Assembly: GCF_900105535.1 (NCBI RefSeq)
Contig: NZ_LT629779.1
Coordinates: forward strand, 434,001 to 498,000
DNA: 64,000 nucleotides
From: Pseudarthrobacter equi
Lineage (GTDB): Bacteria; Actinomycetota; Actinomycetes; Actinomycetales; Micrococcaceae
Direction: 5' to 3'
Shown here: piece by piece, positions 1 through 64,000 of the stretch
How positions within the stretch are numbered: position 1 is the first letter of the stretch
Layout of the letters: the number at the start of each line of letters is the position of its first letter
Position numbers and translations under genes: made by a program
Notes under the pieces: generated by a model
Seen by the model: the letters and a program-made list of their open reading frames with translations, nothing else
The model's database searches: none
Told to the model about the DNA's origin: nothing

Positions 1-1328
1 ACCAGCGGGGCATTGCGCAGCGGTTCCTCGCCGAAGGGCAGATGGCCCAGGTGGCGGGGTTCGCCGGCACCCGCTTCGACCTCACCGGGTTTCCCACCCG
101 CCACCCGTACGGGCTCGGGCTGTGGCAGGACCATATTGAGCGCATCCTGGCGGGCTGGGTGGGGGAGCTGCCCGTGACCTTCCACCGCGGCACTGAGGTG
201 ACAGGCGTCGCGCAGGATGGCACCGGCGTCGTGGTCTCGCTGCCGGATGGCCGGACGCTGCACGCGGACTTCGTTGTGGGGTGCGACGGCGGCCGCAGCC
301 TGGTCCGCAAGGCTGCGGGCATCGAATTTCCCGGCTGGGATCCCACCACCAGTGCGCTGATTGCCGAGGTGGAGATGACCGGGCAGCCGGAGTTCGGCGT
401 CCACAAGAACCCGTTCGGCATCCACTCCTTCGGCCGGCGCGAGTACACCATCCAGGACGGCAAGGTGGTGTACGCGGACAGCGGCCCGGTGGCGGTCATG
501 GTCACCGAGGAGCACGTGGGTGCCGGTGAGCCGGGACTGGCCGATCTCAGCGCGGCCCTCACCGCCGTGTGCGGAACCGACTACGGCGCACACAGCCCCA
601 CCTGGATTTCCCGGTTCACGGACGCCACCCGGCAGGCTGCCACCTACCGCAAGGGGCGGATCCTGCTGGCCGGCGATGCGGCGCACATCCATGCGCCCGA
701 CGGCGGCCAGGGCCTGAACATCGGCGTCCAGGATGCCGTGAACCTGGGCTGGAAGCTGGCGCAGGTGCTTCACGGGACTTCGCCGGAAAGCCTCCTGGAC
801 ACGTACCACGAGGAGCGCCATCCCGTGGCCGCGCGGGTCCTGCGCAACACCATGGCCCAGAGTGCACTCCGCCGCCCGGACCCCCGGATCACCGCCGCGG
901 GCGAGGTGATGGCCGAGCTGCTGGGGATGGAGGAGCCGCGCCGCCGGTTCGCCGGGATGCAGTCGGGCCTGGACGTGCATTACGACCTCGGCGAAGGCCA
1001 CCCGCTGCTGGGCCGCCGGATGCCGGACCTGGACCTGGAGACTCCGGCCGGACCCCTGCGGACGTACTCGCTATTGCACACAGCACGCCCGGTCCTGCTG
1101 AACCTCGGGGCCGCCGGCGCCTTTGACTCCACGCCCCTGCCGCCGGCGGTCCAGCTGGTGGACGCACGCTTCAGGGGCGAGTGGGAGCTGCCGGTCCTCG
1201 GAACTGTCGCCGCGCCGTCGGCCGTCCTGGTCCGCCCCGACGGCTACGTGGCGTGGGTGGGGGAGGGCGCTGCTGAGGGCCTCGCCGAGGCGCTCCGCAC
1301 CTGGTTCGGGCCTTCGGCGGCGCGGTAG
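1..1328 (+). CDS. FAD-dependent aromatic-ring hydroxylase, 5' partial
   Basis: The window opens inside this gene. The frame is open from the left edge (QRGIAQRFLAEGQ precedes the first internal Met at 42), so the N-terminal GxGxxG Rossmann motif is missing. The remaining ~440 residues match class A flavoprotein monooxygenases of the PheA/TfdB type (FAD_binding_3), which use NAD(P)H and O2 to hydroxylate aromatic substrates in the cytoplasm. Visible marks are the DG motif (GCDGGRSLVRKAAG), the GD motif that binds FAD (RILLAGDAAHIHAPDGGQG), the following NIGVQDAVNLGWKLA helix, and a C-terminal thioredoxin-like domain starting near PVLLNLGAAG. The family is clear; the substrate cannot be read. 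It converges on the IclR gene at 1461, which may belong to the next cluster instead. Confidence 0.9.
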   Translation, partial: QRGIAQRFLAEGQMAQVAGFAGTRFDLTGFPTRHPYGLGLWQDHIERILAGWVGELPVTFHRGTEVTGVAQDGTGVVVSLPDGRTLHADFVVGCDGGRSLVRKAAGIEFPGWDPTTSALIAEVEMTGQPEFGVHKNPFGIHSFGRREYTIQDGKVVYADSGPVAVMVTEEHVGAGEPGLADLSAALTAVCGTDYGAHSPTWISRFTDATRQAATYRKGRILLAGDAAHIHAPDGGQGLNIGVQDAVNLGWKLAQVLHGTSPESLLDTYHEERHPVAARVLRNTMAQSALRRPDPRITAAGEVMAELLGMEEPRRRFAGMQSGLDVHYDLGEGHPLLGRRMPDLDLETPAGPLRTYSLLHTARPVLLNLGAAGAFDSTPLPPAVQLVDARFRGEWELPVLGTVAAPSAVLVRPDGYVAWVGEGAAEGLAEALRTWFGPSAAR

Positions 1329-1429
1329 CGTCACGCCGGGCACGCTTTTGGGGGACGGCCGACGGCGGAGGGCCGGGTTTCCGGGGTTTCCCCTCCGATG
1401 GCGAGGCGAAAGCGTGCCGTGCGTGACGC
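1328..1429. repeat. Long inverted repeat between convergent genes
   Basis: Two 22-base arms (1328-1349 and 1408-1429) are complementary at about 20 positions and enclose a 58-base GC-rich loop. The left arm begins GCGTCACGC and the right arm ends GCGTGACGC; each is next to a short T or A run (CTTTT / GAAAG). It fills most of the 132-base gap between the convergent hydroxylase and IclR genes. A bidirectional transcription terminator is the simplest reading. A REP-like element is possible if copies exist elsewhere in the genome. Confidence 0.5.
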
Positions 1430-1460
1430 CGTCGTACTTCTTGCGGCGGCGTCACTCTGC

Positions 1461-2261
1461 TCAGTAGACCGAGCCCTCTAGCAGCTCGGAAAGGCGGCCG
1501 GCGGCGCGGCGGAGTTCGGGGACACCGGCTTTCAGTGTGGCCTCGCTGGCTGCCTCCACCGGGCTGGTCAGTGAGATGGATTCGCTGGGCCTGCCGGTCC
1601 GGTTCTGGACGGCCATGGCCACCGAGAGGACGCCGGTGGCCCGCTCATCCGCCGAGTAGGCGTAGTCGGTCCCGGGTTCGGGGAGGCGTCCGCGCAGGAC
1701 CTCTGCGGTCAGGTCCGCGTCTTCCTGGCCGGACGCTACCGCCGCCGTGACCACCTGCTGAAGTTCGTCGTCCGAGGCCGATGCCAGCAGGATTTTCCCT
1801 GCGGCGCCGAGTGTCAGCGGCAGCCGCTTGCCCAGCGGAAGGTCGTAGCGCAGCGGCGCCTCGCCGTCCACGCGCGCCACCAGGATGCGCTCGAAGCCCA
1901 GCCGGGAATACAACGACGCCGTCAGCCCGGTCTGCGAGGCCACCTGCTGCAGGATGGGGCGTGCCGCGACCACGAGGGGATCGTTTTCCAGGAAGCTGCG
2001 GGCGGCCGGCAGGACGGCGGGGCCGATCCGGTAGGACTTGTCCGTCTGGCTCACCATCCCGAAATCCTGCAGCACCCGCAGGATCCGCAGGGTGGTGGGC
2101 AGGCTCATGCCGCAGTTCCGGGCCAGGTCGCTGAGCCGCTGCGGCCGTTCTGCCCGCTGCAGTTCCGCAAAGACCTCCAGGGCCCTTGAGAGGGAGCGCA
2201 TGTTCGAGGACTTGGGGCCCTCTTCTGCCGGCCCGGCCGGGGTGGAAGTCGTCGTCGCCAT
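1461..2261 (-). CDS. IclR-family transcriptional regulator
   Basis: A 266-residue protein of normal IclR length. An N-terminal winged helix-turn-helix (about residues 20-85: SLSRALEVFAELQRAERPQRL, LSDLARNCGMSLPTTLRILRVL) is followed by an effector-binding domain (about 95-260; LGAAGKILLAS, GYAYSADE-like segment, SLTSPV). IclR proteins typically control catabolic operons for aromatic or organic acids and bind a small-molecule effector. It is divergent from the TctB-like transporter / cyclase operon beginning at 2382, with 120 bp between, so it is the likely regulator of that operon. An inverted repeat in the gap (2338-2352) is a candidate binding site. Confidence 0.9.
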   Translation of the reverse strand: MATTTSTPAGPAEEGPKSSNMRSLSRALEVFAELQRAERPQRLSDLARNCGMSLPTTLRILRVLQDFGMVSQTDKSYRIGPAVLPAARSFLENDPLVVAARPILQQVASQTGLTASLYSRLGFERILVARVDGEAPLRYDLPLGKRLPLTLGAAGKILLASASDDELQQVVTAAVASGQEDADLTAEVLRGRLPEPGTDYAYSADERATGVLSVAMAVQNRTGRPSESISLTSPVEAASEATLKAGVPELRRAAGRLSELLEGSVY

Positions 2262-2337
2262 TCTTCCATTCTATGTAAGTTCCTTGCGCTTGACAGTCTC
2301 TGTGTCTCCTGTCACTATTTCTCAGTACGCAATATAG

Positions 2338-2352
2338 TTTCAGTCTGTGAAA
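2338..2352. promoter_or_regulatory. Candidate IclR operator, TTTCA-N5-TGAAA
   Basis: A perfect 5-base inverted repeat TTTCA/TGAAA with a 5-base centre lies immediately before a TACAAT hexamer (2353-2358) and 30 bp upstream of the TctB-like start. IclR-family sites are commonly short A/T-rich palindromes overlapping the promoter of the divergent target. A TTGACA hexamer at 2290-2295 lies further upstream. The assignment to this regulator is inference from position. Confidence 0.4.
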
Positions 2353-2381
2353 TACAATGACGCGCAGTGAAAAGGAATCCC

Positions 2382-2891
2382 ATGACAACGGAGTCAGTCA
2401 CGACCAACCCCTGGCGTGAAGGCACAACCCGGGTGGCCCCTTCCGTGCTGGCAGGAATCGGCGCCTTCGCGGCCGTCGGTGTGTATGTCCTCGTCAGCTC
2501 CATCAGCCTCGGGCTGTGGACATCCCTCGGCCCGGGTCCGGGCCTCTTCCCCTTTGCCATGGGCGCCGTCCTCGCCGCCATGGCCCTCCTCTGGCTGCTC
2601 CAGGAACTCCGCAACCCCAGCGAAACGGCAGCCGGCGTTGACCGCGGACTGGTGATCGCCGTCGTCGCCAGCCTCGTGATCCTCGCAGCCGTCATGGACA
2701 TGCTCGGATTCCAGCTGAGCATGTTCGCGTTCCTGCTGTACCACCTGAAAATTCGCGGGCGCAGGACCTGGGTGTCCTCGCTGATCATCGCGGTGGCCGG
2801 AAGCTTCGGGGCGTTCTACGCCTTCAACTACGGCCTCAACGTCGCACTGCCGGTGTCCGCCCTTCCCTTCCTGAACGCGATCGGACTCTAG
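2382..2891 (+). CDS. TctB-like small membrane subunit of a tripartite tricarboxylate-type transporter
   Basis: A 169-residue protein with four hydrophobic segments and the TctB layout: helix 1 (VLAGIGAFAAVGVYVLVSSI), the conserved GPGPGLFPFAMGAVLAAMAL stretch, a short loop, then two further helices ending near the C-terminus. The ATG at 2382 is preferred over a GTG at 2367 because AAAGGAA lies 5 bases upstream of it. TctB is the minor membrane subunit that works with the large permease TctA and the periplasmic TctC. Neither partner is seen here; only two very small membrane ORFs follow before the cyclase gene. The operon may therefore be damaged, or may pair with subunits encoded elsewhere. 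Confidence 0.75.
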   Translation: MTTESVTTNPWREGTTRVAPSVLAGIGAFAAVGVYVLVSSISLGLWTSLGPGPGLFPFAMGAVLAAMALLWLLQELRNPSETAAGVDRGLVIAVVASLVILAAVMDMLGFQLSMFAFLLYHLKIRGRRTWVSSLIIAVAGSFGAFYAFNYGLNVALPVSALPFLNAIGL

Positions 2892-2893
2892 AC

Positions 2894-3043
2894 GTGGATA
2901 CCCTCAACGGCGCCCCGCTGTACGTCGCCTGCGGCATCGCGGACGTGGATCCGCTCAAGACCTTCCTCCGCCTCCTGACCCACTACGCCCTGCCGCTGCT
3001 GGGCATCGGCGTCCTGATCATCCTCGGCATCCTGCCGATCTAG
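2894..3043 (+). CDS. 49-residue membrane peptide, possibly the C-terminus of a gutted permease
   Basis: A GTG-initiated ORF begins 2 bases after the TctB-like stop codon and ends in TAG at 3041-3043. It has a polar N-terminal part (DTLNGAPLYVACGIADVDPL) and one strongly hydrophobic helix (YALPLLGIGVLIILGILPI). It resembles the last helix of a multi-spanning permease rather than a free-standing protein. Its position directly behind tctB, where a large permease gene would be expected, suggests an in-frame internal deletion, but a genuine small subunit cannot be excluded. I do not recognise the family. Confidence 0.4.
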   Translation: MDTLNGAPLYVACGIADVDPLKTFLRLLTHYALPLLGIGVLIILGILPI

Positions 3044-3053
3044 GGAACATTCC

Positions 3054-3308
3054 ATGCATACCTTCCGAAGGGCCATCGAAGTCCTCTTCGTCCTCACCCT
3101 GGCTGTACTGCTGGCCGGCGGGATCGTCTTCGTCCTCGGCCAGGCGATCGGCCTCGTGGCGGGGCAGGGCCAGTGGCTCACGGCGCTCAACGACACCATC
3201 AAGACACCCATCTGCATCGCCGCCTCCGTCTGCGCCGTGGCAGGGTTCCTGCTCAGCTACAAACGCCGGCAGCCACAGGAGCAGCCGCAAAAGGCCGGGG
3301 CCCGATGA
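3054..3308 (+). CDS. Small two-helix membrane protein of unknown function
   Basis: An 84-residue protein with two predicted membrane helices (VLFVLTLAVLLAGGIVFVLG and, near residues 54-71, ICIAASVCAVAGFLLSY) and a basic, polar tail (KRRQPQEQPQKAGAR). GGAACATTCC precedes the ATG. Its stop overlaps the cyclase start at 3305 (ATGA), so the two genes are translationally coupled. It probably belongs to the same transporter unit as the TctB-like protein. The family was not recognised. Confidence 0.6.
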   Translation: MHTFRRAIEVLFVLTLAVLLAGGIVFVLGQAIGLVAGQGQWLTALNDTIKTPICIAASVCAVAGFLLSYKRRQPQEQPQKAGAR

Positions 3309-4288
3309 ATTCCACTGACGGCATATATCCCGGCTTCGACGCGTTGCTGCAGCGGGAGGGCCGCCTGGCCGGAACCTCCTGGGGCCTGTTCCCGCACCCA
3401 ACCCGCGGGACGCCGTCGTTCGTCACCCCCGAGGTGCTGCTCAATGCCCGTGAGTGCATACGCACCGGCACCGTCTTCGGCCTCGACTACCCCGCCGACG
3501 CGTTCCACCCCGGAATGTCGCTGAAGCGCGGCGCACCCAAGCACACCATCTACTCCTCCCACCCGGCCCACCGCGACGACTTCCTGGACGGCTACTACCT
3601 CCAGGGGTCCAGCCAGGTGGACGGCCTCCGGCACCGCCGCGCGGACGACGTGGGGTTCTACAACGGCACTCCCGATCACCGCGTGGTGGAGGGAACCCCG
3701 GACCTGGGCATCCAGGAATGGGCGGACGAACCGATCGTAGGCCGCGCAGTCCTGGTGGATCTTGACGGTTACCGCGCCGCCTGCGGCACCCCGATCGACC
3801 ATGCAGCAGGGGAGCCGCTGGGCCTCGACCTCATCCAGGCAGCCCTCGAAGCGCAGGAAGTTACTCTCCACCAGGGGGACATTTTGCTGCTGCACACGGG
3901 CTGGTGCGAATGGTTCCTGGACCTGCCGACGGCGGGAAAGCGGCAGGTGCGCGACAGCAGGAAGGCCACGGGCATCGCCCAGTCGCAGGAGTTCGTGGCG
4001 TGGGCTTGGGACCAGCGCCTGGCACTGCTCGCAGCGGACAACTTCGCCTTGGAATGCCTGCCGGCGGTTCCGGACAGCCCGTACCGGGGCTCGGCCCCCA
4101 ACGACAACGGCATGATGCACCAGCAACTCCTTGCCAAGCTCGGCATGCCACTCGGCGAGCTGTGGCGCCTCGGCCCGCTGGCGCGGCACATGCGCAGCGC
4201 GGGCCGGTGGGATGCGTTCATCAGCATCAAACCGCTGAACATCACCGGTGGAACAGGATCGCCGGCCAACGCCACGGCCATGTTGTGA
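3305..4288 (+). CDS. Cyclase-family metal hydrolase (kynurenine-formamidase-like)
   Basis: A 327-residue protein of the cyclase superfamily (PF04199), which contains kynurenine formamidase, isatin hydrolase and related amide/lactone hydrolases. The usual HxGTHxDxPxH metal site is replaced by GSSQVDGLRHRR, as in the longer QVDGLRH subgroup. Further family signatures are DILLLHTGWCEWF and, after the central region, DNFALECLP. The start follows from the ATGA overlap with the preceding small membrane ORF. Co-transcription with a TctB-like subunit and a divergent IclR regulator suggests uptake and hydrolysis of a cyclic or amide-containing acid. The substrate is unknown. Confidence 0.82.
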   Translation: MNSTDGIYPGFDALLQREGRLAGTSWGLFPHPTRGTPSFVTPEVLLNARECIRTGTVFGLDYPADAFHPGMSLKRGAPKHTIYSSHPAHRDDFLDGYYLQGSSQVDGLRHRRADDVGFYNGTPDHRVVEGTPDLGIQEWADEPIVGRAVLVDLDGYRAACGTPIDHAAGEPLGLDLIQAALEAQEVTLHQGDILLLHTGWCEWFLDLPTAGKRQVRDSRKATGIAQSQEFVAWAWDQRLALLAADNFALECLPAVPDSPYRGSAPNDNGMMHQQLLAKLGMPLGELWRLGPLARHMRSAGRWDAFISIKPLNITGGTGSPANATAML

Positions 4289-4291
4289 GCG

Positions 4292-5242
4292 TCACCTCCG
4301 CGGTGAACTGACCAGCTGCCCGGTCCGCCCCGGCATTCGCCGCCCCCGTCCGGCGAGCCAGATCGCCGTGGCATTGGCCGCGACGATCAGGGTGATGCCC
4401 AGCCATTCGTGAAGGACCAGCACCTGGCCCAGCACCACCGTTCCGGAGAGCGCCGCGAGGATGGGGTTGATGCTCATGAACACCCCGAAGAAACCGGCAG
4501 GAACGAAGCGGAGGGCGATCAGGTCGGCAGCGTAGGGGACCACCGAGCACAGGATTCCGGCCGCGGAGGCATACATCAGGGCTTGTCCGGTGAAGCGGCC
4601 GCTGGCGAGCAGGTGGACGGCCACCGGAACGTAAAGCGCCAGTGAAACCAGGCTGGCGGCCGCCGGGGCCTGCAGGCCGGGGAGCCGTTGACCGGCCACA
4701 CGGTTCAGCAGGATGTAGGCCGCCCAACCCGCCGCGCCGCCCAGGCCAATGAGTATCCCCGCCAGGTCGCTGGCGGGCCCGGGCATCACCAGGACGTATA
4801 CGCCCGCGCCGGCGCCGATCCCGCACAGCAGGTCCCAGCGGCTCCGCGAGGACAGCAGCGCCACCGCCAGCGGGCCCAGGAATTCCAGCGTGACCGCCAG
4901 CCCCAGCCCGATCCGGTCAATGGCCACATACAGGCAGATGTTCATCGCGGCCGTGGCCACGCCCAGCAGGAGGACCGGCCACCACTGCCGCCACGTAAAG
5001 CGGTGGAACGGTGGCCGCGCAGCAGGAAGCAGCACGGCCGCGGCCACGAGCTGGCGCACTGCCACCACCCCGGCGGGTCCGATCACCGGGAAGGCATGCG
5101 CGCCGATTCCGGCGCCCAGCTGGTTGCTGAGCCCCGCCCCGGTCATGGTCAGCAGGCCACGAACCAACGACGACGGCGGCCCGCCCCGGGTGCGCGTCGC
5201 ACTGCGGGTCTTCCCCGCGCCATGCAGCAATGAAGCGTCCAT
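4292..5242 (-). CDS. EamA/RhtA-type inner-membrane exporter
   Basis: About 316 residues with some ten hydrophobic segments arranged as two EamA (DMT superfamily) repeats. Recognisable parts are PFHRFTWRQWWPVLLLGVAT, YVAIDRIGLGLAVTLEFLGP and FVPAGFFGVFMSINPILAAL. The layout resembles RhtA, a threonine/homoserine exporter. The start is placed at MDASLLHG (5242); 14 upstream codons stay open but overlap the promoter zone. The divergent LysR gene starts 69 bp away, a common arrangement for a regulator that activates an amino-acid or metabolite exporter. The gene converges on the cyclase gene, with 3 bases between the two stop codons. Confidence 0.82.
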   Translation of the reverse strand: MDASLLHGAGKTRSATRTRGGPPSSLVRGLLTMTGAGLSNQLGAGIGAHAFPVIGPAGVVAVRQLVAAAVLLPAARPPFHRFTWRQWWPVLLLGVATAAMNICLYVAIDRIGLGLAVTLEFLGPLAVALLSSRSRWDLLCGIGAGAGVYVLVMPGPASDLAGILIGLGGAAGWAAYILLNRVAGQRLPGLQAPAAASLVSLALYVPVAVHLLASGRFTGQALMYASAAGILCSVVPYAADLIALRFVPAGFFGVFMSINPILAALSGTVVLGQVLVLHEWLGITLIVAANATAIWLAGRGRRMPGRTGQLVSSPRR

Positions 5243-5311
5243 CCCCACAGTGTCCGGCCGCGGCAGGTGCCACAAGAAATGCATTTGCCGGGCCTTCTAT
5301 ACGATGAGCGT

Positions 5312-6169
5312 ATGAATGTTGAGCTGCGCTATCTCCGCGCTCTCGTCGCCGTCGTGGACGCCGAAACCTTCACGGACGCCGCCATCGAACTGGGGACCTC
5401 GCAGGCCGCGGTCTCCCGGTCCGTCGCGGCGCTGGAACAGGCCCTGGGGCTCCGCATCCTGCAGCGGACCACACGCAGCTTCACCCCGACGCCTGTGGGC
5501 GAGCGGATCATTGCCCATGCCCGCAGCGTCCTCGACGAACTGGCCCTGTTGGAGCGGGAGGCCCGGGACCACGGCAGCGAACTGCGGGTGAGCTACGCCT
5601 GGTCCGCGCTGGGCCGCCGCACCATTGCGCTGCAGCGCCAGTGGGAGGAGCTCCATCCGGAGGTATCCCTGGTGTGGGTCCAGTCCAGTGCCCCGTCCGG
5701 CGGCCTCGCCGACGGGTCAGCCGATATCGCCGTGCTGCGCCGCTCCGCTGCCGATGCCCGCTTTACGTCGACGCCGATCGGAACCGAAGCGCGGTACGCC
5801 GCGGTGGCCAGCGGCGATCCCCTCTCCCGCAGGCGGTTCCTGCGGATGGCCTACTTCTCGGACCGGACCATCGCCGTCGACCGCCGCACCGGAACCACCA
5901 GTGAAGAGCTCTGGCCGGAGGGTTCCCGCCCTGCCGGGTTCCGGCTGGTCCAGGGCGTGGACGAGTGGCTGACGCTGATTTCCACGGGGAAGGCGCTGGG
6001 GATGTCGTCCGAGGCAACGGCCGCGCAGAATCCGCGCCCGGGCATCGCCTACCGCCCGGTGCGCGACGCCCCGCGGATTGAGGTTTTCCTGGCCTTTTGG
6101 CGGGACGATCCTTCGCCCGCGGTGGCTGATTTCATCCGCCTGGCGCAAGAGGCCTACGAGCTGGGATAG
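5312..6169 (+). CDS. LysR-family transcriptional regulator
   Basis: A 285-residue LTTR of slightly short but normal length. The N-terminal helix-turn-helix (NVELRYLRALVAVVDAETF, then TDAAIELGTSQAAVSRSVAALEQ, about residues 2-60) is followed by a substrate-binding domain. The ATG at 5312 is chosen because LTTRs begin a few residues before the ELRYLRA motif; upstream in-frame codons lie in the divergent promoter. It is divergent from the EamA exporter, which it probably controls. The effector is unknown. Confidence 0.88.
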   Translation: MNVELRYLRALVAVVDAETFTDAAIELGTSQAAVSRSVAALEQALGLRILQRTTRSFTPTPVGERIIAHARSVLDELALLEREARDHGSELRVSYAWSALGRRTIALQRQWEELHPEVSLVWVQSSAPSGGLADGSADIAVLRRSAADARFTSTPIGTEARYAAVASGDPLSRRRFLRMAYFSDRTIAVDRRTGTTSEELWPEGSRPAGFRLVQGVDEWLTLISTGKALGMSSEATAAQNPRPGIAYRPVRDAPRIEVFLAFWRDDPSPAVADFIRLAQEAYELG

Positions 6170-6179
6170 CGCTTGCCCA

Positions 6180-6222
6180 TTGACGTAATGCTGGTCACGT
6201 CCTAAGATTGTGAATCGATTCA
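6180..6222 (+). promoter_or_regulatory. Promoter TTGACG-N17-TAAGAT with a perfect 12-bp palindrome
   Basis: A near-consensus sigma-70 type promoter: -35 TTGACG (6180-6185), 17-base spacer, -10 TAAGAT (6203-6208). The palindrome TGAATCGATTCA (6211-6222) sits directly at the expected transcription start, where a bound repressor would block initiation. It drives the MHS transporter gene at 6272. The cognate regulator is not evident; the nearby GntR gene has a different candidate site. Confidence 0.6.
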
Positions 6223-6271
6223 AAGCGCCGGTGATGCCGGTTCTTTGCCAATGGAGTCGAAGGACAAGCAC

Positions 6272-7642
6272 ATGAGCACTACCCACAGCAGCGCCGTTAA
6301 CACCTGCGCCGTCAGCACCAGCGGGGCGGCCGGGGCCGGACCACGGGATCCGAGGAAGGCCGCGATGAGCGGCTGGATCGGAAGCGCCCTGGAGTACTAC
6401 GACTTTGCGCTGTACTCGCTGGCCGCGACCCTGGTTTTCCCCACCATCTTCTTCCCGTCTGAAAACCCCACCGTCGGCATCATCGCCTCGCTGGCCACCT
6501 ACGCGGTGGGCTATGTGTCCCGGCCCATCGGCGCCGTGGTCCTTGGTGCCTACGGCGACCGGAAGGGCCGCAAGAGCGTGCTGGTCTTCGCGATGCTGCT
6601 CATGGGTTTCGCCACCTTCGCCGTGGGGCTCCTCCCCACCTACGGGCAGGTGGGCCTCCTGGCTCCGGCCCTGCTGGTGGTCCTCCGCCTGATCCAGGGC
6701 TTCGCCGTGGCCGGTGAACTGGGCGGTGCCAGTGCAATGATCGTGGAGCACTCGCCGGATTCCAGGCGCGGCTTCTTCGCCAGCTTCAGCCTGCAGGGCA
6801 CCCAGGTGGGCTCCATCCTGGCCACCGCCGTTTTGCTCCCGCTCTCCGCAGCGCTCCCGGCGGACCAGTTCGCGTCCTGGGGTTGGCGCATTCCGTTCCT
6901 GCTGAGCGCCGTGGTGATCCTTGCCGGCTACTTCATCCGCCGCCGGGTCCAGGAGCCGCCTGCCTACGCTGCGAAGTCCGGGGAAGCTGCGCAGAAGCAG
7001 CGCTTCCCGCTGGTGGAACTCCTGCGCACCCGGCCCGGCGCCATGGTCCGCTGCATCCTGATGACTTTCGCGAATGTCATCGGCATGGCCACCCTGATCT
7101 TCGGCGTCTCCTACGCCACCCAGAAGGGCTACGGCAACGGGTTCTCCAGCAGCGAGTTCCTGTGGGTCACGCTGGTGGCCAACATCGCCGCCGTCGTCAC
7201 CATTCCGCTCTTCGGCGCGCTGTCCGACCGGATTGGCCGGCGCACGCTGATGGCAGGCGGCGGACTCCTGGGCGGCGTGATGGTGGGCGGATACCTCTGG
7301 GCGATCGAACAGGGCAGCCTGCCGCTGGTGTTCGTCTCCGTGGTGATCGTTCAGGGCATCTTCTTCCAGATGTGGAACGCCACCTTCGCCACGTTCTTCC
7401 AGGAACAGTTCCCCATGCGGATCCGCGTCACCGGTTTTGCCGTCTCGCAGAACATCGGCCTGATGATCGCGTCCTTCTTCCCGAGCATATTCACTGCCAT
7501 TGCCCCTCCGGGCACCGCCAACGTCCCCTTCACCATCGGGCTGACCACCTTTGTCATCTGCCTGGTGGCCACCGTGGCCACCCTGATGTCCTCGGACACC
7601 AAGGGCAAGTCGCTGGAGGACCTGGAGGCGCACAAGGCCTGA
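6272..7642 (+). CDS. MFS transporter, metabolite:H+ symporter (MHS) family
   Basis: A 456-residue, twelve-helix MFS protein of the MHS group (ShiA/ProP/KgtP relatives), which import organic acids, shikimate or betaine with protons. Family marks are GWIGSALEYYDFALYSLAA after a short N-terminus, the loop 2-3 motif GAYGDRKGRKSVLV, the repeat motif GALSDRIGRRTLM, and LIQGFAVAGELGGA. The start at 6272 is supported by CGAAGGA 7 bases upstream. It has its own promoter and operator (6180-6222) and a strong hairpin terminator at 7670. The substrate cannot be inferred from sequence alone. Confidence 0.88.
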   Translation: MSTTHSSAVNTCAVSTSGAAGAGPRDPRKAAMSGWIGSALEYYDFALYSLAATLVFPTIFFPSENPTVGIIASLATYAVGYVSRPIGAVVLGAYGDRKGRKSVLVFAMLLMGFATFAVGLLPTYGQVGLLAPALLVVLRLIQGFAVAGELGGASAMIVEHSPDSRRGFFASFSLQGTQVGSILATAVLLPLSAALPADQFASWGWRIPFLLSAVVILAGYFIRRRVQEPPAYAAKSGEAAQKQRFPLVELLRTRPGAMVRCILMTFANVIGMATLIFGVSYATQKGYGNGFSSSEFLWVTLVANIAAVVTIPLFGALSDRIGRRTLMAGGGLLGGVMVGGYLWAIEQGSLPLVFVSVVIVQGIFFQMWNATFATFFQEQFPMRIRVTGFAVSQNIGLMIASFFPSIFTAIAPPGTANVPFTIGLTTFVICLVATVATLMSSDTKGKSLEDLEAHKA

Positions 7643-7669
7643 CCAGCCGGCGGCGCTGGGCCAGGCACG

Positions 7670-7701
7670 AAGGAGGGGACAGCAAGAGCTGTCCCCTCCT
7701 T
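7670..7701. terminator. Perfect 14-bp hairpin after the MHS transporter
   Basis: AAGGAGGGGACAGC, a 4-base AAGA loop and the exact complement GCTGTCCCCTCCTT form a strong hairpin 27 bases after the MHS stop. There is no long U-run, as is common in high-GC actinobacteria. Confidence 0.75.
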
Positions 7702-7783
7702 CTGCGTGCTGCACACCGGCTCCGCCGTCTCCCGCACCCAGGATCGCCCGCGTGATGTGGCCCCCAAAAGCTGCTTTGCATAG

Positions 7784-7793
7784 TTGTATACAA
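7784..7793. promoter_or_regulatory. Candidate GntR operator TTGTATACAA
   Basis: A perfect 10-base palindrome 28 bp upstream of the GntR start. It fits the TNGTNNACNA pattern known for FCD-type GntR regulators, so autoregulation of the GntR-MFS pair is likely. Confidence 0.6.
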
Positions 7794-7820
7794 GTATGCT
7801 GGGAGCCGGAGGTCCCACCC

Positions 7821-8486
7821 ATGCCAGCAATTCCCGCCCGGAACACGGGCGCCCACGTCGTTTACGCCGAGCTGAAGCGGCGCATCCTCAGCCTTGACCT
7901 GAAACCCGGTGAGCGCATCTACGAACCGGCAATGGCCACCGAGCTGCAGGTGAGCCGGACGCCGCTGCGCGAAGCCATCCGCCGCCTGATTTCCGAGAAC
8001 CTCTTGGAGCAGCAACCCACCGGGGGCGTGGTGGTCCCGGTGCTGGACGAGGGAGAGATTTCGGAGCTGTACGAGGTCCGCGCGGCCGTCGAGTCCCTCA
8101 TGGCGCGGAACGCCTGCCTGAAAGCGACACCCGCGGACCTCGACGAACTTGACGGAATCCTGGCACGGAACGCCGCGCTGGTGGAGTTTGCTGACGACGC
8201 CATGGAGCAGGGGATGGCCCTGCACGCCCGGATCGCCCGGATCGCCGGCAATTCCTGGGCCGGGCGGTTCCACGACCAGGTCTCCAGCCAGATGGAGCGC
8301 TACCGGCACTACACCAACAGCACCCAGAGGCGGCGGGACCAGGCGCTGGCGCAGCACCGGGCACTGGTTGAAGCGATCGCCGCCGGCGACCCGGACCAGG
8401 CAGCCAAGGTGGCCTTCGACCATGTCATGGGCGCACGCGACGCCGCCGTCCGGGCCATCTCCGGAAAGAACGGAGCCGGATCGTGA
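7821..8486 (+). CDS. GntR-family regulator, FCD type
   Basis: A 221-residue protein with an N-terminal winged HTH (YAELKRRILSLDLKPGERIY, then ATELQVSRTPLREAIRRL, about residues 13-70) and a C-terminal FCD ligand-binding domain with the metal/ligand pattern ELYEVRAAVESLMAR ... HARIARIAGN ... QHRALVEAIAAGD. The ATG at 7821 has GGAGCCGGAGG upstream. It overlaps the MFS gene start (GTGA) at 8483, so the two form one operon, and the regulator probably controls this transporter through the palindrome at 7784. Confidence 0.9.
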   Translation: MPAIPARNTGAHVVYAELKRRILSLDLKPGERIYEPAMATELQVSRTPLREAIRRLISENLLEQQPTGGVVVPVLDEGEISELYEVRAAVESLMARNACLKATPADLDELDGILARNAALVEFADDAMEQGMALHARIARIAGNSWAGRFHDQVSSQMERYRHYTNSTQRRRDQALAQHRALVEAIAAGDPDQAAKVAFDHVMGARDAAVRAISGKNGAGS

Positions 8487-9658
8487 TCGGTGAACTCGGC
8501 CGGCGCTCGGCCACCGCCCTGCTCCTGCACTCAGCCCTGATCCAGGCCGTCACGTTCCTGGTGCGGCCCGCCGCCACCTACCGCGCGCTGGAGCTGGACG
8601 TTCCAGGCTTCGCACTGGGACTCCTGGCCGCGAGCTACGCCGTCTTTCCCCTGCTCCTCGCCGTTCCCACGGGCGGCCTGGTGGACCGCCTGGGTGAGCG
8701 CCGGCTCATGGCGATCGGGTCCGGCGTCGTGCTCGCCTGCTCCGCGTTCCTGCTGTTCTGGGGTTCATCCATCACCGCCCTGGTCATTGGCACCGCCTTC
8801 CTGGGCGCCGGCCAGCTGGCCTGCGTGGTGGGGCAGCAGGCGGTGGTGGCGAACAACGCCGCGGCCAGCCGGATGGACTCTGCATTCGGGTACCTGACGT
8901 TCGCCGCCTCGCTGGGCCAGGCCCTGGGCCCGCTGGCGATTTCCCTGGTGGGCGGCAACTCGGTCCAGCCGGACACCCACATGATCTTCCTCCTCGCAGT
9001 CTGCATGAGCGCGGTCCTTTTCGGCGCCACCTTCATCGTCTCGGCCGAGGTCAGCGGCGGCCGAAGGAAAGCCGGCGACACCAGTGCAGCCAAGGGCAGC
9101 GCCCTCTCACTCCTCAAAACCCCCGGCGTCGTGCGCGCACTGGCCACCAGCGCCACCGTCCTCGCCGTGGTTGACCTGACCATGGTCTACCTCCCCGCAC
9201 TCGGAACGGACCGCGGCCTCACCGCGGCCACGGTCGGCGCGATGCTTACGGTCCGCGCCGTGTTCTCCATGGTGTCCAGGCTCCTGCTGGGCAGGGTCTC
9301 GCGGAGGATCGGGCGCATGCGGCTTCTGGTCACCAGTCTGGCGTTGTCCACTGCCGCCCTGGCCGCCGCGGCGATTCCCATGCCCGCCTGGCTGCTGTTC
9401 GTGGTGATGGCAGTGCTGGGGCTGGGCCTTGGCATCGGCCAGCCGCTCACCATGTCATGGCTGTCCGCGCAGGCGCCGGCGGGGCAGCGCGGCCGGGCGC
9501 TCGCCCTCCGCCTCGCCGGGAACCGCGTGGGCCAGGTGGTGCTGCCGAGTGCCATCGGCGTGGTCGCGGCAGGCCTTGGGGCCGCAGGGGTGTTCCTCGC
9601 CTCCGCGGTGGTGGTGGGCGGAACCATGGTGCTGCTCCGCGGGGTGAAGCTGGACTGA
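8483..9658 (+). CDS. MFS transporter
   Basis: A 391-residue MFS protein with about twelve membrane segments. Visible marks are the loop 2-3 signature GGLVDRLGERRLMAIG and the second-half counterpart LLGRVSRRIGRMRLL. It starts at a GTG that overlaps the GntR stop codon (GTGA), so translation is coupled. The small size and layout resemble drug/metabolite efflux or uptake carriers of the YbfB or CynX type; the substrate is unknown. A bidirectional-looking hairpin follows at 9719. Confidence 0.83.
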   Translation: MIGELGRRSATALLLHSALIQAVTFLVRPAATYRALELDVPGFALGLLAASYAVFPLLLAVPTGGLVDRLGERRLMAIGSGVVLACSAFLLFWGSSITALVIGTAFLGAGQLACVVGQQAVVANNAAASRMDSAFGYLTFAASLGQALGPLAISLVGGNSVQPDTHMIFLLAVCMSAVLFGATFIVSAEVSGGRRKAGDTSAAKGSALSLLKTPGVVRALATSATVLAVVDLTMVYLPALGTDRGLTAATVGAMLTVRAVFSMVSRLLLGRVSRRIGRMRLLVTSLALSTAALAAAAIPMPAWLLFVVMAVLGLGLGIGQPLTMSWLSAQAPAGQRGRALALRLAGNRVGQVVLPSAIGVVAAGLGAAGVFLASAVVVGGTMVLLRGVKLD

Positions 9659-9718
9659 CCTGCGCGCGCCGCAGTCACGCCTCGCGCGCTTGGCGATGAA
9701 CGCACGACGGCGCCCCCC

Positions 9719-9764
9719 ACACAAAGGTCCGCCCGGTGCTAAATCACCGGCCGGACCTTTTGTG
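9719..9764. terminator. Bidirectional terminator between convergent genes
   Basis: Near-perfect arms beginning ACAAAGGTCC and ending GGACCTTTTGT enclose a short AT-rich loop (CTAAAT). It stands between the MFS gene (+) and the HhH protein gene (-) and can serve both. Confidence 0.7.
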
Positions 9765-9788
9765 CCCTCTTGGGAATGCCGGCCAAGA

Positions 9789-10010
9789 TCAGCCGGTGTG
9801 GTTGGACAGTGCCACCAGGACGCCGGCCACCGCAAAGTACTTGTTGCTGCCCAGGTCCCGGATCGTCTTGATGCCCATGCCGGCAAGGAGTTCGGCGTGT
9901 TTTTCCGTCAGGCCGGCAAGGGCCGACGGCGGCGCATTCAGGATTTCCTCGAGGGACAGGTTTTCGAACTCTTTGTCGAGTTTCTTGCCAAGCTCAATTG
10001 AAACGGCCAT
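9789..10010 (-). CDS. Small helix-hairpin-helix protein
   Basis: A 73-residue protein with a central helix-hairpin-helix-like segment (LAGLTEKHAELLAGMGIKTI, then RDLGSNKYF). The ATG at 10010 is preferred to one two codons earlier because AAGGA lies 5 bases upstream of it, and the long upstream extension has no coding character. HhH motifs usually bind DNA without sequence preference, but here the domain may simply be a small helical scaffold. Function unknown. Confidence 0.7.
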   Translation of the reverse strand: MAVSIELGKKLDKEFENLSLEEILNAPPSALAGLTEKHAELLAGMGIKTIRDLGSNKYFAVAGVLVALSNHTG

Positions 10011-10155
10011 TGTCATCCTTTGCTTGAACAAATCGATGCAGTCACTATCCGGCCAATCCTGCTGCCGGATCCGGGACGGGAAAACCCCGCCCGTGGTCGC
10101 TACGGTAGTGCACGATGTCGGGCCCCGGAAGAGCCCGGGACCCAACATCGTTCAG

Positions 10156-11139
10156 CTAAGAAGCTGAGGACGCGGTGTTGTACGCCTGCTGGATCACTGA
10201 ACCCCAGTACGGGCCGTACATCTTGGTGGAGTTGGTGCCGTAGCCGTAGCTGTTGACCGAGTTCTGGTAACCGCTGGAGCTGGTGCCGATGAACCACGGT
10301 CCGCCTGAGGAGCCGCCGGTCATGTTGCAGGGAATTCCCTGGGTGTTGAACTCGGGGCTGTAGGGATCGTTGGTGGCGGTGCCGGAGCAGCTCTTCAGTG
10401 ATTCGCCATTGAACGGTGAGGCCGCCGGGTAGCCGAAGGCCTTGTAGGCGAGGCCTCGTGCGGCGTTGAAGCTGACGCCGGAGGCCCCGACGACGTCGGC
10501 CAGGTTACGGCCGTTGAGCTGGCTCATCACGGCAAAGCCTGTGTCGTACTGCATGCTGCCGGACGAGCTCCACTGGGTGGGGGCGTACAGCGCCTTGGCA
10601 GTCCACTTGCCATAGGGTGCGGCGCCATTCAGGTAGGCAGGAACGAACGTGAACTTGGTGGCGAAGGCTCCGGGGCCCTCGTTGAGGCAGTGGCCGGCGG
10701 TGGAGACGGTGTTGCGGTTGGTGGACGCCACCGAGTTGGCCGAGCAGACGTAGTTCGTGCCGCCGAGGGTGAAGAACACCTTGCCGATGTGGGACACCGG
10801 GGATTCGCTGGCGTTGGCCTTGGTCTGGATCTGGGGTGCGTTGCCCTGGATCTTGGCCTCCGGGCCCTTGGCCTGTTCCGGGAGGACTGCCGGGTTGGCC
10901 TTCTGCCGGTCCACTGCCTTCTTCGCGAGGACGTCAGCGGGGATGGCCGAGCGCATGCGTTCCGGCGTCCAGTAATCGGCTCCGCTGGTGTCGGTGACGG
11001 CCGCGCTGCTGACGCCGGCAACATCCTTGTTGTCCGGCGATGCGGGCGCTGCCGTTGCCTGGCCGGCTGAGCAGAAGGCGAACAGTGCTGCGGTGGTGAG
11101 GCTCATGAGGCTTGTGGCCAGAGTCCTGGTTGATGTCAT
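10156..11139 (-). CDS. Secreted trypsin/V8-like serine protease
   Basis: A 327-residue preprotein. A clear signal peptide (MTSTRTLATSLMSLTTAALF, ending near GQATAA) is followed by a propeptide-like region of about 90 residues and an S1-type peptidase domain. The triad is readable: His150 in STAGHC, Asp199 in QYDTGF and Ser278 in GGSSGGPWF. Cysteine pairs (CSANS...GHC and KSCSG...IPCN) fit the disulfides of secreted chymotrypsin-fold enzymes. The start at 11139 is chosen for the signal peptide; 25 codons upstream are open but improbable. The gene is monocistronic. Confidence 0.9.
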   Translation of the reverse strand: MTSTRTLATSLMSLTTAALFAFCSAGQATAAPASPDNKDVAGVSSAAVTDTSGADYWTPERMRSAIPADVLAKKAVDRQKANPAVLPEQAKGPEAKIQGNAPQIQTKANASESPVSHIGKVFFTLGGTNYVCSANSVASTNRNTVSTAGHCLNEGPGAFATKFTFVPAYLNGAAPYGKWTAKALYAPTQWSSSGSMQYDTGFAVMSQLNGRNLADVVGASGVSFNAARGLAYKAFGYPAASPFNGESLKSCSGTATNDPYSPEFNTQGIPCNMTGGSSGGPWFIGTSSSGYQNSVNSYGYGTNSTKMYGPYWGSVIQQAYNTASSAS

Positions 11140-11278
11140 AGCTGTCCTCGGTAGGTTCGGGTGAAGCGGACCCGATGGGTGGTCCGCTGGAGAGAACTTA
11201 TACCGGTATGACAAACTTGTAAATAAGATTCTTCAATCAGTTAATTACTCAACAAGGTTGTAATAATCGCAGGGAGGC

Positions 11279-11851
11279 TTATGGCAGCCTGGACGGACGG
11301 AGGACGCTGGCTTCGCCGGCTTTGGACGGGTCCAGCGGCACCGGGCTGACCAGGACGGCCGGCCCGCGGTGGAGCAGGCCGCCGGATACGGCCCGGCAGC
11401 GGATGCCGCCGCGCCCCCGCATGGCCGGATGCGCCCCGGGGGCCAGCATCTGGTTCATCCACGCGCAGGGCTGCGCGTGCCGGCCGCCAAAGAGGGACAC
11501 CGAGGATCCGCCTGATTCCAGCCTGAAGTCCTGTCCCAGCAGGGGCGGCAGCTGGGCCCCGCGGAGCACCACGTTCCGCCGCGTCAGCAGGGGATTGAAC
11601 GGTGCAGCCCCCAGCTCGGCCGCGATGGCCTCCAGGGATTCGACGGCGAACAGGGTCACCGCGGCGTCCATGTGGGCGGCCTTGCCAAAGAACCTGTCAC
11701 CCACAATGCCCTTGCCGGCCACCACCTCGGCGACGTCCGCATCGGAGGTGGGAACGTCCGCGGCGCCGTCCCGGGCCCGGCCGAAGTAGGCGTGCGCGGG
11801 GGACACCAGCAGGTGGAGGATCTCTACGTCGTACCGGTAACTTTCGCCCAT
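11279..11851 (-). CDS. MOSC domain protein
   Basis: A 190-residue MOSC domain (molybdenum cofactor sulfurase C-terminal type). The conserved cysteine sits in RHAQPCAWMNQ (about residue 128). Upstream are the usual GDRFFGKAAH and TRRNVVLRG segments. MOSC proteins handle Moco-linked sulfur or reduce N-hydroxylated compounds. No neighbour reveals the role. Monocistronic, on the minus strand. Confidence 0.85.
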   Translation of the reverse strand: MGESYRYDVEILHLLVSPAHAYFGRARDGAADVPTSDADVAEVVAGKGIVGDRFFGKAAHMDAAVTLFAVESLEAIAAELGAAPFNPLLTRRNVVLRGAQLPPLLGQDFRLESGGSSVSLFGGRHAQPCAWMNQMLAPGAHPAMRGRGGIRCRAVSGGLLHRGPAVLVSPVPLDPSKAGEASVLRPSRLP

Positions 11852-11920
11852 GCCCCTACCGTAAGCCCGCGTTCCGCCGAAACCGGGTGCTCGATGAAAT
11901 GAGTGGAATGATCAGGAACC

Positions 11921-12903
11921 ATGGACTCCTCTTCCCCCGCCGCTACAGCCATCGCGCGTCCGAGGCGCCGTACCGCGATCTACTGGGTGTCGGCGGCCTG
12001 CGCTGCCGCCCTCATCGCGGTTCCGGCCTGGATGCTGGTGGCGAACCCGGCTGTCCTGGGCGGGCACCCGCTGCTGCCCGGCCTGCTGATCGCGGCCGCC
12101 GTCGTCGGCGTGGCCTGGGCGGTCCTCCTCTGGCGGCGGCGGGACACGCCCCGTCCCCGGTCGCTGGTACGGGCCATCCGCGCCTGGGCCGGGCGGATCG
12201 CGGTCCTGGCGCTGGTGGCGGCGCTGGCCTGGCTCAACCCCTTCGCCTACCAGCCCGGCGCGGCAGCCGAGGCCGGCCCCAAGTCGGACCTGATCGTCAC
12301 CGAAACGAACACCACCATCACCATGACGCCCGACGGCGGCCGGGCACCTTCCGGCGGGCTGGTCTTCTACCCGGGCGCGCGGGTGGACGCACGGGCCTAC
12401 CAGGACATCCTGGCCCCGGCCGTCGGCGCAGGGTTCCGGGTGGTCATCCTGAAGGAGCCGCTGGGCCTCAGCCTGCTGGATGCCAACCAGGCCCGTAGCG
12501 CCATGGAAGCGAACCCGGACATCACCACCTGGGCGGTGGGCGGCCACTCGCTGGGCGGAGTGGCGGCGTCGTCCTTCGCGCTAAATAACGACGACGTCAG
12601 CGGCCTGACGCTCTACGCCTCCTACCCGCTGGACTCGCTCCGCGGCCGGTCAGGGCTGCAGGTCCTGTCCGTTTCCGGGACCAAGGACGGCCTCAGTACC
12701 CCGGCGAAGATCGATGCCTCCCTGGAGCTCCTGCCCGCCGACGCCGAGTTCGCCGCCATCCAGGGCGGCGTGCACGCCTTCTTCGGCGACTACGGTGCGC
12801 AGCCCGGCGACGGCGACCCCGGCATCAGCCGTGAGGCTGCGCAGGAACAGATCGCCGCCGCCACGGTCGAATTCCTCGGACGGCTCCAGGGACCCGGACG
12901 GCT

Positions 12904-12907
<4 letters not shown>
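11921..12907 (+). CDS. Membrane-anchored alpha/beta hydrolase
   Basis: A 328-residue protein. Three hydrophobic segments occur in the first ~105 residues (IYWVSAACAAALIAVPAWML; LLPGLLIAAAVVGVAWAVLL; IAVLALVAALAWLNPF). They are followed by an extracytoplasmic alpha/beta hydrolase domain with nucleophile elbow GHSLGG, a possible Asp in SGTKDGLS and His in GGVHAFFGDYG. The domain matches the 'alpha/beta hydrolase 5' group of uncharacterised actinobacterial esterase-like proteins. Its stop codon shares CTAG with the convergent UvrA-like gene. Confidence 0.8.
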
Positions 12908-15294
<2,387 letters not shown>

Positions 15295-15370
15295 CGAGCC
15301 TCCATCTCGTTGGGCGGCGCTGAAGGGAGGCTGCGCGGGCAGCCTCCCTTCGCCGTCATTGGTCATCAGC

Positions 15371-15790
15371 CTACGGCTGCTGGTTGATGCGGACGGTGTT
15401 TCCGGCGGGGTCGCGGAAGGCGCAGTCCCGGATGCCGTAGGGCTGGTCGATGGGTTCCTGGACCACGTCGGCCCCGCTCGCCTCCACCTTGGCGAACGCG
15501 GCGTCCACGTCGGGGGAGGAGAGGACGATGGTGGCGTAGGTGCCCTTGGCCATCATCTCGGCGATGGTGCGGCGTTCGTCCTCGGTTATGCCGGGGTCCA
15601 CGGCCGGCGGGTGCAGGACGATGGAGACGTCCTTCTGGCCGGCGGGGCCCACGGTGATCCAGCGCATGGTGCCGCGGCCCACGTCGTTGCGGATTTCGAA
15701 GCCGAGCGCGTCGCGGTAGAAGGCCAGTGAGGCGTCGGGATCGGTGGCGGGAAGGAAGGTTGAGGAAATGTTGATGTCCATGGAAGTCAT
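15371..15790 (-). CDS. VOC-family (glyoxalase/bleomycin-resistance) protein
   Basis: A 139-residue single VOC domain (ISSTFLPATDPDASLAFYRD ... DVDAAFAKVEASGADVVQEP ... AFRDPAGNTVRI). VOC proteins are metal-dependent lyases, dioxygenases or drug binders. Its start overlaps the AraC stop (ATGA), so it is translationally coupled to that regulator. An AraC/VOC pair beside a UvrA2-like protein suggests a small stress or drug-response unit, but nothing identifies the ligand. Confidence 0.85.
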   Translation of the reverse strand: MTSMDINISSTFLPATDPDASLAFYRDALGFEIRNDVGRGTMRWITVGPAGQKDVSIVLHPPAVDPGITEDERRTIAEMMAKGTYATIVLSSPDVDAAFAKVEASGADVVQEPIDQPYGIRDCAFRDPAGNTVRINQQP

Positions 15791-16233
15791 GCTAGTAACG
15801 CCTCAACCGCTGGCGCTTCTCGATTCCTGACCGGTCTGGTGACCTGTTTTTCGACGCATGCGGGGATGCCCGCCGTGGAGCGTTCCGCCTGCTGTTTGTA
15901 GACGCTGGGAGGCATGCCCACGAGTTCGCTGAAGCGGGTGCTGAAGGTGCCCAGCGAGGAGCAGCCGACGGCGAAGCACACCTCGGTGACGCTCAGGTCG
16001 CCTTTGCGCAGCAGTGCCATGGCGCGTTCGATGCGCCGGGTCATGAGGTAGCTGTAGGGCGATTCACCGTAGGCGAGCTTGAAGCGGCGGCTGAAATGGC
16101 CGGCGGACATGTGGACGTCCTTGGCGAGTGATTCGACGTCGAGCGGCTGCGCGTATTCCCGGTCCATCCGGTCCTTGACGCGCCTCAGCCCGGTGAGTTC
16201 GCGGAGGTACGGATCGACGGGTGCGGAGGTCAC
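15787..16233 (-). CDS. Short AraC-family regulator
   Basis: A 148-residue protein consisting almost only of an AraC double HTH domain (about residues 15-115: LDVESLAKDVHMSAGHFSRR, SVTEVCFAVGCSSLGTFSTR). No sensor domain is present; a ~35-residue tail holds one Cys. Stand-alone AraC domains of this kind (SoxS/MarA size) often act without a ligand and are controlled by abundance. It is coupled to the VOC gene by ATGA overlap. Confidence 0.87.
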   Translation of the reverse strand: MTSAPVDPYLRELTGLRRVKDRMDREYAQPLDVESLAKDVHMSAGHFSRRFKLAYGESPYSYLMTRRIERAMALLRKGDLSVTEVCFAVGCSSLGTFSTRFSELVGMPPSVYKQQAERSTAGIPACVEKQVTRPVRNREAPAVEALLA

Positions 16234-16451
16234 TCTCAGATGGTGCTACGCGGCACCGATGTTGTCCATAGCCGGGGCCCCGCCGGGGTGGCAAATTGGC
16301 CCTCCGGAGCGGTATATGATTATCCCGCTGGCCAGCATGAGGTCCTCGCCCGAACAGGGCTTGAGGAACCCGGCGGCCGGCAAAACCAACCCCCGTTTTA
16401 CCCCTCATAAGCCCTGCCTGGATTCTGCGCGGGGACCCTCGAAAGGACGTC
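16234..16451. other. 218-base leader region without a gene
   Basis: The divergent region between the AraC gene and the CBU_0592-type gene contains several GC-rich hairpins (for example around GCTGGCCAGC at 16328-16337 and GGCGGCCGGC near 16372) and an AT-rich GTATATGATTAT stretch (16311-16322) that may hold a promoter. No known riboswitch consensus could be matched. Confidence 0.4.
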
Positions 16452-16835
16452 ATGGAACTGCTGTGGGAACTCGCCGGCTGGGCAGGCGCAGTTGCGATTC
16501 TCAGTGCTTACCTCGCTGTTTCTATGGGCTGGCTGAAGGCGGGTAAGGGCTTCCAGACGGCGAACCTCTTCGGTTCCGTGGCCTTCATCATCAACGGCAC
16601 CCTGCACAGTGCCTGGCCGTCCGTGGTGACCAACGTTGCCTGGTTCCTGATCTCGGCCGTTGCGCTGGTCCGGATGCGAGAGGTGGAGGCTCCGGCCCAG
16701 GCCGTTGAGGCGCACGTACAGTACCCGGGCGTTCCCGATTCCACCGGCCAGATGGCCATCATTGAGGCACTCACCGAGGCGCTTCCCGTGGTGGGTTCCG
16801 TTACCACGGCGGCCGACGCGCGGCTCGCGGCCTAA
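16452..16835 (+). CDS. CBU_0592-type small membrane protein
   Basis: A 127-residue protein with three hydrophobic helices ([57 protein letters not shown]) and a soluble acidic tail of about 50 residues. The first ~75 residues match the conserved CBU_0592-like membrane domain, whose function is not established. GAAAGGACGTC precedes the ATG. It stands alone before ppsA, with 157 bp between. Confidence 0.72.
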
Positions 16836-16992
16836 AACCCTACGGCCCCAACCGCTGGGTGACACTTCATTACGTCCTCCGGGTGTTGTATGGGTCACAT
16901 CCGTTTGCTTCTTTGGCGCACTCCTGACAAACCTTGCATCACATCTTTTTCTCAGCGCTTGTCAGCGCGTGCCCAATGGAGGGACACCACCT

Positions 16993-19395
16993 ATGACTGA
17001 CGTTCTCTGGTTTTCTGACCTCGGCCTGTCCGACCTCGACCAGGTCGGCGGCAAGAACGCCTCGCTCGGAGAAATGGTCCGGAATCTTGCCTCTGCAGGG
17101 GTAAAAGTACCGGACGGTTTCGCAACCACAGCCGACGCTTACAGAAGATTCCTTGCCGGGACGGGCCTCGATGCCCGGATTGAAAGCATTCTCGAAGACC
17201 TGGACAGCGGCGACGTGGCCGCTTTGACGGTGGCCGGGAAGCAGATCCGGGACCTGATCCGGGAGACCCCGTACCCTGACGGTTTCGAAGAGCAGATCCG
17301 CTCCGCTTATGAGCGCCTCACCGGCAGCCACGGCGCCGACGTGTCCTGGGCGGTCCGCTCCAGCGCCACGGCCGAGGACCTGCCCGATGCCTCGTTCGCA
17401 GGCCAGCAGGAGACCTTCCTGAACATCCGCGGCGTGGACAACGTCCTGCTCGCCATCAAGGACGTCTTCGCCTCGCTCTATAACGACCGCGCCATCGCCT
17501 ACCGCGTGCACCACGGCTTCACCCACTCCGAGGTGGCACTCTCGGCGGGCATCCAGCGGATGGTCCGTTCCGACGTCGGCGCTTCCGGCGTGATGTTCAC
17601 CATGGACACCGAATCGGGCTTCAACGACGCCGTGTTCATCACCTCGTCCTACGGCCTCGGCGAAGCCGTGGTCCAGGGCGCCGTGAACCCGGACGAGTTC
17701 TACGTGCACAAACCTGCCCTGGCAGCCGGGCGGCCCGCCGTCCTCAAGCGCGGCCTCGGCGAAAAAGCCGTCCAGATGATCTACACGGACTCAGATGAAG
17801 TGGGCCGGACCGTGGACTTCGTTCCCGTGCCGCAGGACCTGCGCCGCCGCTTCAGCCTGACCGATGACGAGGTCCAGGAACTGGCCCGCCACGCCCTGGC
17901 CATCGAGGCGCACTACGGCCGCCCCATGGACATCGAATGGGGCAAGGACGGTTTGGACGGTGAACTGTACATCCTGCAGGCCCGCCCCGAGACCGTGGAG
18001 TCCCGCAAGGCCTCCGGCACCATCTCCCGCTACACCCTCAGCGAGCGTTCCGCCGTCCTGGCCGAGGGCCGCGCCATCGGCCAGCGCATCGGCGCCGGCC
18101 AGGTGCGGGTACTGACCTCCATCGACCAGATGGCCTCCTTCCAGGCCGGCGACGTCCTGGTGGCGAACATGACGGACCCGGACTGGGAACCGATCATGAA
18201 GAAGGCCGCCGCCATCGTCACCGACCGTGGCGGGCGCACCTGCCACGCGGCCATCATCGCCCGCGAACTGGGCATCCCCGCCGTCGTGGGTACCGGCAAG
18301 GCCTCCCAGGTCCTCAAGGACGGAATTCCGGTCACCGTGTCCTGCGCTGAAGGCGAGGCAGGCTTCGTCTACGAGGGGCTGCTGGACTACACCCTGCAGG
18401 AAACCAGCCTGGACACCATGCCGGAGGCCCCGGTCAAGATCATGATGAACGTGGGCACCCCGGAGCAGGCCTTCAGCTTCTCCAAGCTGCCCAACCACGG
18501 TGTTGGCCTGGCCCGCCTGGAGTTCATCATCAACCGGCAGATCGGCATCCACCCCAACGCCCTGCTGGCCGTGGCCGGGGAGATTGAACGCCCGGCGTCG
18601 CTTTCGGACTTCACCGTGCGGCAGATCCGTGAAAAGACCGCCGCGTACGACGGCCCGCGGGACTACTACGTGCGGCGCCTGGCCGAGGGCATCTCCACGA
18701 TCGCCGCGGCCTTCGCCCCGGAACCGGTGATCATCCGGCTCTCGGACTTCAAGTCCAACGAGTACGCCAACCTGCTGGGCGGCCCCGCGTTTGAGCCGTC
18801 CGAGGAAAACCCGATGATCGGCTTCCGCGGCGCGTCCCGGTACCTTTCGGACTCGTTCCGGCAGGCCTTCGAGATGGAGTGCGAGGCCCTGAAGTTCGTC
18901 CGCAACGAGATGGGCCTGACCAACATCAAGCTCATGGTCCCGTTCGTGCGCACCCTGGCCGAGGCCCGCGGCGTGACCGAACTGCTCGCCGCCAACGGGC
19001 TGGCCCGGGGCGAGAACGGCCTGGAAATCGTGATGATGTGCGAGCTCCCGGCCAACGCGCTGCTCGCCGACGAGTTCCTGGAGTACTTTGACGGATTCTC
19101 CATCGGCTCCAACGACCTGACCCAGCTCACCCTGGGCCTGGACCGTGACTCGGCCCTGGTGGCCGAAGGCTTCGATGAGCGGAATCCGGCGGTCACCAAG
19201 CTCCTGGAGATGGCCATCTCCGCCTGCCGCGCCAAGGGCCGGTACGTGGGCATCTGCGGCCAGGGCCCCAGCGATCACCCGGACTTCGCCGAGTGGCTGC
19301 TGGCCCAGGGCATCAGCTCCATCTCGCTGAACCCGGACGCCGTGACCGAAACCTGGCTGCGCCTGGCCCGCACCAGCAACCACACAGCGGTCTAA
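16993..19395 (+). CDS. ppsA: Phosphoenolpyruvate synthase (pyruvate, water dikinase)
   Basis: An 800-residue enzyme that converts pyruvate, ATP and water to PEP, AMP and phosphate for gluconeogenesis. The N-terminal ATP-grasp-like domain starts at [18 protein letters not shown] and includes [20 protein letters not shown]. The swivelling phosphohistidine domain has His418 in [15 protein letters not shown]. The C-terminal TIM barrel carries the PEP-site segments [27 protein letters not shown] and the catalytic Cys in [13 protein letters not shown]. The length is normal. It is followed at once by ppsR, so the pair forms an operon. Confidence 0.95.
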
Positions 19396-20247
19396 GTGCC
19401 TGACGCCCCATGGCGGGACGTCGTGGGGGCGGGCAGCACGTCCGCCCCCACGGTGTTCTTCCTTTCGGACAGCACCGGCATCACCGCCGAGACGCTGGGC
19501 AACACCCTGCTCACGCAGTTTCCCGCCCAGCACCTGGAACGCCGCACCGTCCCGTTCATCACCACGGTGGAGCAGGCGCAGGAGGTGGTGGCAGTCATCG
19601 ACCAGGTGGCCGCCGCCGGCCCCCGGCCCCTCGTCTTTTCCACCACGGTAAGCCTTGACGTCCGCGCCGTCCTGGCCCGCAGCCGTGCGCATTTTTTTGA
19701 CCTGATCGGGACGCATCTCGGCCAGTTGGAGCAGGCCCTGCACGCCTCCGCCAGCGGCCAGCCCGGCCAGGCCCACGGCGTGGGCGATGCCGTGCGCTAC
19801 CAGTCGCGCATGGCCGCCGTCGAGTACGCCATAGAGCACGACGACGGGCAGTCGCTCCGTGCGCTGGAACGCGCCGAGCTGATCCTCATCGCCCCGTCGC
19901 GCTGCGGCAAGACGCCCACCACCATGTACCTGGCGCTGCAGCACGGCATCCTCGCGGCCAATTTCCCGCTGGTGGAGGAGGACTTCGCCAGCCTGTCGCT
20001 GCCCAAACCCCTGCTGCCGTTCGCGAAGAAGTGCTTCGGGCTGACGTCCCTGCCGGTCCGGTTGAGCCAGATCCGCCAGGAGCGCCGCCCCGGCAGCAAC
20101 TACGCCTCGCTGAACCAGTGCAGCTTCGAGCTGCGCAACGCGGAGGACATGTACCGGGTGAATTCGATTCCGTTCGTGAACTCCGCCTCGATGTCCGTGG
20201 AGGAAATTTCCGCCACCGTCCTGCAACGGATGAACCTGCACCACTGA
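19396..20247 (+). CDS. ppsR: PEP synthase regulatory protein (DUF299 kinase/pyrophosphorylase)
   Basis: A 283-residue bifunctional regulator that inactivates PEP synthase by ADP-dependent threonine phosphorylation next to the catalytic His and reverses it by phosphate-dependent phosphorolysis. The family start VFFLSDSTGITAETLGNTLL and the P-loop-like IAPSRCGKTPTTMYLA are intact, as is the C-terminal YASLNQCSFELR region. The GTG start directly follows the ppsA TAA with no gap, which indicates coupled expression of enzyme and regulator. Confidence 0.93.
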   Translation: MPDAPWRDVVGAGSTSAPTVFFLSDSTGITAETLGNTLLTQFPAQHLERRTVPFITTVEQAQEVVAVIDQVAAAGPRPLVFSTTVSLDVRAVLARSRAHFFDLIGTHLGQLEQALHASASGQPGQAHGVGDAVRYQSRMAAVEYAIEHDDGQSLRALERAELILIAPSRCGKTPTTMYLALQHGILAANFPLVEEDFASLSLPKPLLPFAKKCFGLTSLPVRLSQIRQERRPGSNYASLNQCSFELRNAEDMYRVNSIPFVNSASMSVEEISATVLQRMNLHH

Positions 20248-20315
20248 GTACACGATCGTCCATATTCGTGCCGCTATAAGCCATGGGAAAGCAAGGTCCC
20301 ACTTCATAGCCTGTA

Positions 20316-23300
20316 GTGGTGACGAATGACGCGAGGAGCACGATTGTCCTGCCCGATGCCCCGCAGGACCAGCAGGACATCCTGGACGCAGGCGGTGTGG
20401 CCTGCTGGAGCGAACCGGTGCCGATCGACACCTACGCCCCCGGGCAACCCGACCGGTATCCGCTGTTCCTGGACCGGCGGGTGTATCAGGGCTCCAGCGG
20501 CAGGGTGTATCCGATGCCGTTCATCGACAGCATTGGGGCGGAGAAGAAACCCCGGCTGTGGCAGGCCATCCACCTGGAAAACGAATATGTCCGCCTGATG
20601 CTCCTCCCGGAGATCGGCGGCCGCATCCACATCGGTTACGACAAGACCGCCGGGTATGACTTCTTCTACCGGAACAACGTGATCAAGCCCGGACTGGTGG
20701 GCCTCGCCGGGCCGTGGATTTCCGGCGGGGTGGAGTTCAACTGGCCCCAGCACCACCGGCCGGCCACCTTCCTCCCCGTGGACACCGCCGTCGAATTTTC
20801 CGTGGATGGCAGCGTCACCGTGTGGCACAGCGACCTGGACCCGCTGCAGCGGATGCGCGGCACCCACGGCGTCCGGCTGACGCCGGGCAGTTCGCTGATC
20901 GAGGTGGAGGCGCGGCTCCACAACCGGACCGACGAGCCGCAGACCTTCCTCTGGTGGGCCAACGTCGCCGCCCGGGTGCATGAGAAGTACCAGTCCTTCT
21001 TCCCCACGGACGTCACCCACGTTGCGGACCACGCCCGCCGCGCCGTCACCGCCTTCCCGCGCGCGGACCGGCCGTACTACGGCGTGGACTACCCGGCGCT
21101 CGCGGCAAAAGGCGGCGGCGATGCGGACCGGCTCGACTTCTACGCCAACATCCCCGTCCCCACCTCCTACATGGTCACGGACACCCGGGACAGCTTCTTC
21201 GGCGGGTACGACCATGCCGCCGGGGCCGGGTTCGTCCATTGGGCGGACCGCAGCATCGCCCCCGGCAAGAAGCAGTGGACGTGGGGGACCGGTCCCGTGG
21301 GCACCGCCTGGGACAGGCATTTAACGGACGACGACGGCCCGTACGTGGAGCTGATGGCCGGCGTCTTCACGGACAACCAGCCCGATTTCAGCTACCTCGC
21401 CCCCGGTGAGACGCGCACCTTCAGCCAGTACTGGTACCCCATCCGGCAGATGGGCCCGGCGCAGCAGGCAAACCTGGACGCCGCCGTCGCGCTTTCCCTT
21501 GATGACGCGGGCCGCACCGTCACCGTGGGCGTTTCCGCCACCGCCCGCCGGGACGCACGGATTGAGCTCAGGCTCGGCGAGGCGACGCTCCACACCTGGG
21601 CCGCGGTCCTCTCGCCCGCCCATCCGTTTACCGCCACGCTTCATCTGCCCGTGCCCGCCGCCGGCACCGACCTGACGCTGCGGGTCATGGACGGAGGCGC
21701 GGAAGTGATCTCGTGGACCCCTCGGCACCCCGCGGAGAACCCCGAACCGTGGGCGGCCACCGAGCCGGCGCAGCCGCAGGACATGGACAGCATGGACGAG
21801 CTGTTTGTCACCGGGACGCATCTGGCACAGAACCGGCACCCTACCCGGTCGCCGCTGCCGTACTTCGAGGAGATGCTGTGCCGGGATCCGCTGGACTCGC
21901 GCGCTTCCACCGCGCTCGCGGCCGCGAGGTACCGCAGCGGCCAGTATGCCCAGGCCCGGGACCTGCTGGAGAACGCCCTGGCCCGTCTGACCCGGCGGAA
22001 CCTGAACCCGCCCAGCGGGGAAGCGAGCTACCGGCTCGGCCTGGTCTTGGAGCGGACCGGGCATCTGGAGGAAGCCCGGGAAAACTTCGGAAAGGCTGCC
22101 TGGGACAGGGCATGGGCCCACCCGGCGCACCTGGCCCTCGCCCGGCTGGCCCTCCGGTCCGGTGACGCGGCGGAAGCACTCCGCCGGGCGGCTTTGGCGC
22201 TTGCGACAGAGGCAACCAGCCCGGAGGCCGGGCACCTGAGCTACCTCGCACTGGAACGGCTGGGGCGCCAGACGGAGAGCACCGCGCTGCTGGCGGACAT
22301 CCTGGCGGCCGACCCCCTGGATCCGGTGGCGCAGGCCCTCGCCGGAACCCTGCAGGTGGCGGATCCCAAGACCGGCCTGGCGGTGGCGTGCTGGCTGGCG
22401 CGGGCGGGGCAGTGGCAGCGTGCCCTTGACCTGACCCGCAGCGCGGAACCCGCAGACGCCCACCCGTCCTTCGGCAACCCCGGCCCGCTGCGGCACTACC
22501 TGCGCGCCGGCTGGCTCGAGGAAGTGCTGGACCCGGAGACCGCCGCCGCGGAGCGTGCCAGGGCAAGGCGCGCGGATACCACGTACGCGTTCCCCTACGG
22601 GCTGGACGACTTCGACGCGCTGCACTGGGCGCTCGAGGCCGATCCCAAGGACAGGGTGGCCCACGGGCTGCTGGGGTGCTGGCTGCTGGACGCAGGGAGG
22701 ACCACGGACGCCCTGGCGTACCTGGAGAAGGCCATGGCCCACGGTTCGCAGGATCCCGTGGTGTGGCGGAATGCCGCCCTTGCCACGGTGAATACGGGCG
22801 GGGACCCCGGCACGGCTGACCGGTACTTCCGCCGCGCCCTGGAACTGGCCCCAGGCGATGCCCGGCTGGTGTTCGAGCGTGCCGTCCTCGCGGAGGTCCG
22901 CGGGCTGCCGGCCGGGGAGCGGATCACCGCCATAGAGCAGCACGGGCCCGCCGTCCTGGACCGGGACGACCTCGCCATCCTCTACGCCAACCTGCTGACC
23001 GATGCCGGGCGGGCAGAGGACGCATTGGCCCTCCTGGCGTCCCGCAGCTTCCAGCCCTTCGAAGGCGGGGAGGGACTGGCGCTCGCGGCCTACGACCGGG
23101 CCGCCGTCCAGCAGGCCCGGCTCCTGATGGAGGAAAGCCCGACGGCGGCCGCAGCGTTGCTGCGGGACGGCATCGAGGCCCCGGCGAACCTGGGCGAGGG
23201 CCGGCATCCCGCGGACAGCATGGCTGAGCGGTTCGTGGCCTTGGGAGACGCGCTGGACCTTGCCGGCGACGCTGCTGCCGCGGCGGAGGCGTGGAACCGT

Positions 23301-23621
23301 GCCCTTCTGGCGGGCGGACCCTTGGCGGTGGACCGGCGTCCGGCAGGCTCGGCGGATTACTGGCGGGGCATCGCCTTCGTGCGGCTGGGATTGCCGGACG
23401 GCGGCGAGGACGTCTGGCGGCAGCTGGAGGCCCGGGCTGATGAACTGGACTCCGCTCCCGCTGCGCCGGACTATTTCGCGACATCGCTGCCTGAGCTGCT
23501 CCTCTTTAACACTGATACCGCAGCTTCCCGGGCCGCAGCAGCCGCGCACCTCCGGCAGCTGGCCGGTCAGGGGCGCCTGCTGGCCGCGCATGCCGGCACG
23601 AAAGAAGGGGCAGCACTGTGA
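20316..23621 (+). CDS. DUF5107 and tetratricopeptide-repeat protein
   Basis: A large 1101-residue cytoplasmic protein. Residues ~30-390 form a DUF5107 domain, a beta-sandwich resembling aldose-epimerase/galactose-mutarotase folds (MLLPEIGGRIHIGYDKTAGY; WISGGVEFNWPQHHRP). After a linker, residues ~480-1050 are TPR-like helical repeats (for example LDSRASTALAAARYRSGQYA, YRLGLVLERTGHLEEARENF). The GTG start (GTG GTG ACG) is taken from the family N-terminus. It overlaps the following glycosidase-like gene by 4 bases (GTGA). Homologues commonly sit in sugar-uptake loci, so a role in sugar recognition or processing is plausible; no activity is established. Confidence 0.83.
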   Translation: MVTNDARSTIVLPDAPQDQQDILDAGGVACWSEPVPIDTYAPGQPDRYPLFLDRRVYQGSSGRVYPMPFIDSIGAEKKPRLWQAIHLENEYVRLMLLPEIGGRIHIGYDKTAGYDFFYRNNVIKPGLVGLAGPWISGGVEFNWPQHHRPATFLPVDTAVEFSVDGSVTVWHSDLDPLQRMRGTHGVRLTPGSSLIEVEARLHNRTDEPQTFLWWANVAARVHEKYQSFFPTDVTHVADHARRAVTAFPRADRPYYGVDYPALAAKGGGDADRLDFYANIPVPTSYMVTDTRDSFFGGYDHAAGAGFVHWADRSIAPGKKQWTWGTGPVGTAWDRHLTDDDGPYVELMAGVFTDNQPDFSYLAPGETRTFSQYWYPIRQMGPAQQANLDAAVALSLDDAGRTVTVGVSATARRDARIELRLGEATLHTWAAVLSPAHPFTATLHLPVPAAGTDLTLRVMDGGAEVISWTPRHPAENPEPWAATEPAQPQDMDSMDELFVTGTHLAQNRHPTRSPLPYFEEMLCRDPLDSRASTALAAARYRSGQYAQARDLLENALARLTRRNLNPPSGEASYRLGLVLERTGHLEEARENFGKAAWDRAWAHPAHLALARLALRSGDAAEALRRAALALATEATSPEAGHLSYLALERLGRQTESTALLADILAADPLDPVAQALAGTLQVADPKTGLAVACWLARAGQWQRALDLTRSAEPADAHPSFGNPGPLRHYLRAGWLEEVLDPETAAAERARARRADTTYAFPYGLDDFDALHWALEADPKDRVAHGLLGCWLLDAGRTTDALAYLEKAMAHGSQDPVVWRNAALATVNTGGDPGTADRYFRRALELAPGDARLVFERAVLAEVRGLPAGERITAIEQHGPAVLDRDDLAILYANLLTDAGRAEDALALLASRSFQPFEGGEGLALAAYDRAAVQQARLLMEESPTAAAALLRDGIEAPANLGEGRHPADSMAERFVALGDALDLAGDAAAAAEAWNRALLAGGPLAVDRRPAGSADYWRGIAFVRLGLPDGGEDVWRQLEARADELDSAPAAPDYFATSLPELLLFNTDTAASRAAAAAHLRQLAGQGRLLAAHAGTKEGAAL

Positions 23622-24967
23622 CCGAAAACCTGGGGACTGAAACCTCCGGGAGTGAAAAACCCCGCTACCTGGGGTCCGGAACCGTGGAAGGTGACACGGG
23701 CTCCCTGACGGGAGCGCCGCCGTCGCACCTTCCGCCCCGGCTGGCCATCACCCTCTGGGACTTTTCCTGGTACACCCGCGCCGAGGACGGCGGGCCGTAC
23801 GCGGACCTCGACGCTGCGTGTGCGCGGGCGGCGGAGCTCGGATACAACGCCATCCGGATCTGCGCGGCACCGCTGCTGCTTTTCGGCGGGCTCGGCCTGG
23901 ACGCGCTCGCGGAGGACCTGGAGATCGGGGGGCTCGGCACGGCGCCCGACGGCGGGATCTACGGCCGCGGCACCCGCTGGTACGACGCCCCCGGCGGGTA
24001 CCGGCTGAACCTGCGGGAGCGCCTCATCGCGCTTTTCGACGCCGCGGAACGCCACGGGCTGGTGATCCTCCTGGCCAGCTGGGAATACCAGCAGTCCGCG
24101 GTGTTCGCCGCCTCCCCGCAGTGGTTCGAGGCCATCGACGCCGTCCCGCTGGCCGGCCGGTACCGGGTCCTGGCCGATGCCTGGGACCGGCTGATCCGCG
24201 CCGTGTCCGGGGCCGGGCACCGGGAGCGGATCGCCATGGTGGAACTGCACAACGAGGTGGATTTCTCCATCCTCCCGGCGCTGGCCGACGGCGGCACGGA
24301 GCAGGTGCAGCGGCTGCGGAAGCTGCACCCGGACCTGCTGGTGACGGCCAGTTACGGCAAGCCGCCGCACCTGGCCATGCACACCGTTCCCGAGGGCATG
24401 GGCGCCGCCCAGTTTCACGTCTACAGCTATGGGGTACTCGATGCCCTGCAGCAGCGGATCGACATCCGGTCCGAGGGGACCGACGGGTTTCCCAACGCTG
24501 CCCTGCGGTCGCTGTTGCGGGCCGATGCTCCCTCGTTTGCTGAGTACGGGCGGCTGGCGTCCTGGAAGTACCGGGCCACCGTGGTCACGGACCAGATGTT
24601 CTACGGCTACGACTGGATCGATCCCGCGGCCTGGGACACGTGGCTGGACAAGGAATACCGGCCGTACCGGGAGGTGATGTGGCGCGAGATCGAATCGCGG
24701 GTGGTGGCTATCGCCGCGTGGGCCCGGTGGAAGGACGTGCCCGCGGTGGTGGGCGAGGGGTGGATCGGCTACACACCGCTGCAGGGCGGGTTCGAGGAAG
24801 GGCCGGCGGGGCGGGAGCTGGCCGAGCACGGCATCCGCACGGCACTGGCGCACGGCGTGTGGGGGATGGTGCTGTGTTCCAACGCGGCCCCGCACCACCC
24901 CATGTGGGCTGACGCCGGGTGGCAGCGGCGCATGAACGATCTGATCCTCGGCTTTACTGTGAGCTGA
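23618..24967 (+). CDS. Cellulase-like (GH5-type TIM barrel) protein
   Basis: A 449-residue protein without signal peptide. It has a TIM-barrel layout like clan GH-A hydrolases: WDFSWYTRAEDGGPYADLDA, YNAIRIC, a likely acid/base Glu in VELHNEVDF and a possible nucleophile Glu in VVGEGWIGYTP. Absence of a secretion signal fits a cytoplasmic glycosidase acting on imported oligosaccharides. GTG start coupled to the DUF5107 gene. The AraC regulator follows 6 bases later, so all three form one unit. The specificity is unknown. Confidence 0.75.
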   Translation: MTENLGTETSGSEKPRYLGSGTVEGDTGSLTGAPPSHLPPRLAITLWDFSWYTRAEDGGPYADLDAACARAAELGYNAIRICAAPLLLFGGLGLDALAEDLEIGGLGTAPDGGIYGRGTRWYDAPGGYRLNLRERLIALFDAAERHGLVILLASWEYQQSAVFAASPQWFEAIDAVPLAGRYRVLADAWDRLIRAVSGAGHRERIAMVELHNEVDFSILPALADGGTEQVQRLRKLHPDLLVTASYGKPPHLAMHTVPEGMGAAQFHVYSYGVLDALQQRIDIRSEGTDGFPNAALRSLLRADAPSFAEYGRLASWKYRATVVTDQMFYGYDWIDPAAWDTWLDKEYRPYREVMWREIESRVVAIAAWARWKDVPAVVGEGWIGYTPLQGGFEEGPAGRELAEHGIRTALAHGVWGMVLCSNAAPHHPMWADAGWQRRMNDLILGFTVS

Positions 24968-24973
24968 GCTCCG

Positions 24974-25903
24974 GTGTCCCGTTCCGCTGCCGGGCTTCCG
25001 TTCTATCATGGACATTCCGTGACGGAAGGGGACGGGTTGGCGCGCGCCACCGGGTTCCAGAACCAGCGGCTGGTGGTGGTGCCCCGGCCGCTGGTCCGCG
25101 ATGCCCTCAGCCGTCCCATCACCCGGCACCTGGTGGTTACCGACGCCGGCGTCTTTCCCGCAGCCGCCGACCACGGCCGGCACCGGCCGGACGGCGCGGC
25201 GGAAACCATTGTGATCCTGTGCGTCGCGGGCACGGGGTGGGTGGAAACCGGCGGGGTGCGGACCGCCGTGGGTGCGGCCACCGCCGTCGTGCTTCCCGGC
25301 GGAAGAGGTGAGGCCCACGCGTACGGTGCCGCGGAAGGCGACCCGTGGACTATCTGGTGGTGCCATGTGCGCGGTGCCGATGTGGCTGACCTGCTGGACG
25401 GAGCTGGCGTGCGGGGTGCGCAGGTTATTCCGCTGGTGGCGGCGGACCGGCTGACGGCGATGCTGGACGAGATCATCAGCGCGCTGGAGAAGGACCAGTC
25501 GCCGGCCAGGCTGGTGGCCACTGCCGGGATGGCGTGGCGGCTGCTGACCGCCCTGGCCATCGACCGCCGGCTGCCGGAGAAGGGGACGCCACTGCAGCAG
25601 GCGATGAACTATTTGGAGGACCGGGTGGATGGCTCGTTCCGCCTGGCCGATCTTGCGGCGCTGGTGGGGGTGTCGTCGTCGTACCTGAGCAAGCTGTTCC
25701 GGGAGGCGACGGGCGGGGGAGTGCTGGCGCACCACACGGCGTTGAAGATGGCGCGGGCGCGGCTGCTGCTGGACACCACTGACCTGCCCATCGCCGAGGT
25801 GGGCCGCGAGATCGGGCTGCAGGACCAGTTCTACTTCTCCCGCCAGTTCCGGCGCCTGCATGGGGTGAGCCCCAGCGCGTACCGGGCGGAGCGCAAGGGC
25901 TAG
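24974..25903 (+). CDS. AraC-family regulator with cupin sensor domain
   Basis: A 309-residue AraC/XylS protein. The N-terminal sugar-binding cupin (about residues 50-150; TIVILCVAGTGWVETGG, VVLPGGRGEAHAYG, DPWTIWWCHV) precedes a C-terminal double HTH (about 205-305; FRLADLAALVGVSSSYLSKL, PIAEVGREIGLQDQFYFSRQ). Such proteins activate sugar-utilisation genes on binding their sugar. GTG start, 6 bases behind the cellulase-like gene, so it probably controls this three-gene unit. Confidence 0.87.
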   Translation: MSRSAAGLPFYHGHSVTEGDGLARATGFQNQRLVVVPRPLVRDALSRPITRHLVVTDAGVFPAAADHGRHRPDGAAETIVILCVAGTGWVETGGVRTAVGAATAVVLPGGRGEAHAYGAAEGDPWTIWWCHVRGADVADLLDGAGVRGAQVIPLVAADRLTAMLDEIISALEKDQSPARLVATAGMAWRLLTALAIDRRLPEKGTPLQQAMNYLEDRVDGSFRLADLAALVGVSSSYLSKLFREATGGGVLAHHTALKMARARLLLDTTDLPIAEVGREIGLQDQFYFSRQFRRLHGVSPSAYRAERKG

Positions 25904-26032
25904 CCCTGCTTTTCGGGTGCTTTGCTGAGGTAACCATTCAGCATCGGATCCCTGGTTGCCCGCGGAGGGGCGTGAACCATGAGGCGGGGCCTTGTAGCGT
26001 GGGGCGCGGTCAACCCCCGAAAGGTTCTTCTG

Positions 26033-27532
26033 TTGGACAGCACGCCCCGCCCCGAAAACTCCGACCCCGCGGCCGCGCGCTATCCTGGCCAAGGAACGCT
26101 GACCAAGGGGAGTGCCCGGTATTCGCGCAGGCGCGCGCCGCGATGGCTCCTGATTGCCGGCGCTTCTGTTGCTGTGCTGCTCGTGGCGGCGTTGGTGTTC
26201 GGCGGCTATTGGGCTTTCCGGCTGCAATCGAACATTAAATCGTCGGCGCTGGGTGCCGGCGGGCAGCGGTCCGAGGGCCCGGTGGATGACCGGACGGACA
26301 GGCTCCAGGTGCTGATCCTGGGCACCGATACGCGGGATGGGAAGAACGCCGCCTACGGGACGGCGGACCAGTCCTCCGGGTACGGGCAGTCCGACGTCAT
26401 GATGCTCCTGGACATTTCGGCCAACAACCAGGACGTCAATGTCATCAGTTTCCCGCGCGACCTTCTGGTGGACGTGCCGTCCTGCGAGGACCAGGACACG
26501 GACCGGCGGTATGCGGCCCGCCCCGGGGCGATGATCAACAGCGCCATGGCCGAGGCGGGAATTGGTTGCGCCGTGGACACTGTCAACGAGGTGACCGGGT
26601 TCGAGATTGACCACTTCATGATGGCCGACTTCAACTCGGTGAAGGAGCTCTCCAATGCCGTGGGCGGCGTGGACGTGTGCGTGGATGCGGCGGTGTTCGA
26701 CCCCGATTCCGGGCTGCGCCTGCCGGAGGGGACCTCGAGCGTGCAGGGCGACCAGGCGCTGGCGTTCCTGCGGACCCGGTACGCGTTCGCGGACGGCGGG
26801 GACCTGGGCCGGATCCAGGCGCAGCAGGCTTTCCTGGGCTCGCTGACCCGCAAGCTCAAGGATGAGGGGACGCTGCGGAACCCTCAGAAGGTCCTGGGCA
26901 TCGCCGACACCGTCACCCGGAACCTCACCGTGGACGACGGCCTCGCCTCGATTCCCGCGTTGCTGACCATCGCGGACCGGCTCAAGAACATCGACCCGGC
27001 CAGGGTGAACTTCATTACCGTGCCCACCGTTCCGGCCGCGAACCCCAACCGCCTGCAGCTCTCCGAACCCGCGGCAGGCAACCTGTTTGGCGCGCTGCGG
27101 CAGAGTGCCGACCTTGCCGGGCCGGCGCCCGCTCCCTCGGACGCTCCCCCTGCGGAAACGCCGAAGACCGACTACGACAAGTCGCTACAGCCGGTCCTCA
27201 TTGCCAACGGCACCACCGTTCCGGGCCGCAGCCACGACCTCACCCCCATCCTCACCGAGGCCGGGTTCACCAACCTCAGCCGGATCGAGGCGCAGCCCGC
27301 CGACGAGACCACCATCTACTACGGGCCGGACTTCGAGGATGTGGCCGCGGACGTGGCGGCATTCTTCGGTCTTCCCGCGTCCAAGGTCCAGGCGGATCCG
27401 TCCGTTTACGGCGTGCAGCTCTACCTGGGCATCGACTTCACGTCCGGCACTAAGCCCGAAGTTGCTGCGCCGAGCGCCCGGGACGTTGTTGCCCAGACTG
27501 CCGAGGACCAGAAGTGCCAGGCGGTCCGATAG
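26033..27532 (+). CDS. LytR-CpsA-Psr (LCP) family cell-wall ligase
   Basis: About 499 residues: a short cytoplasmic basic region (SRRRAPRW), one membrane helix (LLIAGASVAVLLVAALVFGG), an extracytoplasmic LCP domain (LILGTDTRDG, SDVMMLLDIS, VISFPRDLLVDVP, AFLRTRYAFADGGDLGRIQA with the conserved Arg residues) and a C-terminal LytR_C domain (PVLIANGTTVPGRSHDL onward). LCP enzymes transfer lipid-linked glycopolymers to peptidoglycan. The TTG at 26033 is preferred because GAAAGG lies 8 bases upstream and the family N-terminus fits; an ATG at 25979 with GGAGGGG upstream is the alternative. This is the last gene of the GC-rich left part. Confidence 0.88.
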   Translation: MDSTPRPENSDPAAARYPGQGTLTKGSARYSRRRAPRWLLIAGASVAVLLVAALVFGGYWAFRLQSNIKSSALGAGGQRSEGPVDDRTDRLQVLILGTDTRDGKNAAYGTADQSSGYGQSDVMMLLDISANNQDVNVISFPRDLLVDVPSCEDQDTDRRYAARPGAMINSAMAEAGIGCAVDTVNEVTGFEIDHFMMADFNSVKELSNAVGGVDVCVDAAVFDPDSGLRLPEGTSSVQGDQALAFLRTRYAFADGGDLGRIQAQQAFLGSLTRKLKDEGTLRNPQKVLGIADTVTRNLTVDDGLASIPALLTIADRLKNIDPARVNFITVPTVPAANPNRLQLSEPAAGNLFGALRQSADLAGPAPAPSDAPPAETPKTDYDKSLQPVLIANGTTVPGRSHDLTPILTEAGFTNLSRIEAQPADETTIYYGPDFEDVAADVAAFFGLPASKVQADPSVYGVQLYLGIDFTSGTKPEVAAPSARDVVAQTAEDQKCQAVR

Positions 27533-27655
27533 TTCCGTGCTGTGAGGCTGTTGGGTTTCGTCTGGGAGTGCCCGGTTAGGGTCTAAGACCCGGCGGGTGC
27601 TGTGTCCGGACATGGCGGACTGGAGCCTAATCTGACGCCTTTTCCGAGGGCGCCT

Positions 27656-27675
27656 GACGTCAGGTTGGAGTGTAG
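27656..27675 (+). repeat. 20-base repeat, copy 1 (second copy at 58414)
   Basis: GACGTCAGGTTGGAGTGTAG recurs at 58414-58433 with 18 of 20 bases identical and in the same orientation; both copies follow GCGCC plus one or two bases. Both lie in gene debris, which suggests the ends of related mobile elements or a recombination junction. Confidence 0.5.
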
Positions 27676-27866
27676 CTCACAGAGAAAAGCAACCTTCCAT
27701 TTATGCGAGTAAGAGGCCCTAGAGAATCTATTCAGAGAGCAGCCGGCATTCAGGACGGAAATTTGCACTGGAGGCTCGTTATGGACGGTGCAACCAAGTT
27801 GTGGGTCCTCTAGTTCACCTTCCACGATCTATTGGCGGGACTCCAGGGCCGCGTCATCCAAGTCAG

Positions 27867-28205
27867 AACACCCCCGCCGAAGCGGCCGCACTGATCAACT
27901 TCCTGATCAGCGACCCCGAAGTCGCAAAAACCTTCGGCACCGACCGCGGCCTCCCTGCAGCCCCCGTGGCCCAGGACGCCATCGCATCCACCCTTGACCC
28001 CATCGGCAGGCAGATCCTGGGCTACACCAAATCCATGACCGAGCAGGCCGGAGAGGCACAACCGATCACCCCCAACGGCGTCAGCGATTCCGAATCAATC
28101 CTGTCGCGGAACTTCCAATCAGTACTCTTCGGAGAACAGTCCCCGGAAGCCGCAGCGCAGAAGTTCATCGACGAGTTGCAGTCCTCGATCGACGCAACGA
28201 AGTAA
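27867..28205 (+). pseudogene. C-terminal remnant of an ABC sugar solute-binding protein
   Basis: 112 codons read as the end of a carbohydrate extracellular solute-binding protein: TPAEAAALINFLISDPEVAK, FGTDRGLPAAPVAQ, and a closing helix region (AAAQKFIDELQSSIDATK). The phrase pattern matches the C-terminal third of the intact binding protein at 40130 (AARFIDFMVNDPEVGQIFKT, SRGVPASK). The N-terminal ~300 residues, signal peptide and start are absent; upstream sequence in this frame has no family similarity. It is the leftover of a deleted ABC operon. Confidence 0.8.
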
Positions 28206-28218
28206 GACATCAAGATAA

Positions 28219-28249
28219 GGGAGAGGGAGCGCGAGGGGCTCCCTCTCCC
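28219..28249. terminator. Hairpin after the solute-binding remnant
   Basis: GGGAGAGGGAGC and its exact complement GCTCCCTCTCCC with a 7-base loop, 13 bases after the remnant's stop codon. It probably terminated the original binding-protein transcript and now insulates the PL4 promoter. Confidence 0.7.
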
Positions 28250-28428
28250 GCGGCTTTGGGCGCCCACACCCGGCCAAGACCTGAATCAGCTTTGCATATG
28301 TTGCCGCCCCGGAGACAGGACTTCCAGCCAGCTCCGACGCATTGCGCCTAGCAGTGTCTCCAGACGCACCCGCGCGGCCAGTGAAGTTCCCGCTAGTCAG
28401 CCGGGCGGGCGGCTCGTGATGACAGGTA

Positions 28429-28455
28429 TTGACGCTAGGCGGCGACACGTATAAT
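28429..28455 (+). promoter_or_regulatory. Candidate PL4 promoter TTGACG-N15-TATAAT
   Basis: A consensus -10 (TATAAT, 28450-28455) with TTGACG at 28429-28434. The 15-base spacer is short. It lies just upstream of the first LacI-type operator (28473), which would then sit at about +11. A start further downstream, closer to the gene, cannot be excluded. Confidence 0.45.
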
Positions 28456-28472
28456 CTAACGGCAACCCAAAG

Positions 28473-28484
28473 CGAAACGATTCG
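28473..28484. promoter_or_regulatory. LacI-type operator CGAAACGATTCG (PL4 distal)
   Basis: Identical to the 12-mers at 45479 and 57636. It forms a pair with 28574 (101 bp between starts). Confidence 0.75.
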
Positions 28485-28573
28485 TTTTTGCGGCTTAGCG
28501 ATAGCCCATAAGCCTGTCGAGCGCTTCGGGCAGCCACTCGATAGAATATGCGACTACCTCTCGCTGGTAAATA

Positions 28574-28585
28574 CGTAACGTTTCG
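28574..28585. promoter_or_regulatory. LacI-type operator CGTAACGTTTCG (PL4 proximal)
   Basis: Differs by one base from the perfect palindrome CGAAACGTTTCG found at 45378 and 57537. Lies 72 bp upstream of the PL4 start codon. Confidence 0.65.
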
Positions 28586-28656
28586 CTCTGGCGTGTGTTC
28601 GTCTTTCGGACCGACCGGGACGAACAGTCTAAACTCAAACGATCAAAGGAGATCCC

Positions 28657-31308
28657 GTGCAGCGCATTGCTCAGACGCGCCGCCGATTCACCGCGGTGCT
28701 CGTCGCCGCAGTAGTCGCCGCTGCCTTGTTCCCAATCAGTCCGACCAGTGTCCATGCGGCACCTGAGCCGGGCAGCTATGCACTCGACTTTGGACCAGGC
28801 GCCGTTGCAGACGGGTACCAGGGCGTCCCATGCGACAGCGCCTTCGACCCCGAACGCGGTTACGGCTTCGATAGCACCGCTAACATCGCTGGGCGGGATC
28901 GTGGCGGCGATGACCTGCTTAAGGGCGACTTCTGTTTCGCCAACACAATGAATTTCAGCGCCCAGCTTCCCACAGGTGACTACACCGTGCGGGTGATTTA
29001 TGGCGACCTATCGTCCAGCCAAGGAGCGGCAACTATTACGGCTGAGGGCCAGACCGTGGTCTCACGTGCCGGTGCAGCAGCGGGTCAATTCGTGGACCGC
29101 ACCTTCAACGCACGCGTATCTGACGGCGCACTTTCCCTATCGTTTTCGGGCAGCCCTGCACGAATCAACGCTCTAGTCATCAAGCCATACGTGTGGGAGC
29201 CAGGACTTGCCCTCACGGATGACGGAAGCGGAAGCGTACAACTGAAGAATTCTTCCGTCTCGCTTCGGATGTCCAAGAACTCTGCAGCAATCACCGAGAT
29301 CCGCCTCAACGGACAAGAACCTACCCGCAACCTGCTTGCAGGCGGTCAAGGCGACTACCTCGCCAATTATGTTGTCGCCGGCAAACGGCTCCAGAACACA
29401 CTGCGCAGCGCGGAATTCGCCATCGAATCCCAGACCGACTCCCGCATTGAGGTGTCCTTCACTGAAAATGACCCGGCCGCGCTCCCGTTCGAAGTTGAAG
29501 TGCATATCGTCCTCGAAGCCGATGCGCCTGGATTCTACATGTACTCGGTCTACCGCTACCCGGAGAACATGCCGGCAGACGTCCAGCTCGAGCAGCTGCG
29601 TTACAGCTTCTCCGGAGACAAGAACTTGTTCCGCTGGTACTCCATCGACGGGGAACGAGCAGGAGTCGCACCACTCCAGTCAGAGATCGACGCCGGCACA
29701 GAGGTACAGGACGCGACGTACCGCCTGGCGGACGGCAGCGTCTACTCGAAGTACCAGCAGATCAGCGACCCGGAGGGCACGGACGGGGTCTTCGGCATTT
29801 ACGGTGACCACATCGGTTTATCACTCATTCAGGCGAACAAGGACTGGGTTGGGGGCGGCCCCACCCGGCAGGATCTGACCACACATACGGGAGGTTCCCC
29901 GCGCCTTCTTTGGCATGAAACAACCGCGCACTACACTTCAGAACGAGTCACCCCTGAGCACGGCTGGGAAAAAATATACGGCCCATACTTCCTCTACGTC
30001 CATGAGGGCGAATCCCCGGACAGCATGTATCAGGCCGCAGTGGCCCGTCTTGGGGAAGAAAAAGCGAAATGGCCCTACAGCTGGGTGACTGATCCGCTTT
30101 ATGCAGCCCACACGCGGGGATCCGCCGCCGGCCAACTGACACTTTCAAACGTGAGTACTCCTGCCAACGCCTGGGTGCTCCTCACCGACCCCCAGTCCGA
30201 CGACTGGCAACTCGATTTCGAGAACTACATCTACTCGGCCCGGACCGACAGCGAAGGCCGATTCACTATTCCCGCCGTCCGCCCAGGCACCTACACCCTG
30301 CACGCCTTCACAGACGGTGTCTTCGGCGAGTACACCAAGACCGACGTCGTCATCGCGGAGAACGCCCGCACTGAACTCGGCACGCTCACCTGGGAACAGG
30401 AAGCACACGGACGCGAACTCTGGCGGATAGGCACCCCCGACCGCTCGGCCGGCGAGTTCCACATCGCCGAGGGCGCCGCCTCGCCCGTTCCAGGGCTGGA
30501 CCCATTCCGCAAGTGGGGCACGTGGCTCGACTACCCCACCGAGTTCCCCAATGACGTCGACTTCCAGGTGGGCCAGGATGACCCGGCCAAGGACTGGAAC
30601 TACTTCCAGCCCGCAGTGCGAACACCAGGCCTCCCGGACACACTGAAGGTGCCATACGACAGCACTCCAACGGACTGGAAGATTCGCTTCAATGCGGACG
30701 GGCGCCTGACAGGAAAAGCCACCTTGACGTTTGGAATTGCCAGCAGTGTGTTTGGCAGCCTCGATGTCTCGGTGAACGGACAGAACATCAAGACGTGGGA
30801 GACAATCCCCGGTCCGAGCAACGACTCCGCACTGTATCGGCAATCTGATCGCGGCGTTTACCGCGAACTCAGCGTCCAGTTCGATGCCTCACTGCTCCGG
30901 CCCACAGACAACGTCATTAATCTGAAACCGGTCGTACCAGCCACGGCGGACCCAAATACGTCATGGTCCAACGCCTTCGCCAGCGTGATGTACGACGCGA
31001 TCAAACTCGAGGTGGCACCGTCCTTGAACGTCGAGGCCGCGGTCTCCTCGCGATGCGAGGCGGGGAAGGTCGTCCTCGTCACGTCGCTTAAGAACAACGA
31101 TTCCGAGGCGGTTACGGCAGCTGTTCAAACGGAATACGGATCCAAGGAACAGGCTTCGGTCAGAACACACCAAACGGTGAAGGAAGAAGTCAGGACGAAC
31201 TTGCCGTCCGTACCCGCGGGTGTGCTCACGCTAGGTACGAGGGCCACAATAGGCGGCGAGGATATCTCTTATCAGCAAGAGATCGAATATCCAGGGCACT
31301 TCTGCTGA
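28657..31308 (+). CDS. Secreted rhamnogalacturonan lyase, polysaccharide lyase family 4
   Basis: An 883-residue secreted protein that should cleave rhamnogalacturonan I by beta-elimination. The signal peptide ends near residue 34 (TSVHAAPEPG). Order of domains: N-terminal malectin-like/CBM sandwich (~40-175), the large beta-sandwich lyase domain (~180-480), an fnIII-like PL4 domain (~495-575, PAVRPGTYTLHAFTDGVFGEY), a CBM-like jelly roll (~580-785) and a C-terminal ~95-residue domain (~787-883) also found in the PL11 lyase of this window. GTG start with AAAGGAG 6 bases upstream. Monocistronic, with a strong terminator at 31312. Paired LacI-type operators lie upstream, so it belongs to the same regulon as the PL11 operon. 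Confidence 0.85.
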   Translation: MQRIAQTRRRFTAVLVAAVVAAALFPISPTSVHAAPEPGSYALDFGPGAVADGYQGVPCDSAFDPERGYGFDSTANIAGRDRGGDDLLKGDFCFANTMNFSAQLPTGDYTVRVIYGDLSSSQGAATITAEGQTVVSRAGAAAGQFVDRTFNARVSDGALSLSFSGSPARINALVIKPYVWEPGLALTDDGSGSVQLKNSSVSLRMSKNSAAITEIRLNGQEPTRNLLAGGQGDYLANYVVAGKRLQNTLRSAEFAIESQTDSRIEVSFTENDPAALPFEVEVHIVLEADAPGFYMYSVYRYPENMPADVQLEQLRYSFSGDKNLFRWYSIDGERAGVAPLQSEIDAGTEVQDATYRLADGSVYSKYQQISDPEGTDGVFGIYGDHIGLSLIQANKDWVGGGPTRQDLTTHTGGSPRLLWHETTAHYTSERVTPEHGWEKIYGPYFLYVHEGESPDSMYQAAVARLGEEKAKWPYSWVTDPLYAAHTRGSAAGQLTLSNVSTPANAWVLLTDPQSDDWQLDFENYIYSARTDSEGRFTIPAVRPGTYTLHAFTDGVFGEYTKTDVVIAENARTELGTLTWEQEAHGRELWRIGTPDRSAGEFHIAEGAASPVPGLDPFRKWGTWLDYPTEFPNDVDFQVGQDDPAKDWNYFQPAVRTPGLPDTLKVPYDSTPTDWKIRFNADGRLTGKATLTFGIASSVFGSLDVSVNGQNIKTWETIPGPSNDSALYRQSDRGVYRELSVQFDASLLRPTDNVINLKPVVPATADPNTSWSNAFASVMYDAIKLEVAPSLNVEAAVSSRCEAGKVVLVTSLKNNDSEAVTAAVQTEYGSKEQASVRTHQTVKEEVRTNLPSVPAGVLTLGTRATIGGEDISYQQEIEYPGHFC

Positions 31309-31311
31309 AGG

Positions 31312-31346
31312 GACTGGGGGCGGCGCTAGCCGCCCCCAGTCTTTTT
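31312..31346 (+). terminator. Rho-independent terminator of the PL4 gene
   Basis: A perfect 13-bp stem (GACTGGGGGCGGC / GCCGCCCCCAGTC), loop GCTA and a TTTTT run, 3 bases after the PL4 stop codon. It is the most classical intrinsic terminator in the window. Confidence 0.92.
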
Positions 31347-31651
31347 GCACCGAAAGTCGCTCATAGACCGGGTACGTTCACGTGTTTTCGATGATGAAAA
31401 GTCGGTTCCCGGCGGCCCCGAAGACTTGCAGGCGAGGCACGGAAGGACAAGACATCGGACGTTTTTAGATACCCTTACTGTTGCAGCTGGAAGGACATAT
31501 CACCTTGTTTTGGATATCTTCTGCAGAGAGCAATCAGCGGGGACAGGGAGAATTTGTGCCGACTGTGCGAACATGCATCCCAGTCCTGATAATGGTCGGA
31601 TGTATTAGGCTTGTTTGAACTTGAACGTTCTCTCGCCTCTAGGAGCGCGCT
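31347..31651. other. 305-base gap before the GntR gene
   Basis: An 87-codon ORF on the plus strand lacks a ribosome site and coding character and is not accepted. The only notable motif is TCGGATGTATTAG around 31597, similar to one half of the palindrome at 35862, which may allow autoregulation of the GntR gene. Nothing else was recognised. Confidence 0.4.
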
Positions 31652-32377
31652 TTGGCACTAACAGATGACGCCATCGAGAAGATCAAGGCGATGCTGCTGG
31701 CAGGTGAGCTCCGCCCTGGTGACCGGTTGCCGCCGGAAAAGGATCTCGCCGAGAAGCTTGGGCTGTCCCGCAGCTCAATGAGAGAAGCGGTTAAGGCTCT
31801 TGAGCTGATAAGGGTGCTCGATGTCCGGCGTGGGGATGGAACATACGTGACCACGCTTGACCCCCAACTCTTAAATGAAGCCCTCGGTTTCATCGTTGAG
31901 CTGCACCAGGCGCAGGGTGTAGTGGAGCTGTTGGAGGTTCGGCGCATCCTTGAGCCGGCCGCCGCCGCAATGGCAGCGCAGAAGATTGGGCAGGAGGGGC
32001 TGGATAATCTGAGGGCGTCGATGGCGGGTGTCACGGAAGAGACCAGCGTGGAAGAACTTGTTCAGCACGATATGGAATTTCACAGCATCATTGCCGCGCA
32101 TTCAGGCAATACCTACCTTGCGGGGCTTCTGGAGGCACTGTCGTCACGGACTTTACGGGCGCGGATCTGGCGGGGACTGACTCAGGAAAAGGCTGTAGCC
32201 CGGACTCTTTCCGAACACGAGGCCATCGCTGCCGCCCTGGAACGTGGGGATGTGGAGTTAGTCAGGGCGTTAGTCACTGTCCACGTCAGTGGGGTTGAGG
32301 GTTGGCTGCGGGAAACGATGCTTAAGTCCACGGCTGCTGAATATGCGCCAGCGGAACTGGCGGGGATTAATCCCTAG
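31652..32377 (+). CDS. FadR/GntR-family regulator (FCD) of the L-fucose cluster
   Basis: A 241-residue regulator: N-terminal winged HTH (KIKAMLLAGELRPGDRLPPE, AEKLGLSRSSMREAVKALEL) and C-terminal FCD domain (ELLEVRRILEPAAAAMAA; HDMEFHSIIAAHSGNTYLAG; HEAIAAALERGD). TTG start with AGGAG 6 bases upstream. It lies next to the L-fucose genes and converges on the lactonase gene with the two stop codons sharing CTAG. Proteins of this subgroup often respond to sugar-acid intermediates. The perfect palindrome at 35862 is its most probable operator. Confidence 0.87.
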   Translation: MALTDDAIEKIKAMLLAGELRPGDRLPPEKDLAEKLGLSRSSMREAVKALELIRVLDVRRGDGTYVTTLDPQLLNEALGFIVELHQAQGVVELLEVRRILEPAAAAMAAQKIGQEGLDNLRASMAGVTEETSVEELVQHDMEFHSIIAAHSGNTYLAGLLEALSSRTLRARIWRGLTQEKAVARTLSEHEAIAAALERGDVELVRALVTVHVSGVEGWLRETMLKSTAAEYAPAELAGINP

Positions 32378-33216
32378 AGTTTGTAGGCCGACTCAGCACT
32401 TCGACTACGCAGCCATTGTTGTTCGTTGGGTGATAGTTCGTCCACAAGGTCGTCCAGCACTTGCAATGATTCCGAATACGGGCCGCCCATCAAGCTGACC
32501 GGCCAGTCACTGCCGAGCATGAGGCGCTGCGGGCCGAAGGTGTTCAATGCCTCCTCCCAGGCCGGGCGGATGGCTTCCTTTGTATAGGGAACGCCGGGCA
32601 ATCTCAGACCCGAGACTTTCGCCGCAGTGTTGGGCAGTGCCGCCAGTGCTCGCATGCTGTCGCGCCAAGGTCGGAAGTTTTCCTTGCCCGCCTCTAGCGG
32701 GGGCTTTCCCAAATGATCCAGGACAACCGTGAGCTCCGGAACCGCCCGGGCCAGGTCGACGGTTTGTTGAAGGTGACGCGGCCAGGCGTCCGGTACATCA
32801 AAGGCCAGGCCCGCGGCAGCCGCGCGCCTGAGGGATCTGCGCACCGCCGGAAGCTCAAGGAACCCCTCACGGGGATCGTCGTGCACCAGGTGCCTGAGGC
32901 CGCACACCACCGGTTCCGAGCTCAGTCGTTCTATTTCAGCTTCGGCTGCTAGGTCATCGTCCAAAGGAACCCACGCGACCACCCCGCGAACCCATGTCTC
33001 TGTCCGCGCGGTGCGAAGCATGGCATCAGTGTCCTGCTGGGAGTCTTCCGCCTGGACGAGAATGGCTGAATCGATACCGTATTGACCCATCAGGGCTTCA
33101 GCTTCGATGGCCGTAAAGCTGCGGAAGATGTGTCCGTGCTGTGGCCCCAGCCACGAGTATCCGCCCTCGTCGAGGTCCCAAAGGTGCAGATGGGCGTCGA
33201 TTCGGGGTGCGGTCAT
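32374..33216 (-). CDS. Amidohydrolase_2 family lactonase, probable L-fuconolactonase
   Basis: A 280-residue metal-dependent hydrolase of the amidohydrolase_2 (TIM-barrel) family. The metal-binding HLHLW is at residues 9-13, followed by FDVPDAWPRHL, VVLDHLGKPPL, and MLGSDWPVSLMGG with the catalytic Asp. This group contains L-fuconolactonase and L-rhamnonolactonase, which open sugar lactones. It is the last gene of a minus-strand operon of dehydratase, mutarotase, dehydrogenase and lactonase, each coupled by 4-base or near-zero spacing. The assignment to L-fucono-1,5-lactone rests on that context. Confidence 0.85.
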   Translation of the reverse strand: MTAPRIDAHLHLWDLDEGGYSWLGPQHGHIFRSFTAIEAEALMGQYGIDSAILVQAEDSQQDTDAMLRTARTETWVRGVVAWVPLDDDLAAEAEIERLSSEPVVCGLRHLVHDDPREGFLELPAVRRSLRRAAAAGLAFDVPDAWPRHLQQTVDLARAVPELTVVLDHLGKPPLEAGKENFRPWRDSMRALAALPNTAAKVSGLRLPGVPYTKEAIRPAWEEALNTFGPQRLMLGSDWPVSLMGGPYSESLQVLDDLVDELSPNEQQWLRSRSAESAYKL

Positions 33217-34199
33217 GAAGCAATCAGCCCCTCATCTTCGAGGTGCTCCCAGAGTTCGGGGGGAATTTGCTCCTTGGTCCGACGCGCCGTGTCCTCCACC
33301 TGCTCGGGCTTGCTCGCGCCGACGACAACCGCGCAGACAGCAGGGTGGCGAAGGCTGTACTGGAGGGCTGCTGTGGGAAGCTCGACGTCGTACTCTGCGC
33401 ACACGCTGGCCAGCCGGCGCGCCTTCAGAAGAGCAGCTGCCGGGGCTGGCGCATAGTTGTAGTGCGCAGCGTCCGGAACGGTTGGTTTGGCAAGCAGTCC
33501 TGAATTGTAGATGCCGACGTTCACGACCCACGTCCCTGCACTCAGGCAAGCGGGCAGCAAATTCTCGGCCGCCGGCTGTTCCAGAAGAGTGTATCGCCCG
33601 GCAAGCATCACCAGGTCCAGATCAGCGCTTTTCACACAACGGGTCAGCGCCTCGGCAGAATTCGATCCCACGCCGATTGCTCCCACGAGACCTTCACGTT
33701 TCAGTTTCTCCAACGCCGGCAGCGCCTGATCGATCCCGGCGTCAAGGCTATACGCATCGGGGTCATGCAGGTAGGCGATATCCAGCCGATCCATCCCCAG
33801 CCGTTCCAGGGATTCCTCCAGGCTCCTTCGGATACCCGCCTCGCTCGGGTCCCACCGTCTTCGTACTGTCGCCGGCACGCAGAATCCCTCGTCATCCAGC
33901 GTCCCTGGCGAGTAACCGGGGTTTGGTTCAAGAACGCGGCCGACCTTCGTCGAGATCAGATACTCGTCCCGGGGTCGTTTGGATAAGGCCGCGCCAAGTC
34001 GGGCCTCTGAGAGACCCAGCCCATAATGTGGAGCGGTATCGAAGTAGCGGACGCCCGAAGCCCAGGCCGCATCCACCGTCCTTGCGGCAACACTGTCCTC
34101 TACCTCTCGGTAGAGGTTTCCTATCCCTGCGGCACCAAATCCCAGCCACCCTGCCTCGATTCCGCCTACCGCCAGTCCATTCCGAGACGGGTTGGTCAT
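33213..34199 (-). CDS. Aldo/keto reductase, probable L-fucose (aldose) 1-dehydrogenase
   Basis: A 328-residue AKR of the D-threo-aldose/L-fucose 1-dehydrogenase subgroup: FGAAGIGNLYREV, the catalytic Asp and Tyr in RYFDTAPHYGLGLSE, Lys in LISTKVGR and the His region DIAYLHDPD. The enzyme would oxidise L-fucose to the lactone with NAD(P)+. Its ends overlap the lactonase and mutarotase genes by 4 bases each (ATGA), so it is embedded in the fucose operon. Confidence 0.87.
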   Translation of the reverse strand: MTNPSRNGLAVGGIEAGWLGFGAAGIGNLYREVEDSVAARTVDAAWASGVRYFDTAPHYGLGLSEARLGAALSKRPRDEYLISTKVGRVLEPNPGYSPGTLDDEGFCVPATVRRRWDPSEAGIRRSLEESLERLGMDRLDIAYLHDPDAYSLDAGIDQALPALEKLKREGLVGAIGVGSNSAEALTRCVKSADLDLVMLAGRYTLLEQPAAENLLPACLSAGTWVVNVGIYNSGLLAKPTVPDAAHYNYAPAPAAALLKARRLASVCAEYDVELPTAALQYSLRHPAVCAVVVGASKPEQVEDTARRTKEQIPPELWEHLEDEGLIAS

Positions 34200-34507
34200 G
34201 GCAGATTCCAGACCAGCTGTAGCCCGGAATCATCGCCCGAGTAATCGTCCGGAACAGCAAGCAGCTCGGCCATCCGCGCCTGCCAACTGATGTTCCCCGG
34301 ATGCTCAGCCAGTTGTTTGCGCATGGCGACGTAGTCTTCAACTTCAAGAACATGGAACAGCTCCAGGCCGCTTCGCCATATGCTCCACTCGTTCACTCCT
34401 GCCTTGTGCAGAGCGGTGGTCAGTTCATGCGGAATCTCTGCGTGCGCCCGTTCATACTCGTGCTCCCTTCCGGGACGCAGGCGCGTGTGCAACGCAATTC
34501 TTTCCAT
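34196..34507 (-). CDS. L-rhamnose-mutarotase-family protein, probable L-fucose mutarotase
   Basis: A 103-residue member of the RhaM-type mutarotase family: start MERIALHTRLRPGREHEYER, catalytic His and Tyr region, and SIWRSGLELFHVLEVEDYVA. These small cytoplasmic dimers interconvert the anomers of 6-deoxyhexoses. The neighbours make L-fucose the likely substrate. Coupled by ATGA to the dehydrogenase gene and 1 base from the dehydratase gene. Confidence 0.87.
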   Translation of the reverse strand: MERIALHTRLRPGREHEYERAHAEIPHELTTALHKAGVNEWSIWRSGLELFHVLEVEDYVAMRKQLAEHPGNISWQARMAELLAVPDDYSGDDSGLQLVWNLP

Positions 34508-34508
34508 G

Positions 34509-35819
34509 TCAGGCCACCACGGCTGGTTGCCAGGCAGCCCCCACAGGGTAGGTGTGATGTTTCAGGGAAGGGGCGAGGATCTGAGTTCCCGCACCGGGAA
34601 CCGTTGGCGGCCAGTACTTACCCGAATGGACGACCACTGGGGCCATGAAGTGCTCATGCAGATGGTCCACGTATTCGATCATCCTGCCCTCCAGGGATCC
34701 GGACACGGCCACAAAGTCGAACATGGACAGGTGCTGGATGCTCTCGCACAACCCCACCCCGCCAGCGTGCGGGCACACCGGCACACCGAACTTCGCCGCG
34801 AGCAGTAGGTTGGCGATGTTTTCGTTGACGCCGGCTACACGCACAGCGTCAATCTGCATCACTTGGCATCCTCCGGACTGGAGGAGCTGTTTGAAGACGA
34901 TCCTGTTTTGGGCATGTTCCCCGGTTGCCACCGGGACAGGTGCGATACTCCGTGCAATGGCCGCGTGTCCCAAGATGTCGTCCGGACTGGTGGGCTCCTC
35001 AACCCAGGCAAGATCAAACTGGGCCAGTGGGGCCAGCCACTCTACAGCTTCGGCAACGTCCCACCGCTGATTGGCATCAATGGCAATACGGATATCAGGT
35101 CCAACAGCTTCCCGGGCAAGGCGTACCCGCCGAATGTCGTCGTTGCGGTCCGCTCCCACTTTCAGCTTAATCTGGGAAAAGCCCTCGGTTACCGCTTGCA
35201 GGGCAAGCCTTACCAGCTTGTCATCGGTGTATCCGAGCCATCCCGGTGTCGTGGTGTAAGCAGGATAGCCTTCTGCCCGTAGGGTGGCGGCCCGCTCTGC
35301 CCGGCCAGGCTCGGCCTGTCGAAGAATCTCCAAGGCATCCTCGCGGGTAAGCGCATCACTGAGATACCGGAAATCCACAAGGTCCACAATCTGCTCTGGG
35401 GTGAAACCAGCAAGGAGTTCCCACAGTGGAAGACCAGCCCGTTTGGCCTTCAGGTCCCACAAGGCGTTCACGACGGCCCCAATGGCCATATGCACCACAC
35501 CTTTTTCAGGTCCCAGCCAGCGAAGCTGCGAATCATGGACCAGTTCGCGCCATAGGCCGCCCAGGTCATCCAAAACGGCCTCTACCTCTCGCCCTGCTAA
35601 CCGGTCCGCGACCAAAGCCACCGCCTGCGCCTGCACATCAGTTCCCCGCCCAATCGTGAAAACGAAGCCGTGGCCCTCGTGCCCGTCGGAAGCGTCCGTC
35701 CGGAGGATGAGATAGGCCGCCGAATAGTCCGGGTCGGGGTTCATCGCATCGGAACCGTCCAATTCCAAGGAAGTGGGAAACCGGACATCGATCGTTTCGA
35801 TGTCAGCAAAGCGGCTCAT
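34509..35819 (-). CDS. L-fuconate dehydratase (enolase superfamily)
   Basis: A 436-residue enolase-superfamily dehydratase. The active-site pattern is complete: the Lys of [10 protein letters not shown], metal ligands Asp/Glu/Glu in [18 protein letters not shown] and ATGEHAQNR, and His in [11 protein letters not shown]. The length and the [20 protein letters not shown] segment fit L-fuconate dehydratase, which makes 2-keto-3-deoxy-L-fuconate. It is the first gene of the minus-strand operon and is transcribed divergently from the FAH-SDR operon through a shared control region that carries the palindrome at 35862. Confidence 0.92.
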
Positions 35820-35859
35820 ATGCTCTCCTAGCCCTTAAATGAGAACTTGCATCTAAAAA

Positions 35860-35889
35860 ACCATAAACATCCGATGTTTATGTTGTCAA
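35860..35889 (-). promoter_or_regulatory. Promoter of the dehydratase operon with a perfect 10+1+10 palindrome
   Basis: On the minus strand TTGACA (35889-35884), an 18-base spacer and TATGGT (35865-35860) form a promoter. The palindrome at 35862-35882 has perfect arms CATAAACATC and GATGTTTATG about a single central base, so it fills the spacer and -10 box. Bound repressor would exclude RNA polymerase. The divergent FAH-SDR operon starts 70 bp away and can be controlled by the same site. The adjacent GntR/FCD protein is the likely ligand. Confidence 0.7.
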
Positions 35890-35951
35890 TCTCGGACGTC
35901 CTCTTGAATAATGTCCCTGAGACCCATGAAACCTCTGATGTTAGGAACGAC

Positions 35952-36845
35952 ATGAAACTGCTTCGTGTAGGAGAATCAGGTGCCGAACGACCGGCGGTGC
36001 TGGTTGCCGGCGCTGACGGCGTCGAGCGCTGCTATAGCTTGGAAAGCCTCACCCAGGACATTGACGGGGCTTTCCTGGCCCAGGATGGTATTGAGCGAGT
36101 CCGCTCCGGTCTTGCGGCAGGATCCTTTGCCGAACTTGAGGGATACCAGGAGCAGCGCGTCGGGCCGCCAATCGCACGACCGTCTTCCCTCATTTGCATC
36201 GGAATGAACTACGCTGCCCATGCGGCCGAGTCCGGCGCTGAGCCACCAACTGTTCCCGTGGTCTTTTTGAAACCCGCGAACACCGTTGCCGGTCCCTACG
36301 ACGCCGCCCCCATCCCTCCACACAGCGCCCGCTACGACTGGGAGGTAGAGCTGGGCATCGTCATAGGACGCCCCGCCAGCTACCTGCCTTCTCCGGATGA
36401 AGCCCGCGGCTGTATCGCCGGTTATGCGGTTGCAAATGATCTCTCCGAGCGCGATTACCAACTCAATGGGCCTGCTGGTCAATGGACCAAGGGAAAATCC
36501 TTGCCCGGATCCACGCCGCTGGGTCCGTGGCTGGTTCCTGCCGATGAGGTCGACAGCGACCGGCTGCAGCTTCGCAGCTGGGTGAACGGCGAGCCCCGCC
36601 AGAATTCTTCGACCGGGGATCTTATTTTCGATGCTGCCACCCTGGTACATCACCTCAGCCAGTACATGCTCCTTGAACCCGGTGACGTCATCCTCACCGG
36701 AACCCCTGAGGGTGTGGCGCTTTCAGGCAGGTTCCCCTACATCGCTGACGGTGATGTCGTCGAGGTCGAAATCGAAGGCCTCGGACATCAACGCCAGGAA
36801 TTCTTCCGAGCAACAACGCTCGGTCTGGCAGGGGCAGCGAAATGA
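35952..36845 (+). CDS. Fumarylacetoacetate-hydrolase-family enzyme, probable 2,4-diketo-3-deoxy-L-fuconate hydrolase
   Basis: A 297-residue FAH-fold enzyme. Family marks: CIGMNYAAHAAESGAEPP, VFLKPANTVAGP, metal-binding acids in DWEVELGIVIGRP, GYAVANDLSERDYQ, KSLPGSTPLGPWLVPADE and TGTPEGVALSG. In the extended L-fucose/L-rhamnose pathway the homologous hydrolase splits the 2,4-diketo acid into pyruvate and lactate. The ATG at 35952 has AGGAA upstream; an earlier in-frame ATG lies within the operator region and is rejected. The SDR gene follows with ATGA overlap. Confidence 0.87.
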   Translation: MKLLRVGESGAERPAVLVAGADGVERCYSLESLTQDIDGAFLAQDGIERVRSGLAAGSFAELEGYQEQRVGPPIARPSSLICIGMNYAAHAAESGAEPPTVPVVFLKPANTVAGPYDAAPIPPHSARYDWEVELGIVIGRPASYLPSPDEARGCIAGYAVANDLSERDYQLNGPAGQWTKGKSLPGSTPLGPWLVPADEVDSDRLQLRSWVNGEPRQNSSTGDLIFDAATLVHHLSQYMLLEPGDVILTGTPEGVALSGRFPYIADGDVVEVEIEGLGHQRQEFFRATTLGLAGAAK

Positions 36846-37594
36846 CGAAAGAATTTCACGGCCTCAAGGCGCTGGTCACCGGGGGTGCGTCGGGTATAGG
36901 TGATGCCATCTCCCGGCATTTGCAGGTACTCGGCGCAGAGGTTGCTGTTTTGGACCTGAACCCTCATGCCGCCGCCGAAAGAACTATTCCCATCCATTGC
37001 GACGTCGCCGATCCGGCATCAGTGGCCAGCTCAGTAGCGCGGGCTGTGGATCGACTTGGAGCTCTTGACGTGGTCGTGAATAACGCCGGCATCGGCGCTC
37101 AGGGCACCATTGCTGACAACAGTGACGAAGAGTGGCACCGTGTACTGGACGTCAACGTGCTGGGCATTGTGCGAGTGTCCCGCGCCGCCCTTCCGCACCT
37201 GCGTCAGTCAAGCAACGCCGCGATCGTGAACGTATGCTCAATCGCAGCCACTGCGGGGCTGCCGCAGCGTGCGCTGTACTCGGCCTCAAAGGGTGCCGTA
37301 TTGTCACTGACCCTCGCGATGGCTGCCGATCATATTCGAGAAGGCATCCGGGTCAATTGCGTGAACCCAGGAACAGTTGACACGCCGTGGGTGGGCAGAC
37401 TGCTCGGGTCCGCGGCTGACCCTGTGAAGGAACGCAGCTCCTTGGAAGCCAGGCAACCGCACGGCCGCCTCGTGCAGGCGGAAGAGGTTGCCGCGGCTGT
37501 TGCACACCTCGCAAGCCCCACATCCCGTTCAACGAGCGGCACCTATCTGGCCGTCGACGGCGGCATGCAGGGTCTCCGGCTCCGCCCACTGTGA
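36842..37594 (+). CDS. SDR dehydrogenase, probable 2-keto-3-deoxy-L-fuconate dehydrogenase
   Basis: A 250-residue classical short-chain dehydrogenase: cofactor motif VTGGASGIGDAISRHL, acidic residue at VLDLNPH (NAD preference), NNAG, catalytic Ser in VNVCSIAAT and YSASK. The C-terminal SGTYLAVDGGMQGLRLRPL is typical. In the pathway it would oxidise the 4-position of 2-keto-3-deoxy-L-fuconate, giving the substrate of the hydrolase encoded by the preceding gene. Followed by a terminator at 37611. Confidence 0.88.
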   Translation: MTKEFHGLKALVTGGASGIGDAISRHLQVLGAEVAVLDLNPHAAAERTIPIHCDVADPASVASSVARAVDRLGALDVVVNNAGIGAQGTIADNSDEEWHRVLDVNVLGIVRVSRAALPHLRQSSNAAIVNVCSIAATAGLPQRALYSASKGAVLSLTLAMAADHIREGIRVNCVNPGTVDTPWVGRLLGSAADPVKERSSLEARQPHGRLVQAEEVAAAVAHLASPTSRSTSGTYLAVDGGMQGLRLRPL

Positions 37595-37610
37595 CCAAAT
37601 ACACCCCGCG

Positions 37611-37651
37611 GTGTCACCCTGCCCTATCTGTAATCTCCGGCAGGGTGATAC
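37611..37651. terminator. Hairpin after the SDR gene
   Basis: GTGTCACCCTGCC pairs with GGCAGGGTGATAC (one G-U pair) around a 15-base loop, 16 bases after the SDR stop. No long T-run. Confidence 0.65.
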
Positions 37652-38195
37652 ACCGGATTGATTTGACGCAATAAGAGGAACCTCAAGGTGTTGTGTCGTG
37701 CCTGTTGAAGCGAACGCAAATCAGAAAGTCCTTGTGCCCCGGCGAGCAGGGCGAAGTGAATTGGCAGGCCAAAAAGCTGGCGGAACGCCGGCCAGGAACC
37801 GCGACAAGGTCCGTGACTGATCCTCCATCAGTTGACGGAGTCGATTTGTGGTTTATGTGTACTCCGAGACCCCTGCCCGATGAAATCAAGGAACCACCTC
37901 GGTTTTCATCCGCAATGGCATCCCAGCGTGCGCAGTCGGGGCGAAAGTTCAGGTGTGGTCGCCGATGACCGGCGCCTGCTATCATTCCTGCACTTGCGCC
38001 GTGTTCTCGTCCAAATGTGCGGAACCCCGGTGCCGTGCCAGAAGCCAAGGCAAGACACCGGGGTCCCTTTTAGACCCCCGGTATAGGAACATCCGAAGGA
38101 GCGGATGCCCGCCCGAGGGTCGGTCTGCGTCCTGGTCGCCGCCTTGGACCGGAAGCGGCCCAAGGCGACAAATCAGGAGTTATGGGTCTCTCCTC
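37652..38195. other. 544-base gap without an assignable gene
   Basis: Several ORFs of 70-120 codons overlap on both strands here; none has a ribosome site, a recognisable motif or a consistent reading frame. A hairpin ACCCCGGTG / CACCGGGGT with CCCTTTT after it (38024-38068) looks like a terminator for plus-strand transcription, as if it once ended a gene now decayed. No function is proposed. Confidence 0.4.
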
Positions 38196-39113
38196 CTAGC
38201 CTTTGAGGCCCTGGGTGGAGACGCCTTCGACGATGTAGCGCTGGAAGACGAGGAAGAAGATTAGTACCGGCAGCAGGGCGAGGACGGACATGGCGATCAT
38301 GGCGCCGTAGTCCGAGCTTTGGGTCTGGTCCACGAAGAGGCGCAGGGCCAGCGGCAGCGGGTACTTTTCGGGGGTGTTCAGGTAGAGCAGCGGGCCCAGG
38401 AAGTCGTTCCAGCTCCAGATGAAGGAGAAGATCGAGGTGGAGATCAGGGCTGGCTTCATCAGGGGCAGCATGATGGAGGTGAAGATCCGGACGTGGCCGG
38501 CGCCGTCGATCCTTGCGGCCTCGTCCAGTTCGGCGGGCAGGTTGCGCATGAACTGGACCATCAGGAATACAAAGAACGCGTCGGCGGCGAGGAACTTGCC
38601 GATCAGCAGCGGGACGTAGGTGTCAACGAGGCCGAGCTGCTGGAACACGATGTACTGCGGGATGATCACCACGTGGAAGGGCAGGAGCAGGGTGGCGATC
38701 ATCATGCCGAAGAAGATGCTCCGGCCGGGGAACTTGATTCTGGCGAACGCGTACGCCGACACGGACGCCGAGAGGATGGTTCCCACCACGGCACCAATGG
38801 CCAGGATCAGCGAGTTGGTGAAGAACTGCAGGGTGGAGACCCCGCCAATGCCCTCCATCGCGGTGACGAAGTTGTCGAAGCTGAAGTTGTTGGACCACAG
38901 CGACGTGTTGGAACCGCCGATTTCCGAGTTTGGCTTGAAGGACGACGCGATCATCCACAGGCCCGGGTACAGGACCACGGCCGTGAGCCCCAGGGCCACG
39001 ATGTGGAAGATGGTGCTCTTGGCGCGCTTTGCCCCGGCTGACTCGGACTTTGGGTTGTAATGCGGAACCTGCGCGTCCGGGGTGGACTGGGTGGGGGTTG
39101 CCATGGTTGTCAT
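38196..39113 (-). CDS. Carbohydrate ABC transporter permease (MalG type)
   Basis: A 305-residue permease with six membrane segments and the EAA loop DEAARIDGAGHVRIFTSIML that docks the ATPase. The N-terminal extension with KSTIFHIVALGLTAVVLYPG and the C-terminal IVEGVSTQGLKG (the usual 'VxGLTxGAVKG' tail) place it with MalG/LacG-type subunits. It is the last gene of the five-gene alditol oxidase / PL11 / binding protein / permease / permease operon and overlaps the preceding permease by ATGA. No ATPase gene is present; a shared MsiK-like ATPase elsewhere is expected. Confidence 0.92.
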   Translation of the reverse strand: MTTMATPTQSTPDAQVPHYNPKSESAGAKRAKSTIFHIVALGLTAVVLYPGLWMIASSFKPNSEIGGSNTSLWSNNFSFDNFVTAMEGIGGVSTLQFFTNSLILAIGAVVGTILSASVSAYAFARIKFPGRSIFFGMMIATLLLPFHVVIIPQYIVFQQLGLVDTYVPLLIGKFLAADAFFVFLMVQFMRNLPAELDEAARIDGAGHVRIFTSIMLPLMKPALISTSIFSFIWSWNDFLGPLLYLNTPEKYPLPLALRLFVDQTQSSDYGAMIAMSVLALLPVLIFFLVFQRYIVEGVSTQGLKG

Positions 39114-40063
39114 TTTGCATCACCGCTGTAGTGGACCCAGGACTTGGAGGTGCGGAAGAAGATCAGGGTAATGATGCCGACGACGATCACCAGCAGCCAG
39201 GCCATTGCCGAGGCGTAGCCCATCCGGAAGTCGCTGAAGCCCCGCAGGTAGAGGTAGAGGGTGTAGAAGAGGGTGGAACCGGCCGGGCCGCCGTCACCGT
39301 TGGAGATGATGTAGGCCGAGGCGAAGATCTGGAACGCGTGGATGGTTTCCATCAGCAGGTTGAAGAAGATGACCGGGGAGAGCATGGGCCAGGTGATGTT
39401 GAAGAACTTCCGCACCGGGCCGGCGCCGTCCATGGACGCCGCCTCGTAAAGGTCCGCGGGGATTTGCTTCAGGCCGGCCAGGAAGATCACCATGGGGGCG
39501 CCGAACTGCCACACGGTCAACAGGATGAACATCGGCATGGTCATGGCCGGGTTGCCCACCCAGCCGCCGAGGTTGATTCCGAAGAAGGACAGGCCTTGGT
39601 CCACCGGACCGGAATCGCCGAACATGGCCTTCCAGACGATCGCGATGGATACGGACGCACCGATCAGGGACGGGGCGTAGAAGGCGGAGCGGTAGAAACC
39701 CTGGCCGCGGCGCTTACTGTTCAGCAGCATGGCCACCGCCAGTGCCGCGGCGAGCTTCAGCGGGGTGCCGAAGACCACGTAGCCCACGGTCACGCCTACC
39801 GACTGCAGGAACCGTTCGTCCTGGAAGAGGGTGGTGTAGTTGTCCAGTCCGATCCATTTGGGCGGATCGAACAGGTTGTAGTTGGTGAAGGACAGGTAGA
39901 GCGAGGAAATCATGGGCCCGACAGTGAGGGCGATGAATCCCAGCAGCCAAGGCAGCAGGAAGGTGTAGCCGGCGCGGGCGTCCGCCCCGCGCTGCTTCGA
40001 CTTGCGAAGCTGCGCGGGAGCGGACGACGTCGAACGCCTGCTCAGTGTTGGGCTTTGAGTCAC
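39110..40063 (-). CDS. Carbohydrate ABC transporter permease (MalF type)
   Basis: A 317-residue permease with six membrane segments; EAA loop YEAASMDGAGPVRKFFNITW; typical start of helix 1 (YTFLLPWLLGFIALTVGPMI) and FTNYNLFDPPKWIGLDNY. It pairs with the MalG-type permease encoded next to it and with the binding protein upstream. The substrate is likely unsaturated rhamnogalacturonan oligosaccharides released by the lyases; this is inferred from the operon. Confidence 0.92.
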   Translation of the reverse strand: MTQSPTLSRRSTSSAPAQLRKSKQRGADARAGYTFLLPWLLGFIALTVGPMISSLYLSFTNYNLFDPPKWIGLDNYTTLFQDERFLQSVGVTVGYVVFGTPLKLAAALAVAMLLNSKRRGQGFYRSAFYAPSLIGASVSIAIVWKAMFGDSGPVDQGLSFFGINLGGWVGNPAMTMPMFILLTVWQFGAPMVIFLAGLKQIPADLYEAASMDGAGPVRKFFNITWPMLSPVIFFNLLMETIHAFQIFASAYIISNGDGGPAGSTLFYTLYLYLRGFSDFRMGYASAMAWLLVIVVGIITLIFFRTSKSWVHYSGDAK

Positions 40064-40129
40064 GAATTCAATCCATTAGTAGGGAGGCGAGGCTGGGAGC
40101 CTGATTGTCAGGCAAGGGTATGGGCCCAG

Positions 40130-41419
40130 TTAGCCGTTTTGTTTGATGACGTCTTCGGCTTCCTTGAACCATTGCTCGACGGCTGCGTCAACGGTGAGTT
40201 TGCCGTAGTTCAGGTCGGAGCCGGTGCGTTTGAAGGAGGCTTCGAGCGTGCCGAAGCCGACGATGGGCGGCTCGGGAGCGTCCTTGAGGTACTTCTCGAT
40301 TGACTTCTCGTAGTCCACCACGAGCTTGTCCGTACCTTCGAAGGTGGTGCCGTCACGCTGACTCTTGGAGGCCGGAACGCCGCGGGAGGTCTTGAAGATC
40401 TGGCCCACCTCGGGGTCGTTGACCATGAAGTCGATGAAGCGGGCGGCGGCGTCCTTGTACTTGGTCTTGGAGCTGGCCACCATCAGCATCGCGGGCTTCA
40501 GGAACAGGCCCAGGTTGTCCGGATCGTCCGACGGGACCGGAACCAGCTTGAGTTCCTTGGCGCCGCTGTCCGTGAGGTAGCCAGCCATGAAGTTATCCCA
40601 GGTGACTTCGGATGCCGAGATGTTAGACCCAAAAGGGGACTTCGGCAGCAGCTGGGTGACTCTCTCTTCCGGGACGATGGCGCCTGTGCCGCGAAGATCG
40701 GCGGCCAGATTCCACCATTGCCGCAGGTCGTCCTTGGTGAAGCCGAGCTTGCCGTCTTCGGTGAAGGCCTTGATGTCTTTTTGGCGGAGCCAAACGTTGA
40801 AGTTCCACCAGATACCGGTGAAGTCGGCGGTTCCATAGAGCGTACCGCCGCCTTTGGAACCGACTTCTGCGAGGAAGCTTTTGTACTCGGTGTAGTTCCA
40901 CGTGCCGTCGGGTTCGGCGATGCCCAGGTTTTTGAGTTTGGCCGGGTCGTAATAGACGGCGAAGGCGTTGGTTCCGATGGGCAGGCCATAGGTCTTACCC
41001 TTGATCTGTCCCGAGGGGAGCAGGGACTTGTCGAAACCGTCCTTGTTGATGTTTACGCTGTCCAGGTCCAGGAGCTGGTTGCGCTGGCCGTAATCACGCA
41101 GGTAGGACAGGTCCCACTGCATCACGTCTGGCAGCCCGCCGCCCGCGGCCTCGGTGGCACGCTTCTGCCAGTACCCGGCGAAGTCGGAGAAGTTACCGTT
41201 GACCTTGATGTCCGGGTTCTTCGACTCAAACAAGGCAATGGCCTTCTGCATTCTTGTTGCCCGGTCGTCAGTGCCCCACCAGGTGTAGTTGATGGTGACG
41301 GGATTCTCGGCGGACCCCGTCTGTCCCGAGGTGCTTGACCCGGTTCCACACGCGGCGAGGATGCCGGCAGATGCGGTGCCGACGGCGACTGTGGTGAGGA
41401 AATGCCTTCTGTTGAGCAT
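40130..41419 (-). CDS. Carbohydrate ABC transporter solute-binding lipoprotein
   Basis: A 429-residue extracellular solute-binding protein of family 1. It begins with a twin-arginine-like stretch (LNRRHFLTTVAVG) and a lipobox ILAAC, followed by a Gly/Ser linker. Internal marks are NYTWWGTDDRATRM, WQKRATEAAGGGLPDVMQWD, YGLPIGTNAFAVYYD. The start at 41419 has GGAGG 5 bases upstream. Third gene of the operon, 43 bases after PL11. Captures oligosaccharides at the outer face of the membrane. Confidence 0.92.
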   Translation of the reverse strand: MLNRRHFLTTVAVGTASAGILAACGTGSSTSGQTGSAENPVTINYTWWGTDDRATRMQKAIALFESKNPDIKVNGNFSDFAGYWQKRATEAAGGGLPDVMQWDLSYLRDYGQRNQLLDLDSVNINKDGFDKSLLPSGQIKGKTYGLPIGTNAFAVYYDPAKLKNLGIAEPDGTWNYTEYKSFLAEVGSKGGGTLYGTADFTGIWWNFNVWLRQKDIKAFTEDGKLGFTKDDLRQWWNLAADLRGTGAIVPEERVTQLLPKSPFGSNISASEVTWDNFMAGYLTDSGAKELKLVPVPSDDPDNLGLFLKPAMLMVASSKTKYKDAAARFIDFMVNDPEVGQIFKTSRGVPASKSQRDGTTFEGTDKLVVDYEKSIEKYLKDAPEPPIVGFGTLEASFKRTGSDLNYGKLTVDAAVEQWFKEAEDVIKQNG

Positions 41420-41462
41420 GGGTGCCTCCATGGCGGTGATTAGTTGCGTGATGATTGACGGA

Positions 41463-44060
41463 TTACTTGCAGGTGATGCCGGGGAATGCGGCCTCGTAGG
41501 CTGCGGTGTGGGTTTGACCCTCTGCGTTTGTTGATGCCGTGATAGTTATGAGCCCGGGGTCCATCGCGTTGCCCTTGGGTTTGAACCGCTCCTGGACCGT
41601 TGCCCCCGGCTTGATGTTGTTGACCTTCTTTTCCCCGTAAGGAGTGACGATTTGCGCATCAACCTTTACGCCCTCGTTGTTGAGGACGTCGACTGTAAGA
41701 ATTGGCTTATCTCCTTTGCATTGTGCGGCGGCCGTGACTGAAACGTCAGGGGAGGCCCGGGTCAGCACGATGCGGGGGAGCGGCACCTTTCGGAAGTCCA
41801 TGTCGGAGGCGAGATAGAAACTTGTGTAGCTGGGCTGGTTGTAGGTGGTGTTCTGGCGGGCGACTTCTGCACGGTACTGCGGGTCATGCATCAGGGTGTA
41901 GAGCTTGTGCTCGGTCAGTTCGGTACTGAAGTGGATACGCAGAGCAGTGCTGTCCTGAGTGCCCAAAAGTAGCTCTTCGCGCCAGTCGCCGAGCACGTCG
42001 GCAGCAAGCCCCGGAACTGCCCGGGTGCCTAGGTTTGTGCGGGTGCCTTCTGCGGTGAGCAGGCGCCCGCGGGTCCTGTCGTCGATCACGGGCGTCGTTT
42101 GGGTGCCACTGGACCAGTTCAGGGTCTGTGTGGTCATATCCGGGCCCCACTTGATACCGAAGTTCGTGCTGGGGGTAGTTGCGGACAGGCGTTGTCCGGT
42201 TGCCGACCAGAGCCCGACTGCCCAGCTTTCGATTCCCCGGGTGTTGGGGTCGATGTCGCCGATGGTTCCCCTGCCCTGGTCCCGACCAGTGTAGGCACCG
42301 AAAATGGGAGAACCGGTGGCGGCATCACGGAGAACGTACCCATAGGGCGCACGGGTGGCATTCTCGTGGACACTGAAGATTTCAACTCCCGGACGGTCCG
42401 GGTCGATGTCTGTGACGTGCAGGTGGTCGCCGTGACCAAGTTTGGCGATGGTGCCGGGTGCGGCGCTACCTTCCGGAAGAGCGCCATAGGAGCTGTAGAG
42501 CAGCGACCCGTCGTCGTCGATGGTGGCTGACCCGTAGACGATCTCTTGTTTGCCGTCGCCGTCGACGTCGGCGGCACTGAGGGAGTGGAAGCCCTGATTC
42601 GTGAGCGAGGCAAAAGCGGGATTAGTGCCGTCCCGGCCGTGAGGAGTGTCGTTGAATGGGTTGTTCATGGGGACCCAGCCGCTATCAATGTCCCATCGCG
42701 TGCTCAGCTGCTTGCCGTCCCAGTCGTAGGCGACAAGGTTGGTCCTGGTGTAGTAGCCGCGGGCGAAGACAGCTGAGGGTTTGTGTCCGTCCAGGTAGGC
42801 GATGCCGGCGTTGAACCGGTCTACACGGTTGCCTGGCTCGATGCGTGCATAGGCGTAGTCACCCCACATGAGTCCATCGTCGCCCCGGCCTGGTTCGTAG
42901 GCCACGGTCTGCAGTTCCGTGCCCGTGGCGCCATCAAACACTGTCAGGTATTCGGGCCCGGAAAGGATGAAGCCTTGGAAGGCGCGGAGGTTGTTCCGTG
43001 CGCTGCGCGACGGGGCGTAGACGTCCATGAAGTGGTCGGCCAGAGCCTCCGCGTCTTTCCGGTTCAGCGGGTAGCTGTACTGGTTGGGGATTCCGAAAGC
43101 GGCTTCCAGAGTCGCCGGCCACGTCCCGGCGGCGACTTCCGGATGGGTGGCCCATCCCTGAAACATGTTGACCACGTGTTCGTAGTAGTCAGCGGGACTG
43201 ACGCGGTAGTCGTCTGCGTTGCTGCGGCCTGCCGCGATATCCTCCGCCAGAAGGGTGACGAACTTTTCACCAATGACCTGGCCGTCCTTATAAGAGACAG
43301 TCTTGGTGCCGGGTGCGGTTTTGAGCATGACTTCAGCACGACTGTCCCCGTCGAAGTCATAGACCATCAGTTCGGTGTAGTGTTCGCCGGCCCGGATGTT
43401 CGGCCCCATGTCCAGGCGGTACAACTGGGTGCCGTCGGCGCGGTAGGCATCGACGTATACGGTTCCGGTGTAACCCACGAGGGAAACATCTTTTGCGTTG
43501 CTTGGGTCCCACTTGACGAAATATTCATATTGGCCGTCTCCGTCGACGTCGCCCACGCTCATATCCCCGGTCTGATAGCTGTAGGGCTCTCCTGCGGGAG
43601 TGATACCGTCGGCGGGCTTGTTCAGGGGCACTTCCAAGTAGCCTTGTTCTTGGGGTGTGACGCTGGCGCTGTGGGCGGTTTCCGCGCCGTTGACCACAGG
43701 CACGACAGTGTAGGCAGTCCCAGCGGGGGCCCCGGCGTCAAGATAGTTTGTGCTTCCGGTCACGCTCGAGAGGATTGTCCCGTCCCTGTAGACGTTGAAG
43801 TCGGTGCCGGTCAGTCCTGTCTCGGAGGCTCCTGTTACTTCGGTGCCCAACAGTCTCCAGCTCAGGAAAACCCCGTCCGCCGTGCGCGCAGCGATGAGTC
43901 CTCGGTCTAGGTTTTCCAATTGCACACCGTTATAGGCTGCACCGGGTGCCGCCGATGTATCGGCTGCGGCGGCCGGCACTGCGGCCGCCGAGGAGCAGGC
44001 GATGAGGGCGGCCGCGCCGGCGGCAGCTGTCCGGGTCCGCAGTCTGTGCAGAATCATCAT
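41463..44060 (-). CDS. Secreted rhamnogalacturonan lyase, polysaccharide lyase family 11
   Basis: An 865-residue secreted PL11 enzyme (YesW/YesX relatives), an eight-bladed beta-propeller that cleaves rhamnogalacturonan I. After the signal peptide (AAGAAALIACSSAAAVPAAA) comes an fnIII-like domain (~25-130; ARTADGVFLSWRLLGTE), then a propeller rich in calcium-binding repeats: GDVDGDGQYEY, YDFDGDSRAEV, ADVDGDGKQEI, TDIDPDRPGVEI, GDIDPNTRGIE and ADVLGDWREEL. The last ~95 residues are a separate domain with homology to the C-terminus of the PL4 lyase. Second gene in the operon, 22 bases behind the alditol oxidase gene; an in-frame Met 18 codons earlier would overlap that gene and is rejected. Confidence 0.93.
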   Translation of the reverse strand: MMILHRLRTRTAAAGAAALIACSSAAAVPAAAADTSAAPGAAYNGVQLENLDRGLIAARTADGVFLSWRLLGTEVTGASETGLTGTDFNVYRDGTILSSVTGSTNYLDAGAPAGTAYTVVPVVNGAETAHSASVTPQEQGYLEVPLNKPADGITPAGEPYSYQTGDMSVGDVDGDGQYEYFVKWDPSNAKDVSLVGYTGTVYVDAYRADGTQLYRLDMGPNIRAGEHYTELMVYDFDGDSRAEVMLKTAPGTKTVSYKDGQVIGEKFVTLLAEDIAAGRSNADDYRVSPADYYEHVVNMFQGWATHPEVAAGTWPATLEAAFGIPNQYSYPLNRKDAEALADHFMDVYAPSRSARNNLRAFQGFILSGPEYLTVFDGATGTELQTVAYEPGRGDDGLMWGDYAYARIEPGNRVDRFNAGIAYLDGHKPSAVFARGYYTRTNLVAYDWDGKQLSTRWDIDSGWVPMNNPFNDTPHGRDGTNPAFASLTNQGFHSLSAADVDGDGKQEIVYGSATIDDDGSLLYSSYGALPEGSAAPGTIAKLGHGDHLHVTDIDPDRPGVEIFSVHENATRAPYGYVLRDAATGSPIFGAYTGRDQGRGTIGDIDPNTRGIESWAVGLWSATGQRLSATTPSTNFGIKWGPDMTTQTLNWSSGTQTTPVIDDRTRGRLLTAEGTRTNLGTRAVPGLAADVLGDWREELLLGTQDSTALRIHFSTELTEHKLYTLMHDPQYRAEVARQNTTYNQPSYTSFYLASDMDFRKVPLPRIVLTRASPDVSVTAAAQCKGDKPILTVDVLNNEGVKVDAQIVTPYGEKKVNNIKPGATVQERFKPKGNAMDPGLITITASTNAEGQTHTAAYEAAFPGITCK

Positions 44061-44082
44061 CGATCTCTTTCGTGGTTTCGGG

Positions 44083-45336
44083 TCAGGAGCCAATGACTCG
44101 GCGCAGGTAGTCATTGCTGAATTTTCCGGTCGGGTCCATTCGATTGCGGAGCGCCTGGAAGTCGGGAAGCCGCGGGTACAGGGTTTTCATGAGGTCAGCT
44201 TGAGCAACAAACGTCTTGCCCCAGTGTGGGCGGGCGTCGAAGGGTGCGAGCACTTTTTCTATGCGGGGGAGGAGGTTGGTGAGCGCGTCCGGCCGGTTGA
44301 GCCAGGTGAAGTGGATTGCAAGCGATGGACGTTCGTAGGCCATACTCAGCCAGAGGTTGTCAGCAGCTGTGGACCGGATTTCACTTGCAATCAGATGTGG
44401 GGCAATTTCGGATGCGAGTCCTCGGAGGGCATCCATGGCGGCGGCTCCGTGCCTGCGGTCTACAAAGTACTCCGACTGGATTTCGTCGCCATTGGACGGG
44501 TTTGCGTCCACACGGAAGTGGGGGAGACGTTCGAGCCACGGTCCAGGGATTCCACCCTGCACAGTGCGGTTCGCGCCCAATGCCGCCAATTCGGGATCTC
44601 CATGATGCATCGCAGGTGCCCCGAACAGCTCTGTCGGGACCTCAGCGTCGACATCCAGCCTGGACTTAACAAGCACACGTGAAGCAGTCGGCTCATCCCA
44701 GACAGTAAAAATGCTGACGCTGTAACCCGCGGCCATCACAGTGTCGAGCTCGCCAATCACAGCCTCCCAGGGAAGGTCCCGGAAGACGTCCTGACGCACC
44801 TCGTAGGTCGGCTCGATATCGACGGTCAGGCGAGTGATAATGCCGAGTGCACCCAGGGATGGGACGATGCCCGCAAACTCCGGGTGGGAACGGTCAAAAT
44901 CCAGGACTTCGCCCTCCGCATTGATCAGCTGCACTCCGGCTACGGCAGTTGAAAGGATTCCATTCGTGTCGCCGGAACCGTGGGTTCCCGTCGCCGTTGC
45001 TCCACCAATGGAAATATGGGGGAGTGATCCCATGTTTCGCAGCGCCCAGCCGCGATCGTGGAGCCATGATGCCAGTACTCCGTAGCGTGTGCCGCTGCAC
45101 ACCGAAACCGTGCGCGCCTGCTCATCGAGCTGCACATCAGGCTCCAGCTGAACCAGAGAAATCATGGTCTCGCCGTCTGCGATGTCATTGAATGAGTGCC
45201 GCGTCCCGACCGCCCGGACCCTGTCGAGGGAGCCGACGATTTCGGCGGCTTCGGAAAGGGACCCTGGAAGGTAGAGGCGCCGCGCACCAAAGGTGTGCGT
45301 GCCTGCCCACGTGGTGCCAACATCCGTGGTGTACAT
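44083..45336 (-). CDS. Alditol-oxidase-type FAD enzyme
   Basis: A 417-residue flavoprotein, the same length as Streptomyces AldO (xylitol/alditol oxidase). FAD-binding PCMH domain with RAVGTRHSFNDIAD, in which His47 corresponds to the covalent FAD-linking histidine, and SIGGATATGTHGSGDTNGIL. The C-terminal D-arabinono-lactone-oxidase domain ends with PHWGKTF and RNRMDPTGKFSNDYLRR. No signal peptide. Such enzymes oxidise terminal alcohols of polyols, giving H2O2. It leads the five-gene operon with the PL11 lyase and ABC importer and has its own promoter and two LacI-type operators. Its physiological substrate in pectin use is unclear. Confidence 0.85.
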   Translation of the reverse strand: MYTTDVGTTWAGTHTFGARRLYLPGSLSEAAEIVGSLDRVRAVGTRHSFNDIADGETMISLVQLEPDVQLDEQARTVSVCSGTRYGVLASWLHDRGWALRNMGSLPHISIGGATATGTHGSGDTNGILSTAVAGVQLINAEGEVLDFDRSHPEFAGIVPSLGALGIITRLTVDIEPTYEVRQDVFRDLPWEAVIGELDTVMAAGYSVSIFTVWDEPTASRVLVKSRLDVDAEVPTELFGAPAMHHGDPELAALGANRTVQGGIPGPWLERLPHFRVDANPSNGDEIQSEYFVDRRHGAAAMDALRGLASEIAPHLIASEIRSTAADNLWLSMAYERPSLAIHFTWLNRPDALTNLLPRIEKVLAPFDARPHWGKTFVAQADLMKTLYPRLPDFQALRNRMDPTGKFSNDYLRRVIGS

Positions 45337-45377
45337 GCGTCCTCCATTGGAGCAGTAGCGAAAGATCTGAAGATAGG

Positions 45378-45389
45378 CGAAACGTTTCG
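45378..45389. promoter_or_regulatory. LacI-type operator CGAAACGTTTCG (alditol oxidase proximal)
   Basis: A perfect 12-bp palindrome located 19 bases downstream of the -10 box of the minus-strand promoter and 41 bp before the oxidase start. Pairs with 45479 (101 bp between starts). Confidence 0.82.
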
Positions 45390-45408
45390 TAATTTCGCGA
45401 TGTGCGCT

Positions 45409-45438
45409 ACGCTACATTTCATAGACCTCAGCCGTCAA
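45409..45438 (-). promoter_or_regulatory. Promoter of the alditol oxidase-PL11-ABC operon
   Basis: On the minus strand TTGACG (45438-45433), an 18-base spacer and TAGCGT (45414-45409). It lies between the two LacI-type operators, so repressor bridging them would enclose the promoter. Confidence 0.6.
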
Positions 45439-45478
45439 CCTACTTACGGCAGTTCGGGGGCTTGAGACAAAAGTAAAA

Positions 45479-45490
45479 CGAAACGATTCG
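45479..45490. promoter_or_regulatory. LacI-type operator CGAAACGATTCG (shared by divergent operons)
   Basis: Lies 11 bp before the aldo/keto reductase start and ~75-80 bp upstream of the alditol oxidase promoter's start region, so it can act on both directions. Identical to 28473 and 57636. Confidence 0.8.
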
Positions 45491-45501
45491 CTGAAAGGGC
45501 A

Positions 45502-46554
45502 ATGATGTCCTCCCTTACCCCTGTTGACGTCACCTCGGCCGCGACGGCACCCCTCCGCCTCGCGAGTGGAGCGTCCATTCCAAGAGTCGGGTTCGGAACG
45601 TTCGGTTCAGATCGCTACGGATCCGATGCTGTGGCCCGGGCGTTGCGGATTGCTCTGGGCGCGGGTTACCGGCTCATTGATTGCGCCTCCGTGTACGGTA
45701 ATGAGGCGGACGTTGGAGCTGTTTTGGAAGAGGCGCTGCAGGACGGAATCAACCGCAGCGATCTGTTCGTCATGTCAAAAATCTGGAACGACGCTCACGA
45801 GCCGCTGGCCGCCATCGCCTCGGTTGAAAAATCCCTGACCGATCTGCGCCTGGATTATCTGGATGCCGTCTTCGTGCACTGGCCGTTTCCCAACCATCAT
45901 GCCCCGAAAGCCGGAACTGATGCCCGGGATCCTGCGGCCCGGCCCTATGACCACGCCGCGTTCATGAAATTGTGGAAAGCTCTCGAGTCGCTGGTCGATG
46001 CCGGCCTTGTACGCCATCTGGGCACGTCAAACGTCACCATCGCCAAGCTTCAACGAATCTTGGCCGATGCCCGCATCGCACCTGGCTTGAACGAGATGGA
46101 GCTTCATCCCAGCTTCCAACAAGGCGAGCTGTTCCAGTTCTGCCTGGACCATGAGATCCAGCCTGTTGGATACAGTCCGCTTGGTTCGCCGTCCCGCCCG
46201 GCGCGGGATACTACTCCTGACGATGTTTCAGACATGGATCTGCCCCCAGTTCGGGCAATTGCTGAGGCCAGGGGAATTCACCCCGCGCTCGTGTGCCTGA
46301 AGTGGGCGGTCGCGCGGGGCCACATTCCCATCCCCTTTTCGGCGAAGGAGCTCCAGATTGTCGCCAACCTCCACGCCGCGCTCGAAGATCCGCTCACTCC
46401 CGAGGAAATGGAGCAGCTACGATCAGCCGAGCGCAACAGCCGCCTTATTAAGGGGCAGGTCTTCCTGTGGCCGGAGGCCGGGTCATGGCTCGATTTGTGG
46501 GACGTTGACGGAACCATCCCTGGCTGGAACGGCTATGGAAGCCCCACGCTATGA
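45502..46554 (+). CDS. Aldo/keto reductase
   Basis: A 350-residue AKR with the standard barrel motifs: GFGTFGSDRYGSDAV, the catalytic Asp/Tyr in RLIDCASVYGNEADVG, Lys in FVMSKIWN, His in FVHWPFP and LGTSNV. Two ATGs stand in tandem (45502, 45505); AAAGG fits the second slightly better. It overlaps the LacI gene by ATGA. The FucU and GH29 genes follow, so it may act on a sugar or sugar alcohol from pectin. It is a different AKR subgroup from the L-fucose dehydrogenase at 33213. Confidence 0.88.
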   Translation: MMSSLTPVDVTSAATAPLRLASGASIPRVGFGTFGSDRYGSDAVARALRIALGAGYRLIDCASVYGNEADVGAVLEEALQDGINRSDLFVMSKIWNDAHEPLAAIASVEKSLTDLRLDYLDAVFVHWPFPNHHAPKAGTDARDPAARPYDHAAFMKLWKALESLVDAGLVRHLGTSNVTIAKLQRILADARIAPGLNEMELHPSFQQGELFQFCLDHEIQPVGYSPLGSPSRPARDTTPDDVSDMDLPPVRAIAEARGIHPALVCLKWAVARGHIPIPFSAKELQIVANLHAALEDPLTPEEMEQLRSAERNSRLIKGQVFLWPEAGSWLDLWDVDGTIPGWNGYGSPTL

Positions 46555-47600
46555 CTTCCACTCCGTATAGTTCGAAGACTATGGCGACTTACAAGGACAT
46601 CCAGCGGCTTACCGGGCTTTCACTTTCCACGATTTCGAAGTACTACAACGGCGGCAGCGTCCGCCAAAGTAATGGCGAGGCTATCCAGCGCGCTGCCGAC
46701 GAGCTGGGTTTCCAAATCAACGACTTCGCACGCAGTCTGCGACGAGGTACCAGTCAAACGGTGGGCGTTTTGCTGCCTGCACTGGACAACGGCTTCCACC
46801 TCGCAATTATCGCCGGCGTGGAAAAGTACCTGCAGGTGCACGGCGTTGGCGTCATCGTGGTTTCAAGCCATCCCGAAGAAAGACGGCCAGGCGGTGCGGT
46901 TGATGCCCTGCGCTCGAAGCGGGTGGACGGCATCGTCGCAGTGCCGTCAGTCCACGATGCTGAAGCGCTTAAACAGGCTGATGAGGCTGGGATACCGGTA
47001 GTCACAGTCGACCGCACCTTTCCGGGCCTGGAAACAGATCATGTCCAGCTTGACAACTATGCAGCCGGGGCCATGGTGGCCCATTATCTTCTCGACCACC
47101 GCCACAAGCGGATAGCCATCATCGGCGGCGACCATTCCGTTCCATCGCTTACCGAACGCCATAATGGCTTCCTTGACGCGCTGGAGCAGCGAGGAGTAGA
47201 CCGCGAGGAATCCTGGTCCTCTGAAAACGACCTCACCATCGAAGCTGGACGACGCGCAGTTCGGCTACTGCTGGCGCGCGGCAACCGGCCAACGGCCATG
47301 TTCGCAGCAAATTACGAATTGACCGTTGGCGCGTTGATAGGACTTAACGAATCCGGTCTGGTCGTGCCGGACGATATGTCCTTCGTCGGGTTCGACATCG
47401 CTGAGATCGCCCAAGTGACCCGTCCCCCGATGGCCACAGTCGTCCAACCCATGGCTGAGATCGCCGAACACGCAGCACGCCGGATACTGGCCCGGATGAA
47501 CAGCTCAGACGCACCGCGGGACATGCAGACCCTTCCAGCTGATTTGCGCACGGGAAGCTCCGTGCGTCACCTCGGACAGCCCGCCTCCACCGCGACCTGA
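46551..47600 (+). CDS. LacI-family transcriptional regulator (intact)
   Basis: A 349-residue LacI/GalR protein, full length: HTH (TYKDIQRLTGLSLSTISKYY), hinge region (ARSLRRGTSQTVGVLLP) and periplasmic-binding-like core (VDGIVAVPSV, IPVVTVDRTFPG, RIAIIGGDHS, DMSFVGFDIAEIAQ, PPMATVVQPM). The recognition helix STISK with Lys instead of the usual Arg is uncommon. It is the only intact LacI gene in the window and sits inside the cluster whose promoters carry paired CGAAACGWTTCG operators, so it is the first candidate for binding them. Coupled to the aldo/keto reductase by ATGA. Confidence 0.9.
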   Translation: MTSTPYSSKTMATYKDIQRLTGLSLSTISKYYNGGSVRQSNGEAIQRAADELGFQINDFARSLRRGTSQTVGVLLPALDNGFHLAIIAGVEKYLQVHGVGVIVVSSHPEERRPGGAVDALRSKRVDGIVAVPSVHDAEALKQADEAGIPVVTVDRTFPGLETDHVQLDNYAAGAMVAHYLLDHRHKRIAIIGGDHSVPSLTERHNGFLDALEQRGVDREESWSSENDLTIEAGRRAVRLLLARGNRPTAMFAANYELTVGALIGLNESGLVVPDDMSFVGFDIAEIAQVTRPPMATVVQPMAEIAEHAARRILARMNSSDAPRDMQTLPADLRTGSSVRHLGQPASTAT

Positions 47601-47609
47601 AAGACAAAA

Positions 47610-48023
47610 ATGCTTACCAATGAACTGATCCATCCCCACCTTATCGGCGCCCTCGCAGCGGCCGGACACGGTACCCGCCTCCTCTTGGCCGACGGCAACT
47701 TCCCTTATTCCTCCCACAGCAACCCGGCCGCAGAGAAGATTTACCTCAATCTCCGTCCCGGCCTCCTGACCGTCGACGATGTCCTGTCCGCGCTGCTCAG
47801 CGCCGTCAACATCGAGTCAGCAACCGTAATGAACTCCGACGGTTCACCCGTTCCGGCCCACACCAGCTACCGGGAAGCTCTCGGGGAGGCAATCCCTTTT
47901 GAGCAGGTGGACCGCTACGCCTTTTACGACCTTGCCAGGGCCAATGACACAGCCATCGTCGTCGCCACGGGCGACCAGCGACTCTACGCAAACATCTTGC
48001 TCACCATCGGCCTTGCCGGCTGA
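47610..48023 (+). CDS. RbsD/FucU-family pyranase/mutarotase
   Basis: A 137-residue protein of the RbsD/FucU family, which interconverts sugar ring or anomeric forms. The start MLTNELIHPHLIGALAAAGH contains the catalytic His20, followed by LLLADGNFP. The C-terminal YAFYDLARANDTAIVVATGD, then QRLYANILL, is family-typical. Its neighbour, the GH29 fucosidase gene, 26 bases on, makes L-fucose anomers the likely substrate, although a RhaM-type mutarotase is also present in the fucose operon at 34196. Confidence 0.87.
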   Translation: MLTNELIHPHLIGALAAAGHGTRLLLADGNFPYSSHSNPAAEKIYLNLRPGLLTVDDVLSALLSAVNIESATVMNSDGSPVPAHTSYREALGEAIPFEQVDRYAFYDLARANDTAIVVATGDQRLYANILLTIGLAG

Positions 48024-48049
48024 TTGATCAGAATCTCGGAAACAACCTG

Positions 48050-49270
48050 ATGACACCTTCCACAACCGTCGCTCTCCCCGTCTGGGCTCAGGAAGCCAGC
48101 CTCGGTATCTTCATCCACTGGGGACCATACTCCGTGCCCGCCTGGGCAGAACCAACAGGGGCTTGGGGCGCCATCCCTCCAGAGACCTGGTTTGCTCACA
48201 ACGCTTATGCCGAATGGTATGCAAACACCATACGGATTGAAGGGTCCCCCGCCGCCGAGCACCACAAGGCCACCTTCGGGGACGTACCGTACGAGACGTT
48301 CCTGGACCAGTGGCGCGCGGAGAAGTACGACCCGGCCTCTTGGGCTGCACTCTTCCAGTCCATTTGTGCCGACTACGTCATTCCAGTCACCAAACATCAT
48401 GACGGAATCACTCTGTGGGAAGCCCCCGGCACAGCGGACCTCAACACGGTGGTCCGCGGTCCCCGCCAGGACCTTCTGGCCCCCCTGGCGGAGGCCGTGC
48501 GTGCCGTTGGCATCCGTTTCGGCGTTTACTATTCGGGTGGCCTGGACTGGGCATTCACCAGCTATCCGCCAATCACATCCATGGAGGAAGTGGACCTTTT
48601 CCGGCCTACTGACGCCGCCTATGCCGAATATGCAACCGCCCATGTGCGCGACCTCATCGACCGCTTCAAACCGTCAGTGATTTGGAATGACATCGACTGG
48701 CCCGACGCAGGAAGGGCTGACGGGTCCCTGACCGAGCTGCTGGAGCACTACCGCCAGCTTGTTCCGGACGGCATCGTCAATGACAGGTGGGGCGCGGACG
48801 TATGGGATTACCGCACCAGCGAATACTCCCACGACACACACAACGAGTCCGGGATCGGTTGGGAGCATAATCGTGGGCTTGGCTTCTCCTTCGGCTACAA
48901 CCAGATCGAGAACCTGGAGCTAACCATGTCCACCCAAGAAATTGCCAAGCTCTATGCAGATGTCGTCTCACGCGGCGGTCGGCTGCTCCTCAACGTCGGC
49001 CCCACTGCCGCAGGGGAAATACCCGATGTGCAACTTCGAAGCCTCACCGGCCTTGCGCCTTGGATACAAAACGTCAAACCATACACAATTCAGCGCCGCC
49101 CAGCTCAACCGTCCGATGACATCAAGATCACTGGAGACGGCTGGTCGCGCGCCTGGGTCAGCGGTAAGAACCTGGTCGTTATTGCTGACGATTTTGAGAA
49201 AGTCAGAATAGATGCGGGCGCCCTCGAGGTGGTCGCCATCAGCCTCCCGGTCCAAGACGGGACTGACTGA
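48050..49270 (+). CDS. Alpha-L-fucosidase, glycoside hydrolase family 29
   Basis: A 406-residue GH29 enzyme without signal peptide, so probably cytoplasmic. Motifs: LGIFIHWGPYSVPAWAE near the N-terminus, VTKHHDGITLWEAPG, FGVYYSGGLDW and the nucleophile candidate Asp214 in VIWNDIDWPD; then GGRLLLNVGPTAAGEIP near residue 310-325. It retains the alpha-L-fucose-releasing TIM barrel and a short C-terminal beta domain. Expected to liberate L-fucose from imported pectin or xyloglucan oligosaccharides for the oxidation pathway at 32-37 kb. Confidence 0.92.
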   Translation: MTPSTTVALPVWAQEASLGIFIHWGPYSVPAWAEPTGAWGAIPPETWFAHNAYAEWYANTIRIEGSPAAEHHKATFGDVPYETFLDQWRAEKYDPASWAALFQSICADYVIPVTKHHDGITLWEAPGTADLNTVVRGPRQDLLAPLAEAVRAVGIRFGVYYSGGLDWAFTSYPPITSMEEVDLFRPTDAAYAEYATAHVRDLIDRFKPSVIWNDIDWPDAGRADGSLTELLEHYRQLVPDGIVNDRWGADVWDYRTSEYSHDTHNESGIGWEHNRGLGFSFGYNQIENLELTMSTQEIAKLYADVVSRGGRLLLNVGPTAAGEIPDVQLRSLTGLAPWIQNVKPYTIQRRPAQPSDDIKITGDGWSRAWVSGKNLVVIADDFEKVRIDAGALEVVAISLPVQDGTD

Positions 49271-49291
49271 GGACAACAGCCGGTCGCAGGT

Positions 49292-49324
49292 GATGGTGAG
49301 CGGCGAATAATGCTGCTCACCATC
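49292..49324. terminator. Weak hairpin after the fucosidase gene
   Basis: GATGGTGAGC and GCTCACCATC (10 bp) around a 13-base loop, 21 bases after the GH29 stop; no T-run. Confidence 0.5.
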
Positions 49325-49439
49325 CCCTAAGCCAGCCCGCCCCATCAATCTCCTGCGTGAGGAGGGCAACGAATAGGCAAGCCGCGCGGACGCAAAGAGT
49401 CCAATCTAGCGGTCACCGCGCGAGGAAGAGGGACACTTC

Positions 49440-50054
49440 ATGGAACCACCCCCCCAGCTGCAAGGCGAGCTGGTATCGCAAGGAAAGAGTCGTCAATTGA
49501 CTAACGTGACGATCAAAACCGTTGCCAAGCACGCCGGAGTTTCCACGGCTACGGTTTCCCGGGTTTTGAGCGGCAACGGACGTGTGTCGCCCGAACTGCA
49601 GGAGGCCGTAAGGCAGTCAGCAGAGGCGCTCAACTACTCGATCAATGCGGTGGCCATTGCCTTGCGTAGCTCCCGCACGGCCACCATGGGCATGATTGTT
49701 CCAGAAATTGACAGTCCAGCCATGAGCCGCCTAATCCAGCAGGTAGTCAACGTCTTGGAGTGAATGGACGTCCACCTTATGCTTTCCAGCTCACAGCACA
49801 ACGCCCGGCGAGAACGGCTCGCGCTCAAATCCCTCATTGCACGACGGGTGGACGGACTAATTGTTAGTCCCGCTGACAGCTCCAGTGATCTCGACGTTCT
49901 GGCAAGCACCGCGCTGTCCATACCGATAATCCATGTCCGCCAAGGGGCAACACGATGGGACATCGAATCAAGCAGGTTAAGGCACGAAGCGGTAATGAGG
50001 CGTGTGATAGACCATCTAAAATCCCAGAACCCGGCGGCAGAAATGGTTCAGTAG
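49440..50054 (+). pseudogene. Decayed LacI-family regulator gene
   Basis: The first 107 codons encode a standard LacI N-terminus (VTIKTVAKHAGVSTATVSRV, then LSGNGRVSPELQEAVRQSAE, hinge IALRSSRTATMGMIVPEI) and end at TGA (49761-49763). The same frame reopens immediately and continues with the expected core sequence (MDVHLMLSSSQHNARRERLA, RRVDGLIVSPADSS, IPIIHVRQG) for 96 codons to a TAG at 50052. The last ~170 residues of a LacI protein (second lobe) are missing. One nonsense mutation plus a 3' truncation make it non-functional as a full regulator. The 107-residue piece could still fold as a DNA-binding headpiece but would lack the ligand and dimer core. Confidence 0.85.
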
Positions 50055-50097
50055 TCCGCGATCCCAAGGAACTCATACGAACAACGAAGGAAAAACC

Positions 50098-50328
50098 GTG
50101 GTGAATGGTGATGAAGAATACCGCATCCTCAGCTGTGCTGAGTTGCGTCCGGGTGAATTCATTGAAGCACGAATCAATGACCGGCTTCTCCTCCGCGGAG
50201 AGGTCGCAGAGATAATGCCCTCACAGGAATTGCTTTGGATTCGCGAAGAATCATTGGGCTGTCGCCGTCTTTTGGATCTTACTGAAATCGACATTTACAG
50301 AATTCAGGGTTCAACCCCAGGCCTCTAA
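50098..50328 (+). CDS. Small conserved-looking protein of unknown function
   Basis: A 76-residue acidic protein (MVNGDEEYRILSCAELRPGE; ARINDRLLLRGEVAEIMPSQ; LLDLTEIDIYRIQG) that reads as a small beta-rich domain. GTG start with AAGGAAAAACC directly upstream; strong terminator 6 bases after the stop. These signals argue that it is a real gene. No family recognised. Confidence 0.6.
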   Translation: MVNGDEEYRILSCAELRPGEFIEARINDRLLLRGEVAEIMPSQELLWIREESLGCRRLLDLTEIDIYRIQGSTPGL

Positions 50329-50334
50329 TCAACA

Positions 50335-50380
50335 GGAAGCCTCTCAGCGGCGGCTGTAGTGGCGCCGCTGAGAGGCTTCC
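50335..50380. terminator. Perfect 18-bp hairpin after the small gene
   Basis: GGAAGCCTCTCAGCGGCG and its exact complement CGCCGCTGAGAGGCTTCC around a 10-base loop. The strongest hairpin in the window. T-rich sequence follows (TGTTCTATAGC). Confidence 0.88.
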
Positions 50381-50648
50381 TGTTCTATAGCGGTCTCTTT
50401 CCCTTAGGAGCCTGCCTCCCGCTCCTGGTCTCGAACCTCGCCTTCGCCAGTTAGGGTGACGTGTTCGGCGGCCAGGTGGTTGCCCCGCGACGTGCTCGAC
50501 TGCGTCGTCTACCGCGCCGAAGTCGCCGCCCTCAAGACTTCAGTTAGCCCCTCAAGCATCCAACAAGGTCAGCTCGCCTGCCATCGAAGACGACCAAAAC
50601 GGGTAAAGATAACCACATCAAAGTGGCTCGATTGTCGCCACTTGAATA
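50381..50648. other. 268-base gap up to the IS left end
   Basis: Nothing assignable. One 75-codon ORF (from 50456) runs across the IS end and lacks a ribosome site; part of it (RDVLDCVVYRAEVAALK) has some protein-like character and may be gene debris. Confidence 0.35.
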
Positions 50649-50704
50649 TGTCAACGTCATTCAGGACCACTACGACGGCCTGATTCAGGGCCACCCAGAC
50701 CACG
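50649..50704 (+). repeat. Left terminal inverted repeat of the IS21 element
   Basis: Contains two copies of the internal repeat, ATTCAGGACCACTACGACGG and, next to it, TGATTCAGGGCCACCC, which match the right end in inverse orientation. Confidence 0.75.
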
Positions 50705-50756
50705 TTAGTACCAGGATTGGCTGTTCTGATGGCTTCTCCGGCGTTTAGAGTCAGAC

Positions 50757-51305
50757 ATGACTGAGAAGCGCAGACGTCTATATTTGGTTCTTTTGCTTGT
50801 CGGCGGGGGTGGGGCCTATTTTCTCTATGAGCTCCTCTCCGGCGAACCTTCAGACCTTGCGGCAATAGGTACTCTCATCTTCTTAGGTGCCGTCAGTCTG
50901 ATGCTCATTGTCTTAGTGCGTCAGCGGCGCCGGTCATCGCAGCGGCTGGCCCAGCGTGGCCAGATTGAGTGTTACATCCGTCGACCCGATGCGCCCCAGG
51001 GAGACCGCTATAGGAAATGGAATATCGGACTCGTGACGGCAGACCAGGGAGTACTCACCTTCCAGCCGGTCCTAGGTCGGACACGCATAGCGAGAGGTGA
51101 CCCTTTCGATATTCGCGTTATGGCTACTACCGGATCCCGCTATCCCGCTACGAAATGGGACAAGTTCAACCGATTGGAGGCCAACGCTATCGTTCTGCCG
51201 GTGAACACTGTTGATGGACCCCTCGAGATCGCGGGTCAGACCAATACGCTCGACAATATTGAGGCATTCCTAACAGGGAAGGAGTCCCGAGGCCCTCGTA
51301 CCTAA
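50757..51305 (+). CDS. Membrane protein inside the IS21 element (possible passenger)
   Basis: A 182-residue protein with two N-terminal membrane helices (YLVLLLVGGGGAYFLYELL; AAIGTLIFLGAVSLMLIVLV), a basic stretch (RQRRRSSQRLAQRG) and a cytoplasmic ~120-residue domain (IECYIRRPDA, WNIGLVTADQGVLTFQPVLG, LPVNTVDGPLEIAGQTNTLD) that resembles DUF2550-type domains of actinobacteria. It lies between istB and the IS left end, on the opposite strand. The ribosome site is weak. It is either cargo of the element or chromosomal sequence captured when a second IS end was used. Confidence 0.6.
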   Translation: MTEKRRRLYLVLLLVGGGGAYFLYELLSGEPSDLAAIGTLIFLGAVSLMLIVLVRQRRRSSQRLAQRGQIECYIRRPDAPQGDRYRKWNIGLVTADQGVLTFQPVLGRTRIARGDPFDIRVMATTGSRYPATKWDKFNRLEANAIVLPVNTVDGPLEIAGQTNTLDNIEAFLTGKESRGPRT

Positions 51306-51430
51306 TCAGACCTCAGAAACAACTCTGGCGTCCCCTCCAGGGTCCCGAGGGAAGCCGTGGACTAGACCCAGCGACTTGCGCCGCGTGAGGCGTCTCCTTT
51401 GGGATGCTGGATCGGAGTCACCTGAGAGGG

Positions 51431-52246
51431 CTATGAGTTTTGTTGGGCGATGGTGTGGGCGAGGCGGTAGGAGTCTGTGCCGGTTTCGATGATGGTGCCG
51501 TTGAAGGTGAGGCGGTCCACGATTGCGGCGCAAAGGCGCGGGTCACTGAAGGTTTTGGTCCAGCCTGAGAAGGATTCGTTGGAGGCGATGGCAATGGAGT
51601 TCTTTTCTTCCCGTTCGGTGAGGACCTGGAAGAGGAGCTCGGCGCCTCGGCGGTCCAGTTCCATATAGCCCAGCTCGTCGATGCACAGCAGGTCGACGCG
51701 GCCATAGCGGGCAATGGTTTTGGCCAGCATTTTCTCATCGGCAGCTTCGACGAGTTCGTTCACGAGCCGGGTGGCGAGGGTGTATTTGACTCGGTAGCCC
51801 TTCTCCGCGGCGGCTGTGCCGAGACCGATGAGTAGGTGGGATTTACCGGTCCCTGAGTCTCCTATGAGGCATAGGGGTGCGCCTTTGCGGATCCAGTCCC
51901 CGGTGGCCAGGGTGTGGATCGTTGCGGGGTTGATGTTCTGATTGGCGTCGAAATCGAAGTCTCCGAGCCATTTGTCCCTGGGGAAGTTTGCGGCCTTAAC
52001 GCGGCGGATCGATGAGCGCCGGTCCCTATCGTCGCATTCGGCCAGCAGCAGCTCGGCCAGGAACCCCTGGTAGGACAGTTGTTCTTTCCCGGCAACGCTC
52101 AGTGCTTCGTCCAGGACGCCACGGATGGTGGGCAGGCGCAGCCGGCGGCAGGCCTGGTCCACGGCTGCGACCGCGGCCTGTTCGGTCAGACCGCGTCGCC
52201 GGCGCAGGACCGGGGTGACGGTTGTAGCAGGTGCTGTGGGGCTCAT
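51431..52246 (-). CDS. istB: IS21 transposition helper ATPase IstB
   Basis: A 271-residue AAA+ (DnaA-like) ATPase that assists IstA in target choice. Walker A GDSGTGKSHLLIGLG, Walker B DLLCIDELGYMELD, and sensor-type NGTIIETGTDSYRLAHTIAQ at the C-terminus. Complete in length. Its start overlaps the istA stop (ATGA), the usual IS21 arrangement. Confidence 0.95.
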   Translation of the reverse strand: MSPTAPATTVTPVLRRRRGLTEQAAVAAVDQACRRLRLPTIRGVLDEALSVAGKEQLSYQGFLAELLLAECDDRDRRSSIRRVKAANFPRDKWLGDFDFDANQNINPATIHTLATGDWIRKGAPLCLIGDSGTGKSHLLIGLGTAAAEKGYRVKYTLATRLVNELVEAADEKMLAKTIARYGRVDLLCIDELGYMELDRRGAELLFQVLTEREEKNSIAIASNESFSGWTKTFSDPRLCAAIVDRLTFNGTIIETGTDSYRLAHTIAQQNS

Positions 52247-53922
52247 GAGATGTTCTCCTTCGACGCGGTTTTTGCAGGGTGTTCGGCGCGTTTGGCCAGC
52301 AGCTCGTCATAGGCACGGACTGAGGGCAGGGGCCGGCTATCAGAAGGCAGCCCGGCGATGACGGCCGCCGGGTCCATGAGTCGACGCTGGGTCAGGCTGA
52401 CAACGCGTTGCACTTTCGCTTGAGCGTGGGCACCGCGATGACGGTCCGACCTGGGCCCACCCTCAGCGGCGGAGGTCGTTGCGTGTCTGCGGGCTTCGAC
52501 CGCGACGACATCGGCGCTTACCGCACCCACCCGCAGCGCGGCGGTGATCCCTGCCTGAATGTCTGCAGCGTCCATAGACCGGTGGAGCAGCAAGACATCG
52601 ATCAGTTCACGAGTCCCTTCGGCGTCGCCGTTGACCCGGCGCGAGGCGGCCCAGAAGGCCTCATGGGCGCTGGTGAAAGAACCTGATGCCCGAGCCCGTG
52701 CCAAAGCCGTGGAACCAGGCAAAGCACCGGGTTTGGTCTTGAGGACCTCCAGGTAATGGTCCAGCTGAACCGACTGGCCGCCCTTGGCGACGATTCTCTG
52801 ATGCCGGGCCGCCACCGCGCGGCCGTCGAACACCACAAGCTCTGACGCCCGCAAGGACACCCGGACCCTTCGGCCGATGAACCGTGCCGGTACGGAGTAC
52901 TTCACCATCCGCACCGTGATCATTGAGGATCTGTCCACTCTTGGGTTCAGCACGAGACCGGGGTCGAACTCTTCGGCCGGCAACGGCGCCAGGAACGGGC
53001 GCTCGGCGGCGAAGTCGTGGCCGATGGTGCGGATCCTGCCATCGAACCGCCGCTGATCGTCCTCCGCCTCCCTATACCGGATCCGGTCGTTGAGCTCCTC
53101 AAGGGACTTCGCGACAGGCATCGGGGTAAGGCGGTTGCGGCGGAACCAGCCCACTTCGCCCTCGACGCCGCCTTTCTCGTGAGCCCCGGCAATACCTGGT
53201 TGGCAATAAAAAGAATCAAAACCGTAGAACGAGCGGAACAACACCCACCGGTCGTTCTCCACACGGTTCCGGCCCTGCCCGAACACCACGGTCCTGACGG
53301 CACTGGTGAGGTTGTCATAGCGGATGTGCTTCACAGGCACGCCACCGATCTCATTGAACGCTTCGATGTGACCTTCCAGAAATGCTTCCTGCGCCTGAGT
53401 GGGGTAAACCCGGTGGATCGCTTTGCCGGAGTGGGAGAGACGGAAGATGAACATATGGCACTTCGTCTTCACCCCGTCCAACACGATCCAGACCTCACCG
53501 AAGTCCACTTCAGCCTCCGCGCCCGGGGCATGTTCTTGCGGAACAAACACCTCAACCCTGCGGCCGGCCTCCACATCGATCTGCGCCCGGCGGACCCGGA
53601 CGTAGTCACGCACCGTCGAATACGACAGCTCTAGCGCATCGTGCTCCTCAATGAGCCGGGCAAGAATCCTACGGGCCGTGTGGCGTTGCTTCCGCGGAGC
53701 CGTCGTGTCCTCGACCAGCATTGCGTCAATGGCCGGTTTAAAGGGATCCAGCCGAGGCGAGGACCTCACCGGAGTCTTCCGTGCTGGAGGGACGGGATCC
53801 GACAATGCCTGCCGCACCGTGTCCCTACCAACTTGATACCGCTTTGCCAGACCGCGGATGGATAACCCCTCGATACGGGCATCTCTGCGAATACTGGCAA
53901 ACAGCTCCAAGCGCGCTCTCAT
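52243..53922 (-). CDS. istA: IS21 transposase IstA
   Basis: A 559-residue DDE transposase. N-terminal HTH (SIRGLAKRYQVGRDTVRQAL), then the catalytic core: Asp in GAEAEVDFGEVWIV, Asp in IRYDNLTSAV, and Glu in HEKGGVEGEVGWFRRN. The C-terminal beta-barrel (YSVPARFIGRRVRVSLRASE) and a basic tail follow. The frame is open over the full expected length, so the element may still be active. The start at MRARLELF is favoured; an in-frame Met lies 4 codons earlier. Confidence 0.95.
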   Translation of the reverse strand: MRARLELFASIRRDARIEGLSIRGLAKRYQVGRDTVRQALSDPVPPARKTPVRSSPRLDPFKPAIDAMLVEDTTAPRKQRHTARRILARLIEEHDALELSYSTVRDYVRVRRAQIDVEAGRRVEVFVPQEHAPGAEAEVDFGEVWIVLDGVKTKCHMFIFRLSHSGKAIHRVYPTQAQEAFLEGHIEAFNEIGGVPVKHIRYDNLTSAVRTVVFGQGRNRVENDRWVLFRSFYGFDSFYCQPGIAGAHEKGGVEGEVGWFRRNRLTPMPVAKSLEELNDRIRYREAEDDQRRFDGRIRTIGHDFAAERPFLAPLPAEEFDPGLVLNPRVDRSSMITVRMVKYSVPARFIGRRVRVSLRASELVVFDGRAVAARHQRIVAKGGQSVQLDHYLEVLKTKPGALPGSTALARARASGSFTSAHEAFWAASRRVNGDAEGTRELIDVLLLHRSMDAADIQAGITAALRVGAVSADVVAVEARRHATTSAAEGGPRSDRHRGAHAQAKVQRVVSLTQRRLMDPAAVIAGLPSDSRPLPSVRAYDELLAKRAEHPAKTASKENIS

Positions 53923-54001
53923 CCGGACCTCCAAATGTTGCTTTCATCAGATGAAGCAACATTGAGGGTGGTCCTGGTTCAGACCGTCACAACCAACCGG
54001 C

Positions 54002-54057
54002 GAGTCGTGGGATGGTCCTGATTCAAGCCGTCACACCGGTCCTGAATCAAACTGCCA
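54002..54057 (-). repeat. Right terminal inverted repeat of the IS21 element
   Basis: Multiple repeats of the motif GGTCCTGAATCA / GGTCCTGATTCA / GGTCCTGGTTCA, each with a GTCACA-type extension, lie at 53968-54057. They are likely IstA binding sites and overlap the istA promoter. Confidence 0.8.
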
Positions 54058-54109
54058 TAGTCACCACTCCCTTTTGCCATCCCCACAAGGTCCGTAGCGT
54101 CGGAATTAC

Positions 54110-54958
54110 TCAACGGGAGACGCCACCCAAAGCAACCCCTTTTGCTATGGATTTATTAAAGATCAGATAGATGATCACCAAGGGGATGGTGGCGAGTGTC
54201 AACCCCGCAAACATTGCCCCGGTGTTATTGCTGAATTGACCTTGAAAATCAAGCAGTCCCACGGGAATCGTACGGCTGGACGGAGTCTGCAGCAGAACGA
54301 TCGCCAGCTGCGTTTCGCCCCAAACAAAGAACCCGTTGACCATCCCGACAGCGACAATAGGTCCTTTCGAGAGTGGAAGAACGATGCGAGTGAACGTGGC
54401 AGTGATACCCAAGCCGTCGAGGGCGGCTGCCTCTCGGAGTTCACCAGGGAAGCCCATGTAAAAGCCATGAAGGATCAGTACGCATGTAGGCAGACACAGG
54501 GCGACGTAGACGACCCCGAGCGCCCACGGTGAACTGAGCAGGTTCAGGGTGCTGAAGGCTGAGTAGTACGGCAGCAGCAACATGATCAGGGGCAGGGTGG
54601 TGGCAACGAGGAATGCACGAATGATTGCGACTCGAACACGTGTTGGAGTCAGCGTCGCGAAGTAGGCTGTCAGTGCTCCAAGCAACAGCGAGAACGTGAT
54701 CGCCACGACAGCAACGACGGCTGAGTTGAGTAGATAGGTGGAAAATCCTCGCCCGCCGCTTGGTCCGGTCCAGGCGTCAAGGAAGTTGGTTGGATTCCAT
54801 TCGGCGTTGACTACGCCCAGAGGGTTGGTAAATATATCGGTGTTCGACTTGAAACCGAGCAGAATGATGAGCAGAAAGGGCAGAGCGGCCAGAACAGACC
54901 ACACTACCGCTGTGATTTGTGCTGCTGTGCCGGCGGGGGTCAGGCGTTTTTTAGTCAT
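54110..54958 (-). CDS. Carbohydrate ABC transporter permease (MalG type), second importer
   Basis: A 282-residue permease with six helices and the EAA loop LREAAALDGLGITATFTRIV. The start MTKKRLTPAG overlaps the preceding stop as TAATG (54958). It belongs to a three-gene importer (binding protein, MalF, MalG) whose promoter carries two LacI-type operators. No ATPase gene. The right end of the IS21 element lies 53 bases downstream of its stop codon, so the insertion did not break the operon's coding part but may have separated it from former downstream genes. Confidence 0.92.
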   Translation of the reverse strand: MTKKRLTPAGTAAQITAVVWSVLAALPFLLIILLGFKSNTDIFTNPLGVVNAEWNPTNFLDAWTGPSGGRGFSTYLLNSAVVAVVAITFSLLLGALTAYFATLTPTRVRVAIIRAFLVATTLPLIMLLLPYYSAFSTLNLLSSPWALGVVYVALCLPTCVLILHGFYMGFPGELREAAALDGLGITATFTRIVLPLSKGPIVAVGMVNGFFVWGETQLAIVLLQTPSSRTIPVGLLDFQGQFSNNTGAMFAGLTLATIPLVIIYLIFNKSIAKGVALGGVSR

Positions 54959-55899
54959 TAGTCGTCCGCTGCTTTCCTGGAGCCGAGCCACTGCCCGGCG
55001 AATCCGACGGCCAGGAGGATGACGCCACCGATAACGCTTATAGCAGCAGCCATCCCGAAGTCACCAAATCGGAAGGCTTCCTTATAGACCTGCACAGGCA
55101 GGATGGTTGTTACGTCGCCCGGGCCCCCTTGGGTCATGCCCCATACAAGAGTGAAGCCGTTAAAGGCCCAGATCGCTTCGAGCAGGATGATCATTGACAG
55201 TACTGGCCTAACCAACGGCAGGGTGATGAGGAAGAAGCTCCTGACTGGTGAAGCACCGTCGAGGGAGGCTGCCTCGTAGGTGGACACTGGCACTTCCTCC
55301 ATGGCCCCGAGAATAACCAGGAACGCGAATCCGGCTCCCTGCCAGATCGCGACAGCGATAATGACGTACATGGCCGTGGATGAATCGGAGAGCCACGCGT
55401 GGGTGTCACCCAGTCCTATCGCACCCAGAAAAGCGTTCACGGCTCCAGAACGCGGCTGAACGGAGAGGCTCCAGAACACTGCGACCGCAGATGGCGGAGC
55501 GATCGCCGGAAGGAACCAGACGATGCGGTAGAAAGCACCGCCGTAAATTTTTCCGCTAATCAAGGCGGCCAAGATTGTGGCGATGATGCCGATGCCTGCG
55601 GCCGTGCCGATGCCGAGGAGTATTGAGTTCAGCAGTGAATTCAGGAAGCTGTTATCGGTGAGCAGCTGCAGGTAGTTATCGACTCCGGTAAAGCGACGCT
55701 GGCCAATGCCTGACCATTGGGATAGTGAAGTCTGCAGCAGGTCGATGACAGGAAGTCCGAAGAAGATGATCAGGACGGTGATCCCTGGTGCAAGCATCAG
55801 GGCTATCTCCCGTGAAGCCCGGCGCGTTGTTTTCCCTGCTCCGCGTAGGGGAGCAGGAGGATTGCTCGTTGCTGGCGAGGTGTTGGCGGTTATCGTCAT
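54958..55899 (-). CDS. Carbohydrate ABC transporter permease (MalF type), second importer
   Basis: A 313-residue permease with six helices: IALMLAPGITVLIIFFGLPV, EAA loop YEAASLDGASPVRSFFLITL, and FGMTQGGPGD-like tail region (VWGMTQGGPGDVTTILPVQV). The ATG at 55899 (MTITANTS) has AAGGAA upstream; eleven earlier codons are open. The substrate is probably another pectin-derived oligosaccharide, judging by shared operators. Confidence 0.92.
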   Translation of the reverse strand: MTITANTSPATSNPPAPLRGAGKTTRRASREIALMLAPGITVLIIFFGLPVIDLLQTSLSQWSGIGQRRFTGVDNYLQLLTDNSFLNSLLNSILLGIGTAAGIGIIATILAALISGKIYGGAFYRIVWFLPAIAPPSAVAVFWSLSVQPRSGAVNAFLGAIGLGDTHAWLSDSSTAMYVIIAVAIWQGAGFAFLVILGAMEEVPVSTYEAASLDGASPVRSFFLITLPLVRPVLSMIILLEAIWAFNGFTLVWGMTQGGPGDVTTILPVQVYKEAFRFGDFGMAAAISVIGGVILLAVGFAGQWLGSRKAADD

Positions 55900-55965
55900 G
55901 AAGTTTGTTCCTTTGCGAAGCGTCGCTGTCACCCGCCCGTTCGCGCGGGTGACAACGACGATCTC

Positions 55966-57315
55966 CTACCCGTTCTTGGCCTTGAAGTTCTCGAACTGTC
56001 GTTGCTGGTTCTGTCCCAGCTGGTCGAGGGAGACCTGGCCGCCCAAGTACTTTTGGATTTCGGGGTCAATGAAGGACTGACCTAATGAACCGGGCAGAAT
56101 GCTGGTCCAACCCGTGGTGGTTCCGTTTCCTGAGCTGAAGGTAACAATTTCCTGGACGACCTCGCCGAGGGCGGGAATATCGGCGGCTTTGACGGTTTGG
56201 ACGGAGGGGAGCGAACCGACGTTCTCGGCGGCGTACTTTTGCACCGCATCGGAAACGTAGAGTTCCAGGAAGTCCTTTGCGAGGTCCGGACTCTTAGCCG
56301 TTCGTGGTACTGCCAGGGTGTCCCCGGCGTAGACGATTGGAACGGTCGGTTTGCCAGAGGTTTTTCCGGGGAGCAGCAGCCATCCATAGTCGAAGGGCAA
56401 ATCGGTTTTTTCGAGGACAGAGGGTATCCATGTGCCCCCAAGGAACATCGCCGACTTGCCGGAGGTGAAGGCTGCTTGTGCCTGATCACCATCCTGGCCC
56501 AAGACCCCTTCCTGGAAGACACCTTTATCCGCCCAGCCCTTGAATTGCTTCACGGAATCCGTGAACTCGGTGCTCGTGTAGGGAGTGGTCTGCGTTTGGC
56601 CGGACTTCCAGGAATTCTTGAAGTCATCCAAGGCCTTGTCGGATGCGTTGGCCTGAAGCTGCCCGTCGACAAGCCACCCCCACTGGTAACCGGCGTTCCC
56701 GCCCATCGCGAGTCCATCGAAGCCTGCGGTTTTGAGTTTCCCAATGACGTCGTAGAGCTCGTCGTTCGATCGAATTTGATGATCCGCCGGCTCTGTGATT
56801 CCCGCCTTCCGGAAGGCGTCTTTGTTGTAGAAAACTACGTTGTAGAGGGTCGTGTCGAACAGTACGACATAGGGGGTGTCGTTGGACTTGAGAGACGTGG
56901 CCATCGACGCCTCGTAGCGCGTGTCAAGGTCAGCGTTTTCCCAGACATCGTCGAGAGGTAGGAGCGCGTCTGCCTTGAGGAGGTCCAGGTACGGTTGAGC
57001 ATTTGTCGGGACCAGTCCGATGTCGGGCGCGTTTGTGGATGCCATGATTTGCGCATTGGTCGAGCTCTTTTGTTCTTCCGTAATCGTCTGCAAATCCACC
57101 TTGACGCCCTCGTGTGAGGCCTCGAACTTGGACGCTGCATATTGAAAGGCTGGCAACTGTGCAGACTGAACTTGGACGACCAACGTTTTCGACGCGTCTT
57201 CGCTGCTGCCCGAACCGCAGGCGGAGAGAGCCAAGCCCGAAAGCGTGACGGCAGCAATGATGCCAAGGCCCAGTCGCGAACGGCGGAGGCCGGGACCCTT
57301 GATGGTGTCTTGCAT
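55966..57315 (-). CDS. Carbohydrate ABC transporter solute-binding lipoprotein, second importer
   Basis: A 449-residue family-1 binding protein. Signal peptide with lipobox LSAC (GIIAAVTLSGLALSAC), then a Gly/Ser linker. Core segments: AASKFEASHEGVKVDLQTIT, NAPDIGLVPTNAQPYLDLLK, AMFLGGTWIPSVLEKTDLPF. First gene of the operon; its leader (57316-57562) contains a LacI-type operator. It differs clearly from the binding protein at 40130, so the two importers should bind different ligands. Confidence 0.92.
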   Translation of the reverse strand: MQDTIKGPGLRRSRLGLGIIAAVTLSGLALSACGSGSSEDASKTLVVQVQSAQLPAFQYAASKFEASHEGVKVDLQTITEEQKSSTNAQIMASTNAPDIGLVPTNAQPYLDLLKADALLPLDDVWENADLDTRYEASMATSLKSNDTPYVVLFDTTLYNVVFYNKDAFRKAGITEPADHQIRSNDELYDVIGKLKTAGFDGLAMGGNAGYQWGWLVDGQLQANASDKALDDFKNSWKSGQTQTTPYTSTEFTDSVKQFKGWADKGVFQEGVLGQDGDQAQAAFTSGKSAMFLGGTWIPSVLEKTDLPFDYGWLLLPGKTSGKPTVPIVYAGDTLAVPRTAKSPDLAKDFLELYVSDAVQKYAAENVGSLPSVQTVKAADIPALGEVVQEIVTFSSGNGTTTGWTSILPGSLGQSFIDPEIQKYLGGQVSLDQLGQNQQRQFENFKAKNG

Positions 57316-57536
57316 ATGTCTACTTCACTTCCTCAAGCAGGGTGATGGGTTATGTACGGGTGAATAATTTCGAGCTAGCCAGCTTCCTGTTGCTGGCTTG
57401 TTCTTGGCGTATGGCGCACTTTCAGGGACGCCGGTAGGCGCAGGGATGCGACGTCATTTGCCCCAGCCTCGAAGGCTAGTGGTCCCGGCGACGTATACGA
57501 TCTACAGAACCTCCAAAAGCGCGCTGAGCACCAAAA

Positions 57537-57548
57537 CGAAACGTTTCG
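57537..57548. promoter_or_regulatory. LacI-type operator CGAAACGTTTCG (second ABC operon, proximal)
   Basis: A perfect palindrome, 20 bases downstream of the -10 box at 57569. This is the same spacing (19-20) as at the alditol oxidase promoter. Pairs with 57636 (99 bp between starts). Confidence 0.82.
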
Positions 57549-57568
57549 CCTTTTGTGATCAGAGTTAC

Positions 57569-57596
57569 GTTATATTCTGAGACGACTATTCGTCAA
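57569..57596 (-). promoter_or_regulatory. Promoter of the second ABC operon
   Basis: On the minus strand TTGACG (57596-57591), a 16-base spacer and TATAAC (57574-57569). It sits between the two operators, as in the alditol oxidase control region. The leader to the first codon is about 245 bases. Confidence 0.65.
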
Positions 57597-57635
57597 TCTT
57601 TGAGACCGGAGGGTCGCATCGCCGTTCGTGTATTA

Positions 57636-57647
57636 CGAAACGATTCG
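57636..57647. promoter_or_regulatory. LacI-type operator CGAAACGATTCG (second ABC operon, distal)
   Basis: Identical to 28473 and 45479; about 75-85 bp upstream of the expected transcription start. Confidence 0.8.
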
Positions 57648-58606
57648 CTATTGATCATCACGCCGTCTTCAGTTGACCCCTAGTCACCCCTCCTAGTGCC
57701 GGGGGGAGGGCAAGCGGACGACAGGGCTCCGGGGGCCTCGCCCTCGTTCAGCCAGTCTTTTGCGATGGCTGACGCGGGATTCAAGAAGCGCTTGGATCAG
57801 TTCGAGGGGGCTGTACAACGAGCGATAGGAGTTGCGGCAGCGCGGTCGTCATGCCGGCAAGGAAGTCGTGTTGGCAGAGATGCGCCTGGATAACACCTTG
57901 GCGGGAGCTGTACGCCTTCATGGAGCTTACCGCTGTCGTCGCATCATTCCCTGAGAGTCGGCTCTCCCTCTCCCCAGTCGCGATTTGGAAACGCCGATAG
58001 CTTATATTCGGTCAAGTAGCTATCGGGTAATGCTAGAAAGCAGAAGCCCAGTGGGGGTTCCCCGCACGCCTTGGCCCCTTAAAGTTTTTCTGAGGGCGCC
58101 TCGTCCTAGAGCAGCGTTGGACAGGGGGCAGGGGAGCGCGGGCAACTTGCGGGCGCCGGTCTCGGGTCGGAATAGCGCGAAATTCCGCATTGCTGACGGT
58201 GGCTCATGATGTTCTTAGATCCCACCCTGACAGTTGGAGGGGCAGGAAACCGAGCTGCGGTAGCCCGAGAACTATCAAAATAGTCCGAAAAATCGGGTCT
58301 TTATGGGAGTCGCTTAGCGAAGGGGGGCGATGTCACCTCCTGCGGTTCGTCAGGTGTCTGAGAACCAGACCAGAGCTCCACCTACGGAGAAGTCTTCCCA
58401 CGTCAGGCGCCCCGACGTCAGGTTGGGGTGTGGTTCCGCCTGACAGCGATGGAGTTTGAAGGATCGTGCTCCGCTCAGGTGCCTTCTCTGGTCGGATGGG
58501 TTCGTTATTTTGTTGCAGAGGCGCGGTTGAAGGCAAGGGTGTGTAGTCCGGCAGGGAGTCGAGTCGGGGCGCTCCCCGGTTCGAGGTCAAGGACCACGGG
58601 GACGCA
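57648..58606. other. About 1 kb without an intact gene
   Basis: Short ORFs on both strands lack ribosome sites and recognisable motifs. One near 57765 (MADAGFKKRLDQFEGAVQRA) is protein-like but breaks off within 45 codons. The 20-base repeat at 58414 is the only structured element seen. The region looks like gene debris between two transcription units. Confidence 0.45.
58414..58433 (+). repeat. 20-base repeat, copy 2
   Basis: GACGTCAGGTTGGGGTGTGG, 18 of 20 bases identical to 27656-27675. Just before it, ACGTCAGGCGCC forms an inverted repeat with GGCGCCTGACGT as seen at copy 1. Confidence 0.5.
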
Positions 58607-58761
58607 GGCGAACCGCTGGAGCTCCGTTAGCTGTGGCCTGGTGGTGTCCAGCCCCAGGCCTTGTCCGTGGAAGACCAGTCCAGAACCTGACCCCCGAGCT
58701 GGCGTTTCTCGTCCTGGTCAAGCGTGCTCAGCCGCACGTACCCGCTCCGCTGTCCGGCGAC
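58607..58761 (-). pseudogene. Remnant of a serine recombinase (resolvase/invertase) N-terminus
   Basis: On the minus strand AGQRSGYVRLSTLDQDEKRQ followed by LGGQVLD and TDKA matches the start of Tn3-type resolvases and DNA invertases (consensus GYVRVSTxDQN). The catalytic Ser is within VRLSTLDQ. The frame then shifts (stop at 58627) and resumes with RPQLTELQRF in another frame, the expected next segment. No start codon is present and the catalytic and DNA-binding domains beyond are absent. It lies 16 bases downstream of the gluconokinase stop. Confidence 0.72.
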
Positions 58762-58777
58762 TGGCTGCCTCCTCCCT

Positions 58778-59308
58778 CTACCTGTGAGGTTGAGTTCTAG
58801 AGCTGTCCGATTGCAGGCTGCTCAGTTGGACGCTGATCCGCTCGACGGTTGCTTCGACTCCTTCGTCCGAGTTCATCGCGAGCCCGATTTCATCTTGTTG
58901 GAGCGGCTCGAGTGTTTCGAGCTGAGACGTGAGGAGGGAGGCCGGCATGAAGTGGCCAGGTCGCAGGGTCATGCGGACTCGCAATACCGGCGTTGCGACG
59001 TTCAGCAAGACAAATGCGGTTGATGGGGCCACGGCGCGGATCGCGTCCCGATAAACGCGTTTGAGCGCGGAGCAGGCCACAACGATGCCGCTGCCGGACT
59101 CGGCAGCAAGTGCTGCACCTACCAACTGGAGCCAGGGCCACCGGTCTTCATCCGTCAGGGGAGTACCGGCGGCCATTTTTTGCACGTTAGCAGGCGGATG
59201 GAGGGAGTCGGCGTCTATAAATGCTGCACCGATGCGGGCCGCCAGTGCGGCACCGACGGTGGACTTGCCGGCACCGGATACGCCCATGACGACGATAGCC
59301 CAGGACAA
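58778..59308 (-). CDS. gntK: Gluconokinase, GntK/thermoresistant type
   Basis: A 176-residue P-loop kinase that phosphorylates gluconate to 6-phosphogluconate. Walker A GVSGAGKST (residues 9-17), the acceptor-site FIDADSLHPPANVQKMAAGT, PLTDEDRWPWL, VVACSALKRVYRD, and LRPGHFMPASLLTSQLETLE are all family marks. The length is normal. It starts at the base after the ABM stop codon, so both are co-transcribed. A related sugar acid may be the true substrate in this cluster. Confidence 0.92.
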   Translation of the reverse strand: MSWAIVVMGVSGAGKSTVGAALAARIGAAFIDADSLHPPANVQKMAAGTPLTDEDRWPWLQLVGAALAAESGSGIVVACSALKRVYRDAIRAVAPSTAFVLLNVATPVLRVRMTLRPGHFMPASLLTSQLETLEPLQQDEIGLAMNSDEGVEATVERISVQLSSLQSDSSRTQPHR

Positions 59309-59620
59309 CTAGATCTCTCCTTGGCTCGTTGTGCCTGCGGGAATGGCGCTCAATCGGGTGACCTCAACGGGGGTGCTGAGTAGTCCCTCAAGTGAAGCAT
59401 TGAGTCGCTTAACGGCCTCTCCTTCGCCGTGTGCATCAAGCAGTGCTGCGGATTGCCATTTTTCAATCATGACAATCTGGCCATTTGGTGCTTCATGGAT
59501 GGCATAGAGCAGGCAGCCCGGCTCCTGATGGACTTCGGTGATGGCGGGCGAGAGTGCCTCTACGACCTTGTGGAAAGCGCCGTCGATGGGAGTGAAAACT
59601 GCGGTGACGATGATGGACAT
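59309..59620 (-). CDS. ABM (antibiotic-biosynthesis-monooxygenase-fold) protein
   Basis: A 103-residue ferredoxin-like ABM domain: SIIVTAVFTPIDGAFHKVVE, EPGCLLYAIHEAPNGQIVMI, EKWQSAALLDAH. Such small proteins act as cofactor-free monooxygenases, isomerases or structural dimers; despite the name they are common in catabolic operons. The start at MSIIV is chosen from the family N-terminus; 42 upstream codons lack coding character. First gene of the gntK operon. The operator at 59731 lies 111 bp before the start. Confidence 0.82.
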   Translation of the reverse strand: MSIIVTAVFTPIDGAFHKVVEALSPAITEVHQEPGCLLYAIHEAPNGQIVMIEKWQSAALLDAHGEGEAVKRLNASLEGLLSTPVEVTRLSAIPAGTTSQGEI

Positions 59621-59730
59621 CAGAGTCCTGCTCTTTCTGTGTCGATTGGGGGGGGAACGGAATGTACGATCGGCGTGCTCAAAACAGGCTGGGAAGGAAG
59701 TTGGTGCTCCAAACGAATCCTGGGACAAAA

Positions 59731-59746
59731 GTGTAACCGATACCAC
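59731..59746. promoter_or_regulatory. Shared operator GTGTAACCGATACCAC (gntK operon)
   Basis: An imperfect palindrome flanked by AAA and TTT. It matches GTGGAACCGATACCAC at 63244 in 15 of 16 bases. The pattern (GTGGTATCGGTTCCAC on the other strand) is LacI-family-like. Confidence 0.65.
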
Positions 59747-59864
59747 TTTTGATCAAAATCCCAGATGCTAGGACGAGCCGGAGTGCGTGCCGGGCACTAG
59801 GGGGTACTTCGTTTGCCTCAGCTGCTTATGCCGCGCCTGGCGGGACTCGTACGCGCTGCGGGAT

Positions 59865-60854
59865 TTAGAGTTGCGGTGGCTCCAAGAGTTGTCTTGCGAC
59901 ATCCGCGTCCGTTATGAGCACATTGATCCAGCCTCCGGTGACGGCGCCGCGGATGGCGTCCAATTTGCGCATGCCCCCGGCGACGCCTATGCGGCGCGGC
60001 ACACTCATCATGGCGTCAGCGTCGATGGAAATCACCCTGTCTTCTATGGCGGGCTTCATGGGATGCCCGTTGATATCGAAGAATCGCAAACAAATCTCTC
60101 CGACGGCGCCGGCCCGGGATAGCTCACCTTCTTCCGCCCTGTTCAGTGCATTTCCACTGGCCTGCCAGAGGGGGGAGGCCGGGAACGTTCCGATTCCGAC
60201 CAGCAAGGTGGTCAGCCGGTCCCAGGCGTCAATGGAGGCCGCCACGGCAGGGTCGCCCGTGAACGCTTCGCGGATCTGCTGGTTTGCCACGAGCCCCGGG
60301 CATCCCATGTAGTAGGGCTTGGCTGATGTCAGTTCCGCGAGATGGGAGACCAGCCGCGTCGCCTGTATTTGGGCCTGCGGGCTTCCCACCCCTCCTATGA
60401 GTTGGATCACTTCGTTGGCGATCTTTCTTGGCCGTGAGCGCATGGCTTCAACGGTGTGCAGGAGCGTGGTGCTCCACGAGGAGATCCCGATGTACTCGTT
60501 GGCGTCGATGGTTGTTTCCAGGTAGGTGGCGGCGGAAGAGCCCAAGCGCATGCCCAACGAAGCGCCGTCCATGACGTCTACCACGACAACTTCGCGGAGC
60601 CGGTACTTCTCTTCCAGCGCTTTCTCAAGCCCCACATAGATTCCTGCCGGCTGAACTATGGAGGTCCGCACGATACCCAGGTCCACCGCGTTCTTGAGGT
60701 AGCGCGAAACCCGCGCTTGCGAGAGTTTGAGGCGCTCGGATATCTCGCCCTGAGACAAGCCTTCCTCGTGGTAAAGCACGGCAATCTTGGTGAATAGCCG
60801 CAGCTGCTCAGTGCTCACCGACAATAAGGAGGAGGGCCCTGTGGTCTGCGTCAT
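59865..60854 (-). CDS. SorC/DeoR-family sugar-responsive regulator
   Basis: A 329-residue SorC-type regulator: N-terminal HTH (LFTKIAVLYHEEGLSQGEIS; ERLKLSQARVSRYLKNAVDL) and a C-terminal sugar-phosphate-binding domain (VGLEKALEEKYRLREVVVVD, LGSSAATYLETTID, GISSWSTTLLHTVEAM, VGIGTFPASPLW, ISIDADAMMSVPRRIGVAGG). These proteins sense phosphorylated sugars. It is divergent from the isomerase-kinase operon, with candidate sites in the 309-base gap. Confidence 0.9.
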   Translation of the reverse strand: MTQTTGPSSLLSVSTEQLRLFTKIAVLYHEEGLSQGEISERLKLSQARVSRYLKNAVDLGIVRTSIVQPAGIYVGLEKALEEKYRLREVVVVDVMDGASLGMRLGSSAATYLETTIDANEYIGISSWSTTLLHTVEAMRSRPRKIANEVIQLIGGVGSPQAQIQATRLVSHLAELTSAKPYYMGCPGLVANQQIREAFTGDPAVAASIDAWDRLTTLLVGIGTFPASPLWQASGNALNRAEEGELSRAGAVGEICLRFFDINGHPMKPAIEDRVISIDADAMMSVPRRIGVAGGMRKLDAIRGAVTGGWINVLITDADVARQLLEPPQL

Positions 60855-60875
60855 ATTTCGTCACTTTCGTCGATG

Positions 60876-61005
60876 TTTGAATATTTATGCACCTTTGAAT
60901 GTGCAGCGATTGTTTCTGGAGTGGCACCCCTCCCGCCGCGGCTCGCCCTTCGGACCCCGATGGTCGACCAGGAGCAGTGCTGCCCATTGCTGAATCAATA
61001 TTCAG
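60876..61005. promoter_or_regulatory. Control region with repeated TGAAT motifs
   Basis: The divergent gap between the SorC gene and the isomerase gene contains two direct TTTGAAT repeats 18 bp apart (60876, 60894) and the near-palindrome CTGAATCAATATTCAG (60990-61005, six-base arms around CAAT). These are candidate SorC sites. No clear -35/-10 pair was singled out. Confidence 0.45.
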
Positions 61006-61163
61006 GACTGAAAAATTCTAGCCCCGTGGTGCCGATTTCCCCTCTGTCCGGGGGCAAACGGCTCATAAGCTTCCAACACCAGCCCAACTTCAGAGTCGAA
61101 GTTCCGTCAGGAATTTCGATCGGCGTCAACGTGGGCAAAGTTGCCTCCACGATCGAAAGCGAA

Positions 61164-62132
61164 ATGCAGATGACAGATGTTAAGTTCTCCACCCGCCTCA
61201 ATTCCTTCGGGCTGGGCAAGGGCAAGAAATACCCCAGCGGTGAGGATTCGGTGATCGACCTCATCGCCCTCGCCGGAAGCGTCAAGGGGCTGACGTCACT
61301 CGAACTGAACTACCCCGAGCACTTTGGCCGACATTCAGTCAAGGAGATCAAGGCGGCCTTAGCCAAGGCAGATCTTGATGTCCGCGGGATCCAGCTCCGC
61401 TGGCCGGCACCCCAGTTTTCCAACGGAGGGTTCACCAACCCCGACCCCGCACTTCGGGAAGCAGCCGTCACGATGGTCAAGGAAGCCATCAGCTTGTGCC
61501 GGGAGTTCGGCACCGACCATGTACTGCTCTGGCCGGCCCATGACGGCTACGAATACCCGCTGCAGATGGACTACATGCAGGCCTGGAACTGGATGGTTGA
61601 AAGCCTGCAGGCTGTCGCGGACGTCGATCAGGAAATCCGCATCTCGATCGAGTACAAGCCAGCCGAACCCCGCGGGCGCACTATTCTCAACACCACCGGT
61701 GCCGTAATGAACCTCATCAAAGACTGTAACCGCCCGAATCTTGGCGTCACCCTGGACTTCGGCCACCTGCTGATGGCCCGGGAGAACCCTGCGCAGTCCG
61801 CTGCCATGTGCCTGCGGGAGCAGAAACTGTTCGGACTTCAGCTCAATGACTCACACGGCGTGGCCGACGACGGCCTGGTAGTCGCGTCCATTCACTTCGC
61901 CGAGACACTGGAACTCGTGTACTACTTGCTCCGCGAGGGTTACCAGGGCACGTACTATTTCGATACCGATCCGGTCCGGGAGAACCCGGTCGCCGAATGC
62001 GAGATGAACATCGAGAGGATGGGGACCATCATCGACAAGGCCCGCGAGATGGTTCGGGACTATCCGGATCTCCCGAGCGGCGACGCGCTGCACTCGTCGA
62101 GCGTTTTGTGGTCGAAAGTCGTAGGTGTGTAG
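61164..62132 (+). CDS. Sugar isomerase/epimerase-type TIM-barrel protein
   Basis: A 322-residue xylose-isomerase-like TIM barrel (AP endonuclease 2 family). Metal-ligand regions are recognisable: Glu in SIEYKPAEPRGRT, Asp and His in GVTLDFGHLLMARENP, then LQLNDSHG and FDTDPVRENP. The ATG at 61164 (MQMTDVKFS) is preferred; a second ATG is 2 codons on, and a long open N-terminal extension crosses the promoter region and has no family match. The kinase gene follows with no gap. Likely converts an aldose to a ketose before phosphorylation; the sugar is unknown. Confidence 0.82.
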   Translation: MQMTDVKFSTRLNSFGLGKGKKYPSGEDSVIDLIALAGSVKGLTSLELNYPEHFGRHSVKEIKAALAKADLDVRGIQLRWPAPQFSNGGFTNPDPALREAAVTMVKEAISLCREFGTDHVLLWPAHDGYEYPLQMDYMQAWNWMVESLQAVADVDQEIRISIEYKPAEPRGRTILNTTGAVMNLIKDCNRPNLGVTLDFGHLLMARENPAQSAAMCLREQKLFGLQLNDSHGVADDGLVVASIHFAETLELVYYLLREGYQGTYYFDTDPVRENPVAECEMNIERMGTIIDKAREMVRDYPDLPSGDALHSSSVLWSKVVGV

Positions 62133-63101
62133 GTGCGTCCAACCGGTATCTGTGTCGTCGGATCGCTAAACGCGGATCTCATTGCTTATCTTGGCGCAGA
62201 TGAGAGCGCAGCGAGCTATGTGGCCGGGAAGCGCTTCGAAATGGCTGCAGGCGGTAAGAGCCTGAACGCCGCAATGAGCATCGCATCGCTGGATCCGACC
62301 GTGACTCTTCTGGGACGTGTCGGCGCTGACGATCTGGGAAATTTCATCACGGCCGCCCTTCAGGCGCGGGGCATTTCAATCGACGGCATCATTCCCGATG
62401 ACAGCATTCACACCGGCGTCGGGCATGTAAGAGTCAATCCCGAGGGCGAATACGACACGGTCGTTGTTCCGGGAGCCAACGGGAATTTCTCGCCGGCTGA
62501 CATTGACGCCTACCTCGAGGACCATGCTCCGCCGGCGTTTGTAGTTCTGAATCTCGAGGTGCCTCTTCCCGCCGTACGGCACGCAGCCACCAGGTTCCGT
62601 GAGCTCGGTTCTCAAGTTGTTCTGAACCTCTCTCCAGTACACGCGGAAGCGAGGACGCTCCTTCGGCTCGCGGACGTAGTGGTCATGAATCTGAGCGAAG
62701 CCTGTCATGTGTTGGATGTCCCCCAAAACACAGACGTGCCGTTGCTCCTCGACGCTCTTCGAGAGGCGGGTGCCAAAACTCCCGTGCTGACACTCGGCGG
62801 CGGCGGGGTTGCCGCGCTGAACGGCAACGACCTCGTGCAGGCAAAGGTCGCACCGACCCGGGTCGTCAACTCAGTTGGCGCCGGCGACAGCTTCCTGGGA
62901 ACGATGGTAGTAGCGATGGCCAACGACCACCCGTTCCCTGTGTGCCTTGGGGTCGCCAACGAGGCGGGCCGGCTGGTTTGTAGCCACTCGGAATCGTTTC
63001 TGACGCCCGCCGACGTCCAGCCCCTCGAGGAGGTAGTTGGCGTTCGTTTCGCCAAAGCCCCGGCTGGATCGTCTGCAGGATCGGAAAAAGTGCCTACCTG
63101 A
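62133..63101 (+). CDS. PfkB-family sugar kinase (ribokinase type)
   Basis: A 322-residue ribokinase-like enzyme. Early motif VVGSLNADLIAYL, the GG motif AAGGKSLNAAMSIASL, and the anion-hole/catalytic NSVGAGDSFLGT with base Asp252. The GTG start directly follows the isomerase stop codon. Together they form an isomerise-and-phosphorylate module. The product would be the type of sugar phosphate that the divergent SorC regulator senses. Confidence 0.9.
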   Translation: MRPTGICVVGSLNADLIAYLGADESAASYVAGKRFEMAAGGKSLNAAMSIASLDPTVTLLGRVGADDLGNFITAALQARGISIDGIIPDDSIHTGVGHVRVNPEGEYDTVVVPGANGNFSPADIDAYLEDHAPPAFVVLNLEVPLPAVRHAATRFRELGSQVVLNLSPVHAEARTLLRLADVVVMNLSEACHVLDVPQNTDVPLLLDALREAGAKTPVLTLGGGGVAALNGNDLVQAKVAPTRVVNSVGAGDSFLGTMVVAMANDHPFPVCLGVANEAGRLVCSHSESFLTPADVQPLEEVVGVRFAKAPAGSSAGSEKVPT

Positions 63102-63407
63102 AGGGCCGGGGGAGTGGGCGTCATACCCGGCCCGGTAGCAGTTCCGCCCGCCGCTACGGGTCCCCGTGTCGGGGTACCAGTGACATTAGACATAAAGCTA
63201 ATCACCAGACTATTTACAAGGCAAAATCTCTTGTGGTACAAAAGTGGAACCGATACCACAGCAAAGCTGAGACTGAAGACTTCTCCGCCGACACCGAGCG
63301 GCTGATGAGCTCGGGCGCTGTTCCTCTCCCTGGACCTGATGCCCGGTAATAACAGCAAGAGTGCCGCGTGTTTTGCGGGCCTTCCAATGATGAAAGGAAC
63401 TATCACA
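63102..63407. other. 306-base gap with the promoter of the ABC operon
   Basis: Contains an inverted-repeat-like GC-rich stretch just after the kinase gene, the promoter and operator at 63213-63259 and a ~150-base leader. No gene seen. Confidence 0.5.
63213..63259 (+). promoter_or_regulatory. Promoter TTTACA-N18-TACAAA and operator GTGGAACCGATACCAC
   Basis: -35 TTTACA (63213-63218), 18-base spacer, -10 TACAAA (63237-63242). The operator (63244-63259) follows at once and should cover the transcription start. The same operator type controls the gntK operon. Confidence 0.6.
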
Positions 63408-64000
63408 ATGACCAGAATTCCTCGAACCGCTACACAGCTCCTCGCGGCCACGGCAGTGGTCGCGATGCTCGCGGCCTGCAGCGCCACTCCCGAAGGGCCG
63501 AGTGGTAAGTCGTCCCAATCCGCTGACTTGGTCAGCCTGGTTGATGCGTCTGGAAAGACGCCGATCAAGGACCTGAAGGCGAGCCTAGGCGATCCGAAGG
63601 GTTCGGCCGACACCAAGCTGTGCTACATCACCCGGACGCTTTCCAACGAGTTCTGGGGATTTGAGCGGGACGGCTTCGAGTCCGAGGCGAAGAAGCTGGG
63701 CGTCAAGTACCAGACGTTTGATGTGACCGATGAGTCGTCCATTACTGAGCAGCTGGACAAGGCCAAGAGCGCCTCCAACCAGGGCTGCACCGCCCTGCTT
63801 GCCTCGCCTATCTCGGCGACCGGTCTGGACACGGTCTTTACCGATGCCCTCGCAAAGGGCACTCCCGTCGTCGTTCTGAACGATGCCAAGGGCACCGTGC
63901 CGGGAAGCGTTTACGTAGGTCCTGATGCACTGACGATCGGCCAGACGGCTGCTGATTACATTGCAACCAAGCTTCCCGACGGCGGGAAGGTCGCCATGAT
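63408..64000 (+). CDS. RbsB-type sugar ABC solute-binding lipoprotein, 3' partial
   Basis: The first 197 codons of a periplasmic-binding-protein type 1 (Peripla_BP_4) lipoprotein, cut by the right edge. Signal peptide with lipobox LAAC (ATAVVAMLAACSATPEG), then the core: CYITRTLSNEFWGFERDGFE, EQLDKAKSASNQGCTALLAS, GTPVVVLNDAKG, VYVGPDALTIGQTAADYI. ATG at 63408 with GAAAGGA upstream. RbsB/XylF-type proteins bind pentoses and similar small sugars; ATPase and permease genes are expected beyond the edge. Confidence 0.9.
   Translation, partial: MTRIPRTATQLLAATAVVAMLAACSATPEGPSGKSSQSADLVSLVDASGKTPIKDLKASLGDPKGSADTKLCYITRTLSNEFWGFERDGFESEAKKLGVKYQTFDVTDESSITEQLDKAKSASNQGCTALLASPISATGLDTVFTDALAKGTPVVVLNDAKGTVPGSVYVGPDALTIGQTAADYIATKLPDGGKVAM

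Follow-up and report, generated by a model that had tools for sequence, protein, structure and literature searches.

The window, a stretch of 64,000 nucleotides of Pseudarthrobacter equi, contains three regions in which two copies of a short palindrome occur about 100 bp apart in front of rhamnogalacturonan lyase and ABC transporter genes. Do these pairs belong to one LacI-family repressor, and does that repressor use them jointly by closing DNA loops? An earlier note on this DNA had proposed a single LacI regulon over some 29 kb, with LacI-type tetramers bridging the operators of each pair. The genes concerned are:

28657..31308, + strand, PL4-type rhamnogalacturonan lyase (Pfam PF14683, PF14686, PF06045)
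38196..41431, − strand, ABC transporter 1, a solute-binding protein and two permeases (Pfam)
41463..44114, − strand, PL11 rhamnogalacturonan lyase (Pfam PF21348, PF18370)
44083..45336, − strand, FAD-linked (sugar-lactone/alditol-type) oxidase, first gene of its operon (Pfam PF04030, PF01565)
45502..46554, + strand, aldo/keto reductase (Pfam PF00248)
46551..47600, + strand, LacI-family repressor P0001, 349 aa, lacking the tetramer helix (Pfam, alignment, predicted structure)
54110..57315, − strand, ABC transporter operon 2, two permeases and a solute-binding protein (Pfam)

Gene order and strand suggest that the PL11 lyase lies in one operon with the oxidase that begins at 45336 (− strand). The PL4 and PL11 lyases and both ABC sets do stand behind the pairs as had been claimed, whereas the name "alditol oxidase" could not be confirmed: the product is an FAD-linked, D-arabinono-lactone-oxidase-like protein, and its score against NCBIfam TIGR01679 is below the cut-off. 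The second pair is located between divergent operons, a point absent from the earlier note, and also fronts the reductase (45502, + strand) and the LacI gene (46551, + strand); the regulon also includes this divergent reductase–LacI operon. The proposal of a single LacI regulon spanning about 29 kb is supported. The six sites are present exactly where they had been read, with start-to-start spacings of 101, 101, and 99 bp:

28473..28484, + strand, operator 1a, CGAAACGATTCG, upstream member of the PL4 pair (28.8 bits)
28574..28585, + strand, operator 1b, CGTAACGTTTCG, gene-proximal member of the PL4 pair, at 101 bp (26.2 bits)
45378..45389, − strand, operator 2, CGAAACGTTTCG, proximal to the oxidase–PL11–ABC1 operon (24.4 bits)
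45479..45490, + strand, operator 2′, CGAAACGATTCG, distal to the oxidase operon (25.2 bits)
57537..57548, − strand, operator 3, CGAAACGTTTCG, proximal to ABC operon 2 (28.7 bits)
57636..57647, − strand, operator 3′, CGAAACGATTCG, distal to ABC operon 2, at 99 bp (24.0 bits)

With spacings uniform on 60–160 bp, three pairs inside a 2-bp range have p ~0.002. Operator 2′ is separated by 11 nt from the ATG of the reductase–LacI operon. The operators form an even palindrome (CGAAAC/GTTTCG) with a central CG in all six, five of which are perfect palindromes or imperfect at one pair only. In the genome (one contig of 4,459,078 bases, 4.46 Mb), exact CGWAACGWTTCG occurs at seven places, six being the window sites (reversed control pattern, 0). 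The seventh, at C1:2423975 (13.8 bits), is partnerless and inside an ORF called coding by a simple gene finder. Exact CGAAACGWTTCG occurs at five places, every one within the window; with one mismatch there are 17 (reversed control, two forward and three reverse matches), and no pair was observed among the 11 located elsewhere in the genome. At a tolerance of two mismatches, 13 strand-matches fall in the window for 12.4 expected, so that the signal is confined to near-perfect sites. Such sites are almost all at this locus and not common at random positions of the genome.

P0001 has the helix–turn–helix (HTH), the hinge helix, and the periplasmic-binding-protein core of the LacI/GalR family. 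Its core domains are PF13377 and PF00532, its HTH scores 22.7 bits with PF00356 (under the cut-off of 27), and its full-length structural matches are PurR, RbsR, CcpA, and LacI. The HTH core TGLSLxTISK is identical in P0001 and 29 aligned homologues (30 of 30), and it occurs in 40 of 41 locus proteins (one change in L046). Forty relative loci, chosen through their LacI protein, were scanned with a matrix built solely on the six sites of the window: all but L070 (39 of 40) have a site scoring 12 bits or more, compared with 18 of 200 base-shuffled loci and 25 of 200 generated by a dinucleotide model. On this ground the six sites are assigned to P0001 and are, very probably, its operators. The LacI-type tetramer was rejected: LacI carries a C-terminal tetramer helix, and in P0001 and its 29 homologues the ends are PurR-like, with that helix absent by eye. 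The predicted structure of P0001 is coil beyond residue 333 (pLDDT <50 at 344–349). Bridging would therefore need a dimer–dimer contact, as in GalR.

Promoter-like elements read from the sequence are located as follows:

28429..28455, + strand, TTGACG-15-TATAAT, short spacer, just upstream of operator 1a
28542..28547, + strand, weak TAGAAT of −10 type inside the PL4 pair
45409..45438, − strand, TTGACG-18-TAGCGT inside pair 2, missed by the stricter scan
57569..57596, − strand, TTGACG-16-TATAAC inside pair 3

Pairs 2 and 3 thus enclose promoter-like TTGACG boxes, and the better box of PL4, with its perfect TATAAT shortly before operator 1a, is outside its pair and outside the 16–19 spacer range of the promoter scan. 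At PL4, operator 1a and not 1b may be the promoter-proximal site. With the promoter perhaps outside the pair, the likeness to the PL4 promoter of relatives is doubtful. The stricter scan, a simple search for promoters and terminators applied to the pair-2 region, detected nothing. Of 25 pairs examined, 17 have a TTGAC box between their operators; none was found in the other eight. As far as sequence can tell, the sites, the regulon, the link to P0001, and the promoter-like boxes in two of the three pairs are well supported.

In the relatives, the trends in spacing are different. Set 1 served to train the matrix used for the 14-bit counts, so its sites fit by construction; the check is the window-only matrix. 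CGAATCGATTCG sites were excluded from training, many of them having turned up at a distance from the LacI gene. The 40 loci counted do not include the Amycolatopsis locus L031 (28% identity), which has no site within one mismatch. Paired sites of at least 14 bits within 300 bp occur in 23 of the 40 loci (0 of 200 dinucleotide-model loci). The remaining 17 have no second site of that strength within 300 bp, seven of them with a weaker partner (6.6–13.8 bits) at 55, 56, 87, or 100 bp; the weak partners of L029 (213 bp) and L079 (139 bp) are both out of phase at 11 bp. Adjacent pairs measure 54–55, 66–69, 89–90, 101, 132–133, or 143 bp, with exceptions of 172 and 203 (Kribbella L026 allows two readings, 84 and 89 bp). 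A single one of the 24 adjacent pairs with both sites of at least 14 bits falls at 99–101 bp, beside weak-partner pairs at 99 and 100 bp. Universal 99–101-bp spacing was rejected on that count, and a spacing near 100 bp is mainly a trait of the nearest clade. Where it is kept, the PL4 pair measures 101 bp in the window, 101 in L030, and 100 in L025 (weak partner), and the ABC2 pair 99 bp in the window and in L043 (weak partner), with spacer sequences at chance identity despite the kept length. The CGAAACGATTCG type is proximal in L030, L025, and L043, and the fixed proximal/distal order of variants proposed before was dropped. Seven single distant sites (L080–L086) had no partner of at least 11 bits in their 3–4 kb. 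Among 22 examined in the family of G701 for further relatives, one was found, already in the set.

What the other lineages conserve is not the length but the helical phase between operators. The spacing minus the nearest multiple of 11 is −1 to +2 in 21 of the 24 adjacent pairs (17 of 19 with the window-only matrix); 172 and 203 misfit, and 69 is off by 3 bp. Weighted over 10 LacI clades, the clustering has p 0.0036 at 11.0 and 0.007 at 10.5 bp. With 18 promoter classes, drawn up by hand after seeing the data and from few (about 10) independent lineages, a period of 10.5 bp gives R 0.62 (p 0.0004) and one of 11.0 bp R 0.61 (p 0.0007). A conservative set of 14 classes gives p 0.009 at 10.5 and 0.005 at 11.0 bp, and the version with both sites of at least 14 bits (n = 16, without the weak pairs L029, 213 bp, and L101, 87 bp, which the 18 classes include) p 0.0017 and 0.0003. 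In no class are L071 (132 bp, with a weak middle site at 67) and the weak pairs L079 (139) and L073 (188). The 15 distinct spacings give p 0.008, and the smallest version, eight centroids with scanned period, p 0.11. In the later 23 loci, scanned after the 10.5-bp phase had been noted, the agreement has p 0.046; at 11 bp it has p 0.006, that period having been adopted after part of them was seen. The clustering is near whole turns at 11 bp, and at 10.5 bp the mean phase is 0.40–0.47 turn; about 100 bp is thus about 9 turns at 11 bp, and 9.4–9.6, near the 9.5 turns of the earlier note, only at 10.5 bp per turn. The phase between operators is supported statistically. Of a loop tuned to about 100 bp, the spacing constraint, which points to cooperation between the paired operators, stands, and the general design does not; in the same way, related loci conserve the helical phase and not the 100 bp.

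Could the phase come from elsewhere than operator–operator contact? Contact with RNA polymerase, or shared promoter ancestry, is an unlikely source in our view. Many pairs do come from related promoters, such as the 66–69-bp SBP1-type class, which is confined to one LacI clade and keeps its promoter boxes. However, the clade-weighted tests stay significant, the spacers of window and relatives show chance identity, and the phase is tighter from operator to operator (R 0.92) than from either operator to the −35 box (0.46 and 0.43; T 11; permutation p 0.0001), as measured on 11 promoters hand-picked from 32 scanned rows (a TTGAC-like box was required, TTGCCA in L028, and one of eight near-identical set-2 SBP1-type promoters was used). 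Somewhat more credible, but still rather improbable, are two independent operators per region without looping, one blocking elongation or opening downstream and the other polymerase on the −35 side, or one for each divergent promoter. Pair 2 and several pairs of relatives are indeed between divergent operons, 17 of 40 loci have no second strong site, and in Actinoplanes the two operators of AcrC lie 182 bp from each other between divergent genes (PMC5526262, in the part accessible, where looping is only proposed). The promoter box inside pair 3 and the SBP1-type pairs argues against it, as does a phase kept across lineages while distances to the −35 box are less so. That another LacI protein of the strain binds the sites we regard as very improbable: 22 further genome loci, one of them a remnant at 49509, score above the cut-off for the LacI HTH, but in 39 of 40 loci the motif accompanies the relatives of P0001 together with their HTH, and its near-perfect copies in the genome cluster here.

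We consider it likely, then, that P0001 operates a rhamnogalacturonan regulon through dimer–dimer loops of about 9 turns around the promoter; the contact, the loop, the repression, and the inducer are what we infer. P0001 would be the local regulator of the breakdown and uptake of rhamnogalacturonan (a side-region of pectin), with one dimer on each operator. At oxidase–PL11–ABC1 and at ABC2, one operator would be just past the predicted transcription start and the other would precede the −35 box, so that contact between the two dimers would close a loop enclosing the promoter and exclude polymerase. A rhamnogalacturonan-derived sugar would release the dimers, and the LacI gene may repress itself via the divergent pair 2.

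In the lac operon of E. coli, O1 and O3 bracket the promoter at about 90–100 bp. The likeness is in the LacI-family repressor and the two palindromic operators, phase-dependent in lac; the differences are the missing C-terminal tetramer helix, the several promoters with pairs, and a loop length that varies between lineages. In-vivo lac data, in the portion of PMC1762422 available, were fitted with helical repeats of 11.08 and 11.60 bp per turn. At gal OE–OI, according to the accessible sections of PMC4693257, GalR occupies each operator as a dimer, and stacking of the two dimers closes the loop, with optima at 103, 113, 123, and 133 bp and loss at half turns. Like P0001, GalR has no tetramer helix, and the operators here are also whole turns apart by the 11-bp clustering; GalR, however, requires HU, and both gal promoters are in one 113-bp loop. 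In Ravcheev et al. (2014) (PMC4052901), as far as its available text goes, more than one LacI-family site occurs in about 20% of regulated operons, with intersite peaks at 22 and 32 bp read as helical multiples. Those tandem sites correspond to adjacent cooperative dimers, unlike the pairs here, 54–203 bp apart and mostly enclosing a promoter box; "rhamnogalacturonan" and "pectin" are absent from the main text of that paper. RhaR of Actinomycetales and RhiR of Rhizobiales and Erwinia are LacI-family regulators of rhamnose and rhamnogalacturonide genes and control uptake and breakdown of rhamnose oligosaccharides, with no implied orthology to P0001; paired, phased operators are not described for them in the sections seen of PMC3870299. 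AcrC is likewise an actinobacterial LacI-family repressor, with a different motif and a single region, and comparative phase evidence is not given in the available part of PMC5526262. Literature searches (operator spacing across genomes; actinobacterial or pectin LacI looping) showed no such regulon among the records listed.

To our knowledge, repression loops rest on few enterobacterial models. If correct, the present reading would provide a natural series of loops of varied length under one regulator outside enterobacteria, closed by a repressor without tetramer domain, and helical phasing could be tested by comparison alongside mutation. It is possible, if not quite probable, that an actinobacterial subfamily of dimeric LacI proteins uses short promoter-enclosing loops whose length evolves almost only by whole turns (about 5, 6, 8, 9, 12, and 13), in which case genomes would carry a record of how many base pairs a helical turn has in vivo in high-G+C Gram-positives (about 11), and of dimer–dimer bridging that needs no tetramer domain. 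The rhamnogalacturonan regulon itself is defined and predictable in pectin-degrading soil and plant-associated actinobacteria. In many relative loci, a relative of the aldo/keto reductase is also found near the LacI gene.

All six 12-mers that the earlier note had read as operators occur exactly at the positions claimed for them, and form the following pairs.

28473/28574 (pair 1, 101 bp): upstream of the PL4 rhamnogalacturonan lyase gene
45378/45479 (pair 2, 101 bp): between the oxidase-PL11-ABC1 operon (minus strand) and the aldo/keto reductase-LacI operon (plus strand)
57537/57636 (pair 3, 99 bp): upstream of ABC operon 2
46551-47600 (+): P0001, a LacI-family protein of 349 aa, putative repressor of rhamnogalacturonan genes

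In the 4,459,078-base genome (window at C1:434001-498000), a search for exact CGWAACGWTTCG gives seven places, six of them the window sites and the seventh within an ORF called coding by a simple gene finder. Exact CGAAACGWTTCG is found at five places, all in the window; at one mismatch there are 17, with no pairing among the 11 outside the window. With two mismatches allowed, the window holds no excess (13 matches vs. 12.4 expected), and the signal therefore resides in a few near-perfect palindromes. Each of the six sites has a central CG, the usual operator form in the LacI family (PMC4052901). The second operator of pair 2 is separated from the reductase ATG by only 11 nt, so that P0001 probably controls its own operon. 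The matrix scan gave no site of at least 14 bits (matrix trained on set 1, the first batch of loci) at the rhamnonate-type catabolic genes (32374-37594) or the isomerase-kinase genes (60873-63101).

The helix-turn-helix (HTH) of P0001 scores 22.7 bits, below the Pfam cut-off of 27; its core is common to almost all P0001 relatives. Such relatives occur in one of 197 genomes of the host's family, the own genome alone (E up to 1e-60), in 10/396 at order level (E up to 1e-50) and 4/394 in a class sample, both with the own genome included, and in 14/398 genomes of family f19 (E up to 1e-60). From these patchy counts, the locus was probably acquired by this strain. In L045 and L071-L078, near-alike LacI proteins occur with 66-69-bp pairs although the families differ (f13 and f19), which suggests transfer of the whole uptake locus between them.

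Forty loci with a P0001 relative were scanned (6 and 34 from separate searches, L031 excluded). When the matrix is built only from the six window sites, 39 of the loci contain a site scoring 12 bits or more (L070 being the miss), against 18/200 base-shuffled and 25/200 dinucleotide-model loci at the same limit. The CGWAWCGWTWCG palindrome occurs at 1-8 places per genome across 18 regulator-bearing genomes, own included, and 16 of the 18 have one no more than 2 kb from their LacI gene (counted by hand; exceptions G387 and G316). At the level of sequence, the sites, the shared motif and the co-occurrence with the regulator are established. Genomes G916, G387 and G913 also contain repeated CGAATCGATTCG sites that lie apart from the LacI gene and may serve a different regulator as operators.

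Pairs, defined as two sites of at least 14 bits not more than 300 bp apart, are present in 23 of the 40 loci; dinucleotide-model loci gave a pair in 0/200 and a single site in 12/200. The 24 adjacent pairs are spaced by 54, 55 (three), 66 (four), 67 (six), 68, 69, 89, 90, 101, 132, 133, 143, 172, and 203 bp. The remaining 17 loci have a single strong site or sites far apart; in seven of them a weaker partner (6.6-13.8 bits) lies at 55, 56 (four), 87, or 100 bp. Further weak partners occur in L029 (213 bp), L079 (139 bp), and L073 (188 bp from a lone LacI-side site). The spacing near 100 bp, to which the earlier note had supposed repression to be tuned, is not general among the relatives' pairs. 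Members of the nearest clade (clade support 100/99) share it: the window with 101, 101, and 99, L030 with 101, and L025 with 100 and a weak partner. It is seen again at the ABC2 operon of L043 (99 bp, weak partner); the two proteins compared there have 57 and 65% identity with their window counterparts. Three successive operators are seen at L053:3941-4073 (67+54 bp) and L071:9194-9337 (67+65 bp, the middle one weak), and at L026:9977-9993 palindromes overlap with a 5-bp shift (CGAAACGATACGATTCG), the spacing being readable as 84 or 89.

The offset from a multiple of 11 lies within -1 to +2 in 21/24 adjacent pairs, and in 17/19 pairs with the window-only matrix. In a circular test on 18 promoter classes, R is 0.62 at 10.5 bp (p 0.0004) and 0.61 at 11.0 bp (p 0.0007), with a best period of 11.35 bp (p 0.00015 after scanning 10-11.6), close to the helical repeats obtained by fitting in-vivo data on lac, 11.08 and 11.60 bp per turn (PMC1762422). 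Fourteen stricter classes give p 0.009 (10.5), 0.005 (11.0), and 0.0024 (best period, scanned); weighting over 10 LacI-tree clades, with one shared jitter per clade, gives 0.007 (10.5) and 0.0036 (11.0), and a coarse version with eight centroids 0.11. With spacings above 150 bp dropped, a post hoc cut, R is 0.86-0.88 at 11 bp but no more than 0.58-0.62 at 10.5. The phase hypothesis at 10.5 bp was fixed before the scan of the 23 loci in sets 2 and 3, which agree with the set-1 phase (p 0.046); at 11 bp, a period adopted after set 2 was known, p is 0.006. Taken as sequence comparisons, these results support a phase kept between paired operators.

Promoter-like boxes were compared with the operators; those of the window are as follows.

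TTGACG-15-TATAAT: upstream of both pair 1 operators, with 17 bp from the end of its -10 to operator 1a (read from sequence)
TTGACG-18-TAGCGT: between the pair 2 operators, transcribed strand
TTGACG-16-TATAAC: between the pair 3 operators, transcribed strand

A TTGAC box lies inside 17 of 25 pairs examined, including all nine of SBP1 type (promoters of relatives with 66-69-bp pairs; TTGACT), and is absent inside eight (window PL4, L043 ABC2, L026, L028 with TTGCCA, L070, L098, L102, and L106). Apart from window PL4, the ~100-bp pairs have the -35 box 45-48 bp after the distal centre, and 17-20 bp separate the end of the -10 from the proximal site that follows; the corresponding distances are 21-24 and 8-11 bp in the SBP1-type pairs, L107, and L053. 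In 11 hand-chosen promoters, the operator-to-promoter parts alone are poorly phased (R 0.46 and 0.43) whereas their operator-operator sum is well phased (R 0.92), which points to contact between operators. Pair 1 is harder to read, with only a weak box between its operators; if the upstream promoter is used, the second PL4 operator would be a downstream auxiliary.

A LacI-type tetramer had been invoked as the bridge, and P0001 does not fit it: aligned homologues and the predicted structure give no tetramer helix, PurR and RbsR are its closest matches in structure, and the alignment to PurR extends to near the protein end. The lac loop, closed by a tetramer, is therefore unsuitable as a model, and the gal loop is adopted, in which two dimers stack, with optima at 103, 113, 123, and 133 bp (PMC4693257). 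Two P0001 dimers, one per operator, would stack likewise and close a DNA loop that would repress the genes, with an inducer presumably acting on the repressor. LacI-family sites phased at 22 and 32 bp (PMC4052901) and a loop proposed for actinobacterial AcrC (PMC5526262) are already known; this regulon adds an unusually informative comparative series. In the literature searched, mostly freely accessible papers, we found neither a description of the regulon nor one of phase conserved between species at spacings of 54-143 bp.

Among other features of the window, an IS21 element with transposase and IstB genes (51431-53934) separates ABC operon 2 from a fucosidase-like gene. Over 99% of its length it shares 88% identity with a copy on an Arthrobacter plasmid, a hint, short of a classification, that the host is probably related to Arthrobacter. 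Adjoining the element is the remnant of a second LacI-family gene (49503-50040) with a good HTH match, an early TGA and decay thereafter. At the limits used, searches of Pfam, NCBIfam and PADLOC matched none of three large minus-strand ORFs (17791-23591; 838, 338, and 756 aa). At 12904-15366, a UvrA-like protein of 820 aa, below the UvrA cut-off, has PADLOC matches to the mad3 and mad8 profiles.
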